A stretch of DNA of 64,000 nucleotides from Arcicella aurantiaca (lineage in GTDB: Bacteria > Bacteroidota > Bacteroidia > Cytophagales > Spirosomataceae): the NCBI RefSeq assembly GCF_003148625.1, contig NZ_QGGO01000032.1, forward strand, positions 1 to 64,000, read 5' to 3'. Under the pieces are notes generated by a model, which was not told the origin of the DNA, made no database searches, and saw nothing but the letters and a program-made list of their open reading frames with translations. This document shows, piece after piece, positions 1 through 64,000 of this stretch; positions within the stretch are counted from its first letter, which is position 1, and each line of letters opens with the position of its first letter. The position numbers and the translations under genes are program-made.

Positions 1-239
1 GCCTTAGGAAAATATGATTTTAAATATCCTTTGATAATAATTTGATAGTAATATTTAAAACATTTAACGCCCGAATGATGATAGTAAATACTGATCGCCA
101 TCATTTCACTGGTACTCATTTTGGAGACAGCTAAACTTTCTCCTGATTCAACCATGTGTTTTTCAAAACACTTACAAAAATCGTCGCAGTCAATGAAAAT
201 TTCTGTTAATTTTGTCGTTAGCAATGTTAGTCGGCTCAT
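1..239 (-). CDS. IS982-type transposase, N-terminal part (runs off window)
   Basis: The first 79 codons of a transposase, starting at the ATG whose complement is at 237-239 and leaving the window at its left edge. The translation begins MSRLTLLTTKLTEIF and contains a CDDFCKCFE segment, then MSTSEMMAI and YYHHSGVKCFKYYY. This is the pattern I know from the N-terminal helical domain of IS982-family DDE transposases of Bacteroidota. The catalytic residues would lie beyond the edge, so integrity cannot be judged. I could not identify the terminal inverted repeat in the 160 bases to its right. Confidence 0.8.
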   Translation of the reverse strand, partial: MSRLTLLTTKLTEIFIDCDDFCKCFEKHMVESGESLAVSKMSTSEMMAISIYYHHSGVKCFKYYYQIIIKGYLKSYFPK

Positions 240-405
240 GATGTGTTCTTGTTTTTGTGCAATTACAAAAATACATTAGAGTCGGCAATATTGCTTTTTT
301 TTGTTGTAAAAAATTGATTATCAGTTTGTTATATCAATAACTCACGTTAAAAACTAAAACTAACCGAAAATCAAACATCGAAAAACGAACATCAATATCC
401 TAAAT

Positions 406-1173
406 ATGAAAAGATTTGAAAATAAAGTTTGTTTAGTAACAGGAGCATCGTCAGGAATTGGACGAGCAACAGCTCTTTCTTTTGCAGAGGAAGGAGCAAA
501 AGTTGTGGTAGCAGACATCAACGAAACGACTGGCATTGAAGTCGTTAACGAAATAAATTCAACAGGTGGCGAAGCGATTTTTGTAAAATGCAATATCGGA
601 GAAAGGCAAGATATTGTCAATCTTATTACTACAACGGTCGATACTTTTGGTCGTCTTGATTGTGCCGTCAATTGTGCGGGAATCGCAGGAAAAGTCTCAA
701 AACCCGTCCATGAATATCCAGAAGAAGATTGGTTATTACAAATTCAGATTAACCTTATCGGCACATGGTATTGTGTAAAATTTCAGTTGGAACAAATGCT
801 TAAACAAGGAGGTGGAACAATCGTTTGTGTGTCTTCGGCAGCAGGGCTTGTTGGGCAACCAGAAAATTCTCCGTATGCGGCTTCAAAACATGGGGTAAAT
901 GGCTTGGTAAAATCGGCGGCGATTGAATACGCCACTAAAAATATTCGAGTAAATGCCATTTGTCCAACGGCAATCGAAACGCCAATGATTATGCAAGGGC
1001 GAAGAAAATTAGCCGAAAATCCAGAAGCTTTACAACAAGCCATTAATTTTCAAAGAATGAAACGCATGGGACAACCCCAAGAAGTGGCAGATGTGGCTCT
1101 TTGGCTTTCAAGCGAGCAATCGAGTTTTATTACAGGACACACGATGGCGGTTGATGGCGGTGCTTTTGCCTAA
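406..1173 (+). CDS. SDR family NAD(P)-dependent oxidoreductase
   Basis: A 255-residue classical short-chain dehydrogenase/reductase of usual length. It has the cofactor-binding TGASSGIG at residues 12-19, NCAG at 89-92, an Asn in the QINL stretch near 116, the Ser near 143 and the YxxxK catalytic pair (Tyr157, Lys161), and ends with the usual GHTMAVDGG. An acidic residue after the second strand (VVADIN) suggests NAD(H) preference. It precedes the dioxygenase gene on the same strand but is separated by about 500 bases with a terminator-like hairpin, so it is probably its own transcript. A dehydrogenation in the neighbouring aromatic pathway is plausible; the substrate is unknown. Confidence 0.9.
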   Translation: MKRFENKVCLVTGASSGIGRATALSFAEEGAKVVVADINETTGIEVVNEINSTGGEAIFVKCNIGERQDIVNLITTTVDTFGRLDCAVNCAGIAGKVSKPVHEYPEEDWLLQIQINLIGTWYCVKFQLEQMLKQGGGTIVCVSSAAGLVGQPENSPYAASKHGVNGLVKSAAIEYATKNIRVNAICPTAIETPMIMQGRRKLAENPEALQQAINFQRMKRMGQPQEVADVALWLSSEQSSFITGHTMAVDGGAFA

Positions 1174-1340
1174 TAAATTAGGAGTTAGTTGTTAGAGATT
1201 AGTATTTTAGGTACTTAAAATTTGATGATTATCACTATTTTAATCTTATACTAATTTCTAAAAGTGGTTCAGGTTTATAGAAGGAATATTTAAAAGAAGT
1301 TATCCACTATCCGTCGCACAACCGCCGACAGGGCAAAAAA

Positions 1341-1418
1341 GCCGCTGTCAGGGTTGAATCCGAAACCCTGACAGCGGCTTTTCGCCCTGACAGCGGCTTT
1401 TCGCCCTGACAGCGGTTA
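1341..1418. repeat. palindrome plus tandem CCCTGACAGCGG repeats
   Basis: A 15-bp inverted repeat (GCCGCTGTCAGGGTT with its complement, loop about 8 bases) at 1341-1378 runs into two further copies of the right arm, giving three consecutive CCCTGACAGCGG units. It is noncoding in all frames I checked and looks like an expanded interspersed palindromic repeat. The rest of 1174-1684 holds only the hairpin at 1532 and promoter-like boxes. Confidence 0.75.
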
Positions 1419-1531
1419 TTTTCTTGATTGCGAAAAAAGTAGATAGTTCTGTTTTAAAATATACTTTAAGCCAGCTAATTACTTTACTCGCTTTTCGCAA
1501 ATCGCTTTTCACTAACTACAATATCACTCTA

Positions 1532-1569
1532 AAGGCTTTTTTGAATATTCAAAAAAGCCTTTTTTATTT
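1532..1569 (+). terminator. Rho-independent terminator
   Basis: The stem AAGGCTTTTTTGAA pairs with TTCAAAAAAGCCTT (short AT-rich loop) and is followed by TTTTATTT. It ends transcription arriving from the SDR gene and insulates the following dioxygenase gene. Confidence 0.7.
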
Positions 1570-1629
1570 AAAATCTAATTTTTGTATTGATTTTGAATAG
1601 TATTAGATTAAAATTGATTCACATTTACT

Positions 1630-1650
1630 TATATTTGAATAGTATTTTTG
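1630..1650 (+). promoter_or_regulatory. candidate Bacteroidota promoter boxes
   Basis: Two sequences fit the Bacteroidota -7 consensus TAnnTTTG: TATATTTG at 1630-1637 and TATTTTTG at 1643-1650, 35-48 bases before the dioxygenase start. No well-spaced TTG -33 element was found, so the call is tentative. Confidence 0.4.
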
Positions 1651-1684
1651 TACAATAATTAATTGAAATATTTCAAAAAATAAA

Positions 1685-2674
1685 ATGGCAAAGAACCCTC
1701 ACTTCTTATCTCAAATGGCTCACATTGAGGTATTGACAACAGACCTACATAAATCAGTAGAATTTTTCAGAGACGTAGTTGGAATGGACGAAACTGGTCG
1801 AGAAGAATCTTCTGTTTACCTCAGAGCATGGGGCGATTATTTTCATCATACCTTAAAACTTACGCAAAGTGAAAAATCTGGACTTGGACATATCGGCTGG
1901 CGTGCCGATAGTGCGGAGGCTCTTGAAGAATGTGTGGCTCATCTTGAGTCTTTAGGTGCTGGTTTAGGCTGGACTGAAGGTGATTTAGGACATGGAAAAG
2001 CTTATCGTTTCAAATCTCCTGACGGTCATACACACGAAGTTTTCTGGGACGTAGTTTGGTTGCGTGAAACTGGCGAACGTGGCAGTATCTATGCAGACCG
2101 TTATGCAAGTAACCGTAAATTGGGAGCAAATCCACGTCGTTTCGACCACGTAACTTATATGGTTGCCAAAGGAAAATATGCTGACGAAAAAGCATTTTGG
2201 CAGACTTTCGGTTTGAAAAACCCTGACGAAATCCGTATTGCAGATGAAATGCCTCCAGTTGGTGGACTTTGGACAATCGGGAATTTATCGCATGATATTG
2301 CCGTGTTTACTGACCCAAATATTGAAGAAAATCAAGGTGTTTTAAATCACATTTGTTGGAATGTTGATAGCCGTGAAGAAGTTTTGATTGCTTTAGATTA
2401 TTTCATCGAGAAAGGATATAAAAGTGTAATGGGAGCTCCAACTCGCCATAAAGCAGACGAAGGTTTCTTTATCTATATCATCGACCCTGGAAGTGGCGTT
2501 TTGTTTGAATATTACGCTTGTGCAAGATTAGTTTTTGCTCCAGACCACCAAGATGTTCACTACTTAAAAGACAATCCAAACGACGCTTGGGGAAGTGTAA
2601 ACCCATTTGCAGAAATGGCAAAAGGCAAAAAACTTGGACTAACTGACGGCGTTGTTAAACCTGTTGATATTTAG
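1685..2674 (+). CDS. VOC-superfamily extradiol (catechol 2,3-) dioxygenase
   Basis: A 329-residue two-domain vicinal-oxygen-chelate protein. Type I extradiol dioxygenases cleave catechols next to the hydroxyls with Fe(II) bound by a His-His-Glu triad. Matching residues are His155 (FDHVTYMV), His222 (LNHICWNV) and Glu275 (LFEYYA), in the same order and nearly the same positions as in XylE-type enzymes. The N-terminal domain (about 10-125) is the non-catalytic copy. It is followed by a C-C hydrolase, a FAD monooxygenase and a fumarylacetoacetase-family hydrolase, a coherent meta-cleavage set. The ring substrate cannot be named from sequence. Confidence 0.9.
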   Translation: MAKNPHFLSQMAHIEVLTTDLHKSVEFFRDVVGMDETGREESSVYLRAWGDYFHHTLKLTQSEKSGLGHIGWRADSAEALEECVAHLESLGAGLGWTEGDLGHGKAYRFKSPDGHTHEVFWDVVWLRETGERGSIYADRYASNRKLGANPRRFDHVTYMVAKGKYADEKAFWQTFGLKNPDEIRIADEMPPVGGLWTIGNLSHDIAVFTDPNIEENQGVLNHICWNVDSREEVLIALDYFIEKGYKSVMGAPTRHKADEGFFIYIIDPGSGVLFEYYACARLVFAPDHQDVHYLKDNPNDAWGSVNPFAEMAKGKKLGLTDGVVKPVDI

Positions 2675-2675
2675 T

Positions 2676-2992
2676 TACTGGTTAATTGGTTATTGGTAAA
2701 CTGGGAATTGGTTATTGGTGGACTGGTTATTGGTAGATTAGTTATTGGTGGACTGGTTATTGGAAATTAGTACTAATTCAACCAAGAATCAATTTACTAA
2801 TAATTCACCAGTAACCAATTCTCAGTCCACCAATAACAAGTTTACCAGTAACCAATAACAAGTCCACCAATAACAAGTTTACCAATAACCAATAACAAGT
2901 CCACCAATAACAAGTTTACCAGTAACCAATAACAAGTCCACCAATAACCAATTTACCAATCTACCAGTAACCAATTAACCAGTAAACCAACA
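2676..2992. repeat. long imperfect inverted repeat of TTATTGGT / ACCAATAA units
   Basis: The whole intergenic space between dioxygenase and hydrolase genes is low-complexity. The left third (2676-2766) repeats GGTTATTGG-type units and the remainder (2799-2992) repeats the complement ACCAATAAC/ACCAGTAACC, so the two sides can fold on each other. There is no coding potential. Similar two-armed simple repeats recur elsewhere in the window. Confidence 0.85.
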
Positions 2993-2997
2993 CAAAT

Positions 2998-4110
2998 ATG
3001 TGGCATTATTTTCCAGGGCAGTATATGCCTTCATATCAAGTAAATAGAGCATTGACACAAGCCCATTATGGTGGCGGTGAATTTGCAGAAATATTAGAAG
3101 TTGCGAGTGAAATCGACCCAGCAAACCGTGAAAGTTTTAACAAAGCATGGGTTAAAATGGGCGATAAAGTCTATGAATTAGCCGAAAATTATGCAAAGGC
3201 TGGTCATCATGTGTCTGCTCGTAGAACTTATCTAAGAGCCTTTAATTATTTACGTACCAGCGAGTTCTTTATGAATTTGCAAGATGAGCGTAAAATTCCA
3301 TACTACCTAAAATGTCGTGATGCGTTTATCAAAGCCATTCAGCTTTTTGATGAAAAACCATTACAATTAGAAATTCCATTTGAAGGTTCATCTTTGCCCG
3401 CTTATTTATTCAAACCAAGTGGCGTTGAGAATCCACCTGTGATGGTGATGTTTGGAGGTTTGGATAGTTTGGCAGAAGAATTATATTTCGGTATTGCCCA
3501 ACATCTCAACGAACGTGGCATTGCTATGATGGCAGTTGATGGGCCGGGACAAGGTGCTTCATTAAGGTTAAATCACATCCATACTCGTTACGATTACAAT
3601 GTTCCGGGAACGGCAGTTTTAGACTATATCATCGAAAATCTCGGCGAACACGTGGATACTTCTCGTGTGGGTATCGGGGCGGTTTCTATGGGCGGTTATA
3701 TGGCAGCTCGTTGTGCGGCATTTGAACCACGTTTTAAGGTTTGTATGATTTTCGGAGCGGTTTGGTCGTATTATGATATTTGGAAAAATCGTCCTGATAA
3801 TCATCCATTGGCTGAAATTGTACAACATATCGTTGGGGCAGATAATATGACAGAAGCTCGTGAAAGATTGAAAAATTTCACTTTAGAAGGCGTAGCAGAG
3901 AAAATATCAATGCCTACTTACATTCTTCACGGAGAAGACGACCGTCAGAATTTTGTAGAAAATGCTTATCAAGTAAACGATGCTCTTACCTGCGAACACG
4001 TCATGGAAATTGTACCAAAAGATGAAAGTGGTTCGGCTCACTGTTCGGTAGATGATTTTACTAAATCATTTAATATGTACGACTGGGTAGCTCAAAAAAT
4101 AAAGGCATAA
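2998..4110 (+). CDS. alpha/beta hydrolase, C-C bond hydrolase type
   Basis: A 370-residue protein with a helical N-terminal domain (about 1-125) and an alpha/beta-hydrolase core. The nucleophile elbow GAVSMGG places Ser230, the acid is in HGEDD (Asp314 or Asp315) and the base is His348 in SAHCS. The helical extension ahead of the core resembles the 2,6-dihydroxypseudooxynicotine hydrolase and FrsA-like group, which includes enzymes hydrolysing C-C bonds of ring-derived diketones. Lying between an extradiol dioxygenase and a FAD monooxygenase, it probably hydrolyses the ring-cleavage product. The start ATG is the first in frame after the repeat region. Confidence 0.85.
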   Translation: MWHYFPGQYMPSYQVNRALTQAHYGGGEFAEILEVASEIDPANRESFNKAWVKMGDKVYELAENYAKAGHHVSARRTYLRAFNYLRTSEFFMNLQDERKIPYYLKCRDAFIKAIQLFDEKPLQLEIPFEGSSLPAYLFKPSGVENPPVMVMFGGLDSLAEELYFGIAQHLNERGIAMMAVDGPGQGASLRLNHIHTRYDYNVPGTAVLDYIIENLGEHVDTSRVGIGAVSMGGYMAARCAAFEPRFKVCMIFGAVWSYYDIWKNRPDNHPLAEIVQHIVGADNMTEARERLKNFTLEGVAEKISMPTYILHGEDDRQNFVENAYQVNDALTCEHVMEIVPKDESGSAHCSVDDFTKSFNMYDWVAQKIKA

Positions 4111-4338
4111 TTTAGGTATTAGGGGTTAGGATTTAGGGGTTAGTTGAACTGGTTCGCCGATTTGTACCCATAATTACGATTTACGAATAGCTCGATTTAC
4201 GATTAAAGACCAATTCGTCAAGGTTACGCACCTCGTCTAAATCAAAGCAATCGTCAATAATCTTGGGGAATAACTTAATAAATCTGTTCAACTAACAACT
4301 AAAACCTAACCCCTCACCCTACTTAACATCATCAAAAA

Positions 4339-5469
4339 ATGGCAAAGAAAATATTGATTGTAGGAGCTGGCATTGGTGGGCAGTCGGCTGCTATTGGTTT
4401 AAAAAAAGCTGGTTTTGAAGTAGATATTATTGAACTTCATAAGGAATTTAATGTCTATGGAGTGGGTATTATACAACAAGCCAACGCCCTCAGAGCTTTA
4501 GACGCTATCGGTGTGGCAGATGAAGCCATGCGTAGAGGTTCACCTTATGGAAAAGTAAAATTATGCTTACCTCATGGCGTACAAATTGGAGAAGCGGGAA
4601 CGCCTCCAATCGGAAGATTTCCAAGCCATAATGGAATTTCTCGTAGAATTTTACATGATGTTTTATTTGAAGAAGCTCAACGAATTGGCTTAAAATACCG
4701 CATGGGCGTAACCGTAGAATCCATTGATAATCAGCCAGATGCTGCCCATGTAACTTTTACAGATGGTACAAAGGGTAGTTATGATGTTGTGATTGCAGCC
4801 GACGGAGTAAGTTCAAAAGTAAGAAAACTCATCTTTGGTGATTATAAATTAAATTATGTAGGTTTATCGGTTTGGCGTTATGCTTTCAAACGTCCAGCCA
4901 ACTTAGATACGGGTTATATTTTCTTTAATAAAAAACATAAAATTGGCGTTATTCCAATGACTGCCGACTCGTGTTATATCTTCTTAAATTCTGCCGAAGG
5001 CGATAATCCAATCATTCCAGAAGACCAATTAGTGGAAAAACTAAAAGGTTATATGTCGGCTTATCCAGTACCGCTTGTCCAAGAATTAATTCCACAAGTA
5101 ACTGACCCTAAATTGGTTAATTACCGTGCCTTAGAAACCCTCAAAATGCCCGCACCTTGGTATAAAAACAGAGTGGTTGTTTTAGGAGATGCCGCTCATA
5201 CAACTATTCCACAATTGGGTTCGGGAGCGGCTTTAGCCATTGAAGATGCAGTGGTTTTGATTGAAGAATTACAGAAAGAAGGTGAAGTTGAAGAGGTTTT
5301 CGAGAGATATATGAAGCGTCGTTATGAACGTTGCAAAATGGTTGTTGATGTTTCTGAAACTTTAGGTACTTGGGAATTACTCGAATACAACGACCAACCG
5401 CTTCCAGAAGGAGCTAATATGGGTATGTTGATGGGGAAAACAGGTATGGCTTTAACGGCAGAAATATAA
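4339..5469 (+). CDS. FAD-dependent aromatic-ring monooxygenase
   Basis: A 376-residue group A flavoprotein monooxygenase of the PHBH/salicylate-hydroxylase fold. The N-terminal GxGxxG (VGAGIGG, residues 7-13) binds the FAD ADP moiety, an internal motif around DVVIAADG follows, and GDAAHTTIPQLGSGAALAIED near residues 282-301 is the second FAD motif. Such enzymes hydroxylate phenolic or heteroaromatic rings with NAD(P)H and O2, giving the dihydroxylated substrates that extradiol dioxygenases need. It therefore probably acts just before the VOC enzyme. The substrate is not deducible. The 228 bases before it hold degenerate repeats only. Confidence 0.88.
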   Translation: MAKKILIVGAGIGGQSAAIGLKKAGFEVDIIELHKEFNVYGVGIIQQANALRALDAIGVADEAMRRGSPYGKVKLCLPHGVQIGEAGTPPIGRFPSHNGISRRILHDVLFEEAQRIGLKYRMGVTVESIDNQPDAAHVTFTDGTKGSYDVVIAADGVSSKVRKLIFGDYKLNYVGLSVWRYAFKRPANLDTGYIFFNKKHKIGVIPMTADSCYIFLNSAEGDNPIIPEDQLVEKLKGYMSAYPVPLVQELIPQVTDPKLVNYRALETLKMPAPWYKNRVVVLGDAAHTTIPQLGSGAALAIEDAVVLIEELQKEGEVEEVFERYMKRRYERCKMVVDVSETLGTWELLEYNDQPLPEGANMGMLMGKTGMALTAEI

Positions 5470-5570
5470 TTATATGTAGTTAATGGAAATTAGTTATTGG
5501 TCAATTGGTTTTACCAAAAATCACCCAATAACCTAATGGAATGATAAAGAATTTGTGCAAGACAAACAAT

Positions 5571-5701
5571 AGACCACTGATTGAACGGATTATACTGATT
5601 TTCGCTGATTTTACTTTATTTTATCTGACTGCGTCCCAGACTGTGCGTCACAGACTGTGCGTCCCAGTGTAAATCTGTAAAATCAGTTCAATCTGTGGTC
5701 T
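5571..5701. repeat. imperfect inverted repeat with internal tandem units
   Basis: AGACCACTGATTGAAC at the left pairs with GTTCAATCTGTGGTCT at the right. The centre holds three tandem copies of a GACTGTGCGTCCCA-like unit. The outer flanks (TTTGTGCAAGACAAA and its approximate complement) extend the pairing. The remainder of 5470-5816 has no gene. Confidence 0.75.
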
Positions 5702-5816
5702 AAATTTGTTGCAGACAAATAGTTGATAGTTCCGTAACCTAATTTTTTCAATTACTTAATTGGTAAATGGTTCAACTTCAGAATCCATTCACTATTTGAC
5801 ATAATCGTAAACCAAA

Positions 5817-6770
5817 ATGAAATTAGTTACTTTTTTAAATAAAAATCAAGAAAGTCGTATTGGTTGGCTTCTTGGTGAAGCTGTGGTTGATATGCAGTTG
5901 GCAAGTGAAAAACTGCCGACTGATATGCTCACTTTTATTGATAATCACGAAGAATACTTTTCGATTATCAAGGCTTTGGGCGAAGTAAAACCACACTACC
6001 AACTTGCTGAAGTTAAATTGTTAGCACCACTTCCAAATCCACGTAGTTTTAGAGATTACATCGGTTTTGAAATGCACATGCAAAATGCCTCAAGAAGTTT
6101 TGGGCATCAAATTGGGGCAGCTTGGTACGATATGCCTATTTTTTATTTCACTAATCACCAAGCTATTTATGGGCCTGATGATGAAATAAAACGCCCAACC
6201 AAAGAAACCAAAATGGATATTGAGTTAGAAATAGCTTGTATCATTGGTAAAAAAGGGAAAGACATCAAAGCGGAAGAGGCTACTCCGTACATTTTTGGCT
6301 ACACTGTTTTTAATGACTGGACAGCAAGAGCAATCCAGAAAGTTGAAATGGAAATTCCACTTGGGCCACACAAAGGAAAAGATTTTGCCAACGCTATCGG
6401 CCCTTGCATCGTGACGGCTGATGAAATGGAACAATACAGAATTCCGTTTGATGAAAGCGTTTTTCAAGACCCAATTCGTGTTCCAAAAGTAGCAGGTTCT
6501 CGTTTTGATATAAAAATGACTTCTCGAATTAATGGCAAAACCGTTTGTGAAGGAAACTACAAAACAGCGTACTACAATTTCGAGCAAATGATTGAACGTG
6601 CCTCTGAAAACAACGTCAATTTAATGCCCGGAGATATTTTAGGCTCAGGAACAGTAGGTTGGGGAAGTCTCATAGAAAATGCGTTCAGTGTTCATCGTCC
6701 GCTTGAACCAAACGATGTTGTTGAATTAGAAATTGAAGGAATCGGTATTTTGAGAAATACGGTTGTTTAA
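5817..6770 (+). CDS. fumarylacetoacetate hydrolase family protein
   Basis: A 317-residue FAH-fold protein. The metal-binding acidic residues are visible as the Glu pair in DIELEIACIIG (about 139-149) and the Asp in FGYTVFNDWTARAIQ (about 162-176), followed by GKDFANAIGP and the C-terminal LMPGDILGSGTVGWGS. FAH-family enzymes hydrolyse or decarboxylate acylpyruvates and related ring-cleavage products. It is last in the + strand catabolic series and is followed by a clear terminator, so it probably finishes the lower pathway. Whether it acts as hydrolase, hydratase or decarboxylase cannot be read from sequence. Confidence 0.9.
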   Translation: MKLVTFLNKNQESRIGWLLGEAVVDMQLASEKLPTDMLTFIDNHEEYFSIIKALGEVKPHYQLAEVKLLAPLPNPRSFRDYIGFEMHMQNASRSFGHQIGAAWYDMPIFYFTNHQAIYGPDDEIKRPTKETKMDIELEIACIIGKKGKDIKAEEATPYIFGYTVFNDWTARAIQKVEMEIPLGPHKGKDFANAIGPCIVTADEMEQYRIPFDESVFQDPIRVPKVAGSRFDIKMTSRINGKTVCEGNYKTAYYNFEQMIERASENNVNLMPGDILGSGTVGWGSLIENAFSVHRPLEPNDVVELEIEGIGILRNTVV

Positions 6771-6787
6771 ATTCAGCTCTAAATTTG

Positions 6788-6828
6788 GAGACTTCTATGT
6801 TTTTTAAATCATGGAAGTCTCTTTTTTT
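6788..6828 (+). terminator. Rho-independent terminator of the + strand catabolic genes
   Basis: GAGACTTC pairs with GAAGTCTC, extended by ATG/CAT across one mismatch, followed by seven T. It lies 17 bases after the FAH-family stop codon. Confidence 0.8.
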
Positions 6829-7285
6829 ATGCTCGACATTTATAAGTATTCAGCTCAATACAAACGGCATCTTCATCCGTAATTTCATTTGGTACTTTCC
6901 AAGCAAAATCGGTAGAAATTGTAACATATTCCGCAAAGCAACCCGCTTTATTTAAACCGATTACACTTTTATTTACACAAATATTGCCATGTCCACTCAA
7001 ACAATATCGGCATTTTCTACAAGGAATATTTAGCTCAATTACTACTCTTTCTCCAAGCTCTCTACCCTCAACTCCATCGCCAATTTTATCAATAAATCCT
7101 AAACCTTTATGTCCAATAATGGTTGGTTTATCTAATAGTCTATGTCCTAAAAAAAGATGAACGTCTGAGCCACAAATACCAACTTTAGATAATTTTATTT
7201 TAATCTCTCCAAACTTAGGTTCAGGCTTTTCAACATCATTTATCAGAATTTCATTTGGTTTATTTAAAAAACTCCAAACATAGTT
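6827..7285 (-). pseudogene. zinc-dependent alcohol dehydrogenase remnant
   Basis: Reading the - strand from about 7285 gives 150 codons that match the GroES-like half of medium-chain zinc dehydrogenases: GICGSDVHLF, PTIIGHKGLGF, then the structural-zinc cysteines in CRKCRYCLSGHGNIC, then GCFAEYV. Immediately upstream in frame is a stop (TAA) and no start codon is present. The protein ends after DEDAVCIELNTYKCRA, before the Rossmann domain. Both ends are therefore lost. It sits between the FAH gene terminator and an AT-rich gap and is probably a decayed neighbour of the catabolic cluster. Confidence 0.8.
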
Positions 7286-8147
7286 TTATTTTTTTATAAT
7301 TTTCAATAGCTTCTATTAGCAACAAATACTAACCTAATATCTCTTTATTTTTTTATTATGGTTGAAAAATACCATACTATTTTATGGAAATACTATTCAT
7401 TTAATTAACGTGGAGTGCAATAAATAATAATTCATTTCAAACAGAAACTTTTTAAAAAATTACAATAAGATTTAATAGTTTTTTAAATATATCATTTTGC
7501 CTTGATAAGTGTAGTATCCTATCATCTTTACTTATGGTACTTTTGATAAAAAAAATGGTACAAAAGAACCATTTTTAATACACTTTATGATAATTTTGAC
7601 TAAATTTGAATTATAGAAATAAATCTACAAAAAATTGAACAATACCAAGCGTACCAGTTATTTTCAAAAATGAAATAAGTTTAAGAATTAAGTAAGTTTT
7701 ATAATACATTCTTAAATAATTATCATAGAAATTTCCCTAAAACACAATTATATTTATTGATAACTATTTGTATCCTTGAGAAGTAAAACCCTAATGAACT
7801 AATATTAGACCGCCATTTAATATGCTTATGTTAAATTATCTTGTTACAATTTTAAGCTAATTTCATTGGGGTTATTACTTCCACTTTATTTAGTATTTCT
7901 TCAATTAAAATAAATTATACCCAGTTTAGTAAAGTAAAACTCTATCTTAAAGCTCTTTCATGGGTTTTAGGGTAGAGTACAGTTTTGAATCTAAAGTTAT
8001 TATTGGGATAGTTATTGAAGCTACCCAAAATTTTAAACTATCAGAAGCACTTTACTTTGATAGTAATTTTCCCTCCAAAACCATATCATATCTCTTTCTT
8101 GAGCTATTAGAACTCAATAAAAATTCATATTCCTTTCACGATTAAAT
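7286..8147. other. AT-rich gap before the araC-type gene
   Basis: About 860 bases with no convincing gene. A 61-codon open frame at 7960-8145 has no recognisable motif and is probably chance. Three -7-like boxes occur (TACTTTTG 7538-7545, TAATTTTG 7591-7598, TAAATTTG 7601-7608), the first next to a partly palindromic pair of GGTAC sequences. These may belong to the regulator's control region or to decayed sequence. Confidence 0.4.
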
Positions 8148-9059
8148 ATGAAATTTGAAATCAAAAACTTCGGATTATATGGTACAGAACAATCGACTGT
8201 TTCTGCGGACTTTCTCAATTTGGTTGCACTTGATTATAGTTGCAGAAAATATAATTGGGAAATAAAACCCCATTTTCACGGAAATCTTTATCAGTTTTTT
8301 TTTATTGAATCAGGCTCTGGAACACTAATTATCAATGAGAAAATGAAGAAATTTTCGGGACAGAATATCATCATTATGCCCGAAAATAATCTACATGGTT
8401 TTAAATTTAGCGATGATATAAAAGGTTATACTCTTTCGGTTTCTTCGGCTATTATTGATAAAATCACAAGCCATGATAAAGACTTACTTTATGAGATTAG
8501 TCGGGTGAGATTACTCAATATGAATAATAATTTTGATGAATTTAATGATGCGATGGATTCTATCCGTAGAATGATTAAAGAGTTAAATTTACAAGCAGAA
8601 AAGGAAGCTCTATTTTTGGAAACATTGCTTTTATTACTCCTTATCAAGATTTTCAGGATGACGATTGAGTCGGAAAAAGAATATATTGCCTCCACTCGTG
8701 AGTTGGCTTACTACAAAGATTTCATAAAAATGATAAAAAGAGTTGTGCCAACTAATAAGAGTATTGAAGATTTCACAAAGGATTTGGGCATTAGTAAAAC
8801 ACATCTCAATAGAGTTTGCCAAACTATTACAGGTGAATCAACGAAACAGGTAATAAGCAATTATTTGATTAATGAAGCCATGATTTTGATGGCTCATACA
8901 GACATGACGATTTCAGAAATTGCTTATCAATTAGAGTTTAAAGATGTAAGTTATTTTTGCCGTTTTTATAAAAAACAAACAGGAATTTCTCCTGCAAAAT
9001 TCAGAGAGAAAAATCAACATTTAGAACAAAATCACCACGTTGTTGCTTTGAATTATTAA
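8148..9059 (+). CDS. AraC family transcriptional regulator
   Basis: A 303-residue protein. The N-terminal half has cupin-like sensor features (PHFHGNLYQFFFIESGSG, then IIMPENNLHGF). The C-terminal 100 residues carry the double helix-turn-helix of AraC/XylS regulators, ending in the signature region SEIAYQLEFKDVSYFCRFYKK followed by TGISPAKFRE. Its position between the two halves of the aromatic catabolic region makes it the likely effector-responsive activator of one or both. PobR-like regulators have this arrangement, but no specific ortholog is claimed. The start at 8148 keeps the full cupin. Confidence 0.88.
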   Translation: MKFEIKNFGLYGTEQSTVSADFLNLVALDYSCRKYNWEIKPHFHGNLYQFFFIESGSGTLIINEKMKKFSGQNIIIMPENNLHGFKFSDDIKGYTLSVSSAIIDKITSHDKDLLYEISRVRLLNMNNNFDEFNDAMDSIRRMIKELNLQAEKEALFLETLLLLLLIKIFRMTIESEKEYIASTRELAYYKDFIKMIKRVVPTNKSIEDFTKDLGISKTHLNRVCQTITGESTKQVISNYLINEAMILMAHTDMTISEIAYQLEFKDVSYFCRFYKKQTGISPAKFREKNQHLEQNHHVVALNY

Positions 9060-9104
9060 AACTGACTCAACTATCTGTTTGAATACAGAGTTGAGCCAGT
9101 TTTA
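9060..9104. terminator. terminator hairpin after the araC-type gene
   Basis: AACTGACTCAACT pairs with AGTTGAGCCAGTT (one mismatch) and is followed by TTAAATT. It begins one base after the AraC stop codon. Confidence 0.6.
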
Positions 9105-9210
9105 AATTATGTGTGAATCATCGTATCGTTACTTGTACTGGATTATCAGATTTATCCTCTACGACATAAAATGTTTGGTAATTATACCCAAGCTATTTGC
9201 CACAACTAAT

Positions 9211-10077
9211 CTATTTCAATCCTAACATTTTAATTGCATTTTCTTTCAAAATCAGCGGTTTTACTTCGTCCTTAAAACCTGCTTCTTCAAAATCTTTCAT
9301 CCATCTTTCTGGGGTAATCAAAGGAAAATCTGTTCCAAACAACATTCGGTTTTTCAGCATCGTATTGGCGTACTGAATCAGTTGCTTAGGGAAATATTTG
9401 GGCGACCAACCGCTTAAATCAATGTAAACATTTGGTTTGTGCATTGCTACCGAAAGAGCTTCGTCTTGCCAAGGCCAACTTGGGTGGGCAATAATAATTG
9501 GGCAATCAGGAAAATCAATCGCCACATCATCTAAGTGCATCGGATTTGAATATTCTAAACGTAAACCGCCTCCCCCACGCACGCCAGAGCCAAAACCCGA
9601 ATGCCCTGAGTGAAAAAGCATTGGTAATTTGTATTCTGCAATAACTTCATAAAGATGATACGCCATTTTATCGTAAGGATAAAAACCTTGTACCGTCGGA
9701 TGAAATTTGAAACCTTTTACGCCATAATTTTCGATTAAATCACGAGCTTCTCTTGCTCCCATTCGCCCTTTGTGTGGGTCAATACTGGCAAAGGCAATCA
9801 TCACATCATCATTTTTCAAGGCACATTCTGCCACTTCAATATTCGGAATACGTTTTTTACCTACTTCATGCTCCGAATCTATCGTAAACATCACCAAAGC
9901 CATGTTTATATCTCGATAAAAATCAGCGGTTTCTTGCATCGTCGGGCGTTTATCCGACTTAAAATATTTGGCAAAAGCCACATCAAACTCCGACCGATAG
10001 TCATCATGTGGCTGGCAACACGAAACTTCTGCGTGCGTATGTACGTCTATGGCGGTTATTTTTTGTATGTCTATCAT
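9211..10077 (-). CDS. amidohydrolase family protein (ACMSD-like metal hydrolase/decarboxylase)
   Basis: A 288-residue TIM-barrel amidohydrolase of the amidohydro_2/ACMSD type. It has the N-terminal HxH (DVHTH, His13 and His15), then GFKFHPTVQGFYP, PMLFHSGHSG, IIAHPSWPW and LFGTDFPL, which supply the further His and Asp metal or catalytic positions. Members include decarboxylases and hydrolases of aromatic acids and meta-cleavage products. It is the last gene of the - strand series, only 6 bases after the ATPase stop. The catabolic context suggests action on an aromatic acid or ring-cleavage intermediate. The reaction is unassigned. Confidence 0.85.
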   Translation of the reverse strand: MIDIQKITAIDVHTHAEVSCCQPHDDYRSEFDVAFAKYFKSDKRPTMQETADFYRDINMALVMFTIDSEHEVGKKRIPNIEVAECALKNDDVMIAFASIDPHKGRMGAREARDLIENYGVKGFKFHPTVQGFYPYDKMAYHLYEVIAEYKLPMLFHSGHSGFGSGVRGGGGLRLEYSNPMHLDDVAIDFPDCPIIIAHPSWPWQDEALSVAMHKPNVYIDLSGWSPKYFPKQLIQYANTMLKNRMLFGTDFPLITPERWMKDFEEAGFKDEVKPLILKENAIKMLGLK

Positions 10078-10083
10078 GTTGTT

Positions 10084-11208
10084 TTAGGTCAAAAATTCAT
10101 TATAATTACTCGGATTTATCACTTTGAAAGTAGAATCAGGATAAGCATCTTGAAACGATTTTGGCAATTTAGGGTTCTTTTTTTCACCCCATTTAAACTC
10201 ATACGTATCAATTTTCCCATCTCGTTCTTCCAAATAATCTATTTCCTGTTGTTGAGCTGTTCTCCAAAAATATTGACCACCGTATAATTGTTGGTATTTA
10301 AAATATTTTACTCGTTCAGCAATCAGATAATTTTCCCATAATGCTCCAATATCTGTTCTATTGGCAATCGGCAGAAAATTTCCAATAATGGCATTTCTAA
10401 CGCCATTATCATAAAAAAAGACTTTCTTCGTTTTCTTTAATTCATTTCTCAGGTTACGACTAAAGGCATTTACTCTAAAAACTACAAATACTTGTTCTAA
10501 TAAATCAATGTATTTTTCTATGGTATTTTTATCAACACCTAATACTTGCCCTAAATTTTGATAAGAAACTTCACTACCCATTTGCAAGGCTAAAGCGACT
10601 AAAAGTTTATGAAGTAGTGACGATTTTTTCAAGCCTTCATACATCAACAAATCTTTATATAAATAACTGTCAGTCAGTAAAATAAGCCCTTCTTTTTCAT
10701 TTCCTATATTATTAATTACTTCTGGATATGAGCCATAAATTAGCCGCCGTTCCAGCATTCTTTTTTCTTCAATAAGTCCTTGATTATTGCAGAGTTCCTC
10801 AAAAGAAAAAGGGTATAAATGAAACTCGAATTTCCGCCCAGTCAGCGGTTCGTTTATCTTGTTTGCTAATTCAAAAGCCGAAGAACCAGTGGCTATAACT
10901 TGAATATTAGGAAAATTATCCACTGCCAATTTCAACGTAAGTCCAATATTTTCAATTCGTTGTGCTTCATCAATCACAACAATTTGAGCATCTCCAATCA
11001 ATGCTTTAAATTGGGTAGAAGTAGTATTGGTCAGTGCCAAACGCATATCGGGTTCGTCACCATTAAACCATCTAAATGTCGCATCTATTTCTGAAACAAT
11101 CTTTTTAATTAAGGTTGTTTTTCCTACTTGTCTTGGACCAAACACTAATATTGCTTTCCCTTTGAAAAGTCTATCTTTTATCTGATTTTCAATACTTCTT
11201 ACAATCAT
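10084..11208 (-). CDS. ATP-binding protein with AAA_14 and DUF4143 domains
   Basis: A 374-residue protein. The P-loop is GPRQVGKTT near residues 24-32, the Walker B-like segment is IVVIDEAQRI, and a sensor-like IATGSSAF follows. The C-terminal half is the DUF4143 region, ending with a nuclease-like IDYLEERDGKIDTYEFKW stretch. This widespread family is of unsettled function and often behaves as a mobile or accessory gene. It interrupts an otherwise catabolic gene order. Just upstream lies a palindromic AATAATTCGTGA element with an extra half-site, which may be its own operator. Confidence 0.88.
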   Translation of the reverse strand: MIVRSIENQIKDRLFKGKAILVFGPRQVGKTTLIKKIVSEIDATFRWFNGDEPDMRLALTNTTSTQFKALIGDAQIVVIDEAQRIENIGLTLKLAVDNFPNIQVIATGSSAFELANKINEPLTGRKFEFHLYPFSFEELCNNQGLIEEKRMLERRLIYGSYPEVINNIGNEKEGLILLTDSYLYKDLLMYEGLKKSSLLHKLLVALALQMGSEVSYQNLGQVLGVDKNTIEKYIDLLEQVFVVFRVNAFSRNLRNELKKTKKVFFYDNGVRNAIIGNFLPIANRTDIGALWENYLIAERVKYFKYQQLYGGQYFWRTAQQQEIDYLEERDGKIDTYEFKWGEKKNPKLPKSFQDAYPDSTFKVINPSNYNEFLT

Positions 11209-11233
11209 AATTCATTATTTATAGTCCAAATAT

Positions 11234-11296
11234 ATAATAATTCGTGAATTGAATCACGAATTATTATAATATTTAGTGAATAAAATCACGAATTAT
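11234..11296 (-). promoter_or_regulatory. palindromic operator-like element with third half-site
   Basis: ATAATAATTCGTGA (11234-11247) faces its exact complement at 11254-11267, and a third TCACGAATTAT copy lies at 11286-11296. The set is 26-88 bases upstream of the DUF4143 ATPase start. Three copies of one 11-mer in 60 bases suggest protein binding. The protein is unknown. Confidence 0.5.
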
Positions 11297-11306
11297 CTAT
11301 ATTTCA

Positions 11307-12419
11307 TCATTCCACAAACCCCGCTTTCGCCTTCACTCCTGTTTTTACCCAATTTCTCAATTCATCAAATGCAATCGCTGTTTGTTTGGGCGTAAAATTA
11401 CAATGTCCTTGTCCATTGGTATATTTTACCGTAAAATATTGGTCTTTCGTTTGCTGACGAACCATATTTTCAAAATTAGAAACACCATACGTTGGCGGAA
11501 TCAGTTGGTCATAAATAGTGTGCATCAACACAACAGGTTTATTGATATTTCCTGAGCGTTCATATTTTCCAAAAATGATTTTAGCATCCACCGTTGCAGG
11601 CAAGCGTTCTGCTTTTTTGTTTACTTCCAAATCATTCGGAAAACCTGAATAAAGTGTATTTGTATTGTCGAATGGGTTTCCTTTTGCCTTTTGTGCAATG
11701 TCTCTCAATACATTTTCATTGAAAAATAAGGACATCGGTAAATCGTCAATTTTTAAGTCAAAACGTTTGGCAAATGCCAACGCCAATAATGAATCTTTGG
11801 CAAAAATTGCGGCTTTTATTTCCTTCGCTCTCGAAAACATTTTTCTCGAATCTTGAGCTTGATACGGCTTATTGAGGTCGAAAATATCTTTTAAGGAAGT
11901 CACTACATTTGGAAATAATCCGTTGAAAGTAGCATAAATATCAAACTCTTTACGACATTGTAAATACGGACGACTCGCAAATGGACACAGTGGTAAAGCT
12001 CCATGATAGTTATCACCAAAATTTTCGATAGTTGCCAAAGAAATTCCTCCGCCCATCGAATGTCCAACCATAAAAGTGGAATCTGGTTTTCCGTATTTTC
12101 CGATAAAATATTGTCGTAATGCTTCGGTATCATCAACGCCTTGTGGCAAAGCAAAACCTTGAAATTGGTAGTCGGAAGCAGCAACAGCAAAACCTCTTTC
12201 TAAAAATGTGGACATTCTTTTGATAAAATCTGGATTTCTACTTTGGCGTGGACTACCCATAAATTCATATCCGTGAGCGTACATTACCAATTTCCCTTTC
12301 CAATTTTCGGGGAAAAGAATACGATAATTTGCTCCATTTATTGCTCCTGTATCAATTTTAGCTACATTTTGAGCAAATGTTGTTGTGGCAAACAACAAAA
12401 GAATTAGTAGTTTTTTCAT
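11307..12419 (-). CDS. secreted alpha/beta hydrolase
   Basis: A 370-residue protein with a clear signal peptide (MKKLLILLLFATTTFAQ). The core shows MYAHGYEF (oxyanion region), the nucleophile elbow GHSMGGG (Ser121), and late Asp and His candidates in IYDQLIPP and GQGHCNF. It probably acts in the periplasm or outside as an esterase or peptidase-like hydrolase, possibly freeing an esterified aromatic acid, which would fit the hydroxycinnamate genes upstream. That role is inference; the sequence alone gives the fold and location. Confidence 0.8.
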   Translation of the reverse strand: MKKLLILLLFATTTFAQNVAKIDTGAINGANYRILFPENWKGKLVMYAHGYEFMGSPRQSRNPDFIKRMSTFLERGFAVAASDYQFQGFALPQGVDDTEALRQYFIGKYGKPDSTFMVGHSMGGGISLATIENFGDNYHGALPLCPFASRPYLQCRKEFDIYATFNGLFPNVVTSLKDIFDLNKPYQAQDSRKMFSRAKEIKAAIFAKDSLLALAFAKRFDLKIDDLPMSLFFNENVLRDIAQKAKGNPFDNTNTLYSGFPNDLEVNKKAERLPATVDAKIIFGKYERSGNINKPVVLMHTIYDQLIPPTYGVSNFENMVRQQTKDQYFTVKYTNGQGHCNFTPKQTAIAFDELRNWVKTGVKAKAGFVE

Positions 12420-12440
12420 TTAAAAAAGGTAGAGACGTTG

Positions 12441-12621
12441 CCTGCAACGTCTCCCAAAAGATTAGATTTTACCAATAAATAATTTGAACCTGCAACGTCT
12501 CCCAAAAGATTAGATTTTACCAATAAATAATTTGAACCTGCAACGTCTCCCAAAAGATTAGATTTTACCAATAAATAATTTGAACCTGCAACGTCTCCCA
12601 AAAGATTAGATTTTACCAATA
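12441..12621. repeat. four tandem copies of a 48-bp unit
   Basis: Four near-identical 48-bp units begin at 12441, 12489, 12537 and 12585, each starting CCTGCAACGTCTCCC. Because 48 is divisible by three, an open frame on the - strand repeats a 16-residue block. I regard that as an artefact. The unit start is half of the palindrome AGACGTTGCCTGCAACGTCT seen at 12430-12453 and again near 12784-12803. Confidence 0.85.
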
Positions 12622-12668
12622 AAATGGGCAATAGAATTTAGCTATTATTCAACACCTAATTGACCCGT

Positions 12669-12782
12669 AACTAATAACCAATTAACTAATAACCAATTAA
12701 CTAATAATCAATTAACTAATAACCAATTAACTAATAACCAATTAACTAATAACCAATTAACTAATAACCAATTAACTAATTT
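12669..12782. repeat. 15-bp tandem repeats (ACTAATAACCAATTA)
   Basis: About seven head-to-tail copies of a 15-bp AT-rich unit with one-base variants. The array is followed by the palindrome AGACGTTGCAGGCAACGTCT, which overlaps the end of the methyltransferase gene. Together with the 48-bp array it fills the 384-base gap. Confidence 0.85.
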
Positions 12783-12803
12783 TAGACGTTGCAGGCAACG
12801 TCT

Positions 12804-13910
12804 CTACGCTTCGCCCCAAACTTTAATGGCTGTATTTACGACTAATTCCATTTTACGCCATTGGTCATCAAAAGACATATCGTTGCCGTGATGCGTACTC
12901 GAAAAACCACATTGCGGACTTACACACATATTTTCTAAAGGCATATATTTAGCAGCTTCGTCAATACGTTTACATAAATCATCAATACTTTCTAATTCCT
13001 TCACCTTAGATGAAATAATACCCAAAACAACTCTTTTGTTATCGGGTACAAAACGCAAAGGAGCAAAATCACCCGAACGTTCATCGTCGTATTCCAAGAA
13101 ATAACCGTCAACATTGATAGAATTGAAAAGAATTTCGGCAACGGGTTCGTAACCGCCTTCGGCAAACCATGTACTACGATAGTTTCCACGACAAAGGTGA
13201 ATGCCTACGGTCAAATCTTTCGGGCGACCATCAATTACAGAATTAATCAATGCCGCATAAGTTTTTGGTAATTCGTTCGGGTCTTCGCCACGTTCAAGGG
13301 CTGCTGCACGCATTTTGGGGTCGCAGAGATACGCCAAATTAGTATCGTCTAACTGCAAATAACGTAATCCAGACTGATACAAACGGTCTATTTCTTGTTT
13401 ATAGGCGTTGGATAAATCATGGAAAAACTCGTCCATATCTGGATACGAATTAATATCAATTGATTTACGTCCACCTCTAAAATGCACCATTGTTGGCGAC
13501 GGAATTGAAACTTTTGGTGTTTGTGTCGTAACAGTTTTAAGAAATTCAAAATCAGCCACTTGAATATCTTTTACGTGGGCTAATTTGCCTGTAACTGTTA
13601 ATTTTGGTGGCGTAAAACCATCTTCAGCAACTTTTGCATTTGGGTTTGCCTCAATACCACCTGTCACGGTAACGCCAGCCAATTCTTTCAAGAAATCAAG
13701 GTGGAAATAATCACGGCGAAATTCTCCATCAGTAATTGATTTCATTCCTGTTGATTCCAATTTTTTCACGGTTTCGGCAATACCAACATTTTCAATTTCA
13801 CGTAATTCTTCGGCTGAAATCAATCCGTTTTTCCATTTTAAACGGTTTTCTTTTACTTCGGGAGTTCTTAATAAACTGCCAACATGGTCGGCACGGAAAG
13901 GAAGTTTCAT
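12804..13910 (-). CDS. MetE-like cobalamin-independent methyltransferase (methionine synthase II family)
   Basis: A 368-residue single-domain protein matching the C-terminal catalytic barrel of MetE (YxjG/YxjH type), about half the length of full MetE. Zinc-ligand candidates are His238 and Cys240 (GIHLCRGN), Glu273 (FLEYDD) and Cys334 (SPQCGF). MetE proper transfers methyl from methyl-tetrahydrofolate to homocysteine. Short homologues often lie in catabolic clusters and may accept methyl groups from other donors. Set among hydroxycinnamate genes, a role in O-methyl handling is conceivable but unproven. It is 17 bases downstream of the S23-type gene. Confidence 0.85.
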   Translation of the reverse strand: MKLPFRADHVGSLLRTPEVKENRLKWKNGLISAEELREIENVGIAETVKKLESTGMKSITDGEFRRDYFHLDFLKELAGVTVTGGIEANPNAKVAEDGFTPPKLTVTGKLAHVKDIQVADFEFLKTVTTQTPKVSIPSPTMVHFRGGRKSIDINSYPDMDEFFHDLSNAYKQEIDRLYQSGLRYLQLDDTNLAYLCDPKMRAAALERGEDPNELPKTYAALINSVIDGRPKDLTVGIHLCRGNYRSTWFAEGGYEPVAEILFNSINVDGYFLEYDDERSGDFAPLRFVPDNKRVVLGIISSKVKELESIDDLCKRIDEAAKYMPLENMCVSPQCGFSSTHHGNDMSFDDQWRKMELVVNTAIKVWGEA

Positions 13911-13927
13911 GAATGAGATATGAGTTT

Positions 13928-14338
13928 TTAGTTATGAATTATGAGATATAGGAAATTCGCCAAAGGAATTATGCGATTTTCTTTTTTTGTTTCATGGTTA
14001 AAATTGAAGCTGTTTAAAATTTTCAAAACTTCGGTACAATCTTTTGCCATTGCACTGTATTTAAGTTCTGTCAAATATTCAGTTTCTTTCAAAAGTTCAA
14101 GCCAATATAGAGATTCATCACATTCTTTCTGTGCAATACTAAGTTTATGAATAAAATCTGCATCAGATTCAGCATTATGTGCTTCTCTAACATTTGCACC
14201 GATTGAAGTACCTGACCTCAAAAGTTGTTTACTCAAAACAAACTCTTTTTTCTTTTCTACAATATGCTTATACAGTTTGACGATTCTAACTGCAAACTGA
14301 AAAGATTTTTGTTTAATAATGCTATTATTTGTACTCAT
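13928..14338 (-). CDS. four-helix bundle protein of the 23S rRNA intervening-sequence (S23) family
   Basis: A 136-residue protein with the family hallmarks: an early QKSFQFAVRIVKLY helix, then SKQLLRSGTSIGANVREA, a Glu/Asp helix with KLSIAQKECDESLYWLELL, and a final helical stretch. Founding members are encoded inside intervening sequences of 23S rRNA, but free-standing copies are common in Bacteroidota. No rRNA is nearby here. The C-terminal end (KKENRIIPLANFLYLIIHN) runs into repeat-like DNA and may be an extension. Function is unknown; it interrupts the catabolic gene order. Confidence 0.85.
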   Translation of the reverse strand: MSTNNSIIKQKSFQFAVRIVKLYKHIVEKKKEFVLSKQLLRSGTSIGANVREAHNAESDADFIHKLSIAQKECDESLYWLELLKETEYLTELKYSAMAKDCTEVLKILNSFNFNHETKKENRIIPLANFLYLIIHN

Positions 14339-14495
14339 TTATCAATTTTGTAGATATATTATTAGATTATAATTTGTTTTGCTTTTTCAAAGGTGTCAAC
14401 TTAGAACGTATAGTTGAAATACTTAATCACTGCTTTGGACATTAGAGTATTGATATAAATCTCATGTTTCATATCTCATACCTCAAATCTCTATA

Positions 14496-15254
14496 TCACT
14501 TCGCTCCCATCCGAATCGCACCGTCTAACCGAATCACTTCGCCATTAAGCATCTGATTTTCAATAATATGCTTTACTAAAGAAGCATATTCCGAAGGACG
14601 ACCCAAACGTGGTGGAAACGGCACTTGTTTACCTAAAGAATCCTGAGCATCTTGTGGTAATGATGCCAAAAGTGGCGTTTCAAAAATTCCGGGAGCAATA
14701 GTCATTACTCGAATACCCATTCTTGCTAATTCTCTGGCAATTGGTAAAGTCATGGCAACAATCCCCCCTTTTGAAGCAGCATAAGCGGCTTGTCCAATTT
14801 GTCCGTCAAAAGCTGCAACCGATGCCGTATTGATAATTATGCCACGTTCGCCATCTTCGTTAGGCTCGTTATTTTGCATCACATTGGTTGCTAAACGAAT
14901 GACATTGAAAGTACCAACAAGATTGATATTGATAACTTTTGTGAAGAAATCTAATGAATGTGGCCCATTTTTTCCAACTACTCTTTGGGCAGGTCCAACG
15001 CCCGCACAATTGGCTACACCATGCAATCCACCAAAGGTTTTTAGTGCCAAATCAATGGCATTTTGGACTTGTTCTTCGTTGGCTACATCAGTTTTTACGA
15101 ATAAAATTTTATCCGATTCTACACTTTTACCCGCCTCTTCGTTAATGTCAAAAATGACTGCATTACCGCCATTTTCTACAATCATCAGAGCAGTGGCAAG
15201 TCCTAAACCCGAAGCACCACCTGTGATGATGAATGTTTTATTTTCGATTGTCAT
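14496..15254 (-). CDS. SDR family oxidoreductase, 3-hydroxyacyl-CoA dehydrogenase type-2-like
   Basis: A 252-residue classical [11 protein letters not shown] at 11-18 binds the dinucleotide, Asp37 after the second strand favours NAD, NCAG is at 82-85 and the catalytic residues are Ser145, Tyr158 and Lys162. The stretch [24 protein letters not shown] and the later [10 protein letters not shown] resemble HSD10/type II 3-hydroxyacyl-CoA dehydrogenases. With the CoA ligase and crotonase upstream it would complete a beta-oxidative shortening of a phenylpropenoyl side chain. This is inference from context and similarity. Confidence 0.87.
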
Positions 15255-15344
15255 TTTGTGTATTTTTTATTGCCACGAAGGCACAAAGAATCTAATTTTT
15301 AGATTAACCAACTTTCGAAAAGTTGGTTAATCTGAACCGATTGT

Positions 15345-17129
15345 TTAAACCGAATATATCTCCTCAACTAATGCCGCACGATGTTTCAAAACCGCTCGTT
15401 GATTCAATGAGCCTTTATCAGTAATTTCTCCTAAATCAATAGAGGGAGGTTCAATCGCAATAACGGCTTTGACTATTTTACTGGCACTTCCTGTGGCATT
15501 TTCGCCTAATTTTATCAATAATTGGTCAATGTATTTTTGTACTTCTTCATGCTGATAAGCCTCTTTATTGGAAGTTTCAGCAGATAAATTTGCCAATTTC
15601 CGACAAGCGTCTGGATTCAAAAACAAGATTGCTCCGATATATTCACGGTCGAGTCCTGCAATCACCACATCTTGCACAATGGGCGAACCTGCCGACAAAA
15701 CCTTTGATTTCAAAATGCCTACATTTACCCAAGTACCTGTTGAAAGTTTAAAATCTTCGGCAATTCTTCCATCAAAAACTAAACCTTTGCTTGGATTATT
15801 TTCGTCTAAAAATTTTACGGCATCACCTGTTTTATAGAAACCTTCTTCGTCAAAAGCCTGAGCCGTAGCTTCTGGGTTTCTCCAATAACCTTTGGTTACG
15901 TTTGGAGCATGATAACGAGCCTCTAATTTGTCACCATCGGGAACTAATTTCACTTTCATACCCGCCACAGGCACGCCCAAAAGTCCCGAAAAACTGCCTT
16001 CCCAAGCCGCAAACATGGCAGAAGGACCAGATTCTGTACAACCCAAACCTGTAATTATTGGAACTTTTTTACCCGTAGTTTCTTCTGATAATTCCTCCAA
16101 ACGATTCCAAATTGGTTGAGCTAAACTTGCTCCTGCATAAAAAAAGAAGCGTAAATTTTTAAAGAAATTTTCTCTCAACTGAGTATCATTTTCCAAATAT
16201 GGAATCAACATTTCAAAACCTTTGGGTACGTTAAAATAAGCCGTTGGGGAAATTTCACGGAGATTTTGAACCGTTTTTTCAATGCCTTTTTGAGTTGGTT
16301 TTCCATCATCAATAAAAAGCGTTCCTCCATTATAAAGTGCTAATCCAAAATTATGATTTCCACCAAAAGTATGATTCCAAGGCAACCAATCTACAAAAAC
16401 AGGCGGTTCTGTTTGCATAAAAGCAAAGGTTTGTGAAATCTGTTGCAAATTTGCCGACCACATTCCATGCGTATTAATAACACCTTTGGGCAAGCCCGTT
16501 GAACCCGAAGTAAACAAGATTTTTGCAACGGTATCAGCACTTATTTTATCATGGGCTTCCTGTACTTTTTCAGTAGCATCAATCTTTAATAATTCTGCAA
16601 AATCAAGGTATTGCGTATTCGTAACGCTTATAATTTCAGCATCAGGAAACATTGTTTTTGCCAAATTCAAAGCCTTTTCATAAACTTTTCCATCTTGAGC
16701 AAAAATCAATTTGGGAGTCATTAATGCTAAACAATGTTTCAGTTTTCCGAAATCATCTGAAACCAGCGAATACGGCGGTGAAATGGGCGTATATGCAATC
16801 CCAATATGCACGGAAGCCAAAACTAACAGAGCATGTTCAAGACTATTCTCTGATAAAATAACAATGGTTTGGTCTTCTGTAAATTCTTGATTTAAAAGAT
16901 ATTGAGCAATATTTTCAACCCGACGAAGTGTTTCTGCATAGGATAACTCTTGCCAATTTCCTTCTGAATTTCTACGAGCAATAAAGGTTTTATCGGGCGT
17001 TTTTTCAGCCCAAAAATGCAATTTTTCTGTAATTTTTTCTGGAAAATCGGCTAAAGGTTGTTCTAAGCTAAACAAAATAGAACCGTCAGGATTTATCGTT
17101 TTTATAGTTTCAGTAGGTCCAAATTTCAT
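15345..17129 (-). CDS. feruloyl-CoA synthase-like AMP-forming acyl-CoA ligase
   Basis: A 594-residue ANL-superfamily enzyme. The P-loop-like ILFTSGSTGLPKGV lies at about 204-217, GLGCTESGPSAMF supplies the aromatic/adenylate motif, and YKTGDAVKF with the following Asp and Arg stretch precedes the C-terminal domain. The N-terminal pattern and the FVDWLPWNHTFGGNHNFG segment are typical of the feruloyl-CoA synthase (Fcs) subgroup. It would activate a hydroxycinnamate with ATP and CoA. A crotonase gene lies just upstream and an SDR just downstream, as expected for hydroxycinnamoyl-CoA degradation. Substrate specificity is inferred. Confidence 0.85.
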   Translation of the reverse strand: MKFGPTETIKTINPDGSILFSLEQPLADFPEKITEKLHFWAEKTPDKTFIARRNSEGNWQELSYAETLRRVENIAQYLLNQEFTEDQTIVILSENSLEHALLVLASVHIGIAYTPISPPYSLVSDDFGKLKHCLALMTPKLIFAQDGKVYEKALNLAKTMFPDAEIISVTNTQYLDFAELLKIDATEKVQEAHDKISADTVAKILFTSGSTGLPKGVINTHGMWSANLQQISQTFAFMQTEPPVFVDWLPWNHTFGGNHNFGLALYNGGTLFIDDGKPTQKGIEKTVQNLREISPTAYFNVPKGFEMLIPYLENDTQLRENFFKNLRFFFYAGASLAQPIWNRLEELSEETTGKKVPIITGLGCTESGPSAMFAAWEGSFSGLLGVPVAGMKVKLVPDGDKLEARYHAPNVTKGYWRNPEATAQAFDEEGFYKTGDAVKFLDENNPSKGLVFDGRIAEDFKLSTGTWVNVGILKSKVLSAGSPIVQDVVIAGLDREYIGAILFLNPDACRKLANLSAETSNKEAYQHEEVQKYIDQLLIKLGENATGSASKIVKAVIAIEPPSIDLGEITDKGSLNQRAVLKHRAALVEEIYSV

Positions 17130-17259
17130 TTTAAAATTGTTTAATGATATTTATGTTTTTCAGTGAGTTTTTTTGAACGTTGCCAACTCTTCAAGAGTTG
17201 GCAACGTTTAATCAAATAGCATTCTCACATAAATCATTTTAAAATTGTTTAATGATATT
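17127..17259. repeat. 25-bp direct repeats around a perfect palindrome
   Basis: The same 25 bases (CATTTTAAAATTGTTTAATG...) occur at 17127-17151 and 17235-17259. Between them lies a perfect 16-bp inverted repeat with a one-base loop (AACGTTGCCAACTCTT, 17176-17208). The left copy covers the start codon of the ligase gene, so the right copy looks like a duplicated 5' end left when the palindrome element entered. Confidence 0.75.
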
Positions 17260-17336
17260 ATTAAGTTGTGAATAATGAATTGTGAACGGACTTTTTAATC
17301 ATTCACAACTCACAATTAACCCAATCACAATTCCCC

Positions 17337-18110
17337 TCATTCTCCTACTTTCTTGGCTCTTCCTTCCAAAAAATCTCTTAATCTTCCTTGAGCTTCGGGT
17401 GTTGATGATGAAATAGTTGCCATCAATGATTCTAACATTAAACCTTCTGATTGCCCCGAATCGACAATTCTTGGCAATACGTGCATCAAGGCATAATTGG
17501 TCATTCCTGCATTTGAAGCTATTTTTTTTGCTAACTCAACCCCTTTTTCTAAACCACTCCCTTCTGACACTAAATACTGAGAAAGCCCAACTAAAACACC
17601 TTCTTCTGCCGTAATTACTCGTCCTGTCAGCATCATGTCTGTCATACGTGCCATGCCAATCAATTTTGGTAAACGAACAGACGCACCGCCACCCACAAAA
17701 ATTCCTCTTTGTCCTTCGGGCAAGGCATAAAAAGTGGTTTGTTCTGCCACTCTAATATGGCACGCCGAAGCAATTTCCAAGCCTCCGCCCACGCACGCAC
17801 CATGTACAACCGCTACCACAGGCACTTTACCAAATTGTACTTTTTCTAAAGCTCGGTGCCACATTCTTGAATGATTGAGTCCTTCAACAATATCTCTTTC
17901 TTTCAATTCAGAAAGGTCAAGTCCTGCACTAAAATGTTTGCCTTCGCCGTAAATAATGGCACATTTTACTCCTTCTGGAATATTTGAAAACACGGTTTCG
18001 ATACCTAAAATGAGTTCGTCATTGATGGCATTTCGTTTTTCTGGACGATTTATTTTTACAAAAAGAATTTCGTCTTTTTGTTCAACTGTTAAAGATTGAG
18101 GAATATTCAT
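17337..18110 (-). CDS. crotonase/enoyl-CoA hydratase family protein
   Basis: A crotonase-fold enzyme of 257 residues when started at the ATG at 18110 (MNIPQSLTVEQ). A longer open frame reaches 18218 but its extra codons come from repeats and are rejected. The oxyanion hole appears as HFSAGLDLSEL and VVHGACVGGGLEIAS. The two catalytic-type glutamates correspond to Glu112 (GGGLEIA) and Glu132 (LPEGQRGI), consistent with hydration. Next to a feruloyl-CoA-synthase-like ligase, it is the natural candidate for hydrating, and perhaps cleaving, a hydroxycinnamoyl-CoA. Confidence 0.88.
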   Translation of the reverse strand: MNIPQSLTVEQKDEILFVKINRPEKRNAINDELILGIETVFSNIPEGVKCAIIYGEGKHFSAGLDLSELKERDIVEGLNHSRMWHRALEKVQFGKVPVVAVVHGACVGGGLEIASACHIRVAEQTTFYALPEGQRGIFVGGGASVRLPKLIGMARMTDMMLTGRVITAEEGVLVGLSQYLVSEGSGLEKGVELAKKIASNAGMTNYALMHVLPRIVDSGQSEGLMLESLMATISSSTPEAQGRLRDFLEGRAKKVGE

Positions 18111-18113
18111 ATA

Positions 18114-18235
18114 TTTTATTTCGATGTTCGCTGCTTGATGTTGGTGATTCGATATTTGATTTCGATGCTTGATGTTAGTGATTCGATGTTTGGATGATTG
18201 ACTAAACATAAAAAACAAACCTCAAAAAACGAACA
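18114..18235. repeat. short degenerate GATTCGATGTT repeats
   Basis: Repeated TGATGTT / GTGATTCGAT units with small variations fill the space between the crotonase and transporter genes. No promoter is obvious. The open frame through them is an artefact. Confidence 0.6.
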
Positions 18236-18241
18236 TCAGAA

Positions 18242-19546
18242 TTATTTATTTTCAACTGCCACACGGTAAGGTTTTAATGCTAAATAGCTGAATAACAGAC
18301 CAAATCCTCCGCCAATTAAGTATAAAAGCACCAATGAATAGCGAATCATGTTTTCATCTTTGAAGATAAAATCAGTAAAAAATGCTACTAAAAATGGGCC
18401 CAAACCAATGCCAACGATATTTAGAATAAAAAGGAAAATAGACGAAGCCAAAGCTCGAACCTGATTGGGCATAATTTCTTGAATGGCAGCAGTTGCCGCT
18501 CCAAAAGGTGCAGCCAAACCAAAAACAGGTACAGAAATTGCTAATAAAGCCCATTCTGCTTTTGGTAAAAGAGGAACATAAAAAGAGATTAATGCTAAAA
18601 AACCTCCTAAAACACCTACTCTTAATCTTCCGTCTTTTTTGCCTTCTTTTATGAGTTTATCGGCATACCAACCACCAAATGTTACTCCTAATATTGACGA
18701 TATAACAACCACCAAACCAAAAAACGCCCCTGCTCTTGGTACTTCCCATCCGTAAGTTCTGGAAATAAAGGTAGGAACCCACGCATTACAACCATAATTT
18801 ATTAAGGCTTGACAAGCCGTTGAAAAACAGATTAATAAGTATGCTTTTTTATGTTTGAAGATAATTTCAAATGACTCTACAAAAGATAATTTAACCGTTT
18901 GTCCTGCTACTTGTAATGCGTTTTTACGAGAAGGTTCTGTAATCGTAAAAAGCAATAAAGCAATCACTAATCCCGGAATTCCTACATACAAGAAAATCAT
19001 TTGCCAAGGATAAATTTCTCCAAAAACAGGAACAGTCATCATACCTTCCGTTGGCAATTTAGCCACAATTCCAGAACCAATTAAGGTTGCTAAGCCTGAC
19101 CCCAAAAACACACCCATCGAAAAAATACTCATGGCAGTTGCCAAACGATTTTTAGGAAAAATATCCGCAATCAAAGAAAAAGCTGAAGGCGAAAGCGTGG
19201 ATTCGCCTACGCCTACACCCATACGTACTAAGAAAAATTGGGTATAATTGGCAATTCCAGCACAAAGAGTCGTCATTGCCGACCATATCGAGATACCTAC
19301 AATGATGATATTTCTACGATTTTGTCTATCCGCCAAACGTCCAATCAGCATTCCGAAAAGGGTATAGAAAATAGCAAAGCTCAATCCCATCAATAAACTC
19401 ATTTCGGTATCCGTCAAATGTAAGTCTCGCTTGATAGGTTTTACTAATAAGCTCAGGATTTGTCTATCAATGAATGATGAAATATTGGCTAATGTCAATA
19501 TAAAAATGACGTACCAAGCGTATCTATTTGAGTTTTGTGAGTTCAT
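18242..19546 (-). CDS. MFS transporter, aromatic-acid/H+ symporter-like
   Basis: A 434-residue inner-membrane protein with about twelve hydrophobic helices. It shows the MFS loop 2-3 motif as GMLIGRLADRQNRRNII and the helix 4 region VRMGVGVGESTLSPSAF, followed by IADIFPKNRLATAMSIF. The family resembles Spinster/ACS-type carriers that import organic acids. Placed upstream of the crotonase and CoA ligase in the same direction, it is the likely uptake system for the aromatic acid degraded here. The substrate is inferred from neighbours only. Confidence 0.88.
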   Translation of the reverse strand: MNSQNSNRYAWYVIFILTLANISSFIDRQILSLLVKPIKRDLHLTDTEMSLLMGLSFAIFYTLFGMLIGRLADRQNRRNIIIVGISIWSAMTTLCAGIANYTQFFLVRMGVGVGESTLSPSAFSLIADIFPKNRLATAMSIFSMGVFLGSGLATLIGSGIVAKLPTEGMMTVPVFGEIYPWQMIFLYVGIPGLVIALLLFTITEPSRKNALQVAGQTVKLSFVESFEIIFKHKKAYLLICFSTACQALINYGCNAWVPTFISRTYGWEVPRAGAFFGLVVVISSILGVTFGGWYADKLIKEGKKDGRLRVGVLGGFLALISFYVPLLPKAEWALLAISVPVFGLAAPFGAATAAIQEIMPNQVRALASSIFLFILNIVGIGLGPFLVAFFTDFIFKDENMIRYSLVLLYLIGGGFGLLFSYLALKPYRVAVENK

Positions 19547-19673
19547 TAGCAGTAATATTATCTTAGAATTTCGTTAAATGGTCTTACAAAAAGACAAAAA
19601 AATATTCAAATTGTCTAATACTAATTTATAATTGCAGTATAAGTAAATCTTATTGAACTTATCCTCAAAAATA

Positions 19674-19712
19674 AAAAAGAGTGATAACATTTTATCGTCA
19701 TCACTCTTTCTA
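19674..19712 (-). terminator. terminator of the yceI-type gene
   Basis: Read on the - strand, AAAGAGTGATGACGAT pairs imperfectly with ATGTTATCACTCTTT and is followed by a T-rich run. It lies about 33 bases after the YceI-family stop and ahead of the MFS gene, which therefore probably has its own promoter. Confidence 0.7.
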
Positions 19713-19744
19713 TTTTTTAAGGTATTTTCTATTAAGAATTTCTA

Positions 19745-20317
19745 CTAATTTTTCTGAAATTCTCCCGTAGCACGAATAGAGATTTCGTCTCCAACCATTA
19801 CAGTTGCTAATTTTCCTCCAATTCCAAAATCGCTTCTTTTAATAGTTGTAGTAGCTTTAATACCTAATTGCAATTTCTTGTTATTTGGGTTCGGGTGTGC
19901 CGCTGGGCCATTCATGGTTACATCAAAAGTTGTTGATTTTGTTACGCCTTTCATCGTTAAATCACCCGTCATGGTATATTTATTCCCTGTTATTTTTTTC
20001 AAAGAAGTGCTTTTGAAAGTAATCGTTGGAAATTTCTCTACGTTAAACATATCTTCTCCTTTCAAGTGTCCATCACGCATTTCAAGGTCGGTATTGATGC
20101 TGGCGGATTCTATGGTAATTTCAAAAACTGCATCCGACAAATCGTCTTTTGAAGCGGTAATTTTACCATCAAATTTCTTGAAATATCCATCAACTTCTGA
20201 AATTCCGTGATGTTCGGCAATGAAGGTAAATTTTGAATGCCCTTTGTCAATTGTCCATTGTGCAAACGATGACATTGACACTAAGATAAAAGCGAAGAGT
20301 AAAGTTGTTTTTTTCAT
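19745..20317 (-). CDS. YceI family periplasmic protein
   Basis: A 190-residue protein with a signal peptide (MKKTTLLFAFILVSMSSFAQ) followed by the YceI lipocalin-like domain. It starts WTIDKGHSKFTFIAEHHG, continues through DAVFEITIESASINTDLEMRDGHLK and ends GDEISIRATGEFQKN. The family binds long amphiphilic molecules such as polyisoprenoids in the periplasm. Its place in this region is not explained by the catabolic pathway; a hairpin on each side suggests independent transcription. Confidence 0.92.
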   Translation of the reverse strand: MKKTTLLFAFILVSMSSFAQWTIDKGHSKFTFIAEHHGISEVDGYFKKFDGKITASKDDLSDAVFEITIESASINTDLEMRDGHLKGEDMFNVEKFPTITFKSTSLKKITGNKYTMTGDLTMKGVTKSTTFDVTMNGPAAHPNPNNKKLQLGIKATTTIKRSDFGIGGKLATVMVGDEISIRATGEFQKN

Positions 20318-20394
20318 GTTATTTTTTGATTAAGCATTAAAGGAAATTGGGGTTAAGAAATGGCAAAAATAATGTATCCTATTCGACTTGGATT

Positions 20395-20428
20395 AACTTC
20401 CCGAAAGTATTAAAACTTTCGGGAAGTT
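20395..20428. terminator. palindrome between BNR-type and yceI-type genes
   Basis: AACTTCCCGAAAGT and its perfect complement around a 6-base loop lie 20-53 bases after the BNR-protein stop. The following bases are not T-rich, so it may be an interspersed palindrome rather than an intrinsic terminator. The related AACTTCCCGAAAGTT occurs near 28290-28305. Confidence 0.5.
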
Positions 20429-20447
20429 CGGCAATAAATAACTATCA

Positions 20448-21779
20448 CTACAAGCGTACCGTGCTAATTTTTAAGCTATTACGTTTATTAGCTTGTTTCA
20501 CTTCGTAGGCTACAAGTAATTGATTGTCAAGCACTAAACCAGTTGAGTTAATACCATTTAAAGAACCATCAACCCAAATAGTTTCCGAAACATTATCTTT
20601 ATTTACTTTCTTGAAAGCAATTTGAGTAAGATTATTTTCTGGCTTATTTTGTTCCCAAAGTAAGATTTGATTCTGTGACCCTTCTGCCAAAGCTGCATTT
20701 TTTGCTGAAGATTCACTTAATACTACCAATTTCTTTCCTTCACTGCTCACCAATCTGATACCTGTTTCTTTTTCTGCTCCTGAGTACCAAGCAAATAATG
20801 AGCCTTTGCCAGCAGTTGTAGCAACCGCTCCGCTATGTGGGCAACCGTTGATTTTCCACTCGTCATTATGCAAAATTTGAGGTTTCGAGAATGTTTCTGC
20901 ATTATCTGTTGAAACCATTTTCGCCATGTCTCTGATATTATCGTTATTGTCACGATATACAATATTTAATGCTCCATTAGCATCAATCAACATACTAATT
21001 GGGCAACAGTCGCACACAACAGGGTCGATAACTCTTTCTGGTTGAAACTTTCCACCTTTTGTAACCACCATACGCAAATCACGCTCTTCGTGTTTTGTAC
21101 TGTTGGCAACGTCTTTTAAATAAGCCACTGCCACTTCATCATTTGGCAAAACAACGGCATCAAAAAAACCTCTTACAATGCCTTGTTTTGGGTCAGAATC
21201 AACTGATTCTGGTTTTGTCCAAGTATTGCCGCCATCTGTTGAAACACAGTAAACAATATTAGAAGAACGTCCACCGCCACGTCCGCCTTGTGGAGGAGCA
21301 GGTTGATTTTGCGGAGGAGTTCCACCCTGAGAATGTCCATCTGCATGAGGAGGGTTTTGAGCTTGTGGAGGAGCAGATTCTCCACGATTTGAGAATACCG
21401 CCACCAAGCTTCCATCTTTTTTAGTAAGCACTTTGGCACGCATCATACGGCTATTGGCGATTCCTGTTCCTGCAAAAATCACTTTTTTATCTGAAAACGT
21501 TTTGCCTTTATCTTTTGAAAATGCTACGCAAAAAGAAGTTACTCCGTCTGCATTTTTCTCTGTCCACGAAAGCATTACATCGCCTTTGGGAGTCTGAGCC
21601 AACAATGGCATCGAATACGCTTTGGTAGTATCGTCGGGATTTACATTTGAAAAATTATTGTCTTCTATAATTGAATGGCAAACTGCAATTTCTGAAGATG
21701 TATTTTCAACTTTTTTAGTGCTAAAAAACGCTCCAATTCCTAATAATAAAAGTTGAAATGAAATGATTAACTTAATCAT
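20448..21779 (-). CDS. exported BNR-repeat (sialidase-like fold) protein
   Basis: A 443-residue protein if started at the ATG at 21779 (MIKLIISFQLLLLGIG). The alternative start ten codons upstream only lengthens the hydrophobic leader. Asp-box-like motifs recur (FSKDKGKTF, STDGGNTW, STDNAETF), marking a beta-propeller. Residues about 140-175 form a Pro/Gly/Gln/His-rich low-complexity insert. CDCCP and NGCPHSG carry conserved-looking Cys. The catalytic set of true sialidases was not recognised. It lies next to a CxxCH heme-binding protein, suggesting a shared periplasmic context of unknown purpose. Confidence 0.75.
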   Translation of the reverse strand: MIKLIISFQLLLLGIGAFFSTKKVENTSSEIAVCHSIIEDNNFSNVNPDDTTKAYSMPLLAQTPKGDVMLSWTEKNADGVTSFCVAFSKDKGKTFSDKKVIFAGTGIANSRMMRAKVLTKKDGSLVAVFSNRGESAPPQAQNPPHADGHSQGGTPPQNQPAPPQGGRGGGRSSNIVYCVSTDGGNTWTKPESVDSDPKQGIVRGFFDAVVLPNDEVAVAYLKDVANSTKHEERDLRMVVTKGGKFQPERVIDPVVCDCCPISMLIDANGALNIVYRDNNDNIRDMAKMVSTDNAETFSKPQILHNDEWKINGCPHSGAVATTAGKGSLFAWYSGAEKETGIRLVSSEGKKLVVLSESSAKNAALAEGSQNQILLWEQNKPENNLTQIAFKKVNKDNVSETIWVDGSLNGINSTGLVLDNQLLVAYEVKQANKRNSLKISTVRL

Positions 21780-21807
21780 GATTTTTAAATTTAATTGTTT
21801 GAGTAGC

Positions 21808-21908
21808 ACAGACTTCAGTCTGTAACTGTATTTTTACAGACTAAAGTCTGTGTTACTATTTTGCAGACTGAAGTCTGTAACTGTATTTTTTACAGACTGA
21901 AGTCTGTG
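21808..21908. repeat. ACAGACT(T/A)(C/A)AGTCTGT palindromic repeats
   Basis: Four alternating copies of a 16-bp near-palindrome (ACAGACTTCAGTCTGT and ACAGACTAAAGTCTGT forms), spaced by TGTTACT/AACTGTATTTTT, fill the gap between two genes. The same family forms the array at 58526-58715. Confidence 0.85.
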
Positions 21909-22415
21909 TTACTGAGACTTAGCTGTTCTTTTTTTCATTTTCAAACTATCCGCTGGGTATTTTGCTTTCAAAGTAACCATCTGAGTTTTAGCCCAATTGA
22001 TGATTAACTCTCTTTGTGCAGGCGTTAAATTAGCTTCTTTATGTAAGCCCAAAAGTGTATATGAACGGTCGGGCATTTCTTTTTCTTCAACCGTCTCAAC
22101 GATTTCTTCCAATTTATGATTCTGAATAGCAATCGGCAATTTAGTAAAAGTAGAAAAATTCAAATGTCTTTTTCCATCCGTCACATGATGATTCAGCATC
22201 CAAGCCACAGGCTGAATATTATTGTACCAAGGATAAACCGTCTTGTTGCTGTGACAGTCATTACAAGCAACGGTCAGCAAATGTTGAACATCATTTGGTA
22301 CATTATATTTCGTTGAGATATTGTGCGTTTGGTCGTCTGATTCGTTTTTTTCTGGATGAATAAATTGGATTAATACCAAAATAACGGCTAATCCTAAGAG
22401 AATTTTCTTCTTCAT
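21909..22415 (-). CDS. heme-binding domain protein with one CxxCH
   Basis: A 168-residue protein when started at the ATG at 22415 (MKKKILLGLAVILVLIQF). The longer frame upstream lacks support and would bury the membrane anchor. One N-terminal hydrophobic helix is followed by CNDCH at residues 51-55 and the stretch TVYPWYNNIQPVAWMLNHHV, the pattern of the Haem_bd domain family common in Bacteroidota. It is likely a membrane-anchored periplasmic c-type heme protein. The next gene downstream encodes the BNR-repeat protein. Confidence 0.85.
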   Translation of the reverse strand: MKKKILLGLAVILVLIQFIHPEKNESDDQTHNISTKYNVPNDVQHLLTVACNDCHSNKTVYPWYNNIQPVAWMLNHHVTDGKRHLNFSTFTKLPIAIQNHKLEEIVETVEEKEMPDRSYTLLGLHKEANLTPAQRELIINWAKTQMVTLKAKYPADSLKMKKRTAKSQ

Positions 22416-22692
22416 TTTGTAAGGGTTTAAATTTATAATGAGCGAATCCAAAGCGATTTGCGAAAAACGAATAGCGTAAATACATGATTTCTTATCTACA
22501 ATCATCAGAGAAAACTGTCTAAAATTTTCAGGATAACCCTTGTCATTCAACGCTTTAATGCGACAAATGTATCTATTAATGAATTAATAAAAATGACTAT
22601 TAGATACTCCAAGCTATTTACTCGACCATTAGTCTATATTTCAAATTTCATTCGACTATCTCACCCTTTCAAACGACCTTTAGTCTCTCATC

Positions 22693-23226
22693 TTACAAGA
22701 CTTTCCAAACCTGAATAACAACGCCATCGGGGTTACGGATTCCTTTACAGATAAAAATGGCATTGTTCATCCAATCGTATTTTCCAGTGGGTGCTTCAAA
22801 TTTTGGAACGGCTCTAAAATAATATTCGCTTGGTGGCACGGCTTCTCCACGTCCAATACGAGCTGCCACTTCGGGTGTTGCTACACGTAAACCTGTGTTT
22901 TTGATATAAATAATTACGCCATCGTCAGTCTTGATTTGATAATGTGCTTCCAATTCTGCAACGCCATCTTTTCTCACAATTTGCCAATCTGCCCCGCCAT
23001 CTAAGATTTCTCCTTTCATTTTTGGTCCTTCAAAATTTCCTCCAATAATCGGGATAATACGACGTGTTCCTCTTGGTGTTTCGCCAACGACCAAAGCAGG
23101 TTTTAGTTTTACTTTCAATTCACAGACGTATTCTAAATTTGGAGCTTCTGGTTTTTCTGAGTTTTGGGCAAAAGCATTTATACTAAGCAATACCATCAAA
23201 AGGATAATGTAACCGTTTTTTTTCAT
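22693..23226 (-). CDS. exported DUF3237 family protein
   Basis: A 177-residue protein with a signal peptide (MKKNGYIILLMVLLSINAFAQ). The ATG at 23226 is chosen because it places this peptide at the N-terminus. The body matches DUF3237: LEYVCELKVKL, GGNFEGPKMKGEILDGGADW, then AHYQIKTDDGVIIYIKNTG and YYFRAVPKFEAPTGKYDWMN. Homologues often accompany aromatic and phenylpropanoid degradation genes, but the reaction is not settled. It is the first gene of the - strand region, divergent from the LysR gene, so it is a likely target of that regulator. Confidence 0.85.
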   Translation of the reverse strand: MKKNGYIILLMVLLSINAFAQNSEKPEAPNLEYVCELKVKLKPALVVGETPRGTRRIIPIIGGNFEGPKMKGEILDGGADWQIVRKDGVAELEAHYQIKTDDGVIIYIKNTGLRVATPEVAARIGRGEAVPPSEYYFRAVPKFEAPTGKYDWMNNAIFICKGIRNPDGVVIQVWKVL

Positions 23227-23300
23227 GTCAGATTTTAGTTTTAAGATTCTTTTTCGACCAAAAGTCAAAAAAAATCTCAATTAAATCTAATATTTATTTA

Positions 23301-23308
23301 TAATTTTG
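23301..23308 (+). promoter_or_regulatory. -7 box for the lysR-type gene
   Basis: TAATTTTG fits the TAnnTTTG consensus and lies 22 bases before the LysR TTG start codon, in the 104-base divergent region shared with the DUF3237 gene. It implies a very short leader. Confidence 0.5.
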
Positions 23309-23330
23309 CCATAAGAAAAACTTATGAGAT

Positions 23331-24239
23331 TTGGAATTACGTCAATTACGATACTTCGTTGGAGTAGCCGATGAGCTACATTTTGGAAGAGCTGCCGAAA
23401 AGCTTTTTGTTTCTCAGCCTGCCCTGAGTCAGCAAATACATTTATTAGAAGATGAAATTGGGGTAGAGTTATTTGGCAGAGCCAAACGAACCCAAATGCG
23501 AAAAGTTGAACTCACCGAAGCAGGAACGGTTTTCTTGATTGAAGCCAGAAAGATTCTGCAACTTGCCGAAAAAGCTATTGAAACAGCACGCCGAATTGGT
23601 ATCCAACAAAAAATCATCAAATTGGGCGTATATAGAATGATGTTACGAAGCAGAGTGGTAGAAATTCTTAGGGTTTTTGCTCAAAATTTTCCTGACATTG
23701 AAATAAAATTGGTTGAATTACCTACTTTTTTAGCGGTTCAAGATGCTCTTTTTGATGAAATTATTGACTTAGGTATCACCATGCTTCCTTTAAAATATAA
23801 TCAATTGACGGAAACGCCCTTCAAAACGGGTTATATGAAGGTTATGCTCTCAGAAAGTCATCCGCTTGCCTCCGAAGATAGCCTTAAACTCGACCAATTG
23901 AAGAATGAAAAATGGATTGAAATCAATAAATCTATCCATACTATTTTTGAAGATATTGAGCGAATGTGTAAAAACGCAGGTTTCAATCGGGAGTCATTTA
24001 TTGTTCAAGAAGTTTCTTCCATTGAGCTTTTGGGCGGTTTAGTAAGTTTAGGAATCGGAATTGCTTTTGTTCCGTCTTTTTATGATGCCAGCCGAGTACA
24101 AGGTGTTGTGTGCAAAGAATTAATAAATCCAGACGGTTCACCATTTAAGGAAGTTGCCATTAAACAAGCCATTTGTTACAAAACCGCAACCTCCACTCCT
24201 ACTATCCAAGCTTTAACTTCATTGGTGAAAGATATGTAA
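23331..24239 (+). CDS. LysR family transcriptional regulator
   Basis: A 302-residue LTTR. The start is a TTG: the protein begins (M)ELRQLRYFVGVADELHFGRA, the normal LysR N-terminus, and the codon two places upstream in frame is a stop, while the nearby ATG at 23324 is in another frame. The HTH is FGRAAEKLFVSQPALSQQIHLLE. The remainder is the periplasmic-binding-like effector domain, of normal length. It is divergent from the DUF3237 gene and the - strand aromatic series, the usual geometry for an LTTR controlling a neighbouring catabolic operon. Confidence 0.92.
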   Translation: MELRQLRYFVGVADELHFGRAAEKLFVSQPALSQQIHLLEDEIGVELFGRAKRTQMRKVELTEAGTVFLIEARKILQLAEKAIETARRIGIQQKIIKLGVYRMMLRSRVVEILRVFAQNFPDIEIKLVELPTFLAVQDALFDEIIDLGITMLPLKYNQLTETPFKTGYMKVMLSESHPLASEDSLKLDQLKNEKWIEINKSIHTIFEDIERMCKNAGFNRESFIVQEVSSIELLGGLVSLGIGIAFVPSFYDASRVQGVVCKELINPDGSPFKEVAIKQAICYKTATSTPTIQALTSLVKDM

Positions 24240-24340
24240 TTGACTTATTAGATAAACTACCAATTGGTGAACTAAATTCACCTTTTATCAGCTAATATCC
24301 TGATTTATAAGTTTTTAAAACATTGAATAATGACAAAACA

Positions 24341-24369
24341 TTGTCAAGGTTGAATTCGGTTTAAATTTG
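24341..24369 (+). promoter_or_regulatory. complete Bacteroidota-type promoter
   Basis: TTG at 24341-24343 and TAAATTTG at 24362-24369 are separated by 18 bases, close to the -33/-7 arrangement of Bacteroidota primary-sigma promoters. It points at a 43-codon gene starting at 24408. Confidence 0.65.
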
Positions 24370-24407
24370 TATAGCAATAAACCCCAAACCTTACCTCATA
24401 TAATATC

Positions 24408-24539
24408 ATGCTCGTATTTCTGACGGTTACTTTCTTCGCTATAATCATTTTTTATTCCATCAAAAAAGGGGCTTCACAACATGACCCTTTACAAGATTTT
24501 TTAAAATCGAAGAATAAAAGAAACAAGCCCTTCAAGTAA
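24408..24539 (+). CDS. small single-span membrane protein
   Basis: A 43-codon gene. The first 18 residues (MLVFLTVTFFAIIIFYSI) form one membrane helix, followed by a charged tail rich in Lys and ending KRNKPFK, so the tail should face the cytoplasm. It is preceded by a well-spaced promoter (24341-24369) and followed three bases after its stop by a terminator hairpin, a compact transcription unit that supports it as a real gene despite its size. No family is recognised. Confidence 0.55.
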   Translation: MLVFLTVTFFAIIIFYSIKKGASQHDPLQDFLKSKNKRNKPFK

Positions 24540-24542
24540 ACT

Positions 24543-24574
24543 AAAAAAGGTACAGGAATTTCCTGTACCTTTTC
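24543..24574 (+). terminator. terminator of the small membrane-protein gene
   Basis: AAAAGGTACAGGAA pairs with TTCCTGTACCTTTT with almost no loop beyond the central bases, ending in T. The bases 24575-24920 hold no gene I can support. Confidence 0.7.
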
Positions 24575-24924
24575 CATATCACTAACACACCAAATATAGC
24601 TGACGTGATAAATTACTTTTAATTAAGCAGTTATTTTATCATCTTAGACTATACTGTCGATAACAAAGGTAAAGGCAAATTTAAAATTTACACTGTTCAG
24701 ATAATCAAACTGCAATTTGTTTTATGAAATTCAAATAAAGTCCACAAAACAGCTTCGTAAAATTCTAAATTCTGCAAACTTTACGTGCAAAGTAATATTC
24801 AATTTTTGCAAGTAAATATTTGATTACTTACGTTAAAACCACTTTTTCTTCTTTTATTAAAACCGCTGACTATTTTTTTAGCTTATATTTTGCAAAACGT
24901 CACAATTTCTTACAAATTATTGCT

Positions 24925-24932
24925 TATATTTG
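24925..24932 (+). promoter_or_regulatory. -7 box for the orphan LytTR gene
   Basis: TATATTTG matches TAnnTTTG and lies 52 bases before the ATG at 24985. No TTG was found at the expected distance upstream. Confidence 0.45.
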
Positions 24933-24984
24933 CCATCTTCAAGACATAACCCATTGAATAACAATCCATTACCCTGCTTAACTT

Positions 24985-25713
24985 ATGCAAGTAACTTATA
25001 AATATATAGTTATTGAAGATAATCCTGTTGATATGAAAATATTAAATGATTTTCTTCAAAAACTTCCCCATTTAAAATTAATTGATACCTTTCACAATCC
25101 CATTGAGGCGATTCAGACTATCCATAGCAATACCGTTGATATTATATTTATGGATATAGAAATGCCTGAAATGACAGGACTTAGCCTGTTAAATTCTTTA
25201 GAAAAAATCCCCATTGTCATTCTCATTTCCAAGCATTCACAATATGCCATGGAGGCTTTTGAAATGGGCGTTACTGATTATATTCAAAAGCCTTTTACCT
25301 TTGAAAGACTCTTGAGAGCCGTAAGTAGAGGAATAGAATTACTCAATCTTCAAAATAGAAGTTTTCAAGAATTGACTGTTCCGAAAGATAATTTTGTTTT
25401 CTTGAAAGCTGGTAGAGAACTTCTAAAATTTAATCTTAATGACATTTTATATGTCGAAGCATTAGCTTCTTTTACAAAGATTTTCACTGAAGATAAAATT
25501 TCAGTCATTAGTGAATCTATTTCCGATTTACACGCAAAACTTCCCCCCAATAGTTTTTTGCGTGTACATAAATCGTACTTAGTTCCATTTAGTAAAATCA
25601 TTGGTATATCTACTAAAAATGTCATTTTAGAAAATCATAAGATTCCTTTAGGGCTTTCCTATCGAGAACGCATTGAAAAGGTTTTGGCAGGAGATGAACA
25701 TATTAATGACTAA
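24985..25713 (+). CDS. LytTR family response regulator (orphan)
   Basis: A 242-residue regulator. The receiver domain has acidic residues at 11-12 and phospho-acceptor Asp57 (IIFMDIEMP), and Lys is in YIQKPF. The C-terminal LytTR DNA-binding domain (about 130-235) includes FVFLKAGRELLKFNLNDILYVEA and FLRVHKSYLVPFSKI. No kinase gene is adjacent, unlike the second LytTR gene at 53463. A terminator follows at 25778, so it is a single-gene unit. Its targets are not evident. Confidence 0.9.
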   Translation: MQVTYKYIVIEDNPVDMKILNDFLQKLPHLKLIDTFHNPIEAIQTIHSNTVDIIFMDIEMPEMTGLSLLNSLEKIPIVILISKHSQYAMEAFEMGVTDYIQKPFTFERLLRAVSRGIELLNLQNRSFQELTVPKDNFVFLKAGRELLKFNLNDILYVEALASFTKIFTEDKISVISESISDLHAKLPPNSFLRVHKSYLVPFSKIIGISTKNVILENHKIPLGLSYRERIEKVLAGDEHIND

Positions 25714-25777
25714 GAAGTGGTTTAAGAATCAATAGACTTTCTGCGAAAATAACTGCTGAATAATTAAAAATTCTTGT

Positions 25778-25819
25778 AAAAGTAAAAGCCCTCACAAATA
25801 TCTTGTGAGGGTTACTTTT
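25778..25819 (+). terminator. terminator of the orphan LytTR gene
   Basis: AAAAGTAA-AAGCCCTCACAA pairs with TTGTGAGGGTT-ACTTTT around a 5-base loop. Between this and the gene (25734-25750) lies AGACTTTCTGCGAAAATA, a degenerate solo copy of the inverted-repeat element end found in full at 25914. Confidence 0.75.
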
Positions 25820-25885
25820 GATGTGTCAGTGATGAACCTTTCGGAACACTTTGCAAAATTGGGCATTTCAAGACATTCATTTTAG

Positions 25886-26121
25886 CGTAAAAATACCTGT
25901 TTTAAACTTTATTAGACTTCCTGCGAAAGTGTTTTAAGTCGTAAAACAACATCTTTTCGGCTACCAATAACGAAAATTTTTCAAGATTGGGCATCCCCCC
26001 ATTTCTCTGCTATGCTTTCAAAATTCCCGCTATTTTCACTCGAAAATATACCATTTTTCAATCATAAAACACTTTCGCAGGAAGTCTATTACTAAATGGT
26101 AGCAAAACAGGTATTTTTACG
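25886..26121. repeat. 18-bp inverted repeat enclosing the element at 25914
   Basis: CGTAAAAATACCTGTTTT (25886-25903) and its perfect complement (26104-26121) enclose the 174-bp element. Removing the element and one target copy leaves an ordinary hairpin with a loop of about 23 bases, so a palindrome was apparently there first and the element inserted into its loop. Confidence 0.75.
25914..26087. mobile_element. MITE-like element, copy 1 (174 bp)
   Basis: Terminal inverted repeats of 23 bp begin AGACTTCCTGCGAAAGTGTT at both ends. The inside has no open frame. It is flanked by direct ATT triplets (25911-25913 and 26088-26090), a 3-bp target duplication. Copy 2 (32624-32797) has the same length and nearly the same sequence in the opposite orientation. 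Being non-coding and short, it must be mobilised in trans. The parent transposase is not in the window. Confidence 0.85.
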
Positions 26122-26145
26122 TATTATCTATCCAAAAATATTGTA

Positions 26146-26153
26146 TAGTTTTG
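26146..26153 (+). promoter_or_regulatory. -7 box upstream of the CPPTC-tailed protein gene
   Basis: TAGTTTTG fits TAnnTTTG and is about 100 bases before the ATG at 26253. The transcript would carry the hairpin at 26184 in its leader. Confidence 0.45.
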
Positions 26154-26183
26154 TGCAAACCTCGATTGTTGGCGGACAATCAT

Positions 26184-26211
26184 TCCCAGCCTTTAGATTT
26201 TCAGGCTGGGA
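26184..26211 (+). promoter_or_regulatory. leader hairpin TCCCAGCCT...AGGCTGGGA
   Basis: A perfect 9-bp GC-rich stem with a 10-base loop, placed between the candidate promoter and the start codon at 26253. There is no T run, so it is unlikely to be a terminator. It could stabilise the mRNA or be a protein-binding or attenuation element. Confidence 0.45.
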
Positions 26212-26252
26212 TTACGAGGACTCTCATACTAACATATTTAACTTTTTTAATC

Positions 26253-26645
26253 ATGTCTAATCTAAAAAAACATCCTAAAGATTATCATTATCCATTAAAA
26301 CAAGCACAAAAAGACACTGCTCGTTGGCGTGAAACACAAAAAGTTCATGCTTTTGCTATCGACAGACAAGAATTGGTAGATATTATCAACGAAGCACCCG
26401 CAGAAATAGATGTTGTTCGTGTATATTTTGGAATGGATGCTAAGGGTCACGAAAAGATGTTTTTGGTAGCTGCCAAAAAAGAAATAATGAAAACTGAAGA
26501 AGACGAACAAGAAATAGTTATCATTAAAGATTGTATTGACCAAAATGCTGTAACTCAGGAAGATGGTTCAGTTGAATATTATGTATATGACTTTACAAAT
26601 CCATGTCCACCAACTTGTGACGATGAAAGTCCTTTAATGAACTAA
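26253..26645 (+). CDS. conserved-looking hypothetical protein with CPPTC tail
   Basis: A 130-residue soluble acidic protein starting MSNLKKHPKDYHYPLK; an upstream in-frame ATG at 26151 lies next to the promoter box and is rejected. A central segment (IDVVRVYFGMDAKGHEKMFLVA) looks like two beta strands of a compact domain, and the tail ends NPCPPTCDDESPLMN, whose two Cys could bind metal or form a disulfide. No signal peptide. It is followed by a terminator and then a membrane protein and two-component genes on the same strand. I do not recognise the family. Confidence 0.75.
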   Translation: MSNLKKHPKDYHYPLKQAQKDTARWRETQKVHAFAIDRQELVDIINEAPAEIDVVRVYFGMDAKGHEKMFLVAAKKEIMKTEEDEQEIVIIKDCIDQNAVTQEDGSVEYYVYDFTNPCPPTCDDESPLMN

Positions 26646-26659
26646 TAAGTTCAAGCAAT

Positions 26660-26696
26660 ACCGCAAGGTTGTTCTGAACAATACCTTGCGGTTTTT
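26660..26696 (+). terminator. terminator of the CPPTC-tailed protein gene
   Basis: ACCGCAAGGT pairs with ACCTTGCGGT around a 13-base loop that is itself partly self-complementary, followed by five T. It separates the small protein from the membrane-protein/two-component genes. Confidence 0.85.
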
Positions 26697-26717
26697 ACAC
26701 TTTATCACCTAACATTT

Positions 26718-27374
26718 ATGAATATGAATTCTCAAGAAATTGCTACTTTCATCGTAAAAAACGTGTCTTGGTTTGTTCCAATTCCGTTATTAGTTGGCAT
26801 ATTCAGAAGAAAATATTTGGTTAGAGAGTTACTTATTATCTTCTTGTATCTATGCAATGGTGTATTGTTTGAGCTTATTTCAAGGACAATGGCTTATTAC
26901 AAAATACACAATCTGTATTTATTTCATATTTATGTATTGATAGAGTTTTTATTTATTTCATGGTTTTACTATGAGATATTTAAACGTTATATTTCCCCTA
27001 AAATCATTCCGAGCATTTTTATTGTATTTACCATTTTTTCATTGATTGATTCATTCTTTTTACATAATATTTTAACCTTTAATTCTTATGCTAAAACGGT
27101 TGAGTGTTTGATTATTGTAGCTTATACGGCTTTCTATTTATATAAAACATTTGATGAATTTCAAGACCAAGACCCTTCCGACACATCCGTATTTTGGATA
27201 AATGCAGGCTTTCTTTTCTATTTTTCAGGTTGCTTATTTTTATTTACTTTTAGCAACTTTATACTCACCCAAGGCAAACCTATGGGCATGATAACGTGGG
27301 CATTACACGCCTTTTTTATCGTCATTATGTACTCCTTGATTTCTGTGGGTTTATGGAAAAGTACCGCAAAATAG
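26718..27374 (+). CDS. multi-pass membrane protein (unknown family)
   Basis: A 218-residue protein with about six to seven predicted membrane helices (near residues 12-26, 32-49, 58-80, 90-110, 115-136, 150-172 and 186-210). Few charged motifs stand out apart from the loop EFQDQDPSDTSVFWINAG. It precedes, in the same direction with a 98-base gap, a histidine kinase that has no extracytoplasmic sensor domain. It could serve as the sensory input for that kinase. This is inference from order and topology; no known domain is claimed. Confidence 0.75.
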   Translation: MNMNSQEIATFIVKNVSWFVPIPLLVGIFRRKYLVRELLIIFLYLCNGVLFELISRTMAYYKIHNLYLFHIYVLIEFLFISWFYYEIFKRYISPKIIPSIFIVFTIFSLIDSFFLHNILTFNSYAKTVECLIIVAYTAFYLYKTFDEFQDQDPSDTSVFWINAGFLFYFSGCLFLFTFSNFILTQGKPMGMITWALHAFFIVIMYSLISVGLWKSTAK

Positions 27375-27472
27375 ATATAGGATTCTTTTTCTTTGTTAAA
27401 TGATTTTTATCCCCTAATTTCATACTCGAAAAAATTTAACCAGTAATTTCATCACTCACACACATATTTTAA

Positions 27473-28255
27473 ATGCCTTCCCAAACTGACATTTATATTC
27501 TGTTATTTGGCGGAACATTACTAATGTTCTTGCTGGCAGGAATGTTACTATTTTTTGTCACTACTTATCAAAAACGTTTACTGCGTAATAAGGCTGAAGT
27601 TCAGATTATAAAATCAAAACACCAACTCGACCTTTTTCAAAGTAGTATAGATGCTATGGAGGATGAAAGACGGAGAGTTTCAAGAGATTTACACGATGAA
27701 ATTGGAGCGGCTCTTTCTATGCTTCGGCTACAAGTTGGGCAATTGAATTTTACGAAAGAAAATCATTCTGACAATACTGAAAAATTAATAATTGGCAGTA
27801 AACAATTGATTGATAGCACAATTGAAAACGTTCGTCGAATTTCCAATGATATGTTACCACATGGTTTGGAAGAATTTGGTTTGAAATACGCCCTCGAAAT
27901 GCTCTGTGATAAAGTAGAAGAGGCTTCATTATTATCTATAAATCTTGAGATAGAAACTTTAGAACGTTTAGAAAACCGTTTGGAATTAGCCCTTTATAGA
28001 ATATTGCAGGAACTTCTGAACAACACCATCAAGCACGCTGAAGCTACGGAAGTTGATATATTTTTTTCTTCTGAGAATAAATTACTTACGATTACCTATC
28101 GAGATAATGGTAAAGGATTTGATATTGCTTCTTTAACCAAAAGAGGTTTAGGCTTAAAAAATATTGAAAGTAGAGTAAGTATGCTTAATGGCAAAGTTAC
28201 GTATATTACAACCGTTGAAAAAGGCATAGAAGTAAACATAGGTATTTTACTGTAA
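27473..28255 (+). CDS. NarX-type sensor histidine kinase without a sensor domain
   Basis: A 260-residue kinase: one N-terminal membrane helix (about 8-30), a short coiled linker, the HisKA_3 dimerisation region with phospho-acceptor His74 in VSRDLHDEIGAALS, then a HATPase_c domain with the N-box ELLNNTIKHAEA, DNGKGFD and GLGLKNIESRV. It lacks any periplasmic or PAS domain. The downstream NarL-type regulator is its obvious partner, and the upstream membrane protein may supply signal input. Confidence 0.9.
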   Translation: MPSQTDIYILLFGGTLLMFLLAGMLLFFVTTYQKRLLRNKAEVQIIKSKHQLDLFQSSIDAMEDERRRVSRDLHDEIGAALSMLRLQVGQLNFTKENHSDNTEKLIIGSKQLIDSTIENVRRISNDMLPHGLEEFGLKYALEMLCDKVEEASLLSINLEIETLERLENRLELALYRILQELLNNTIKHAEATEVDIFFSSENKLLTITYRDNGKGFDIASLTKRGLGLKNIESRVSMLNGKVTYITTVEKGIEVNIGILL

Positions 28256-28452
28256 TTTTTGATGCTAAATATACTGTTTAATAAGTTATTTCAACTTCCC
28301 GAAAGTTGAGCCAAATTATTAAATTTTACTTCTAATAAGTTATGTCGCAGTCTATAATTAGACACTCCCAAATTTCTACACCATAATTTGAAGTATTCCT
28401 CTCTCCCTAAAGTTGAATTATTAAGAACGAAATCTCTAAATTAAACCGTACT

Positions 28453-29127
28453 ATGAATATGATTACCATCGCTATTGCCGATGACCAAATGCTTTTTAGA
28501 AAAGGAATGGCTGCTATTATCAATGGTTTTGAAAATATGGCTGTTACTTGTGAGGCTGACAATGGCAGAAAACTATTAGGCTTTTTAGAAACTGCCACCC
28601 AAAGACCCGACGCAATTTTAATGGATTTGTCGATGCCTGACCTCAATGGAATCGATACCATGAAAATTATACATGAACAATACCCAGACCAAAAAGTAAT
28701 CATTCTATCAATTCATAATGAGGAAAAATTTGTGGTGCATCTCATAGAATTAGGAGCGAGTGCCTATTTGTTCAAAAATTCTGAACCAGAAGATGTCGAG
28801 AAAGCCATCAGAGGTGTTATCGAAAAAGGATTCTATTTTAGTGAAGATACCCTTAATACATTTCATAAACGGCTTTCAAATAAAAAAACGCACGTATCGG
28901 TTCATGATAATATCCCGATAATTTTGAGTACCCGAGAAGTGGAAGTGCTGAATCTAATTTGTCAAGAATTGACGGCTCAAGAAATTGCCGAAAAATTGTT
29001 TATTAGTGTTAGAACAGTTGATGGGCATCGTAATAATTTATTAGAAAAAACAGGAGCAAGAAACACCGCAGGCTTAGTCATTTTTGCGATTAAAAACAAT
29101 TTGGTTAACCCTACGGTATTGTTGTGA
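28453..29127 (+). CDS. NarL/LuxR-type response regulator
   Basis: A 224-residue regulator. The receiver domain has Asp10-Asp11, phospho-acceptor Asp58 (ILMDLSMPDLNG) and a Lys in LFKNSEPED. The LuxR-type HTH spans about 160-220 (LSTREVEVLNLICQ, then QEIAEKLFISVRTVDGHR). It forms a cognate pair with the kinase gene 197 bases upstream; the intervening space has palindrome-like sequence only. Targets are unknown; the next gene is convergent and belongs to the RiPP locus. Confidence 0.9.
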   Translation: MNMITIAIADDQMLFRKGMAAIINGFENMAVTCEADNGRKLLGFLETATQRPDAILMDLSMPDLNGIDTMKIIHEQYPDQKVIILSIHNEEKFVVHLIELGASAYLFKNSEPEDVEKAIRGVIEKGFYFSEDTLNTFHKRLSNKKTHVSVHDNIPIILSTREVEVLNLICQELTAQEIAEKLFISVRTVDGHRNNLLEKTGARNTAGLVIFAIKNNLVNPTVLL

Positions 29128-29141
29128 GTCGTTAAAAAATA

Positions 29142-29230
29142 TCCGAAAAGTCAATAAGTAGAGAGCAACTTCATCCAAAAAATGTTATTCTCTTTTGACC
29201 TACCATGTAAAGACTTATTGACTTTTCGGA
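29142..29230. repeat. 89-bp element with 18-bp perfect terminal inverted repeats
   Basis: TCCGAAAAGTCAATAAGT at 29142-29159 and its perfect complement at 29213-29230, with 53 bases between. It fills the convergent gap between the response regulator and the HlyD gene. It could be a second MITE-like family or a two-way terminator. No T-run flanks it. Confidence 0.7.
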
Positions 29231-29243
29231 CAGCCTCTGTATA

Positions 29244-29963
29244 TCAAAATAATGTCCCAAATATGCGGCTGGAGATTCTTTTATCATCCAACATAACTTC
29301 TGCTGAACCTTGAAGTAGCGGTTGAATTGGCAATGTTTTACCAACGTTGGTTATTAAACCGTTAGTTAATTTTACGTTAGCCCGATAATAATTATCAATT
29401 GAGACAGGTACCATTTCGGTAATTTCACCTTCTAAAAACCCAAATTCATCTTGCGGATAAGCGTCTAATTTTACTAAAACTCTCTGTCCTTTTTTTACTT
29501 TCCCAGCTCCATGAACTGGCAAACGAAGCTGCACTTCATAATTAGACACTTTGGGTACAACCAACAACATCCAAGCTTTGGGTTTATTCTCCACTCCTTT
29601 TAATAAGTAAGTTCTGCCTGATACCTTTGCTGTGATAGGCGTAATTATATTTGTTTTTTGGTCATTTTCAATCACGAGCGTATCGCCAACAATTACATTT
29701 TGAGCATCTTTTACTTTCGACTCATAGCTAATTTCGGGGTCAGTGGTGTACCACGTAATTTTCTGAGGCTGTTCTCGTGCGTTGATGAGTGCTTTGGCAG
29801 TAAGTGTATCGGGATATTGTATCATTACGGAAGTCATCAGAATGATAGCCAAAGCTATAAAAATGATAGAAACTCCCCATCTGATAACCCAATGAGGTAC
29901 ATAGCCAATGATTTCTTGCATTTCATCGCTACGTTCAGGAATATGTAAGACTGATTCGGGCAT
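29244..29963 (-). CDS. HlyD-like membrane-fusion protein 1
   Basis: A 239-residue periplasmic adaptor: a short cytoplasmic N-terminus, one membrane helix (about 28-48), then a beta-rich domain with DTLVIENDQKTNIITPITAKVSGRTYLL (lipoyl-like half) and GKVKKGQRVLVKLDAYPQDEFGFLEG, a typical HlyD-family strand pattern. No long coiled-coil hairpin, so it is a short version. It pairs with the C39-ABC exporter upstream (30336-32591), the last genes of the RiPP locus. No outer-membrane TolC channel is encoded nearby. Confidence 0.85.
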   Translation of the reverse strand: MPESVLHIPERSDEMQEIIGYVPHWVIRWGVSIIFIALAIILMTSVMIQYPDTLTAKALINAREQPQKITWYTTDPEISYESKVKDAQNVIVGDTLVIENDQKTNIITPITAKVSGRTYLLKGVENKPKAWMLLVVPKVSNYEVQLRLPVHGAGKVKKGQRVLVKLDAYPQDEFGFLEGEITEMVPVSIDNYYRANVKLTNGLITNVGKTLPIQPLLQGSAEVMLDDKRISSRIFGTLF

Positions 29964-29974
29964 GGTTTTTTTTA

Positions 29975-30335
29975 TTTTAGAGAATAGAGGTTAGAGAATA
30001 GTGAATAGAGAATAGTGAATAGAGAATAGTGAATAGTGGTTAGAGGATAGATGATAGTGAATAGAGAATAGTGGTTAGAGGATAGATGATAGTGAATAGA
30101 GAATAGTGGTTAGAGGATAAAATTACTGACCTATAAATATTTAGTATCTGCACTCTATAATCTGCACTCTATAATCTGCACTCTATAATCTGCACTCTAT
30201 AATCTATTCTCTATTCTCTATCATCTATCATCTATTCTCTATCATCTATTCTCTATCATCTATTCTCTATAACCTATTCTCTATCATCTATTCTCTATCA
30301 TCTATCATCTATCATCTATTCTCTATCATCTATCC
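29975..30335. repeat. two-armed simple repeat (GAATAGTG / CACTCTATAATCTG / CTATTCTC)
   Basis: The left arm (about 29985-30118) repeats TAGAGAATAGTGAATAG-type units. The right arm (about 30150-30335) repeats CTGCACTCTATAAT then CTATTCTCTATCAT, largely complementary to the left. The long hairpin or slippage-prone DNA separates the exporter gene from its HlyD gene, with no coding potential. Confidence 0.85.
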
Positions 30336-32591
30336 TCACGCTGCTAATTCTAATTGATTTTTTACTAATTCAAAGTAAAATCCTTTATTGGAAGTCAACT
30401 GTTTATGCGTTCCTACTTCTTTGATTTCACCGTTTTCAAGTACAATAATTTGGTCAGCATTTTTTACGGTGCTGAGGCGATGAGCAATCACTACAACGGT
30501 TCTACCTTTGAAGAATTGGTCGAGATTTTCCATAATTACACGTTCATTATTAGCATCTAATGCACTTGTGGCTTCATCAAAGAATATATATTTAGGATTT
30601 TTATATACTGCACGGGCTATAAAAACTCTTTGACGTTGTCCTCCACTTAGTCCAGCACCTGCATTACCAATTTTTGTTGCAAAACCTAATGGCAATTTCT
30701 TGATATATTCTTGCAAATTAGCCACTCTTACCGCTTCTAAAAGACGATTTTCGTCCATTTTCTGACCATCCACAGCGATATTTCGGGCAATAGTATCTGA
30801 GAAAATATAACCATCTTGCATTACAGTTCCACATTCGTTTCGCCAGCCTTTTGCAGAAATGTCAAGTATATTTGAGTCATTCACAAAAATATCTCCTTCG
30901 GCAAGACCATAGAATTTCAGTAGTAATTTCAGCAATGTTGTTTTGCCAGAACCACTTGTTCCCACAATTGCGGTTACTTTCCCTTCAGGAATCATTATGT
31001 TGAGGTTTTTCAAAATCAATGGCGATTGTGGTCCTCCGTAGCGGAATGATACATTTTTTAGGGTGATGCCCTTGCAATTTCCCTTCAACTGATTGGTATT
31101 ATCTAAAATCCCATTCAGTTTTCCCAAACAATGTTCTTCTTCTAATTCTTCATTGGGTTTATTATGAATTTCGCCGAGGCGTTCTAAACTAATTTTAGCA
31201 TCTTGGATACTTCGCATAAAAGACATTAACTGACTTAATGGCCCATTCATTTGTCCGATGATATACGAAATACTAAGCATTACACCCAATGAGATTTTAT
31301 TATCAATCACCTGTGTAGCAGCCACATACGAAATCAAAATATTTTTAAGTTGGGTAAAAAACGTTGACCCCATTTCTTGATATTGTTCAAGAGCCAGACT
31401 TTTAATATTAATCTTGAAAAGTTTTGCTTGAATACGCTCCCAATCCCATCTACGAGCTTTTTCGCAGTTATTCAGTTTTATTTCCTGCATACCCGTAATG
31501 AGTTCATAGACACTATTTTGGTTTTCACGCATTCGTTGAAAGCGGTTATAATCTAAATCTTTTCGTCGTTTTAGAAAAATGGCAATCCATAAGATAGACA
31601 AAGTGCTACCAACTGCAAATATTCCCAACAATGTGGTACTATAAATACCAAGTACAATTGAAAAAACAAAAAGATTAATGATTGAAAAGAAGGTATTAAG
31701 TGTTGTACCTGTCAAAAATGTTTCGATGCGATGATGGTCTTGGATTCGTTGTGAAATATCTCCAATATTTTTAGTTTCGTAGAAATTGATAGGCAATTTC
31801 ATCAGTTTTACCAAGAAATTAGAAATAATGGTAACACTGACACGGGTACTTATGTGTAGTAAAATCCAGTTTCGAATCATGTCCACTGCTACACCACCAA
31901 GAAATAAAAGTAGTTGCGAAATCAGGATTAGATGTATAAAACTAACATTATGACGATGAATTCCAAAATCTATAAGACTTTGGGTGAGAAATGGGAAAAT
32001 CATACTTAGAATACTCCCAAAAATCATTCCCAGCAAAATCTGAAATAGATATTTTTTATACGGTTTTAGATAATCAAACAAAAAATTGAAGCCTACTTTT
32101 TGGGGAGGACTATCCTCTCCTCTATCCATAAAGTCTGGAGTTGGTTCAAGTAAAAGGGCAATCCCTTTTTTCCCGCCTTCGCCAGTCCAACATTTCATAA
32201 AGGTTTCTGTATCAACAATCACCAAGTCATGTCCGGGGTCTGCTATAATAAATTTTTCTCCTTTGCTCACCCAAGGCAAAAATGACCAAAAACTTTTATG
32301 AATATCATATAATACTACAAAATGTTCTTGATTCCAATGTAAAATGGCAGGCAGAGGGGCTTCTTCAAGTATCTGTCTGATGGAGAGCTTCACTTTTAAT
32401 GTTCTGAAGCCTATCTTCTCGGCAGCTTCACTGATACCAGTCAGGCTAACTCCCGACCGTTGTATATAGGAGTTTGCTCGAAGATAATCAATGGAATAAT
32501 CTTTACCATGATAAGCGGCTACCATTTTTAAGCAAGTAGGGCCACAGTCCATGAAGTCAAGTTGCCTATAATATTTAAACTTGCTTTTCAT
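30336..32591 (-). CDS. C39-peptidase-containing ABC exporter 1
   Basis: A 751-residue bacteriocin-type exporter with three parts. The N-terminal C39 peptidase (about 1-140) has Cys16 (MDCGPTCL), a His in LHWNQEHFVVLY and an Asp in IIADPGHD; it cuts after double-glycine leaders. A six-helix membrane domain follows (about 165-460). The C-terminal ATPase has GTSGSGKTT, LSGGQRQR and IFFDEATSALDAN. It would remove leaders and export peptides to the periplasm. It is about 50-60% alike by eye to exporter 2 at 42104, so each may serve a different precursor type. Confidence 0.93.
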   Translation of the reverse strand: MKSKFKYYRQLDFMDCGPTCLKMVAAYHGKDYSIDYLRANSYIQRSGVSLTGISEAAEKIGFRTLKVKLSIRQILEEAPLPAILHWNQEHFVVLYDIHKSFWSFLPWVSKGEKFIIADPGHDLVIVDTETFMKCWTGEGGKKGIALLLEPTPDFMDRGEDSPPQKVGFNFLFDYLKPYKKYLFQILLGMIFGSILSMIFPFLTQSLIDFGIHRHNVSFIHLILISQLLLFLGGVAVDMIRNWILLHISTRVSVTIISNFLVKLMKLPINFYETKNIGDISQRIQDHHRIETFLTGTTLNTFFSIINLFVFSIVLGIYSTTLLGIFAVGSTLSILWIAIFLKRRKDLDYNRFQRMRENQNSVYELITGMQEIKLNNCEKARRWDWERIQAKLFKINIKSLALEQYQEMGSTFFTQLKNILISYVAATQVIDNKISLGVMLSISYIIGQMNGPLSQLMSFMRSIQDAKISLERLGEIHNKPNEELEEEHCLGKLNGILDNTNQLKGNCKGITLKNVSFRYGGPQSPLILKNLNIMIPEGKVTAIVGTSGSGKTTLLKLLLKFYGLAEGDIFVNDSNILDISAKGWRNECGTVMQDGYIFSDTIARNIAVDGQKMDENRLLEAVRVANLQEYIKKLPLGFATKIGNAGAGLSGGQRQRVFIARAVYKNPKYIFFDEATSALDANNERVIMENLDQFFKGRTVVVIAHRLSTVKNADQIIVLENGEIKEVGTHKQLTSNKGFYFELVKNQLELAA

Positions 32592-32623
32592 ATTTTTAAG
32601 ATTTGTAAGATATTTAAAAAATT

Positions 32624-32797
32624 AGACTTCCTGCGAAAGTGTTTTATGATTGAAAAATGGTATATTTTCGAGTGAAAATAGCGGGAATTTTGAAAGCAAA
32701 GCAGAGAAATGGGGGGATGCCCAATCTTGAAAAATTTTCGCTATTTGTAGCCGAAAAGATGTTGTTTTACGACTTAAAACACTTTCGCAGGAAGTCT
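32624..32797. mobile_element. MITE-like element, copy 2 (174 bp)
   Basis: Same 23-bp ends and nearly the same interior as copy 1 but inverted relative to it, flanked by ATT triplets (32621-32623 and 32798-32800). It lies between the exporter 1 start and the S9 protease stop inside the RiPP locus, so it is transcribed with it and could form a strong RNA hairpin there. Confidence 0.85.
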
Positions 32798-32807
32798 ATT
32801 AAGAAGT

Positions 32808-35255
32808 CTATTTTCCTTCCGACTGAACCTCTTGGGGTTTCATATATTTATTCATCCACTGATTCATCTCCCAAAGCGTATGTAAAATGGATTCTTTAGC
32901 TGTATAACCATGACTTTCAAGTGGTAGTAAAACAAAACGAGTTGTTCCGCCATGCCCTTTGATGGCATTGTAAAGTCGTTCGCTTTGCAAAGGAAATGTT
33001 CCTGCATTATTGTCAGCCTCTCCATGAATTATCAAAAGCGGATTTTTGATTTTGTTGGCTGCATTAAAGGGAGACATCTTTGCATAAATCTCTGGCACTT
33101 CCCACATAGTCCTCTCTTCCGACTGAAAACCAAAAGGGGTCAAGGTACGGTTGTACGCACCACTTCGTGCAATACCAACGGCGAATAAACTGGTATGAGC
33201 CAATAAATTGGCCGTCATAAAAGCCCCATAAGAATGTCCGCCGATGGCAATTCTATTTTTATCAGCAATTCCCTTACTGACTAATTCATTGACCAAAGCT
33301 TCCGCTCCAGATTTCAGTTGTTCAATATAAGTATCATTGGGTTGCTTGTCGCCCTCACCAATAATGGGTAAATCGGGGTCGTCCACAACAGCATATCCTT
33401 GCGTAAGCCAATACATGGGGCCTGTCCATCCAATACGAGTAAACAAATACGGAGAATCTTTTACCTGTCCTACATTATTGGCATTTTTATACTCACGTGG
33501 GTATGCCCAAATGAGCGTAGGTAATGCTCCTTTTTGGGCTGAATATCCTACTGGAAAATAAACCTTTGCTGTCAATTTTACACCATCTGCTCGTTGATAT
33601 TGCAATAGTTCTTTTTTTACGTCTTTCATGTGAGGATAAGGATGACTAAAAAAAGTCAATTGTCGTTCAGATTTTTCATCAAGATTTTTCACAAAATAAT
33701 TAGAAGGCACTGTTGTAGATTCTTTTCGAGTCAGGATAACATTTTTAGTCATATCTAAAACATCAATGGGCATTTCGTAAAATGGTGCTTCCGAACGCCA
33801 AATTTCATTGACAGAGTTATCGATTAAACTTACTTCTCTTACAAATGGTCTTTTTCCTTCAGGTGAAGAACCTTCACCCATGAAAATTATTTTTTTGGTT
33901 TGTTCCTTTACCAATAAAACCTCTCTGCCTGCTTTATTATAAGCAACAATTGGATAACCTGGGTCTTTGTACAAATCTTCGGTATTGATGTCGAAAATAA
34001 CTTTTCCCTTCTGGTTTTCGAGTGATGGATTTATCTTTATCATTCGCTGTGTGCGGTTTTTCCACCAGCCATCCACCAAGATAGCCAGTGTGTCATTTCC
34101 CCAGCTCGACCACCTATAACGCCCTGATAACGAAGCCATTAATTTAGGTTCAACAAACGGTGTTGTTAGTGAAAAAATCTTATCTCGTACTTCTACTTTT
34201 TTATTAGGGTCTCCTTCATCTTGAGCTTCTACGTATATAATGGTTTCGGGGGCATCTGCACGCCATTCTACGCTACGCATACCAGTACGCACTGCGTCAT
34301 TACCAATAGGAACACTCTCAGAAAGCGGTATATCTGCCAATGATTTTATAAATCTTCCTGAAATATCATTTAAATTAATTTCTTTGGGAAAATTACTATA
34401 AGGCACTAAATACGAATAAGGCTTCTTTAAAACGGTATTGATGATATATTTTCCGTTGGGAGAAAGCGAAAAACTCGTTAAGATTTTATTACTCAAAAGC
34501 GTCTGAAGCTCCCCTTTTAAAGATATTTTCACTAAATCAGTTGATAAGTGATAGTCGAAAAGGGATTCATCATAAGCATTTTTCAATAAGTCTTGATACG
34601 TGCGAGCAGGAGCTTTTTTACCTAAATTTTCTTGAATGGTTGGTCCAGTTGGCACTAAATTTTTCTTAGCCAAAATTTGGCGATTTTTTGTAATCGTTTT
34701 TACCAAAAGATAATCACTCGTAGGCGACCATTGAAAAGGCTCGCCCGACAACACATCATTGATATTATCTAACATTTTTTGAGTTGTACCTTTTTCAGCA
34801 TCGGCAATCCAAAGTTCTAACTTTTCATTTTTCACTAAAACAAAAGCGAACATTTTACCATCTGGCGACCACCGTAAATCAGTGAATGAACCTGCTGGAA
34901 AATCTTTCAAAACTCGCTCGTTTAATGATGTCATTTCTTTCATTTTCAACCCAATAAAGGTTGAGACTCTACTTTGTCCATTATTGAGTGGATTTATTCT
35001 AAGACCCGCAATTTTAAGTTCTGGCTGTGCCATTTCCTCGATAGTTGGTAGAGGAGACCGTTCCAAAAACAAAATAAAATCGTTATTCGGTGAAATATTA
35101 ACCGTAGGTGTTAAAGGAGCCATTAGTATATCAGTCATTTCTTTAGGGGGCATTTGATAAGACTGATTATCTTGGGCAAAAAGTGGCTGACCGACAAGTA
35201 TTATTCCTGCCCAAATAGCCCCAAAAAAGATTGACATATTGCGTGATGTTTTCAT
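32808..35255 (-). CDS. secreted S9 family peptidase, glutamyl endopeptidase-like
   Basis: An 815-residue prolyl-oligopeptidase-fold protein starting at the ATG at 35255, which gives a signal sequence (about residues 1-28, ending LFAQ) and avoids overlap with the HlyD gene; a start 8 codons earlier is possible. A beta-propeller comes first, then the catalytic domain with Ser675 (GGHSYGAF), Asp748 (GEADNN) and His782 (ESHGY). The stretch ARSGAYNRTLTPFGFQSE is, from memory, strongly like plant chloroplast glutamyl endopeptidase (S9D). Within a lanthipeptide locus whose cores carry Glu-rich linkers, it may make a second maturation cut after Glu. That role is inferred. Confidence 0.85.
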   Translation of the reverse strand: MKTSRNMSIFFGAIWAGIILVGQPLFAQDNQSYQMPPKEMTDILMAPLTPTVNISPNNDFILFLERSPLPTIEEMAQPELKIAGLRINPLNNGQSRVSTFIGLKMKEMTSLNERVLKDFPAGSFTDLRWSPDGKMFAFVLVKNEKLELWIADAEKGTTQKMLDNINDVLSGEPFQWSPTSDYLLVKTITKNRQILAKKNLVPTGPTIQENLGKKAPARTYQDLLKNAYDESLFDYHLSTDLVKISLKGELQTLLSNKILTSFSLSPNGKYIINTVLKKPYSYLVPYSNFPKEINLNDISGRFIKSLADIPLSESVPIGNDAVRTGMRSVEWRADAPETIIYVEAQDEGDPNKKVEVRDKIFSLTTPFVEPKLMASLSGRYRWSSWGNDTLAILVDGWWKNRTQRMIKINPSLENQKGKVIFDINTEDLYKDPGYPIVAYNKAGREVLLVKEQTKKIIFMGEGSSPEGKRPFVREVSLIDNSVNEIWRSEAPFYEMPIDVLDMTKNVILTRKESTTVPSNYFVKNLDEKSERQLTFFSHPYPHMKDVKKELLQYQRADGVKLTAKVYFPVGYSAQKGALPTLIWAYPREYKNANNVGQVKDSPYLFTRIGWTGPMYWLTQGYAVVDDPDLPIIGEGDKQPNDTYIEQLKSGAEALVNELVSKGIADKNRIAIGGHSYGAFMTANLLAHTSLFAVGIARSGAYNRTLTPFGFQSEERTMWEVPEIYAKMSPFNAANKIKNPLLIIHGEADNNAGTFPLQSERLYNAIKGHGGTTRFVLLPLESHGYTAKESILHTLWEMNQWMNKYMKPQEVQSEGK

Positions 35256-35265
35256 AGCTTTTAGT

Positions 35266-35982
35266 TTAGATGATGTCAAAAATACGTTTCAGAAGACTTT
35301 TTTCATTTGTCAATATTTCCGCTTTCCCTTTAAGTTTCATTGGAAGAGTGATTTTTTTGCCATTTTGAGTTTGTAATCCATTAGTTAAATTAATGGCTAC
35401 GTCATAAGTATTATCTTCAATTGACGGTGAAATGGTTTGTACGCTACCTTCAATAACGCCAAACTCTCGATATGGAAACGCATCTAATTTTAGGATTACT
35501 TTATGTCCAATTTCCACTTTCCCGATTCCTTCAATCGGCAATTTCCCATTGACGAGATGTTGCTGATTTTTGGGAATAATAAAGCCTATTTCTATTTTAT
35601 CTTTTTGTATTTCGATGTTTTCAGGAATACTTTTTAAGTAAAAAATACCTGTTATTGGTGCTTTGATTACTTCAACGAATTGTTTATTTATCTGTTTGGC
35701 ACATAAAAAAAGTGGCTGTCCTGCATGAACGAGAACTTTGTCTTTAACCAAAACTTGTGAAATTTCTATGTCCGCCTCTCTATTAATGGGTACGGGTTTT
35801 TCCTTACTCAAAACCCAAATATTGGTTTCTACAATATCTGGATAATGAATAAAGTGTGTTCCTGTCAAAATGAGAACAACAATGACTAAAAGTATGGTTA
35901 TTCCCCAACGTGTAATCCATTTGGGAGTGCGTTGCATAATATCATGAAACTCCTCACTTCGTACCTCTAAATGACTGGGCAT
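35266..35982 (-). CDS. HlyD-like membrane-fusion protein 2
   Basis: A 238-residue adaptor with one membrane helix (about 28-48), a lipoyl-like segment ending APITGIFYLKSIP, and GIGKVEIGHKVILKLDAFPYREFGVIEG, directly comparable to adaptor 1. It lies 12 bases downstream of lanB and immediately upstream of the S9 protease gene. It presumably couples one of the two C39-ABC exporters to an outer-membrane channel encoded elsewhere. Confidence 0.85.
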   Translation of the reverse strand: MPSHLEVRSEEFHDIMQRTPKWITRWGITILLVIVVLILTGTHFIHYPDIVETNIWVLSKEKPVPINREADIEISQVLVKDKVLVHAGQPLFLCAKQINKQFVEVIKAPITGIFYLKSIPENIEIQKDKIEIGFIIPKNQQHLVNGKLPIEGIGKVEIGHKVILKLDAFPYREFGVIEGSVQTISPSIEDNTYDVAINLTNGLQTQNGKKITLPMKLKGKAEILTNEKSLLKRIFDII

Positions 35983-35994
35983 AATTTTATTAGT

Positions 35995-38900
35995 TTAAGA
36001 TTTAACCGTTTCGAGTACCTTTTCTATCTTTTGCGATTTCTTCATGCGGGCTATCAATGATTCATAATATTTACTTAAATAATGATAGATAACCAATTCG
36101 TGTAAGCGTTGATTTGAAATAAACAAGCGATTCATAAACATGTGGATATAACTGGGAATGGTTGCATCAAAAGAAAGGGTTTGGGAATCTATTTTTTGAA
36201 TATTCCGAATCTCCTGAATAATAAAATCATTACGTTTTGAGCGTTCTCTGAATACCTCTACGGCAGGTGTTATTTCACTTTCATCTGAATTGGCGGGGTC
36301 TTGCATAAAGCGTTGGATATCTTTCGAAACAGCTCTATATTTATCATTTAACTGAACCATCATGGAATGGCGTCCCCCAAACTCTTGGAAGAAATTCTCT
36401 CGCATTTGATTAATAATGCGATACTTATCCGTTAATTCGTATCCAAAATCATCAAAAAGCATATCAATTCCTCGGAGGGCAAAAAGCCAACGGTAACGCT
36501 CTCCTTCGTCCCCTTCAATCATATCTAAAAATGCCAAAATTGCCACACTATCGTTGAAAAACAGCTCCTCTGCAAGGGCGATTGTTGCGTTGCCATAACG
36601 CTCAATTTCACGATTATAAGTATCTGTTTGTAGATTATAAACCACACCTTTATCTATCAAATCTTTGAGTGCTTCATGAATTGCTTTCAAGACATAGCCA
36701 TAAAATAGCGGGTTTGAATTACTATGAAAACGGAGTCTAAGATGTTCGTCTGTATCTCGATAACGAATGAAAAACCATTTATCAATGACTCCCTCCTCCA
36801 TCAGTTTATCTATGGTTGGTTTTATAACAGATGTCAATAATGAATCGGCGGTTTTAGTACCTGTATAAATTTTCAGATACAACCATTCACTCCCAACAGC
36901 AAAAGTTCTGGTGACTGAAATTTCCTTTTGAGGAATAAAAGGTTGAGCAATAAGTTCTGTCTGTAATTTTTTAAATGGAATTAATAGCTCGTTGGTATAT
37001 CTGCCTTGTTGGTCTGCCACAAAACAATTGGCAGGAATAGCTAAATATTCAGCCAAAATAACTTTATTTTTTTTGATGAGTTTTTCTTGTAAAATTTTCA
37101 AAGAGAACTCATTTTCAAGATTTATCAACAGTTCATTATCACCTTCGATAAGCGTCACAAATTGAGGTAAATCAAGCTGTTCACGAATGGGGGTAAACGT
37201 TGATTTTAAGTTCTGTGTTTTGGCAGACAATACTGGATAATTCGTCAAAGTGATTGTCCATGACGCACGGCTAAGGATATAATGTTTATAAGTGACTCTC
37301 GGCAAAAATGGCTGGTCGGCAATCAAACCCCAATCCCATGATACAGAACTGTGTAAACCATAACTTTGTAAATCGCAAAGGAATTTATATACGGGTAAGC
37401 CTCTATGATAATTATGAGCAGAAGTAAGGCGAGGAATGACCATTTTTCCGTGCTTTTTGGAACGTAACACCAACTGATTTCCATATTTTACGGATACCAA
37501 AAGGTCTTCTAAATCTATGATTCCATCGTTATCTACCGAGGGCTTTCCTAAATATGGAATTTCATATTTCCGTAAAGTAGGACGCATCAATATATTCCCT
37601 ATCCGAGCTTCGGGTAGATGAACGACTTCTGCGTAAATAGCTTCTGGATTGTGAGCTTCTTCCTCCTCAATACATTCTTTTACTTTATGAGTCAGGTACT
37701 CGCTACCATGACAGAACCTACCCAAAAGATTAGCCGCCGAAGGACCATTACAAGCATGAAGGACGAACTTAAAATCTCCTTCATCAAGTGCTTTTTCAGA
37801 AGCTCCGAGCAGTGAACCAAACAAAAAACTACTGTCTGGAATATTAAGGGTTTTATCGTTATTGTCAGCAAAGACTTTTAGGTCTTCATCTGTCAGATTT
37901 AATTCTTTTCCTTTGTTCTGAATAACCTGTTGATATTTTTCAAATTTGAATTTATCTAAGGTATTCCAGTTGGCGGTAGTATTTTTAGCAGCTCTGGGCA
38001 ACGAAATATCGTCAACTAAAGGTGAATTATCTGCTCTACTACCCGACACGTTTCCATAGCCAATACCTAATTCGCTATCTAAGGCTACCAATAACGGAAC
38101 TTCCTTTTCTTCGTAGCGTTCATAAAAACGTTTTTTAAAGGTATCAAGGTTAGTATTTATATTTTTACGACTCAAAACCAACAATTTTTGAAGGTCTTGA
38201 ATCAGAATATTTTCAACATTTTTACTCAAAAAGTTTTGTTGGGTGTTATAGAACAAATCCGTCTGAATGAGGTCTTTAGCAGAGGTTTTTTTGAAAGTAT
38301 CATTGATGATATTAGCAATTTCAAAATACTTTTGTGTGTCGCTATCTTGGTTTCCCAATAATGTTTTTATCCTATAAAGTTTATCTATAATATTGGTATC
38401 TACTCCGTATTGTTGAGTTTTTTCAATCAAAACATCGTAGAATTCACTTCCTGTAACGGTGGGTTCAAACTCACTAATAATGAAAGAACAATTTATTAAT
38501 TCCTCAATAAATCCTTTGGCGTCTGCCATACTTACTTCATTAGAAACTAAGATTTCGGCTAACTGTCTAATGGTAGCACCTTGTTTGGCACACGCCACAA
38601 TTTTTTCCAAATGTTCTGCCACAGATAAAGAAGACAGGAAATATGAACGGTTTTTATTTTTGATTCTTCCTTCTACAAACCGTAATTTATTACCTAACTG
38701 ATAAATACTACTATTGAGGTAAAATTTGATTTGCTCACGCACTTTAGGCTGGCTTGCTATCGACTCTGCAAGTTCTGCAACATAGTTCATATCTAAGCGT
38801 GAATACTTACGATATTTTTCTGATTGATTGAATTGGATGGCGGTATTTTCGGTTCCCAGTTTGCCCACCGAACAACCCGCAAAAAGCCCATAAGGTGTGC

Positions 38901-39198
38901 AACGGCTACTCATGCGGAGGTAATATTTATAGAGTGTTAATAATAATTTATCAACATCTTTCTCGGAAAGTTTTTCATAATTAAGCCATTTTTTGAACTC
39001 TCTAAACAATTCAGGAGAAGCCATATAAATTGCCTCTTGGAGAGTAGGATTCAGGAATTTTTCTCTCAAAATATTCTCAAAGGCATTTTTATCCTCATGA
39101 AAACGTCCTTCTTCAAAAGCAAAAAGCTCGTCTATGGATAAAAGAGGATTACGAAGTAAATAAAAATCGTGGGCAGCAATATCTAAGTGAGTATCCAT
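35995..39198 (-). CDS. full-length class I lantibiotic dehydratase (LanB)
   Basis: A 1067-residue protein with both LanB parts in one chain. The N-terminal glutamylation domain (about 1-700) has RCTPYGLFAGCSVG and RKYSRLDMNYV near 95-140 and FLPRVTYKHYILSRASWTI later. The C-terminal SpaB_C/elimination domain (about 770-1050) has WLYLKIYTG, then WFFIRYRDTDEHLRLRFH and YNREIERYG. LanB uses glutamyl-tRNA to activate Ser/Thr of the precursor and then eliminates glutamate to give dehydro residues. In some Bacteroidota clusters, such as pinensin, LanB is split; here it is not. It follows the precursor genes. Confidence 0.93.
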   Translation of the reverse strand: MDTHLDIAAHDFYLLRNPLLSIDELFAFEEGRFHEDKNAFENILREKFLNPTLQEAIYMASPELFREFKKWLNYEKLSEKDVDKLLLTLYKYYLRMSSRCTPYGLFAGCSVGKLGTENTAIQFNQSEKYRKYSRLDMNYVAELAESIASQPKVREQIKFYLNSSIYQLGNKLRFVEGRIKNKNRSYFLSSLSVAEHLEKIVACAKQGATIRQLAEILVSNEVSMADAKGFIEELINCSFIISEFEPTVTGSEFYDVLIEKTQQYGVDTNIIDKLYRIKTLLGNQDSDTQKYFEIANIINDTFKKTSAKDLIQTDLFYNTQQNFLSKNVENILIQDLQKLLVLSRKNINTNLDTFKKRFYERYEEKEVPLLVALDSELGIGYGNVSGSRADNSPLVDDISLPRAAKNTTANWNTLDKFKFEKYQQVIQNKGKELNLTDEDLKVFADNNDKTLNIPDSSFLFGSLLGASEKALDEGDFKFVLHACNGPSAANLLGRFCHGSEYLTHKVKECIEEEEAHNPEAIYAEVVHLPEARIGNILMRPTLRKYEIPYLGKPSVDNDGIIDLEDLLVSVKYGNQLVLRSKKHGKMVIPRLTSAHNYHRGLPVYKFLCDLQSYGLHSSVSWDWGLIADQPFLPRVTYKHYILSRASWTITLTNYPVLSAKTQNLKSTFTPIREQLDLPQFVTLIEGDNELLINLENEFSLKILQEKLIKKNKVILAEYLAIPANCFVADQQGRYTNELLIPFKKLQTELIAQPFIPQKEISVTRTFAVGSEWLYLKIYTGTKTADSLLTSVIKPTIDKLMEEGVIDKWFFIRYRDTDEHLRLRFHSNSNPLFYGYVLKAIHEALKDLIDKGVVYNLQTDTYNREIERYGNATIALAEELFFNDSVAILAFLDMIEGDEGERYRWLFALRGIDMLFDDFGYELTDKYRIINQMRENFFQEFGGRHSMMVQLNDKYRAVSKDIQRFMQDPANSDESEITPAVEVFRERSKRNDFIIQEIRNIQKIDSQTLSFDATIPSYIHMFMNRLFISNQRLHELVIYHYLSKYYESLIARMKKSQKIEKVLETVKS

Positions 39199-39231
39199 AG
39201 TTTTAACGATGATTTTGAGGGATTTTTTAAT

Positions 39232-39386
39232 AGACTTCTTGCGAAAGTGTTTTATGATTGAAAAATGGTATATTTTCGAGTGACCATAGCAGGCATTTTG
39301 AAAGCATAGCTACGGTTGAAAAAACCTCGCTATTGGTAGCCGAAAAGATGTTGTTTTATCACTTAAAACACTTTCGCAAGAAGTCT
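39232..39386. mobile_element. MITE-like element, copy 3 (155 bp, shortened)
   Basis: Ends AGACTTCTTGCGAAAGTGTT, same orientation as copy 2, with about 19 bases lost from the middle and a changed centre. Flanks are AAT and CAT, so no intact target duplication remains. It lies between the last precursor gene and lanB. Confidence 0.85.
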
Positions 39387-39471
39387 CATAGTAAAGCCAT
39401 TGATTTATGGCTTTACTATGAAGCTGTTTAACCTTTCCCTTTCAGTCTTTTAGAAGAAAGTTTAAACAGCC
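39387..39471 (-). promoter_or_regulatory. hairpins after the precursor array
   Basis: A perfect 14-bp stem (CATAGTAAAGCCAT and complement, 39387-39420) and an adjacent inverted repeat GCTGTTTAA...TTAAACAGC (39423-39471) directly follow the last precursor gene on the - strand. Without a T-run they are better seen as processing, stability or partial-termination hairpins, the kind that keeps precursor mRNA in excess over the lanB message. Confidence 0.5.
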
Positions 39472-39486
39472 TCTATGATTAGAGAA

Positions 39487-39693
39487 TTAACCGTTGCACG
39501 AGGCGTTACAACAAGAATGTACATCACATAAAACAGACAAAATGTTTTCGTCATCTTGTCCATCTTCTAATGCTTGAGCATTACATGACATAGACCCTCC
39601 ACCAGCCACTTCTTTTAACTGATTTTCATCTAATTTAGCAATAGTCTCTTTATCCAAAGAGAGATTTTGGGCAATCTTAACTTGCTTTTTCAT
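39487..39693 (-). CDS. class I lanthipeptide precursor 1
   Basis: A 68-residue precursor. The leader MKKQVKIAQNLSLDKETIAK continues LDENQLKEVAGG and ends in a double-glycine cut site for the C39 exporters. The core begins SMSCN, has an acidic middle (EDGQDDE) and ends HSCCNASCNG. It is the only array member with the extra Cys in SVLCDV, giving five Cys against at least five Ser. Its leader is nearly identical to that of precursor 3, pointing to recent duplication. It is last in transcription order and nearest to lanB. Confidence 0.92.
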   Translation of the reverse strand: MKKQVKIAQNLSLDKETIAKLDENQLKEVAGGGSMSCNAQALEDGQDDENILSVLCDVHSCCNASCNG

Positions 39694-39719
39694 TGTAAAT
39701 AGTTTTGAGAATGAAATGG

Positions 39720-39914
39720 TTATGCCTTATTACAAGAATTGTTACAACATGAGTTGATGTCGAGAACCTCATCATTATCATCTTCTGCAACAGCCGCCGC
39801 ATTACAAGATAGAGAACCTCCACCAGCTACATTTTTTAATTGGTCTTCATCCAATTTTGAAACGGTTTCCTTATCAAAGGATAATTTTTGAGCGATTTTG
39901 ACTTGCTTTTTCAT
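39720..39914 (-). CDS. class I lanthipeptide precursor 2
   Basis: A 64-residue precursor with leader MKKQVKIAQKLSFDKETVSK then LDEDQLKNVAGG. The core is SLSCN, AAAVAEDDNDEVLDI and NSCCNNSCNKA. There are four Ser and four Cys, an exact balance for lanthionine formation. It is 26 bases upstream of precursor 1 in transcription order. Confidence 0.92.
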   Translation of the reverse strand: MKKQVKIAQKLSFDKETVSKLDEDQLKNVAGGGSLSCNAAAVAEDDNDEVLDINSCCNNSCNKA

Positions 39915-39941
39915 AGTAAAATAGTTTTAAAGTGATTTTTT

Positions 39942-40142
39942 TTAGCCGTTACATGAGGCATTGCAACAAGAGTGAATATCTGTCAATTCTGAATCATCGG
40001 TACTATCTTCTGCAACAGCAGCCGCATTATTACATGATAATGAACCACCACCTGCTACGTCTTTCAACTGGCTTTCATCTAACTTGGCAATCGTTTCTTT
40101 ATCCAAAGAGAGGTTTTGGGCAATCTTAACTTGCTTTTTCAT
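39942..40142 (-). CDS. class I lanthipeptide precursor 3
   Basis: A 66-residue precursor with leader MKKQVKIAQNLSLDKETIAK then LDESQLKDVAGG. The core begins SLSCNN, the acidic linker is AEDSTDDSELTDI, and the end is HSCCNASCNG as in precursor 1. The linker carries additional Ser and Thr, so extra dehydration sites are possible. A 142-base inverted repeat separates it from precursor 4. Confidence 0.92.
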   Translation of the reverse strand: MKKQVKIAQNLSLDKETIAKLDESQLKDVAGGGSLSCNNAAAVAEDSTDDSELTDIHSCCNASCNG

Positions 40143-40172
40143 TGTAAAATAATTTTTAGAAGTGAAATTTTA

Positions 40173-40314
40173 GGAACGTTGAAATAATAACTTGTAAAGT
40201 TTTAGGATGACTATTTTATAGTTAGTTTTATTCATTTTTGAAGCGAATAGCACCACTCTTTAATGAATAAAATAGCAGTAAAGGAGTCGTTTGAAAATTA
40301 TAAGTTATTGTTCC
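40173..40314. repeat. 142-bp imperfect inverted repeat inside the precursor array
   Basis: GGAAC...AATAACTT at the left pairs with AAGTTATTGTTCC at the right, and TTTTATTCATT pairs with AATGAATAAAA nearer the centre. It ends exactly against the stop codon of precursor 4. It is unrelated to the AGACTTCC element. The transcript would fold into a long hairpin splitting the array into two groups of three. Confidence 0.7.
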
Positions 40315-40509
40315 TTAATTCTTGTTACATGAATCATTGCAGCAGGAGTTGAAGCCTAAAACTTCATCGTCTGATTCTGCTACTGCAGCGGCTCCATTAC
40401 AGGATAACGACCCACCACCTGCTACGTTTTTTAATTGGTCTTCATCCAATTTTGAAATTGTTTCCTTGTCCAAGGCAAGTTGGTTGATAACTTTTATTTG
40501 CTTTTTCAT
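40315..40509 (-). CDS. class I lanthipeptide precursor 4
   Basis: A 64-residue precursor with leader MKKQIKVINQLALDKETISK then LDEDQLKNVAGG. The core is SLSCNG, AAAVAESDDEVLGF and NSCCNDSCNKN. Four Cys and five Ser. The leader diverges from precursors 1-3 over residues 5-12 while LDKETI and QLKNVAGG are kept, marking these as the LanB-recognition and protease parts. Confidence 0.92.
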   Translation of the reverse strand: MKKQIKVINQLALDKETISKLDEDQLKNVAGGGSLSCNGAAAVAESDDEVLGFNSCCNDSCNKN

Positions 40510-40535
40510 GGTATAAAAAATTAAGAGGTAAAAGA

Positions 40536-40724
40536 TTAATTACAAGAATTATTGCAGCATGAATTCCAGCCTAATTCTTCATCTTCTTCAGCGGCGACAG
40601 CCTTATTACAAGAAATACTATCAGGGGCACCACCTCCTAAAAAGTTTTTCAATTGTTCTTCGTCTAAACGAGATACTGTTTCTTTGTCTAATGACAATTT
40701 GTCAATTTGGATTTGCTTTTTCAT
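40536..40724 (-). CDS. class I lanthipeptide precursor 5
   Basis: A 62-residue precursor with leader MKKQIQIDKLSLDKETVSR then LDEEQLKNFLGG. The core begins GAPDSISCNK, the linker is AVAAEEDEELGW, and the end is NSCCNNSCN. Four Ser and four Cys. The core N-terminus is three residues longer than in precursors 1-4. Confidence 0.92.
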   Translation of the reverse strand: MKKQIQIDKLSLDKETVSRLDEEQLKNFLGGGAPDSISCNKAVAAEEDEELGWNSCCNNSCN

Positions 40725-40772
40725 CGCTTTTTATTCGTTAAATGTGAAAAAAGGTATTGTAATTTTGTTTAA

Positions 40773-40970
40773 TTAACAGCCTGTTGTGCCACACGAACCT
40801 TTACAACAAGTATCTGCTGCAAATTCATCTTCAAAGGCTTCCAGTTGTTCAGCGGCTTTGCATGAATAGGTTCCAGCTCCTACGGCGGCACTCAATTGTA
40901 CTTCGTCTAAACGAGCAATAGTCTCTTTATCTAATGAGATAGACTCTATGCTGATTGTTTTCTTTTTCAT
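40773..40970 (-). CDS. class I lanthipeptide precursor 6 (divergent)
   Basis: A 65-residue precursor and the first of the array to be transcribed. The leader is MKKKTISIESISLDKETIAR then LDEVQLSAAVGAG, so the cut site is GAG or VG-AG rather than GG. The core is TYSCKAAEQ, LEAFEDEFAAD and TCCKGSCGTTGC: Asn after Cys is replaced by Lys or Gly, and an extra TTGC end adds a fifth Cys and two Thr. It may give a product with one more ring. Confidence 0.9.
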   Translation of the reverse strand: MKKKTISIESISLDKETIARLDEVQLSAAVGAGTYSCKAAEQLEAFEDEFAADTCCKGSCGTTGC

Positions 40971-41100
40971 GTTATATATTGTTTAAGAGTGAATACTATG
41001 ATTGTTTTATAGAGTAGCCATGACGTATCAGAATATATTTTGGAATAATCTTGATTGATTTTTTATCATCATTATCCTGATTATGGATTGGGTTTTTGGA

Positions 41101-42084
41101 TTATGCTACTAACTTGACTTTATAATGTTCGTGTAGAAAATTATCTAAGCGGATTTGTTTTACGGGGTCATTCATCAACTTGGTTAACCTGAGCATATCC
41201 CACAATAAGAGTAATTTAAACATATCATATCGGGCAGGGTAGCTGTTCAAAAAAGCGGTAGATTTCTGGATATATTCCTCTACATTTTCTCGTATATAAA
41301 GGCTTCTTTTGGCATCAAACCAATCATAAGCCATTTGATAAATAGGGTCAGTTGACGCAACCTTTTTCAAACTATCACAAATGAGTTTTGAATTTTGTAT
41401 TACCGCAGTTTCAAAAGCTGGAAAACGGAAGGAATCCATGCTGAAATCAAAAAAGAAAAATTCAAAAGTGATTGGCAACCGCTGAACCGTTTTGTAATTA
41501 TCTAAATATTTTTTCCCCCATTTGCCTTCATAAAGAGGTTTTGACTTGGGAGCAATAAGGTATCTCAATACCGATAACACCAATTTTGCAGCTCCATCAA
41601 ATTCTTTACGATATGCCAATGTTCTACTATTATTTTGCAATACATGAAGTTTATGTCCATGAAAAGTAAAATAGACTTCTTGCATTATGTCATCCATTTT
41701 TAAGGTAGTGGATATTGCTTCATCAGCGGCTTTAAAATCACGAATTTTATAATAGTAATAGGCGACTTTGGGATAATATAAAATCTCGGCCAATGCTCGT
41801 GCTTCACCCTCCAGTTCGTTATGCCTTTCTTTGGCATGGGCAAATTGCTTTCCAGCTTGCTCTAAATCATTTTTTTTGGCATAGCTCAAAGCCAATGAAG
41901 CATCATTCCAAATAGAACGTAGTTTCTGGTAAGTTTCCGTTCCTAAGCGTTGTTTTGCTAATGGATTGATAGACGATAAAGAATCCGCTTCAAACAGTTT
42001 TTCATTGGGTTTTACAGGCGTATTTCTAATATTTTCGAGGACTTGGAGTAAATGATTCCAAGTAACAGTATTGATAGTTTCCAT
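41101..42084 (-). CDS. helical protein of unknown function in the lanthipeptide operon
   Basis: A 327-residue, almost wholly alpha-helical soluble protein without signal or membrane segments. Residues 60-140 resemble TPR-like helix pairs (ALSYAKKNDLEQAGKQFAHA, YYYYKIRDFKAADEAISTTL); the rest (FEFFFFDFSMDSFRFPAF and following) matches nothing I know. It is encoded between exporter 2 (19 bases) and the precursor array (130 bases), so it is very likely part of peptide maturation, for example as a scaffold or precursor-binding protein, or in immunity. No catalytic motif is visible. Confidence 0.8.
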   Translation of the reverse strand: METINTVTWNHLLQVLENIRNTPVKPNEKLFEADSLSSINPLAKQRLGTETYQKLRSIWNDASLALSYAKKNDLEQAGKQFAHAKERHNELEGEARALAEILYYPKVAYYYYKIRDFKAADEAISTTLKMDDIMQEVYFTFHGHKLHVLQNNSRTLAYRKEFDGAAKLVLSVLRYLIAPKSKPLYEGKWGKKYLDNYKTVQRLPITFEFFFFDFSMDSFRFPAFETAVIQNSKLICDSLKKVASTDPIYQMAYDWFDAKRSLYIRENVEEYIQKSTAFLNSYPARYDMFKLLLLWDMLRLTKLMNDPVKQIRLDNFLHEHYKVKLVA

Positions 42085-42103
42085 GATTTAATAATGTTTA
42101 AAA

Positions 42104-44293
42104 TCAGTTACCTAATTCGAGTTGATTTCTTACTAATTCATAATAATATCCACGATTACCCACTAAGTCGTCGTGAGTACCCCGTTCTACGATTTCGCCT
42201 CTATTCAATACAATAATTTGGTCAGCATGACGAACGGTACTCAGGCGGTGAGCCACTACAACGACCGTCCTTCCCTCAAAAAAGTTATCTAAATTTTCCA
42301 TGATAACCTTTTCATTATTAGCATCTAAGGCACTGGTAGCTTCATCAAAAAAGATATAATTAGGATTTTTATATACCGAACGAGCTATCAATATTCTTTG
42401 CTTTTGTCCCTGACTGATACCATTACCTTCTGAACCAATCTTGGTATTATATCCCAAAGGTGCATCCTCGATAAACTGCTGAATATTAGCCACTTTTACC
42501 GCATGAGCCAGTCGGTCAGGGTCTATTAATTCTTCGCCAACCGCAATATTACGAGCAATACTATCCGAGAAGATAAATCCCTCTTGCATGACTACCCCAC
42601 AGTGTTTTCGCCAAAATTGATGACTAATATTGTTAAACTGTAATTCGCCCACAGAAATCCCACCTGAATCTGGGTCATAGACTTTTAATAACAATTTTAG
42701 CAGTGTGGTTTTTCCACTACCACTTGCCCCAACGATGGCAGTAGTTTTTCCTTCGGGAATGGTTAGCGAAATATCTTTCAGTACCGTTACATTGCCTGCT
42801 CCCGGATAAGCAAATGACAACTTATTAATTTGTATATCTCGGTGTTCGGGCAAATAGTGAACAAAGGTTTTATGATGGGGTTCTTCATCTGGTACTTCAT
42901 GAATATCATTGAGGCGGTCTAAGCTCAATTTAGCATCTTGAGTCACTTGCATAAATTGGATAAGTTGCTCAATAGGCCCATTCAATTGCCCAATGATGTA
43001 TTGGATTGCCAGCATTTCTCCTAATGTCAAACTACCATCTACCACCCCTTTAGCGGCTAAAAAAATGGTGAAAATATTTTTGCCTTGATTAATAAAAAAT
43101 GCACCTACTTGTTGGTTTTGATTGAGGGCTAAACTTTGGGTATTAAACTTAAAGAAACGAGCTTGAACTCTTTCCCACTCCCAAAGTTTTTGGGTACTAC
43201 AATCATTCATTTTGATTTCATGAATTCCTGAAATTAATTGGATAATATTATTCTGATTTTGTGTTGCAATTTGAAAACGCTTGTAATCCAACTTCTTACG
43301 ATGACGAAGAAATAAAATCACCCAAGCGGCATACAAGATGCTACCAATAATAAATACTGAAAATATGGGCAAACTATACATCAATAATACCGACCCAAAA
43401 ACCAGTAAACTAATCAATGAGAATAGTACATTTAAGGTAGAATTGGTCAAAAATGCTTCTATTCTATTGTGGTCGTTCATGCGTTGCATGATGTCTCCCA
43501 TCATTTTTGTATCAAAAAATGAAAGCGGGAGTTTCATTAATTTCACCAAAAAATCGGTCAGAATTGATAAACGTATTCGTGTACCAATATGCAGGAAAAT
43601 CCACCCTCTGATAAAGTCTAAGGACGTTTGTCCTAAGGCTAACATTAATTGTCCTGCTAATACCAAATAAATGAAATTGATATTCTTGGTATTGATACCA
43701 ATATCGACAATTGATTTCGTTAAAAAAGGAAAAATTAATTGTAATAAACTACCCACCAATAACCCTAAAACCAACTGAATAATTAGTGCTTTATAAGTAG
43801 TCAGGTATTGATATAGTTTGTGTAAACCTATTTTTGTTTCGGTTTCTCCTTCTTCTTCATAAAACTTGGGGGTGGGTTCTAACAATAGAATTATTCCCTG
43901 CGGTGTACCATTTTTTTGGGTGCTTACCCAATGTCTTTTAAACTCTTCGGAGGTATAGGTAATAAGAGATTTTCCGGGGTCAGCAATGAATATTTTATCT
44001 TTTTTTACCTTATGAAGTACCACAAAATGGTTTTGGTCCCAATGGGCAATACAGGGTAAAGGGACTTCTTCATTGACGATTTTATCGAGGGTTAAAACTG
44101 CCCCCATAGTTCGAAAGCCAATATTTTCGGCGGCTCTACTAATACCTAAGAGCGAAACTCCCTCACGGCTATATTTGGTGGTACTTCGGAGTGTGTTCAG
44201 CGTATAAGTCTTTCCGTAATGCTTTGAAATCATTCGGAGGCACGTTGGTCCACAATCCATCGCATCTAATTGACGATAGAACGGAAAAGCCAT
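42104..44293 (-). CDS. C39-peptidase-containing ABC exporter 2
   Basis: A 729-residue exporter of the same plan as exporter 1: C39 peptidase with Cys14 (MDCGPTCL), a His in AHWDQNHFVVLH and Asp in IADPGKS; membrane domain (about 165-450); ATPase with GASGSGKTT, the signature variant ISQGQKQR and FFDEATSALDAN. The Q in ISQGQ replaces the second Gly of LSGGQ seen in exporter 1. It lies just upstream of the helical protein and precursor genes, so it is the prime candidate for cutting and exporting the lanthipeptides. Confidence 0.93.
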   Translation of the reverse strand: MAFPFYRQLDAMDCGPTCLRMISKHYGKTYTLNTLRSTTKYSREGVSLLGISRAAENIGFRTMGAVLTLDKIVNEEVPLPCIAHWDQNHFVVLHKVKKDKIFIADPGKSLITYTSEEFKRHWVSTQKNGTPQGIILLLEPTPKFYEEEGETETKIGLHKLYQYLTTYKALIIQLVLGLLVGSLLQLIFPFLTKSIVDIGINTKNINFIYLVLAGQLMLALGQTSLDFIRGWIFLHIGTRIRLSILTDFLVKLMKLPLSFFDTKMMGDIMQRMNDHNRIEAFLTNSTLNVLFSLISLLVFGSVLLMYSLPIFSVFIIGSILYAAWVILFLRHRKKLDYKRFQIATQNQNNIIQLISGIHEIKMNDCSTQKLWEWERVQARFFKFNTQSLALNQNQQVGAFFINQGKNIFTIFLAAKGVVDGSLTLGEMLAIQYIIGQLNGPIEQLIQFMQVTQDAKLSLDRLNDIHEVPDEEPHHKTFVHYLPEHRDIQINKLSFAYPGAGNVTVLKDISLTIPEGKTTAIVGASGSGKTTLLKLLLKVYDPDSGGISVGELQFNNISHQFWRKHCGVVMQEGFIFSDSIARNIAVGEELIDPDRLAHAVKVANIQQFIEDAPLGYNTKIGSEGNGISQGQKQRILIARSVYKNPNYIFFDEATSALDANNEKVIMENLDNFFEGRTVVVVAHRLSTVRHADQIIVLNRGEIVERGTHDDLVGNRGYYYELVRNQLELGN

Positions 44294-44301
44294 AACACAG
44301 T

Positions 44302-45231
44302 TTAGTTTTGATTGAGTTTAAAAATATCACTTATTAGTTCGATACCCATCATACGGTCTTGAGATTTCATAGCGGCACTCATAAAAATGATTTCATCTAT
44401 TCCGTACTGCTCTTTGAGTGTCATCACTTGGTCTTGAAACTTAGCAGGGCTTCCAAAAATATCTCCTTTTCCAACAGCCGTTTTGGTATTAAGAAAATCA
44501 AGAATTTTTTTTGCTTTCTGAGATGTTTTATGACAACACCCTGCAATGGCTAAGGTCATCTTTGGCACTACTCCATAGCGTTGAAAATAATCTTCTCTGA
44601 ACTTAGCTAAACGTTCTTTTTCGTAGGATACATCTGAACCAGCATGAAAAATAGAACGAGCAAAATTAGTGCGTAGTTTTAAGGCTCTATCTAAACTTCC
44701 ATAGGATACTCCCAAAGTCCAAATTTCTGGTATTTCACCTTTATACGGAGGAATGACAATCCCCTTTCCTTCGTTAAATAATTCGTCCTCATCTTGTAAA
44801 TAATGGACTAATTCTTCTAATTTACTATCAAAAGTGCTTCTTAAAATTTGATTGGTATCTTTGATGGCGGCTTGTGCAATTTTCTCACCAACAACCCCAT
44901 TTGCAAGCCCTAAATCAATTCTTCCTGGAAATAAATTGGCTAATAATTTAAAATTTAAAGCTACATGATAGGGATTATGAATACTCAATAAAATACCTGC
45001 TACACCGATTTTGATACGGTTGGTCATCCCTGCTAAAATAGGTAAAAGCGTTTCGGGATTAGACCATGCCGCTCGTGTATTGGCAACATGATGTTCTGCT
45101 ACCCACAAGCGACTAAAACCTAATTTATCAGCATGATTGGCATATTCAATTAAGTCTTCTATTACATGAAGACTATTCATTTTGGTATCACGAAGACCAA
45201 AGTCAAGCAGTCCGATTTTAATATTTTCCAT
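44302..45231 (-). CDS. LLM-class flavin-dependent oxidoreductase, MsnO8-like
   Basis: A 309-residue luciferase-like TIM-barrel protein: LWVAEHHVANTRAAWSNPE near 43-61, RIKIGVAGILLSIHNPYHVA, FPGRIDLGLANG and ending FMSAAMKSQDR. The AEHH motif is usual for FMN-linked luciferase-like proteins of the MsnO8 type. It is 8-12 bases from the exporter 2 and LanC genes, hence co-transcribed. Related F420-dependent luciferase-like enzymes (LanJC) reduce dehydroalanine to D-alanine in other lanthipeptides, so a reductive or oxidative tailoring role is a reasonable guess, with FMN more likely than F420 here. Confidence 0.85.
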   Translation of the reverse strand: MENIKIGLLDFGLRDTKMNSLHVIEDLIEYANHADKLGFSRLWVAEHHVANTRAAWSNPETLLPILAGMTNRIKIGVAGILLSIHNPYHVALNFKLLANLFPGRIDLGLANGVVGEKIAQAAIKDTNQILRSTFDSKLEELVHYLQDEDELFNEGKGIVIPPYKGEIPEIWTLGVSYGSLDRALKLRTNFARSIFHAGSDVSYEKERLAKFREDYFQRYGVVPKMTLAIAGCCHKTSQKAKKILDFLNTKTAVGKGDIFGSPAKFQDQVMTLKEQYGIDEIIFMSAAMKSQDRMMGIELISDIFKLNQN

Positions 45232-45243
45232 AGTTTTAATAGA

Positions 45244-46461
45244 TTATGATAATAAAAAGACACTGTCCCACTTCAAATCTTCTTCACTTACCGCAGAAAT
45301 TAATCCTAATGAAATACCTACAAAGCCTTCTAAAAGTTCTCCTGCGTGCGACCTAAAGAGGGGGTCTGTGGTTTCTTTTTCAAGAAATTGTAAGGTTCTT
45401 TCTATCCAATAATAATATCCTTCTTCATAAATGGGTAAAGCAGTCATTTCGTAAAAACGTTTGTAGTATTGAGCCATTCCGATTGACCCATGACAAATAT
45501 GACTGTCTATTACGATGGTCTCTTTTCTATTTTTTCGTTCAATGGTATTACATCCTACTTCATCTGCAATATCTGCCCATTCTGGTACACCAAACTGCTT
45601 TGAGGCTGTATAAAGCAATAGTATTTCGTTTAAATCACCATAACACCAACCTAACCTCGAACCGTATTCTTCTATATTTTTATCAGAATTCCAAGGCTCT
45701 TTTTCATTAATTGTTAGAGGAAAAAACGAGTATTTTCCCGTAGCAAAATCTTGTGGTGTTTTGTAAGAAAGGATAAAATTGATTCCTCCTGATACTATTT
45801 CTTCTATTTGAGTCTTACAAATACCTTTTGCATGAATTTTCAGAAGAATCATTAATATTCCACAGAGTCCATGTGCCAGCCCTAAATTGATATTGTCTGA
45901 TTCATTCAGGCGAGCAATATGCGAGTTCTCAAAACGAACACCTCTCGAATCTCTGATGGCAGTCTTTGACAATGTTTCGACCAAAATTTCAAGGTATTTC
46001 TCTACTTTTGGATTAGACAAACGGCGACTCAAATATAATAAAACACCCAAAGAGCCATGTAAATAATCGGTATTTCGTTTTACTACATCTTCTAACGTTT
46101 TTGTATATACGATGTCATCAAACTCACACAATTGCTCATCAAAATTAATGTCAATAATTCCTTCATCTTTCAGTAGCGAAAGAACATAGCCAAACCCAGA
46201 GAGTCCATAAGAAAAGGCTGGTTTTAATAAATATGGTGATTTATGAGTATCCATATTATGTAAGATAGTCTCAATCAATTCCACGCCTTTATCAGCATAT
46301 TTTTCGTCTTCAAAGTATCTGAACATATAGAAGTAGTATAAAATCTGCCCTATTCTACCCGAAAAAAGGGTGTCGTTTTTGGGTTCTGTTACTTCAATAA
46401 TATTCAGTAGTTTTTTGACTTGTAAATCTATTAATTCTTTTTCAATCGTGAGGGTTTTCAT
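45244..46461 (-). CDS. lanthionine synthetase LanC, zinc ligands complete
   Basis: A 405-residue alpha/alpha-barrel cyclase. The zinc ligands are Cys273 (GWCYGDL), Cys323 and His324 (HICHGSIG). The His in GLAHGLCG (His197) and repeated GxxG motifs (SYGLSGFG, LHGSLGV) fit the family. It would add precursor Cys thiols to dehydro residues made by LanB. It is the only one of the two LanC proteins here with a complete metal site. It is co-directional with and 12 bases from both neighbours. Confidence 0.93.
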   Translation of the reverse strand: MKTLTIEKELIDLQVKKLLNIIEVTEPKNDTLFSGRIGQILYYFYMFRYFEDEKYADKGVELIETILHNMDTHKSPYLLKPAFSYGLSGFGYVLSLLKDEGIIDINFDEQLCEFDDIVYTKTLEDVVKRNTDYLHGSLGVLLYLSRRLSNPKVEKYLEILVETLSKTAIRDSRGVRFENSHIARLNESDNINLGLAHGLCGILMILLKIHAKGICKTQIEEIVSGGINFILSYKTPQDFATGKYSFFPLTINEKEPWNSDKNIEEYGSRLGWCYGDLNEILLLYTASKQFGVPEWADIADEVGCNTIERKNRKETIVIDSHICHGSIGMAQYYKRFYEMTALPIYEEGYYYWIERTLQFLEKETTDPLFRSHAGELLEGFVGISLGLISAVSEEDLKWDSVFLLS

Positions 46462-46473
46462 ATTTTCATTAGG

Positions 46474-47658
46474 TTAAAGCATCCAAATCAATTCATCAAA
46501 GCAATAGTTTTCCCTATCAAAATATTTTATCAAAGTACAGCCAATTCCTGTAATACCTTCCATAAAAGCGATATTGGTATGTTTGAAGTGTTGATTAAAA
46601 TTACCTTTAAATCCAGCCGTAGCGTTTTCATGAACAGCAAAATCTGTTATTTTTTTGTACCAATCGGTAGCAGTATCATAAAACAGAGTAATACCAGTCA
46701 TTTCATAAATTTTATCGAATATCAAAGCAACACCCGAGGCTCCATACAAAATACCCGCATCCTTAATTCCAGCTTTTGGGAAGTCATTACGGGTGGCACA
46801 ATTTTTAAATATTTGGATAGATTCAGAACTTAATCGTTCGTTTTGCAACAACTCTCCTACTCTCAAAAGAGCGTAAGCCACTCCCATATCACCATAACAT
46901 AAACCCAATGAAGTACGACCGTTTTCGTCTCCTACAATATCAGGGAAATGATAACCCTTTGCTACAAAATCAAGTTTTTTACTCAACAAGTATTCGGTAG
47001 AACTCAATAACATTTTTTTTACAAGTGTAGGTTGAATTCCCATTTCGTACATTTTGCATAAATATGTTATTACGATAGCGAGTCCATGAGAAATTCCTAA
47101 ATAAATATTATTCTTATCAAATAGTTTAGAAACCCAATAGGTATTATTCTGTGCATCTGTATGGGCAATCAGATTTAACCACAAAGTGATTTTTTCAAGA
47201 ATGGGTTCAACATCCGCTTTAGAATTACTGCGTGCCACAAAATACATTCCAGCCATCAATCCTCCTGTATAAGGGTCAAAATCTTCGGTTTTCATCGCTT
47301 TTTCAAGGACTTCTTCCATGATTTTGTCAATTCCCAAAAGGATTGCATTTGTATCTATTTCAATGATATTATTGGTCTTGGCGTATTCCAAAAATATTCC
47401 AATTTCTGCCAATTCTTTATAAAAACTTCGTCCTTCATAAGGCTCAGTTATTTTTTTGATAGAAGCTGATAAAATCTTCCCTGCCCAATCGTTATACTTA
47501 TTATTTTCGGTGAATGCTCCATAATAGGTAAAGAATAGTACTTTGCCAATCAGTCCGTTGGTATAGCCAAATGTTGAAAGTTTATTTTCTGGTAGGGTCA
47601 AACATTCGGCTATTTTATCAAGGCATAGTACTGCCTTCTCTTCGAGTAGCATTTCCAT
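46474..47658 (-). CDS. LanC-like protein lacking two of three zinc ligands
   Basis: A 394-residue LanC-fold protein. The first ligand is kept (Cys254 in GLCYGDMG) and so is His191 (GISHGLAI), but the Cys-His pair is replaced by Leu304-Tyr305 in AGILYGASG. Without these it should not activate thiols by zinc. It may be a non-catalytic partner of the neighbouring LanC, a substrate-binding subunit, or act on another chemistry. Open frame, length and other GxxG motifs are intact, so it is not simply a pseudogene. Confidence 0.88.
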   Translation of the reverse strand: MEMLLEEKAVLCLDKIAECLTLPENKLSTFGYTNGLIGKVLFFTYYGAFTENNKYNDWAGKILSASIKKITEPYEGRSFYKELAEIGIFLEYAKTNNIIEIDTNAILLGIDKIMEEVLEKAMKTEDFDPYTGGLMAGMYFVARSNSKADVEPILEKITLWLNLIAHTDAQNNTYWVSKLFDKNNIYLGISHGLAIVITYLCKMYEMGIQPTLVKKMLLSSTEYLLSKKLDFVAKGYHFPDIVGDENGRTSLGLCYGDMGVAYALLRVGELLQNERLSSESIQIFKNCATRNDFPKAGIKDAGILYGASGVALIFDKIYEMTGITLFYDTATDWYKKITDFAVHENATAGFKGNFNQHFKHTNIAFMEGITGIGCTLIKYFDRENYCFDELIWML

Positions 47659-47699
47659 AATTAAACATTTTAGAGTAGGTAATTTTAGTTCAAAACAGC

Positions 47700-50150
47700 C
47701 TAATGATTGATACGACTTTGAACTTCATCGCTTCCAGAGTTTCGTTGACGAGTTGAGAGTTTTTTATTCCCAAATTTGTAGGTCAATGTCAGTCTGACCA
47801 ATCGAGTATCGGCATAATTGCTCCCTTCTATGTTCTGAGTTGCCGATAATGTTCGGTAGGTATATTGTCTGCTCCAAAAAATATCGTTTAGGTTTAGTTT
47901 TAGGCTTCCTTGTTTCTTCCAAATGCTTTTCTGAAAACTTACATTCATATAAAAGCGAGGTAATTGAGTATTGGTAGCCACGATATACTGCCCTAAATAA
48001 TTGACATATACATCCATTTTATAGCCTTTGGGTAGTGCAATATTATGTGTAGAGTTGAAATAATATCCAGAAGAAGCTATATCCAGTTTATTTCCTAAGA
48101 AATTATTATCTGTTACTTTTCCAACGCTTCCATAAATATTATTACTGGTTTGCCACCATTTTGTAATGGCTACTTGAAAATTCACATTCAAACCATAGTC
48201 TGTTGACTTTGCCAAATTACCGATGAAGTGCCTAACCACTTTTGTCGAAGGAATCTGCTCGGTAGTCTCGTACATCATATCATTAGTTACGGAATAATCA
48301 AACGTGGTTGTGATTTTTCCTGCATAGGTATGTGTCAATGAAAAGTTATACGACTTAGAAGGATTCAAATTCGGATTTCCCTGACTGTACGTGTACTGGT
48401 CTGTATAAAAAGTCAGTGGATTCATCTGGTCGTAACTTGGTCGGGTAATGTCCCTTCTGAATGCAAAAGCCAATTGATGATTTTCAGACAAATTGGTTTC
48501 GGCTAAAAAATTAGGGAACAAATTGGTATAGTCTTTCTTCGTAAAACTCTGAGTAGAATATGAGTTCAATTCAATATTTGTATTTTCTACTCGTAAACCT
48601 GTTTGGATTTGCCATTTGCCCACAGATTTAGCAAAAGTCACATAAGCTGCATTAATATTTTCTTTATAGACAAAATTATCGTTTCGTTTGGTGTCAGGCT
48701 CCCACATTCCATTTTCTTTCGTTTGTAAATCTACAAGAATTAAGTTATTGGCGGTTACAAATGAACTCTTTGCTCCTGCTTCCATCTTCAAGGATTGATT
48801 AATGGCTTGAGTATAGTCAATTTTGTAGGTATTAAATTCTGTAATATAGGAAGGTCTGTTCCGCAATCCTTGTCTAAAATTAGATGCTTCAGACTGCGGA
48901 GGGATTCTCATTCGTCCCAAAAAAAGGGCATCACTACTATAATTATCCTTTCCATAATCAATATTAATTTCTAACTCTTTACCATTAGAATCTAAAGTAC
49001 CTTTATAGTTTAAGTTATAAGTTCGGAAATCTTCTTTCATGGTTGAAGTAGAGATGGTTTCTAAGGTAGAATCTCTCAATGACACACTCTTCCTAAAATC
49101 AGTGGTAGCATATTTTTCATTATCTCCTCCATAAATACTCCCATCTACCGAAAGTCCAAGAACATGGTTGGCGGCAAGATTATAGTCAAAACCCAATTTA
49201 TAACTATGGCTTCTGCTACTACTCTCATTTTTTGAATCTGTGTATAGTGAATACAAAGAACTATTTATTGGGAAACGGCTATCTTGCCAAGAAATTCGCT
49301 GACTTTTATTGAAGGATTGATTATAATTAGCAAAGAAATTAAATTTACCTTCTTTAAAATTAAAATTGCCCCCACCTGTATATTTTGTATAAATGCTTTG
49401 GCTCAATCCTAAGTTTACGTTTCCATTAAATCCCTGATTTACTCCTTTCTTTAATTTAATGTCAATTACTGCTCCCGCAAAAGAATCATATTTGGCAGAA
49501 GGCTGTGTAATAAGCTCAATCTTAGCAATATTATCAGACTTTAGACTTTTGAGAAAATTATTCAAGCCTTCTCCCGATAGTTGTATTTGCTTACCATCTA
49601 CCATAATCATTGTCGTTTTTCCTTGTAAACTTACACTCCCGTTATCTCCTACCAACACGCCAGGGGCTCTTTCAAGCACTTCCAATGATGTACTCCCTGC
49701 TCCTACTACACTATTCTCAACATTCAATACAAAGCGGTCTATCTGCCGTTCCACCAAGGGTTTGTTACCAACCACTTTCACTTCATTTAATACTTTCGAC
49801 TCTGTGTTCAGCGATATTTTTCCTAAATCAACCTCTTTTCCATCTCCTTGAATTACAAAAGATGGACTATAAAACTGCTGATACCCAATAAAACTAATTT
49901 TGATTAAGTATGAGCCTTTCATTATATTTTCAAAAACAAATGCTCCATTGCCGTCAGCCATTACACCCTTCAACATAGAAGAGTCTTTGCTTTGTAGTAT
50001 CAACACATTCGCAAAACCAACTGTATTCTCAGAATTACTTTCTTTAATTGTTCCTAAAACTCGTGTATTGTCTTGAGCATACAATCTGACCAAGCTTGAC
50101 ATCGTGATTACAAATATCATCACGATATAATATTTATAGTTCCTCTCCAT
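47700..50150 (-). CDS. outer-membrane beta-barrel receptor with carboxypeptidase-regulatory N-domain
   Basis: An 816-residue protein with a signal peptide (about 1-25, ending RLYAQ). A CarboxypepD_reg-like domain comes next (about 28-112), then a TonB-receptor-like plug (about 120-235, with LEVLERAPGVLVGDNGSVSL and VIDIKLKKG) and a 22-strand-type barrel. Such proteins in Bacteroidota import or bind ligands at the outer membrane with TonB. Within the RiPP locus it could take the modified peptide back in, sense it, export it or give immunity. It is 12 bases downstream of the small peptide gene at 50163. Confidence 0.87.
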   Translation of the reverse strand: MERNYKYYIVMIFVITMSSLVRLYAQDNTRVLGTIKESNSENTVGFANVLILQSKDSSMLKGVMADGNGAFVFENIMKGSYLIKISFIGYQQFYSPSFVIQGDGKEVDLGKISLNTESKVLNEVKVVGNKPLVERQIDRFVLNVENSVVGAGSTSLEVLERAPGVLVGDNGSVSLQGKTTMIMVDGKQIQLSGEGLNNFLKSLKSDNIAKIELITQPSAKYDSFAGAVIDIKLKKGVNQGFNGNVNLGLSQSIYTKYTGGGNFNFKEGKFNFFANYNQSFNKSQRISWQDSRFPINSSLYSLYTDSKNESSSRSHSYKLGFDYNLAANHVLGLSVDGSIYGGDNEKYATTDFRKSVSLRDSTLETISTSTMKEDFRTYNLNYKGTLDSNGKELEINIDYGKDNYSSDALFLGRMRIPPQSEASNFRQGLRNRPSYITEFNTYKIDYTQAINQSLKMEAGAKSSFVTANNLILVDLQTKENGMWEPDTKRNDNFVYKENINAAYVTFAKSVGKWQIQTGLRVENTNIELNSYSTQSFTKKDYTNLFPNFLAETNLSENHQLAFAFRRDITRPSYDQMNPLTFYTDQYTYSQGNPNLNPSKSYNFSLTHTYAGKITTTFDYSVTNDMMYETTEQIPSTKVVRHFIGNLAKSTDYGLNVNFQVAITKWWQTSNNIYGSVGKVTDNNFLGNKLDIASSGYYFNSTHNIALPKGYKMDVYVNYLGQYIVATNTQLPRFYMNVSFQKSIWKKQGSLKLNLNDIFWSRQYTYRTLSATQNIEGSNYADTRLVRLTLTYKFGNKKLSTRQRNSGSDEVQSRINH

Positions 50151-50162
50151 GAATTATAGCGT

Positions 50163-50348
50163 TTAAATGTCTCTATTTATATTTTTCAAAATATTTCTCT
50201 CTTGTTCTTCTGATGGTTTAACCAATGGACGACCACCCAATACAGCCTCCATTTCTTCAAGGCTAAGTTGCCCAAAGCTACGATTCTCCCCTTCTGTCAA
50301 GGATATTTTTTTTCTATTTGAAGAAAGTATTTTGCTAAAAAAATTCAT
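50163..50348 (-). CDS. GG-leader peptide linked to the radical SAM gene (C)
   Basis: A 61-residue peptide. The leader-like part ends FGQLSLEEMEAVLGG, a typical Bacteroidota GG leader (LSxEEMxxVLGG). The putative core after GG has 23 residues, is Lys/Glu/Arg-rich, and lacks Cys and aromatic residues. The gene overlaps the end of the radical SAM gene by 14 bases, implying translational coupling. It may be a substrate, a leader-only partner, or a binding protein. No family name is assigned. Confidence 0.65.
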   Translation of the reverse strand: MNFFSKILSSNRKKISLTEGENRSFGQLSLEEMEAVLGGRPLVKPSEEQERNILKNINRDI

Positions 50349-51519
50349 TTCCTTTTATATTTTTATTTGACGAATAAATGAGGAGATACTCCACACGGAT
50401 ACTGATATAATGTATTAATCTTTCTAAATCTTTACAATAAATGGAAGGATTATTAAACCCATTTTTAGCATCATAACGGTGAGTAATAAATCCACCATTG
50501 CATACTTCTACTACTGAACAATTTTGACATTGCCCACATAAGGTTTCCTGACTATCAATACAAAATTTAATGAGTGGGTGCTTGAATGAATCTTCTAAGG
50601 CGTGATTGCTAATATTCATGTTGGTCTTGGTAAAGCCATTTCCACAGGCTTTCAGACTGTCTTGCGGTTCAATATCTCCGTTGGTTTCAATGATTAGGTT
50701 AATGTTTTTTCCTCCTCCGAGGTATTCAAAATCTCCTTCTCCTCCCAAAATTTTGTTTAATATCTGATTGAAAAACGTTATTTGAGGTTTATCTCTGTCT
50801 TGGTCTTCAAACCAATTATCAAATAACTTAATGAGCCAATCAGCAAAAATTGTTTGTTCTAATTCAAAACCTGTCGGTAAATTATCATGTGTTCCGTCGG
50901 GCAAAAGAAAATTAATATGCCTGATTTTCAACGACTTATATTTCTTATATAAATCATCTGGATTAATATTCGGATTGATAACAGATAATATTCCGGGTAA
51001 ATATTTTAAATGTTTAGAGGTCTGAGCATTGGCAATTCCTTGTAAAGTGGCTGATAATGAGCTTCTGCCATGATGGTCTAATCGAAAACGGTTAGCCTCT
51101 TCAGAAAGTCCATCTAAACTAATACCGATTCTAATTCCCAAACTTCCCAATACTTTACACCATTCGTCGCTTAATAATACTCCATTCGTCTGAATAGTAT
51201 AAATTATTTGGATTGAAGCGGGGAGTAATTCATTGGCTTTTCTAACAAAATTTTGGTAAAAGTCATAACCTACCAATAATGGTTCTCCTCCATGAAAAAT
51301 AAAAGCAAATGTTTTACTCCCGCTCTCTGTCAAATAGGTTTTTACTCGCATCAATAAGTGAATAACCACTTCTTGACTCATAACTTTTGGTTGAGATTTA
51401 TACGTTTTATCTCCCAAATTATACATATAACAATATTCACAATTCAAATTACAACGACTGGCAACTTTCAAAACTAAACCTCTGATTATCACCTTTGTTT
51501 TCATTTGATTTTCTTTCAA
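50335..51519 (-). CDS. radical SAM/SPASM peptide maturase
   Basis: A 394-residue enzyme. The radical SAM cluster is Cys23-x3-Cys27-x2-Cys30 (CNLNCEYC), GGEPLL follows, and the SPASM-type C-terminus has Cys in KACGNG, LCGQCQNCSVVEVCNGG and YCKDL. The segment ending ITHRYDAKNGFNNPSIYC resembles FxsB and related three-residue-cyclophane-forming maturases. It is flanked by three short GG-leader peptides, its likely substrates, 8 bases downstream of one and overlapping another. It probably installs C-C or thioether crosslinks; the exact reaction is unknown. Confidence 0.88.
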   Translation of the reverse strand: MKENQMKTKVIIRGLVLKVASRCNLNCEYCYMYNLGDKTYKSQPKVMSQEVVIHLLMRVKTYLTESGSKTFAFIFHGGEPLLVGYDFYQNFVRKANELLPASIQIIYTIQTNGVLLSDEWCKVLGSLGIRIGISLDGLSEEANRFRLDHHGRSSLSATLQGIANAQTSKHLKYLPGILSVINPNINPDDLYKKYKSLKIRHINFLLPDGTHDNLPTGFELEQTIFADWLIKLFDNWFEDQDRDKPQITFFNQILNKILGGEGDFEYLGGGKNINLIIETNGDIEPQDSLKACGNGFTKTNMNISNHALEDSFKHPLIKFCIDSQETLCGQCQNCSVVEVCNGGFITHRYDAKNGFNNPSIYCKDLERLIHYISIRVEYLLIYSSNKNIKGNEFF

Positions 51520-51527
51520 TTATTACA

Positions 51528-51737
51528 TCAAATAATTTCGTTTGGTCCTTGATAGGAAGCATTTATTTGAGACGACACCTCTTGTCTGATAAAAAAACCA
51601 CCTCCATTAATATCATCTATTTTGCCTCCTAATACTTCATCAGCGTCAATTCGACCTTCATGTTCATCCAATTGTTGAAGTGCTTTTTTCTGTTTTTTCT
51701 TGTCACTTCTGGCAATGGTAAATATTTTCTTAATCAT
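51528..51737 (-). CDS. GG-leader peptide linked to the radical SAM gene (B)
   Basis: A 69-residue peptide. A basic N-terminus (MIKKIFTIARSDKKKQKK) is followed by DADEVLGGKIDDINGGG, offering two possible Gly cut sites, and a core ending FFIRQEVSSQINASYQGPNE plus II. Aromatic residues near Arg, Asn and Gln would be candidate crosslinking sites for a cyclophane-type maturase. It sits 13 bases after peptide A and 8 before the radical SAM gene. Confidence 0.7.
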   Translation of the reverse strand: MIKKIFTIARSDKKKQKKALQQLDEHEGRIDADEVLGGKIDDINGGGFFIRQEVSSQINASYQGPNEII

Positions 51738-51750
51738 ATCAATTCAACGT

Positions 51751-51954
51751 TTAAGTGTTCAATAAAACTGAAGGGAAAAACCATTTTGTCTGTCCATCAA
51801 GTTCAGACTCATACATTGGAGTATAATCTTTGTCACCTCCTCGTACTTCTTGGGCTGCGTCGTCATTGACCATTTCAATTTCTGAATCTAAAAACAGTTG
51901 TGAATCAGATTTTAAGTTAATTTTTTCAAAAAAAGTGCTTAATGTCTTTTTCAT
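51751..51954 (-). CDS. GG-leader peptide linked to the radical SAM gene (A)
   Basis: A 67-residue peptide, first gene of the long RiPP transcript. The leader ends DDAAQEVRGG, and the core is DKDYTPMYESELDGQTKW followed by FFPSVLLNT: no Cys, several aromatic residues. A -7 promoter box lies 26 bases upstream and the 21-bp-phased repeats lie beyond it. It is probably a substrate of the radical SAM enzyme, exported by one of the C39 transporters. Confidence 0.7.
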   Translation of the reverse strand: MKKTLSTFFEKINLKSDSQLFLDSEIEMVNDDAAQEVRGGDKDYTPMYESELDGQTKWFFPSVLLNT

Positions 51955-51979
51955 ACGATTTGTTTCATTTTGAGTATCT

Positions 51980-51987
51980 CAAAGTTA
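51980..51987 (-). promoter_or_regulatory. -7 box of the RiPP operon promoter
   Basis: TAACTTTG on the - strand fits TAnnTTTG, 26 bases before the ATG of peptide A. No TTG -33 element is present at the correct spacing, which is expected if an activator bound at the adjacent repeats recruits RNA polymerase. Confidence 0.6.
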
Positions 51988-52016
51988 TTAGAATCAATAA
52001 AATTTGTTTATTTTTT

Positions 52017-52070
52017 CCGATAAACAACATTGTTTTTCCGACAAACGACATTTCATAGTCGGCAAACAAC
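52017..52070 (-). promoter_or_regulatory. three direct repeats at 21-bp period, candidate LytTR operator
   Basis: On the - strand the 12-mers GTTGTTTGCCGA (52070-52059), GTCGTTTGTCGG (52049-52038) and GTTGTTTATCGG (52028-52017) recur at exactly 21 bp, each followed by a 9-base AT-rich spacer. Direct repeats about two helical turns apart are the known binding mode of LytTR regulators, and a LytTR gene starts 2 kb upstream. The proximal repeat ends 29 bases before the -7 box. Confidence 0.7.
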
Positions 52071-52080
52071 TTATAAAGTA

Positions 52081-52197
52081 TTATAGAAAAAGACATAATT
52101 TTGATGAACTCGTACTTTGATGAGCATTCTTTTTGTCATAATTAAAAACTGTAACTACGTTTTTAATTACGACTAAGTTTGTATAAAGCTTTTTCAT
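52081..52197 (-). CDS. candidate 38-residue peptide gene
   Basis: An open frame beginning MKKLYTNLVV and ending HQSTSSSKLCLFL, lying between the two operator-like sites and about 50 bases downstream of a second promoter-like sequence (52247-52256). It has one Cys near a Ser/Thr cluster but no GG motif. It may be chance; its position in a regulated interval is the only real support. Confidence 0.3.
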   Translation of the reverse strand: MKKLYTNLVVIKNVVTVFNYDKKNAHQSTSSSKLCLFL

Positions 52198-52283
52198 AAT
52201 TAATTAGAGTTTGAAAGTTTAATAGTTTTTTGTCTCATTGTTGAATCAAATTTGTAGAGAATATGGAAGTTATTTTTTATTTT

Positions 52284-52316
52284 TCGTTCAACGGTATTCC
52301 AATTCCGCCAAACAAC
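52284..52316 (-). promoter_or_regulatory. second operator-like pair at 21-bp period
   Basis: GTTGTTTGGCGG (52316-52305) and ACCGTTGAACGA (52295-52284) on the - strand share the spacing and part of the sequence of the three repeats at 52017-52070. TACAAATTTG at 52256-52247, 27 bases beyond, resembles a -7 box with imperfect spacing. It suggests a second start site whose transcript would cross 52081-52197. Confidence 0.5.
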
Positions 52317-52346
52317 ATTAACTAATCGACGAATGATTGCAATATT

Positions 52347-53453
52347 CTACGCCAAAGTAACAGACAACATAATTTGATGTTTATTAGGGTCTGCAATAAC
52401 CTGAAGACTATAACGATTGGGGTATAAAGAATTTAAACGTTTTTGGACATTTATTAAACCAATTCCTCCTAAACTATTCTTTTGTTTTTGAGATAGCTTA
52501 CGGACTTTACTATTGATAACTCCCAAAAATAGGGTGTTACTTTCTACTCTAATTTTAATATGAACGTAACTCTGAATAGTTGAATCTCCTATTCCATGTT
52601 TAAAAGCATTTTCGATAAAAGCAATCAAAATAAGCGGGGCTATAACTCCTGTTAAGTCTCCCTCAATTTCCAATTTCACTTGTACTTTTGATGAATTTCT
52701 GATTTGTTCCAGAGCTACAAAATCCTTGAGAAAAGCTACTTCTTTCTCAACACTTACCGTAGATAAAGAACTTTCGTATAATACATAATCCAAAAGATTG
52801 GATAGAGACAAAATAGCATCAGGGCTTCTTTGGTCTCCTATTACAACTAAACTGTAAATATTATTAAGTGTATTGACTAAGAAATGAGGATTAATTTGAA
52901 GACGCAAAAAGTCTATCTCTAATTGTTTTTTTTCTGAAAGAACCTTCGCAAATATTCTAACAAATTTTAAGAAAAAAGCAGGTAAAGCGGTAAATATAAG
53001 TTGAATTGTATCTGTAATAATATTAATTATATCAAAATAAGACCAAAAGTTGGATTCGTACACATTATGATAAATTTCATATATTCTTTTGTTTTGCGGA
53101 GTAATCCAATGGTTTTCTATCACAATAACTACTCTTAAATAAGTCTCTAAAGACATGAAAAAATAGAATGCGATAATTGCAGAACAAATAACAATTACTC
53201 TAAACCAACCTATGTATTGAGCATATAAGTAAGGAATAAAATAGTTGAATAAATAAAAAAATGTGCTACTGGTAAGGGTAAAAGAGAATGCTCCTATTAA
53301 ACGAATAATAAGTGAATCAGATGGAAAACCTGTACCAAATAGCAGAGAGATAAAAAAAAATCCCCAAAAAATAGCATGAAGTATTATCCTCCGCTTGAAG
53401 GGTACGTGGTCAATAGGATACAGGCGAAGTAAGTAATCAGCTAAACGTTCCAT
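52347..53453 (-). CDS. LytS-like sensor histidine kinase (His_kinase family)
   Basis: A 368-residue kinase with four hydrophobic helices in the first 165 residues (about 24-40, 50-75, 84-103 and 143-165), a short linker, the His_kinase domain with His190 in LQINPHFLVNTLNNIYSLV, and a HATPase region (IAFIENAFKHGIG, then GGIGLINVQKRL). It is 9 bases downstream of the LytTR gene, so they form a pair. In this position it probably senses the peptide, envelope stress or nutrients to control the RiPP genes. Confidence 0.9.
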   Translation of the reverse strand: MERLADYLLRLYPIDHVPFKRRIILHAIFWGFFFISLLFGTGFPSDSLIIRLIGAFSFTLTSSTFFYLFNYFIPYLYAQYIGWFRVIVICSAIIAFYFFMSLETYLRVVIVIENHWITPQNKRIYEIYHNVYESNFWSYFDIINIITDTIQLIFTALPAFFLKFVRIFAKVLSEKKQLEIDFLRLQINPHFLVNTLNNIYSLVVIGDQRSPDAILSLSNLLDYVLYESSLSTVSVEKEVAFLKDFVALEQIRNSSKVQVKLEIEGDLTGVIAPLILIAFIENAFKHGIGDSTIQSYVHIKIRVESNTLFLGVINSKVRKLSQKQKNSLGGIGLINVQKRLNSLYPNRYSLQVIADPNKHQIMLSVTLA

Positions 53454-53462
53454 TACGAATCA

Positions 53463-54173
53463 TTAATTTATAGCTTTAAACCGAGAAATAAAGGCTGTCT
53501 TAAATGCCCTTCCAAGTGTAATTTCTTTTTTATCGTTCATGATTACAAGGCTATTAGCACTATCTATTGAATCAATTTTATCTGAATTGATGATAAACGA
53601 TTTATGAACTCTGATAAAATTGGTAGCTGGCAACGTTTCTATTATTTTAGTCAAGGTTGATAAAGTCACAATTGAGCGTTCTTTGGTTATAATTTTTATA
53701 TAATCTCCCAAACCTTCAATATAAAGTATATCGGCAAATTCTATTTTTATCATTCTCCCAGATTCTTTAACATACATGGCTATCGAGACGGGGTTTTCTT
53801 CTGAAAAACTATTCCCATATAGCCGTTGGACTTTCTCGACAGATTTCTTGAATCGGTCAAATGAAACGGGTTTCTTTAAATAATCAATGGCGTCCAGTTC
53901 AAACCCTTCAAGGGCAAAGTTAGGATAAGCAGTAATGATAATTACGTGTGGTTTTGGCGAAAGCATTCGGATAAAATCTAAGCCCGAAAGTCGAGGCATT
54001 TCGATGTCTGTAAAAATCAAATCTATGGCATTATCTTCCAGAAAATCAGAGGCTTCCAGTGCATTATCAAATACTTCCACTAATTCTAATTCAGGAAGAC
54101 GATTAAAATAGTTTCGCATTAAATTTTGTGCAGGTTCTTCGTCTTCAAGAACAATACATCTAATTTTTTTCAT
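53463..54173 (-). CDS. LytTR family response regulator of the RiPP locus
   Basis: A 236-residue regulator. Receiver domain with Asp11 and phospho-acceptor Asp56 (LIFTDIEMP), and Lys in YLKKPVSF. The LytTR DNA-binding domain (about 130-232) has KIEFADILYIEGLGDYIKI and FIRVHKSFIINSDKID. First gene of a regulator-kinase pair at the promoter end of the RiPP locus. The 21-bp-phased repeats between the pair and the first peptide gene are its likely binding sites. Confidence 0.92.
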   Translation of the reverse strand: MKKIRCIVLEDEEPAQNLMRNYFNRLPELELVEVFDNALEASDFLEDNAIDLIFTDIEMPRLSGLDFIRMLSPKPHVIIITAYPNFALEGFELDAIDYLKKPVSFDRFKKSVEKVQRLYGNSFSEENPVSIAMYVKESGRMIKIEFADILYIEGLGDYIKIITKERSIVTLSTLTKIIETLPATNFIRVHKSFIINSDKIDSIDSANSLVIMNDKKEITLGRAFKTAFISRFKAIN

Positions 54174-54211
54174 ACGTCAAGAGTTATCCAACTTGGGGTT
54201 AAGAGATTCTT

Positions 54212-54219
54212 CAAATATA
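54212..54219 (-). promoter_or_regulatory. -7 box for the LytTR/kinase pair
   Basis: TATATTTG on the - strand, 39 bases before the regulator start. A TTG lies 24 bases further upstream (54246-54244), slightly wider than usual. Confidence 0.5.
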
Positions 54220-54264
54220 ATAGATTATCTTCATTAAAAATCTCAAAAACGATATTTCAATAAT

Positions 54265-54315
54265 AGACTTCCTGCGAAAGTGTTTTAAGTCGTAAAACAC
54301 TTTCGCAGGAAGTCT
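54265..54315. mobile_element. MITE-like element, copy 4 (51 bp minimal form)
   Basis: Only the two 23-bp ends joined by AGTCG remain, a near-perfect palindrome, yet it is flanked by AAT triplets (54262-54264 and 54316-54318), a 3-bp duplication. It marks the outer edge of the RiPP locus and could also act as a hairpin between the regulator promoter and ilvE. Confidence 0.85.
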
Positions 54316-54349
54316 AATTGTCTCCTAAATAAAAACGGTCACTTGAATA

Positions 54350-54393
54350 AAACAAAAAACCAACCCTAAAAATTAAGGTTGGTTTTTTGTTTT
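54350..54393 (-). terminator. terminator of ilvE
   Basis: AAACAAAAAACCAACC pairs perfectly with GGTTGGTTTTTTGTTT around an 11-base loop. On the - strand the second arm supplies the T-run. It is 15 bases after the aminotransferase stop codon. Confidence 0.85.
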
Positions 54394-54407
54394 ACAGATT
54401 CTTAAAA

Positions 54408-55472
54408 CTAAATCTTCATTACCCATCCACGAGTATCTTCGATTTTCCCTGTTTTGATATTGTCAATTTCTGTATAAACTCTTTTTGAGAAAGCATCTGC
54501 TGGACGTTCTGGCAAATCATAATCTACACCATTGTAGCCAACTGTTGCGATTGGTGCAATTACTGCGGCAGTACCTGCTCCAAATGCTTCTTGAACTTTA
54601 CCTGAAGCAATGCCTTCAGTCAATTCTTTGATTGATAATTGGCGTTCTTCTACTTCCATTCCAAAGTCTTTTGCCACTTGAATTACCGACTTGCGAGTTA
54701 CACCATCTAAGATAGTATCACCCGTTGGAGCTGTTACCAATTTCCCGTCGATAACGAACATTAAGTTCATCGTTCCCGCTTCTTCTACGTATTGGTGTTC
54801 AGAAGCATCAGTCCAAATAATTTGGTCATAACCTGCATCAACCGCCAATTTTGTTGGATATAATGAACCACCGTAGTTACCCGCATTTTTCGAGAAACCA
54901 ACGCCACCATGAGCAGCTCTGATATATTTTGTTTCCACACGTACACGAATTGGCTTTGTATAATACGCACCAACTGGACAAGTGAAAATCATGAATTTAT
55001 AAGTTTTAGAAGGACTAACGCCTACATATTCGTCAGTAGAGAACATAAACGGACGAATATACATTGAACTACCTTCTTTTGCAGGAATCCAAGCTGAATC
55101 TAAACGTAATAATTCAGAAAGGCCTTCCATAAAAATATCTTCTGGAACTTCTGGCATACACATACGTACAGCAGATTTATTGAGACGCTTCCAGTTTTCT
55201 TCTGGACGGAATACTAAAATTTCTCCTGTTGGACTTTTATAAGCTTTCATTCCTTCAAAAATCGCTTGACCATAATGTAATGACATCATTGCTGGCGAAT
55301 AAGAAATTGGTCCAAAAGGCAGGATTTGAGGAGTTTTCCAAGCTCCGTCTTCATAGTCAACCATCAACATGTGGTCGGCAAAAGAACGTCCAAAAATAAG
55401 GTTGTCAAAATCAACCGTATCAATTCTCGATTTTTCAATCTGATGAATGTCAATCTGCAATGTCTCAGTCAT
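54408..55472 (-). CDS. ilvE: branched-chain amino acid aminotransferase
   Basis: A 354-residue class IV PLP aminotransferase of the longer (eukaryote-like, BCAT II) type. The N-terminal ISYSPAMMSLHYGQAIFEGMKAY and FRPEENWKRLNKSAVRM are diagnostic. The PLP lysine is probably Lys195 in VGFSKNAGNYGGSL, and EAGTMNLMF and GVTRKSVIQ follow. It transfers amino groups between Leu, Ile or Val and 2-oxoglutarate in the cytoplasm. It ends with its own strong terminator, separating it from the RiPP locus. Confidence 0.95.
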   Translation of the reverse strand: MTETLQIDIHQIEKSRIDTVDFDNLIFGRSFADHMLMVDYEDGAWKTPQILPFGPISYSPAMMSLHYGQAIFEGMKAYKSPTGEILVFRPEENWKRLNKSAVRMCMPEVPEDIFMEGLSELLRLDSAWIPAKEGSSMYIRPFMFSTDEYVGVSPSKTYKFMIFTCPVGAYYTKPIRVRVETKYIRAAHGGVGFSKNAGNYGGSLYPTKLAVDAGYDQIIWTDASEHQYVEEAGTMNLMFVIDGKLVTAPTGDTILDGVTRKSVIQVAKDFGMEVEERQLSIKELTEGIASGKVQEAFGAGTAAVIAPIATVGYNGVDYDLPERPADAFSKRVYTEIDNIKTGKIEDTRGWVMKI

Positions 55473-55644
55473 AGTAATATGTAATTTGGTGAATTGATAA
55501 TCTGTGATTTACAAATCTCAATTCTAAATGCAAAAAATAATTTATTTCTTATATAAAATCTTAGAAATCCATAAAGCGTTTTATTATTCTTGATGATTTG
55601 ATTTTCAGCATTTTAAATTACTAAATCACAAATCACAATTATTG

Positions 55645-56193
55645 CTAAACTCTTGGTTTCCAAGCAACTTCTTCAATTTCAAGTTCTTTTGCCATCATTC
55701 GGCACAAAACGAAAAGATAATCTGAAAGGCGATTTAGGTATTTCACAACCAAATCATTCACTTCCGAATCTTCCGCCAATCTCAAAACACATCTTTCGGC
55801 TCTTCTGCAAACAGTTCTGGCTAAATGCCCAAACGAAACCGACTGATGCCCTCCTGGAAGAATGAAAAAACGCATTGGTTCTAATTTTTTATCCATTTCA
55901 TCCATTTCCTTTTCCAAAAGTGTAATATCACCTTCATTTAGGTCTGGAATTTGCCTTTTGGTCTGTTCTGGTTCTGATGCCAAAATTGAGCCAATCGTAA
56001 AAAGTCGGTCTTGGATTTCTTTCAAAACCTCTTTTCTATTTTCATTTACAGTTTGGTCACGCACTAAACCAATATATGAATTAAGTTCATCAACCGTTCC
56101 GTAGGCTTCAATTCTGAGTTCAGTTTTGGCAACTCGTGTTCCTCCTACTAACGATGTCTGTCCTTTATCTCCCGTTTTTGTATATATTTTCAT
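55645..56193 (-). CDS. PduO-type cob(I)alamin adenosyltransferase
   Basis: A 182-residue enzyme that adenosylates corrinoid with ATP. It has the N-terminal KIYTKTGDKGQTSLVGGTRV (ATP-binding), the AYGTVDELNSYIG helix, and the FILPGGHQ and ARTVCRRAERCVLRL stretch typical of PduO/MMAB trimers. Usual length. It stands alone between repeats; other cobalamin genes are not in the window. The 172 bases after it hold no gene. Confidence 0.94.
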   Translation of the reverse strand: MKIYTKTGDKGQTSLVGGTRVAKTELRIEAYGTVDELNSYIGLVRDQTVNENRKEVLKEIQDRLFTIGSILASEPEQTKRQIPDLNEGDITLLEKEMDEMDKKLEPMRFFILPGGHQSVSFGHLARTVCRRAERCVLRLAEDSEVNDLVVKYLNRLSDYLFVLCRMMAKELEIEEVAWKPRV

Positions 56194-56215
56194 GTTTTTA
56201 CAGGTTTTAGAATTA

Positions 56216-56282
56216 AGGTTTTAGGTAATAGATTAAATACTACGATGATAGACTAACACCTAAAACCCATTACCTAAAACCT
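56216..56282. repeat. 14-bp inverted repeat AGGTTTTAGGTAAT
   Basis: Perfect 14-bp arms at 56216-56229 and 56269-56282 with extra partial copies between. It is part of a repeat-derived stretch in 56194-56416 that holds no gene. Confidence 0.65.
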
Positions 56283-56416
56283 CTATTCCACAAAGCTACA
56301 TTTTTTTAATAAAATTATTTTCATAAAATTTAAAAATAATTGTCATAACAACTATTTTTTCTAATAAGATAAATTTCTAATCCTGCTTTTCATTAGAAAC
56401 TTTGGGAGTTGTGGCG

Positions 56417-56424
56417 TAATTTTG
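56417..56424 (+). promoter_or_regulatory. -7 box for the DUF1648-like gene
   Basis: TAATTTTG matches TAnnTTTG, 83 bases before the ATG at 56508; the leader between is AT-rich. No -33 element at ideal distance. Confidence 0.4.
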
Positions 56425-56507
56425 CGGTGTAATTTTCACATTAAGTATAGCGGTTTTGTTGTGACAAAGTTTGAATTTACCTAATCACCAACCACTAATC
56501 CCTAAAT

Positions 56508-57017
56508 ATGAGTATAGAATATTTTATTTCAAGAGTTTGGCGATATTTATCTATTGCAGCCTTCGTTATTGTTCTTTTATTTACCTATCGTGGACTTCCA
56601 GACCCAACGGCGGTACATTTTGGAGAAAATGGTAGAGGAGACGGATTTCTTCCTAAAAATGAAGTTTTTTATCTTTTCGGAGGTATTATGTTTGCTTTTA
56701 ATATTTTGGTAGTTTTATTGATTAATAGCGTACAAAAATTGCCTGCCAATGCTTTTCAGTGGATTCCAAATAAAAAATGGCTTATTGACCGCAAGCAATT
56801 AAATGATACCGTTGTCAATTGGTTAAATTTTCTTCCTGCCGTTGTTAATACATTTTTATTACTGATTCTCAGAGCTTTATTGGCTCTCAACGATGAAAGA
56901 ACCTTCAATACTGATTATACGTATTTGCTTGTGATTGGTGTTGCTGCCATCATCATTTGGATTTTTTATTTGCCAATCAAATTGCTTTACACAAATCCAG
57001 ATGTTGTAGAAGATTAA
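56508..57017 (+). CDS. DUF1648-like membrane protein
   Basis: A 169-residue protein with four predicted membrane helices (about 13-28, 52-72, 105-125 and 138-158). The first extracytoplasmic loop GLPDPTAVHFGENGRGDGFL matches the start of the DUF1648 domain (LPxxxPxHxNxxGxxDG...). Function is unknown; some relatives are parts of SdpI-like immunity proteins, but that is not claimed here. It is convergent with the adenosyltransferase promoter side and followed by a large palindrome. Confidence 0.75.
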   Translation: MSIEYFISRVWRYLSIAAFVIVLLFTYRGLPDPTAVHFGENGRGDGFLPKNEVFYLFGGIMFAFNILVVLLINSVQKLPANAFQWIPNKKWLIDRKQLNDTVVNWLNFLPAVVNTFLLLILRALLALNDERTFNTDYTYLLVIGVAAIIIWIFYLPIKLLYTNPDVVED

Positions 57018-57020
57018 AAT

Positions 57021-57197
57021 TATACGGAATTATGTACTTAATGTAGCAAAACCTCACCCCCGACCCCTCTCCGATGGAGAGGGGAGAAAAATGGGGTCGA
57101 ATGCTCCCCTCTCCATCGGAGAGGGGTTGGGGCGACCGTCGCACGGGTGAGGTTTTTTCAACTCAAATTTAACTTGCGACATTAAGTATATAATTCC
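57021..57197. repeat. nested inverted repeat with CCTCTCCGATGGAGAGG core
   Basis: The inner arms (57047-57157) contain CCCCTCTCCGATGGAGAGGGG facing its complement, and the outer sequence GGAATTATGTACTTAATGT (57026-57044) faces ACATTAAGTATATAATTCC (57179-57197). GC-rich within an AT-rich genome, so a separate repeat family inserted in another palindrome. The end resembles a terminator for both sides. Confidence 0.8.
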
Positions 57198-57241
57198 GAA
57201 ATTATATCATAATTATCCAGAATTGTTCTTTTAGTATAATT

Positions 57242-57261
57242 CACGATTCTGGAGAATCGTG
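57242..57261. repeat. CACGATTCTGGAGAATCGTG palindrome
   Basis: A perfect 9-bp stem with a 2-base centre, 18 bases before the queA start. A close relative lies at 63109-63126 between moaC and mobA, so it is a dispersed short palindrome. Confidence 0.7.
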
Positions 57262-57278
57262 GTACACAAAATTATCCT

Positions 57279-58529
57279 GTGCAAAACATCAAGCTTTCAG
57301 ATTATACCTACGATTTACCCGATGAACGCATCGCAAAATTTCCTTTGCCCAAACGTGACGAATCGAAATTACAGGTTTATCAACAAGGGAAAATAACGCA
57401 TACTGTTTTCAAAAACATTACGGATTATTTGCCTAAAAACAGTTTACTCGTTTTTAATAATACCAAAGTTATTCCTGCCCGAATTCACTTTCAGAAATCA
57501 ACAGGAGCAGTCATTCAGATTTTTTTATTACACCCTGTACTACCAACGCCTGTTATTAATTTGGCGATGGAAGTAACCGATTCTTGCGTATGGGAATGTA
57601 TGATTGGCAATAGAAAACGTTGGAAAAAAGGCGACGTTCTTTCTCAAACCCTAACCATTGACGGTCAAGAAGTAAAAGTAAATGCCGAGATTTTTGACGA
57701 AGAAAAGAATTACGTTAAATTTAGGTATGAGGTAGAAAATAGTGAAATTCCAAAACCCACTACCTCATACCTACTACCTCATACCTACGAATTACCTTTT
57801 TCCAAGCTCATTCAATCTCTCGGGCAAATTCCGCTTCCTCCATACTTAAATCGTGAAGCAGAAACGGCAGATTATGAAACATACCAAACCGTTTATAGTG
57901 AGAAAAAAGGGGCAGTCGCAGCTCCAACGGCGGGTCTTCATTTCACTGACGAAGTTTTAAAAAACCTTGAAAATCAAGGAATAAAGCAAGAGTTTTTAAC
58001 GCTACACGTTGGGGCGGGAACATTTCAACCAATCAAAGTGGAGAATATCATTGAGCATAAAATGCACAATGAGCAAGTAGTTATTAGTCGAGAAAATGTA
58101 GAAAATCTTTTAGCTAATTTAGGAAATATTATTCCCGTTGGAACAACTTCTATGCGGACTTTGGAAAGTCTTTATTGGTACGGTGTAAAATTAATTTCAG
58201 ATAAAAACAGTCCGTTTTTTATAGAAAAATTATATCCTTATCAACACGAAAATGTACCAAGTGCTGAGGAATCTTTAAAAGCTATCTTGGAAAAAATGAT
58301 AGCCAATAACGATTCAGAAATTACAGGAGAAACTGAAATTTTTATCTTTCCAAGTTATCAGTTTAAACTTTGTAAAGGTATTATTACCAATTATCACCAA
58401 CCAGAAAGTACGTTGATTTTATTGATTGCAGCACTCATTGGCGAAGATTGGCGACGTGTTTATGAAGAAGCTATGACAAAAGACTATCGTTTTTTGAGTT
58501 ATGGAGATTCTTCTCTTTTACTCCCGTAA
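57279..58529 (+). CDS. queA: S-adenosylmethionine:tRNA ribosyltransferase-isomerase
   Basis: A 416-residue QueA. The start is GTG at 57279, giving (M)QNIKLSDYTYDLPDERIAKFPL, the expected N-terminus; no closer ATG keeps it. Recognisable blocks are RDESKLQVY, FNNTKVIPAR, AAPTAGLHFTDEVL, LHVGAGTFQP, GTTSMRTLES and NYHQPESTLILLIAA. It transfers and isomerises the ribosyl part of AdoMet onto 7-aminomethyl-7-deazaguanine in tRNA to form epoxyqueuosine. Slightly longer than typical (about 350), with an insert near 150-170 partly made of repeat-like Thr-Thr-Ser-Tyr-Leu residues. Confidence 0.95.
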   Translation: MQNIKLSDYTYDLPDERIAKFPLPKRDESKLQVYQQGKITHTVFKNITDYLPKNSLLVFNNTKVIPARIHFQKSTGAVIQIFLLHPVLPTPVINLAMEVTDSCVWECMIGNRKRWKKGDVLSQTLTIDGQEVKVNAEIFDEEKNYVKFRYEVENSEIPKPTTSYLLPHTYELPFSKLIQSLGQIPLPPYLNREAETADYETYQTVYSEKKGAVAAPTAGLHFTDEVLKNLENQGIKQEFLTLHVGAGTFQPIKVENIIEHKMHNEQVVISRENVENLLANLGNIIPVGTTSMRTLESLYWYGVKLISDKNSPFFIEKLYPYQHENVPSAEESLKAILEKMIANNDSEITGETEIFIFPSYQFKLCKGIITNYHQPESTLILLIAALIGEDWRRVYEEAMTKDYRFLSYGDSSLLLP

Positions 58530-58715
58530 CACAGACTTCAGTCTGTTCTTTCAACTCCCGTAACACAGACTTTAGTCTGTTCTTTCAACTCCCGTAACAC
58601 AGACTTTAGTCTGTTCTTTCAACTTCCGTAACACAGACTTTAGTCTGTTCTTTCAACTTCCGTAACACAGACTTTAGTCTGTTCTTTTTACTTACAGACT
58701 AAAGTCTGTGTTACT
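58526..58715. repeat. five 34-bp tandem units plus an inverted copy
   Basis: Units with TAACACAGACTTTAGTCTGT start at 58527, 58561, 58595 and on to five copies, then an inverted copy (ACAGACTAAAGTCTGTGTTA) ends against the rarA stop. Each unit contains the palindrome also seen at 21808-21908. It separates the convergent queA and rarA genes and may terminate both. Confidence 0.9.
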
Positions 58716-59961
58716 TTTTCATTCCTTCTTTTATCTTTCTTTCGGCAGCATTTTCTTGGGGTTCATAAAAGATTTTCTCTTTGATTTCATCGGGTAAATA
58801 TTGTTGTTCTACAAAATTCCCTTCGTAATTATGGGCGTATTTGTAGCCTTTTCCGTAATCTAACTCTTTCATTAGTTTGGTCGGAGCATTGCGTAAATGT
58901 AGCGGAACAGGCAAATTCCCCGTCTGACGCACCAACGCCAACGCATTATCAATTGCCAAATATGCCGAATTACTTTTGGCGGAAGTTGCCAAATAAATTA
59001 CCGTCTGCGAGAGAATAATACGAGCTTCTGGCAAGCCAACTGCCCGAATGGTTTGGAAACAAGTATTTGCCATCAAAAGGGCATTTGGATTGGCAAGTCC
59101 AATATCTTCCGAAGCCAAAATCATCATTCGTCTGCCAATAAATTCAATGTCTTCGCCTCCTTCAATCATGCGAGCGAGCCAATAAATAGCAGCGTCAGGG
59201 TCAGAGCCACGAATGGATTTAATGAAAGCCGAAATAATATCATAATGTTGCTCTCCGTCCTTGTCGTACAGGGCAATGTGTTGTTGCAGTTTTTCAACAA
59301 CCATCTCGTTGGTAATTTCCAAAACTTCCTCCCCTTCGTTGAAAGTAGTGACCAATTCCAAAATATTATACAACTTCCGACCATCGCCCCCCGAAAACTG
59401 CAACATGGCTTCGTATTCTTTAACGACCACTTTCTTATTTTTCAGAAAAGCGTCTTTTTCTAAAGCCTGATTAACCAAGAAAATCAGTTCATCTTTACTC
59501 AAAGGTTTGAGAACATACACCTGACAACGTGATAAAAGTGCCGAAATAACTTCAAATGAAGGGTTTTCGGTAGTTGCCCCGATAAGCGTAACGATTCCTT
59601 TTTCAACTGCTCCCAACAATGAATCTTGTTGAGATTTTGAAAAACGGTGAATCTCATCAATGAATAAAATAGGCGACGGGCTATCGAAAAACTGTTGTTT
59701 TTTGGCTAAATCTATCGTTTCTCGAATATCTTTCACCCCCGAATTAATAGCAGAAAGTACATAAAAAGGACGTTTCAGAGCCTTTGCGACAATGCTCGCC
59801 AAAGTGGTTTTACCAACCCCCGGAGGTCCCCAAAGAATAAAAGAAGGCACACGACCAGCCTCCACCGCCCGACGAAGTACGGCTTTTGACCCTACCAAAT
59901 GTTGTTGTCCGACATATTCATCAAGCGTATCTGGACGCATTCTTTCGGCTAATGGCTGCAT
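58711..59961 (-). CDS. rarA: replication-associated recombination protein A (RarA/MgsA) AAA ATPase
   Basis: A 416-residue clamp-loader-like ATPase. PLAERMRPDTLDEYVGQQHLVG opens the protein, Walker A is GPPGVGKTT near 45-53, Walker B is LFIDEIHRF and sensor 1 is GATTENPSF. The C-terminal region has IYWLARMIEGGED and RRMMILASEDIGLANP. It acts at stalled replication forks. The length and all motifs are normal. Confidence 0.95.
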   Translation of the reverse strand: MQPLAERMRPDTLDEYVGQQHLVGSKAVLRRAVEAGRVPSFILWGPPGVGKTTLASIVAKALKRPFYVLSAINSGVKDIRETIDLAKKQQFFDSPSPILFIDEIHRFSKSQQDSLLGAVEKGIVTLIGATTENPSFEVISALLSRCQVYVLKPLSKDELIFLVNQALEKDAFLKNKKVVVKEYEAMLQFSGGDGRKLYNILELVTTFNEGEEVLEITNEMVVEKLQQHIALYDKDGEQHYDIISAFIKSIRGSDPDAAIYWLARMIEGGEDIEFIGRRMMILASEDIGLANPNALLMANTCFQTIRAVGLPEARIILSQTVIYLATSAKSNSAYLAIDNALALVRQTGNLPVPLHLRNAPTKLMKELDYGKGYKYAHNYEGNFVEQQYLPDEIKEKIFYEPQENAAERKIKEGMKK

Positions 59962-60095
59962 AATTTTCTACTTAATTTTTGGCAAAGATAAATGATGTGG
60001 GGGATTTTGAAATTATTGATAGATTTTGACTATTATTGTATTTCAACACTTATCAGTTATAAAAATTATTTTCACAATCTACAATTCTAATCTAA

Positions 60096-60989
60096 ATGGC
60101 TACAATTACCAATCCTCACGACAAATTTTTCAAAGAATCTTTCTCTCGTTTAGAAGTGGTTCAAAGTTTCATTCAAGAAGTTTTTCCAGCAGGTATAAAA
60201 GATAAAATCAATCTTAGTAAACTTCAATTGACTAATTCTTCTTTTACCGATGCTGATTTATCGGAACACTTGGCAGACTTAGTTTATAAAAGCGAATATG
60301 CAGGACAAGAAGCTACAATAACATTACTTTTTGAGCATAAATCATATAGAGAGGATTTCCCTCAATGGCAACTTTTGCGATATATGACTAATATTTGGCA
60401 AGAAGAGCAAAAACAAAAGCAAAAATCGTCGGTAATTATTCCAATCATTATCCATCATGGAAATACCAATTGGAATAAAATAACAATGAGACGTTATTTT
60501 GAAAACCCTCCTGATGATTTATTGAAATTCCTTCCAGAATTCGACTATTTACTCTTTTCTCTCAATGATTTTGAAGATTATCAAATTGCTAACTTTAAAA
60601 ATAACTTTCTCAGCACCACTGCCATGCTTTTGAAACATAGTCGAGACGAAAAGGAGCAATTTTTAAGTTTGATTTCTTTTTGGACAGAAAAACTCAACTT
60701 ATTAGAAGAAGCTCATGAAATTGACTTTATCCGCTCAGTGTTTACTTACATTGATAATGGTATAAACTTGACAACAAGAGACTTAACAATTATCTTTACT
60801 AAAGTTTCAAACAACGTAACTAATATTGCCATGACGATTGCAGAAGAAATTAAAATAAATACAACTATATTTTATGTTAAAGGCTTATTGAAAAAAGGCT
60901 TTGATGCTGCTTTTATTGCAGATACATTTGAGCTTCCAGTCAAATATGTAGAAGAAATTATCCAAAAAATAAAAGAATCTTCTAACTAA
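60096..60989 (+). CDS. Rpn family PD-(D/E)XK nuclease / putative transposase
   Basis: A 297-residue protein starting MATITNPHDKFFKESF. The nuclease core includes HLADLVYKSEY (Asp) and ITLLFEHKSY (Glu-x-Lys), the spaced acidic residues of Rpn/YhgA-type PD-(D/E)XK enzymes, followed by LLRYMTNIWQEE. The C-terminus (FDAAFIADTFELPVKYVEEI) is the common helical end. These proteins promote recA-independent recombination or are domesticated transposase relatives. It is a single gene with palindromes on its downstream side. Confidence 0.88.
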   Translation: MATITNPHDKFFKESFSRLEVVQSFIQEVFPAGIKDKINLSKLQLTNSSFTDADLSEHLADLVYKSEYAGQEATITLLFEHKSYREDFPQWQLLRYMTNIWQEEQKQKQKSSVIIPIIIHHGNTNWNKITMRRYFENPPDDLLKFLPEFDYLLFSLNDFEDYQIANFKNNFLSTTAMLLKHSRDEKEQFLSLISFWTEKLNLLEEAHEIDFIRSVFTYIDNGINLTTRDLTIIFTKVSNNVTNIAMTIAEEIKINTTIFYVKGLLKKGFDAAFIADTFELPVKYVEEIIQKIKESSN

Positions 60990-61026
60990 TTCTAATTTAA
61001 AAATGGTATTGCGTATGGGAGTATCA

Positions 61027-61291
61027 ACGGAAGTCGTCGTTTTGAACGACGACTTCCGTAAAGTACATATCAAATCTTTAAAATTGGTATAAATCTACGT
61101 TGGCTCTCTTGAAAAAGCCGTAGGCTTGACCCATCTTGTAGCCCCGAAATTCATTTCGGGGTGAAAATGACCAAACAATCCATTGAGTTCCGTAGGAACG
61201 ATTTATATAAACAAACCTTTAAATACCCATCCATTTTCGTTATTTCCCCGAAAGAAATTTCTGGGCTACAAAATATCCCAAGCCTACGGCT
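61027..61291. repeat. palindromes and a 176-bp imperfect inverted repeat
   Basis: A perfect 15-bp stem with 3-base loop (ACGGAAGTCGTCGTT, 61027-61059) is followed by a larger structure: AGCCGTAGGCTTG (61116-61128) pairs with its complement at 61279-61291, and TTGTAGCCC with GGGCTACAA inside. CCCCGAAATTCATTTCGGGG is a further palindrome. No gene was found in 60990-61355. Confidence 0.8.
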
Positions 61292-61355
61292 CTTTTAGGG
61301 CAATTTTTAAAATACCAAAGTAGAACTAAACTAAGATGTTAGGTAATTGAAAATC

Positions 61356-62525
61356 TCAAAACCGAAACCTCACAAACTCAAAAACCTCTCCTTTCTTAAA
61401 CACTTGACTTTCAGCGGGTAATTCTACAAAACCATCGCAATCTGTCAAATTAGCAAAATCGGCTGAGCCACTGCCCTCAAAAGGTGTAGCCATTAATTTT
61501 CCGTCTTGAAAATACGTTTTTACGGGTACAAAATACGTTAAATTTGGTTTGAAGAATACGTCTTTATCCAAAACTACGACTTCATTCCTACGCTCTAAAA
61601 AGTATTTACAGAAACATAAAAACGTAGAAACTGGATTTCCCGGTAAAGCAAAAACGGTTTTTCCTTCTTCTGTTTTGCCAAACCAAAATGGTTTTCCCGG
61701 CTTTTGGGCAACTTTATGGAAGAGTTTTTTCACGCCTAAATTCGCCAAAATTTCTGGAACAAAATCTTTCTTTCCTGCTGATACACCTCCGCTCAACAAC
61801 AAAATATCATGATTCGCTAAAATTTCTTGTAGCTTAATAAACAGTTCTTCTTTATCATCTGTCAAATGAAATAAATTTGCCTTCACGCCTACCCTATCCA
61901 ATGCCGCCGACAACATATAAGAATTGGACATTCTGATTTGATATGGTAACGGATTAGCAGTAATTTCTACCAATTCATCACCTGTAGAAATTACGGCAAC
62001 CTTCGGTGGTATTTCTACTTTTACGCTCGCTTTGCCAACGGATGCCATCACGGCAATTTCAGAGGGAGAAATTTTCAGACCTTTTTGTAAAAGAATATCT
62101 CCCATTTTACGGTCTGAACCTTGACGATGCACATTTTGTCCTTGTGAAATCTCCGATAATGGAATCGAAATTTTAGCGACTTTTACCCCATCAACTTCTT
62201 GAATTTCAATATCTTCATAACGAATAACGGTATTACAACCCGAAGGTAAAACAGCTCCTGTCATCACTTCCATACAGTTTTCGGGATTTTGAAGCGATTT
62301 TTGAGCTTCACCTGCGTATTGTATGGTTTCAATTTTGAAAGAATCTAAAGTTTGAGCTATCGCAATACCGTCCATTGCTACTCGATTAAAGGGCGGAAAA
62401 TCTCGGTCGGCTGTAATATTTTCGGCTAAAACTTTACCCACACTTTCCAAAAGCGAAACTTCTGAAACTTTAGGAATAAAGGCGTTTTCTTCTACTATTT
62501 TGAGGGCTTCTTTTACGGAAATCAT
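61356..62525 (-). CDS. moeA: molybdopterin molybdotransferase MoeA
   Basis: A 389-residue protein when started at 62525 (MISVKEALKIVEENAF); the frame extends seven codons further but those come from the repeat next door. It has DFPPFNRVAMDGIA, MTGAVLPSGCNTVIRYED, AVISTGDELV, LLSGGVSAGKKDFV, KPGKPFWFG and ALPGNPVSTF, the full set for MoeA. It inserts molybdate into adenylated molybdopterin. Divergent from moaC, with a shared palindromic intergenic stretch. Confidence 0.95.
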   Translation of the reverse strand: MISVKEALKIVEENAFIPKVSEVSLLESVGKVLAENITADRDFPPFNRVAMDGIAIAQTLDSFKIETIQYAGEAQKSLQNPENCMEVMTGAVLPSGCNTVIRYEDIEIQEVDGVKVAKISIPLSEISQGQNVHRQGSDRKMGDILLQKGLKISPSEIAVMASVGKASVKVEIPPKVAVISTGDELVEITANPLPYQIRMSNSYMLSAALDRVGVKANLFHLTDDKEELFIKLQEILANHDILLLSGGVSAGKKDFVPEILANLGVKKLFHKVAQKPGKPFWFGKTEEGKTVFALPGNPVSTFLCFCKYFLERRNEVVVLDKDVFFKPNLTYFVPVKTYFQDGKLMATPFEGSGSADFANLTDCDGFVELPAESQVFKKGEVFEFVRFRF

Positions 62526-62531
62526 TTTTGA

Positions 62532-62585
62532 TAGTACGGACAGCATTGTCCGTAAATTTAATGGCGGACAAGGCTGTCCGTACTA
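62532..62585. repeat. palindrome between moeA and moaC
   Basis: TAGTACGGACAGC-TTGTCCG pairs with CGGACAA-GCTGTCCGTACTA, a 20-bp arm with one mismatch around a loop of about 12. It lies in the divergent moeA/moaC control region and could be an operator or a dispersed repeat. Confidence 0.7.
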
Positions 62586-62635
62586 CAAACGTTTTATCTT
62601 TACACAAAAATAGAAATTTAAGTTTAAAACAAACG

Positions 62636-63106
62636 ATGAAATCTTTTACTCATTTAGATAACAATAACAACCCCTCAATGGTTGATGTCTCTGAAAAAGC
62701 CATTACCAAACGTACCGCTACGGCTCAAAGTATCGTGGTTTTGACCGACGAAATTATTGCCAATTTTAAAGATGGCGACCTTCAAACTAAGAAAGGTTCT
62801 GTGTTACAAACTGCCATTATTGCAGGAACAATGGGTGCAAAAAAGACTTCCGATTTGATTCCACTTTGTCATCCTTTGGGGTTAGACTCTTGCAAATTCA
62901 AAATAGAAATCTCTGGTAATGAAGTCATTATACAATGTACTTGCTCATTGACGGCAAAAACGGGCGTTGAAATGGAAGCTCTCACAGGGGCAAGTGTTGC
63001 AGCTCTAACTGTGTACGATATGTGCAAAGCATTTTCGCACGATATTGTGATTAAGGAGACAAAATTATTGTTAAAAACGGGCGGAAAAAGTGATTACGGT
63101 GTGTAA
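62636..63106 (+). CDS. moaC: cyclic pyranopterin monophosphate synthase MoaC
   Basis: A 156-residue MoaC when started at 62636 (MKSFTHLDNNNNPSMVDVSE); upstream codons in frame are in the palindrome and rejected. Signature stretches are AGTMGAKKTSDLIPLCHPL, TGVEMEALTGASVAALTVYD and MCKAFSHDI, including the conserved Lys and Asp of the active site. It converts the MoaA product to cPMP. It is followed 27 bases later by mobA. Confidence 0.95.
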   Translation: MKSFTHLDNNNNPSMVDVSEKAITKRTATAQSIVVLTDEIIANFKDGDLQTKKGSVLQTAIIAGTMGAKKTSDLIPLCHPLGLDSCKFKIEISGNEVIIQCTCSLTAKTGVEMEALTGASVAALTVYDMCKAFSHDIVIKETKLLLKTGGKSDYGV

Positions 63107-63108
63107 CA

Positions 63109-63126
63109 CGATTCTCCAGAATCGTA
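63109..63126. repeat. ACGATTCTCCAGAATCGT palindrome
   Basis: A perfect 8-bp stem with a 2-base centre between moaC and mobA, a relative of the palindrome at 57242-57261. Confidence 0.65.
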
Positions 63127-63133
63127 AAATAAA

Positions 63134-63703
63134 ATGATGAATTTATCTATCTCAGCCCTCATCCTATCAGGCGGACTCAGCTCTCGCATGGGTGAAGAAA
63201 AACGGCTGATTCATTATCACGGAAAAACCCAAGAACAATATCTTTTTGATTTACTAAAAAACTATTGTTCAGATGTTTACGTTTCCATTAATCAAAATCA
63301 AACGACAGATTTACCGTATATCCAAGACCTTGATTTACCAATAAAAAGTCCGATGGTGGGCATCATTTCTGCCTTTCAGCAAAACCCCAATACGGCGTGG
63401 TTGGTAGTAGCTTGTGATATGCCTTTTGTTGACGAAAAAGCGGTTGCATATTTATTACAAAATCGCAATCAAGAAAAATATGCAACCGCATTTGAAAATC
63501 CTGACGAACATTTCCCCGAACCACTATTAACCATCTATGAACCTAAAATCTACGAAAAACTTCAAGAAGCCGTCAATCAAGGTAAAAAATCACCGATGAA
63601 AGTTCTTCAAAGCCTTGACATTCAATTAATCAAAGAATATAATCTTCAATGGATTACCAATATCAATACCGTAGAAGAAAGGACAAACATCAATCTTTTT
63701 TAG
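63134..63703 (+). CDS. mobA: molybdenum cofactor guanylyltransferase-like protein
   Basis: A 189-residue nucleotidyltransferase of the MobA/GT-A fold. The GTP-binding N-terminus is [19 protein letters not shown], with [13 protein letters not shown] near 97-109 carrying the metal-binding Asp. Its partners are moeA and moaC. It would transfer GMP (or CMP, as in MocA) to molybdopterin. The second methionine is also a possible start. Confidence 0.87.
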
Positions 63704-63767
63704 TAGAATTTGCGTAAAAAAGGCTTATAATTTTTACCAATCTAATATTAAAACTCTTTTCCAAACC

Positions 63768-64000
63768 ATGAAAAAAACACATTACATAATTCTATTTTTA
63801 TTACTTTTTCAAATTCCTCTTTTCGCCCAAAAAAATCTAACGCTTTGGTACAAACAACCCGCTCGAAATTGGAATGAAGCCTTGCCGATTGGTAACGGAC
63901 GCATTGGTGCAATGATTTTTGGGAAACCCGAAAACGAACTAATCCAACTCAATGAACAAACGCTTTGGTCGGGTGGTCCTGTCAATAAAAACCCCAATCC
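63768..64000 (+). CDS. glycoside hydrolase family 95-like protein, N-terminal part (runs off window)
   Basis: The first 77 codons of a secreted protein. A signal peptide ([21 protein letters not shown]) is followed by [44 protein letters not shown]. This is the characteristic N-terminus of GH95 alpha-L-fucosidase or related enzymes common in Bacteroidota. The active-site domain lies outside the window. Confidence 0.85.

Follow-up and report, generated by a model that had tools for sequence, protein, structure and literature searches.

The window, a stretch of 64,000 nucleotides from Arcicella aurantiaca (contig NZ_QGGO01000032.1), carries a RiPP locus on the minus strand between positions 29244 and 54173. 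All genes that an earlier note had listed for this region, read from the letters alone, were confirmed, with Pfam and NCBIfam matches as given in Table 1. The set is co-directional. From pep3 to the gene of a 327-aa protein, via rSAM, pep1, the outer-membrane gene, LanC2, LanC1, the luciferase-like oxidoreductase (LLM) and exporter 1, the intergenic distances are -14 to 41 bp. Larger gaps of 130-372 bp, which could hold other promoters, precede preA6, LanB, exporter 2 and HlyD2 and also occur within the preA genes.

Table 1. Features of the RiPP locus in reading order of the minus strand, with the alternative cassette of a congener (G002) in the last line
Feature	Position	Strand	Evidence or remark
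LytTR response regulator (frame)	53463..54173	-	Pfam LytTR 3e-21, Response_reg 6e-18
LytS-type histidine kinase (frame)	52347..53453	-	Pfam His_kinase 7e-21; LytS also matched
LanA2, 38-aa candidate LanB substrate without GG, MKKLYTNLVVIKNVVTVFNYDKKNAHQSTSSSKLCLFL	52081..52197	-	
Putative LytTR box, two direct repeats, 21-bp period	52012..52052	-	tandem repeat, regex and PWM scans
pep3, GG peptide, core DKDYTPMYESELDGQTKWFFPSVLLNT	51751..51954	-	GGDK[DE]-YTP-type core in frames
pep2, GG peptide, predicted rSAM substrate, F-I-R triad	51528..51737	-	
Radical SAM/SPASM maturase (rSAM), YhhB/FxsB-like	50335..51519	-	Pfam Radical_SAM, NCBIfam, Cys motifs
pep1, GG peptide linked to outer-membrane gene	50163..50348	-	
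Outer-membrane beta-barrel protein (OMP), cassette start	47700..50150	-	Pfam OMP_b-brl_3 1.5e-95
LanC2, a LanC-like protein without the second and third zinc ligand	46474..47658	-	
LanC1, cyclase with C/C/H zinc ligands	45244..46461	-	
Luciferase-like oxidoreductase (LLM, MsnO8 family)	44302..45231	-	Bac_luciferase; TIGR03558 169.6 vs cut-off 166.95 bits
C39-ABC exporter 1 (cassette)	42104..44293	-	Pfam
327-aa helical protein, no known family	41101..42084	-	
Six class I lanthipeptide precursors (preA)	39487..40970	-	NF038153 above cut-off in 6/6
Individual precursors	39487-39693, 39720-39914, 39942-40142, 40315-40509, 40536-40724, 40773-40970	-	
MITE-like inverted-repeat element, copy 1	39225..39395	-	~171 bp
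LanB dehydratase, full length, 1067 aa	35995..39198	-	PF04738 3e-157, PF14028 6e-71
HlyD adaptor 1 (cassette)	35266..35982	-	HlyD_3; TIGR01843 below cut-off
S9 prolyl-oligopeptidase family protease	32808..35279	-	Pfam
MITE-like element, copy 2	32623..32797	-	
C39-ABC exporter 2 (frame)	30336..32591	-	Pfam; adjoins rSAM in many frames
HlyD adaptor 2 (frame)	29244..29963	-	TIGR01843 below cut-off; 82-84% identical in G035, G002
Alternative cassette of G002 (L022/L023)	G002:C76:7434-28935		

The description as a lanthipeptide set joined to a radical SAM set holds in that both are present, but the locus is better described as a conserved frame plus a cassette. The frame comprises LytTR/LytS, pep3, pep2, rSAM, C39 exporter 2 and HlyD2; in the window the cassette lies between the rSAM gene and exporter 2. 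Judged by gene order, the frame includes the C39/HlyD pair at 29244-32591, since it adjoins rSAM in many relatives. Three GG peptides had been listed with the rSAM enzyme; pep2 and pep3 are part of the frame. The third, pep1, belongs with the cassette and its outer-membrane gene; in one relative (G113) its counterpart precedes the OMP gene with no rSAM adjoining. The 327-aa protein had neither a Pfam or NCBIfam family nor a sequence relative in the PDB, and its single-sequence structure model (pLDDT 54) was too poor for a structure search. An Rfam search of the window gave no match. The MITE-like element of ~171 bp has terminal inverted repeats and dozens of copies in the genome; in the window it occurs at 25910-26091, 32623-32797, 39225-39395 and about 54271-54306, and copies 1 and 2 flank LanB-HlyD1-S9. 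An AT-rich minisatellite (29978-30337) with periods of 7/14/28/35/42 bp occupies the interval that separates exporter 2 from HlyD2.

Lanthipeptide enzymes and precursors

The cassette has the features of a class I lanthipeptide locus: a LanB with glutamylation and elimination domains on one ORF, a LanC with a C/C/H site and precursors that combine a class I leader with a core containing Ser/Thr and Cys. Two LANC_like Pfam matches (E 3e-38 and 5e-33) agree with the two LanC proteins announced earlier, but only LanC1 has the complete zinc site (C273, C323, H324), while LanC2 retains the first Cys only. This difference is conserved: among frame-linked proteins C/C/H was kept in 11/11 LanC1, whereas LanC2 lacked the His in 15/15 and the second Cys in 14/15 cases. 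Four loci (G009, G044, G045, G065) have a LanC2 without a LanC1 near the frame. The loss of ligands together with this solitary occurrence indicates that LanC2 is probably not a classical cyclase. The LLM oxidoreductase is a candidate dehydroamino-acid reductase. Like the LanJC luciferase-like reductases (birimositide, PMC7268733) it is a PF00296 enzyme in a lanthipeptide cluster; unlike these, it is an MsnO8-type LLM and its reaction is putative.

In the precursors the leader has the LxLxKx5L pattern known from Bacteroidetes LanAs (PMC7268733). A full-length LanB, a LanC, LxLxKx5L GG precursors and a C39 exporter are also features of Bacteroidota class I lanthipeptide clusters such as RuiABC of Runella limosa (PMC7268733, PMC9993889); in comparison to this cluster type, the window adds a zinc-less LanC, the LLM oxidoreductase and the cyclophane rSAM frame. 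The pinensin cluster is likewise a class I lanthipeptide cluster from Bacteroidota, however with the split LanB (PMC7268733) that characterizes the pinensin type, whereas the window locus has a single LanB of 1067 aa and an rSAM set. Bacteroidales regions with an rSAM gene and a LanC-like gene devoid of active-site residues (PMC10352776) resemble the locus in this pairing; those genomes have no LanB, whereas the window encodes precursors as well as LanB and a LanC1 of the catalytic type.

A seventh candidate LanB substrate, the non-GG peptide LanA2, had been missed in the earlier reading. LanA2-like ORFs of 38-54 aa with a LanB-type leader and no GG follow LytTR/LytS in most frames. The leader model for class I lanthipeptides matched two of the relatives, one of them with a score exceeding the cut-off; the window LanA2 gave no match to the NCBIfam lanthipeptide leader model. 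Such peptides are possible LanB-modified signals. Similar ORFs were observed beside two other LytS genes of the window genome (L096 2510-2629, L109 2228-2362). The same genome has an orphan full-length LanB (L070, G000:C14:140218-143283) that is conserved in seven congeners (G001-G007); neither LanC nor precursor was found nearby in the eight examined genomes of the genus. A common clade of orphan and frame-adjacent LanBs was considered and rejected, as the LanB tree places the orphans in a clade of their own; that the orphan LanB serves LanA2 is thus a guess.

The maturase and its predicted substrate

The rSAM protein has the CxxxCxxC and SPASM-type Cys motifs. Its nearest curated families are YhhB (344.8 bits, cut-off 445) and FxsB (316.3 bits, cut-off 370), and it stays below both cut-offs. 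The triad [W/F]-x-[K/E/R/Q] was present in 21/21 distinct pep2 cores that otherwise differ widely; composition-shuffled cores had the triad in a mean of 8.0 and a maximum of 14 of 21. In a three-residue cyclophane an aromatic residue is joined to the residue two further on, and YhhB is reported to link Tyr and His to the C-beta of Arg (PMC11002830). The pep2 triad, F-I-R in the window and W-V-K in G035, fits this pattern. With the triceptide enzymes YhhB, FxsB and XncB (PMC11002830) the window enzyme shares the rSAM/SPASM sequence family and the aromatic-x-residue substrate motif. It differs from them in its scores below the curated cut-offs, in a third triad position of K/E/R/Q, and in two dedicated GG peptides, a C39 exporter and an attached lanthipeptide cassette.

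Frame and cassette in related genomes

Relatives were collected by an rSAM search and their gene neighbourhoods were then read, the window genome being G000. This yielded 22 frames in 20 related genomes of 11 genera. pep2 was present in every frame, directly before rSAM in most and displaced in G113 and G405, and pep3 in all except G065. The earlier note had proposed to look for both sets together in related genomes: a LanB was found within 20 kb of rSAM in 19/22 frames and linked in 10/11 genera, the exceptions being G002 and both loci of G012. By chance we would expect a linkage of 1-2% per locus, a rough estimate of our own from about two LanB per genome of 6-8 Mb. LanB occurs in 59/149 genomes of this family and rSAM in 13, thus cassettes need no frame. 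A protein-based contig scan found only one distant rSAM, in Kordia, without frame, and a phylum-wide rSAM search gave seven other matches (39-43% identity), none with the pep2/pep3 frame; one of the seven (G571) has a split LanB nearby. Frame and cassette are also carried by the complete 98.5-kb plasmid unnamed8 of Spirosoma oryzicola (G423, NZ_CP089546.1). Its NCBI annotation lists LanB, two LanC, six class I lanthipeptides, the radical SAM protein and both exporters; pep2 and pep3 are labelled hypothetical. Several loci of the relatives have response regulators that resemble a receiver domain and, with 120-140 aa, leave no room for a LytTR domain (e.g., G035:C236:19716-20138, G012:C18:126202-126570, G044:C1:6037856-6038269); none was found in the window.

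That relatives might carry only one set at this place, which would have spoken against one system, was observed once, in G002 of the same genus, with the rSAM frame alone. In G002 the locus is bordered by the same genes as in the window, of 182 aa and 354 aa on one side and of 224 aa on the other, and the LytTR regulator lies in the same position with 73% identity. Its pep2, pep3, rSAM, exporter 2 and HlyD2 are 66-84% identical to those of the window, LytS 54%. The lanthipeptide genes are replaced, between rSAM and exporter 2, by a cassette of fatty-acid/polyketide type with an arginase; it comprises ketosynthases, a ketoreductase, a FabA-like dehydratase, an AMP-ligase, a thioesterase, an acyl carrier protein, an arginase, an M50 peptidase and small VELEDRFETT peptides. 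The predicted product is possibly a lipid-bearing, ornithine-containing RiPP. Locus a of G012 has a similar cassette (G012:C18:44500-55700) and locus b further rSAM genes. Cys-rich GG peptides near a LanB were present in G089, G031 and G358; in G358 (NKGCPTTNTSC, L114/L115) no LanC accompanies them and a second rSAM/SPASM enzyme follows (L115 1114-2475).

The identities of frame and cassette diverge. In G035 the frame proteins pep2, pep3, rSAM, exporter 2 and HlyD2 are 59-83% identical to the window, the cassette proteins 23-48%. In G423 the relation is the opposite: rSAM has 48% identity, but LanB 59%, exporter 1 80% and LLM 71%. The rSAM tree groups G000, G002 and G035 (support 100/100), whereas in the LanB tree G000 and G423 are sisters (98/97) and join G113 (100/100). 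AU tests rejected G000+G423 for rSAM (p 3e-9) and G000+G035 for LanB (p 5e-4); the groups were picked after the identities were known, thus the p-values are optimistic. The conflict of the trees indicates that frame and cassette recombine.

Direct repeats of the form TTGTCGGAA-n12-TTATCGGAA were recognized by eye upstream of pep3 and LanA2; the window box lies ~90 bp upstream of pep3. A regex search found 16 repeat pairs in 17 loci, with less than one expected in total, nearly all adjoining frame or cassette genes. A PWM scan yielded 54 box pairs against 6 expected, 13 of the 54 being the training set. With a hold-out PWM from frame sites only, a box preceded 8/22 separate lanthipeptide units and 2/336 controls (p 2e-9), the units being hand-picked and near-identical relatives (G009/G044, G180 a/b) not independent. 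The positives included OMP or preA genes in G044, G009, G045, G065, G180 (twice) and G423. Direct repeats ~21 bp apart upstream of target genes are the mark of a LytTR regulon, binding being putative here. The boxes before separate cassettes support a co-regulation. In the window the box before pep3 is the single strong one, so control of the cassette there would proceed by read-through. The proposal that both sets share regulation as one joined system thus gained support from co-direction, tiny gaps, the 19/22 linkage and the common box. Shared export fared less well: in the window a separate C39/HlyD pair accompanies each set. In G035, G069 and the G320-type loci, the sole exporter found in the neighbourhood of the two peptide sets was that of the frame, which makes sharing likely there.

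Alternative readings and proposed function

The two sets might be independent RiPP clusters in a gene-acquisition island, their linkage reflecting a hot spot and not a function. LanB often occurs without frame, G002 has another cassette at the same site, the trees of frame and cassette disagree, and MITE-like copies and the AT-rich minisatellite mark a plastic locus. We consider independence unlikely, as 19/22 frames in 10 genera are LanB-linked in varied gene orders, gaps of -14 to 41 bp connect the sets in the window, and, in loci whose cassette forms a unit of its own, both sets have the shared regulatory box upstream. A closer union, in which LanB/LanC and the rSAM enzyme act on the same precursor, would suit the common operon, the common GG leaders and the presence of both enzyme kinds in one locus. 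Landornamide-type peptides, which combine lanthionines with other modifications, are a precedent. However, pep2 and pep3 lack the LxLxKx5L leader of the six precursors, and the triad of all pep2 cores is mostly missing from the lanthipeptide cores: even a looser pattern that also allows Tyr matched only 4/46 preA-type cores. Different leaders and core motifs make separate substrates likelier than one doubly modified peptide, which is highly improbable; the suggestion that both chemistries meet on one peptide is therefore not favoured. Lanthipeptides and cyclophane peptides as partner peptides are possible.

The rSAM peptides, and LanA2, may instead be signals controlling the cassette and not effectors, which is compatible with a modular locus. 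They directly follow LytTR/LytS in most frames, boxes often lie upstream of LanA2 and pep3, LanA2-like ORFs accompany two other LytS genes of the window genome, and the frame is retained while the cassette changes. Then again, LytS/LytTR pairs are common, with 23 LytS matches in the window genome, and pep2 and pep3 have a dedicated exporter, as bacteriocins also have. We regard a signalling role as possible, though less than probable. Rather doubtful is a general peptide-signalling and export platform, in which varied cassettes (lanthipeptide, rSAM-type, fatty-acid/arginase-type) would be slotted under one LytTR switch. Its peptides would be a cyclophane, a companion and a small dehydrated LanA2, with LanB acting locally or, as orphan, in trans, and the cassettes would deliver a peptide or a lipopeptide.

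The reading we hold probable is a modular RiPP locus, i.e. a conserved cyclophane-type rSAM frame with an exchangeable cassette, here a class I lanthipeptide set. Gene content, linkage, the swapping of frame and cassette and the conservation of motif and box are established at the sequence level. In the proposed working of this modular locus, LytS/LytTR would bind the 21-bp direct repeats and switch on the pep3 operon, and read-through would activate the cassette. The rSAM enzyme would crosslink the F-I-R triad of pep2 to a three-residue cyclophane. LanB would dehydrate Ser/Thr of the six precursors and LanC1 close the lanthionine rings, the zinc-less LanC2 being a partner that does not itself catalyse, while the LLM enzyme would reduce some dehydro residues. 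Cleavage at GG and the export of both peptide families would fall to the C39 exporters, giving a mixed peptide output that probably would serve competition between bacteria.

In the open-access literature we found no paper on a combination of LanB and cyclophane rSAM sets in Cytophagales. Taken by itself, the lanthipeptide half is ordinary; the unusual feature is a cyclophane frame that stays fixed while its cassettes are exchangeable, apparently under a common switch. Its recurrence suggests a recurring modular system rather than a chance neighbourhood. The locus offers a defined set of predicted substrates for a putative cyclophane maturase that falls outside the curated families, and it seems to place two RiPP chemistries under one switch. 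It raises the questions of how exporters and peptides pair, of the role of a conserved zinc-less LanC and of LanB-type peptides as signals. Cassette exchange is suggested as a route by which these bacteria vary their peptides.
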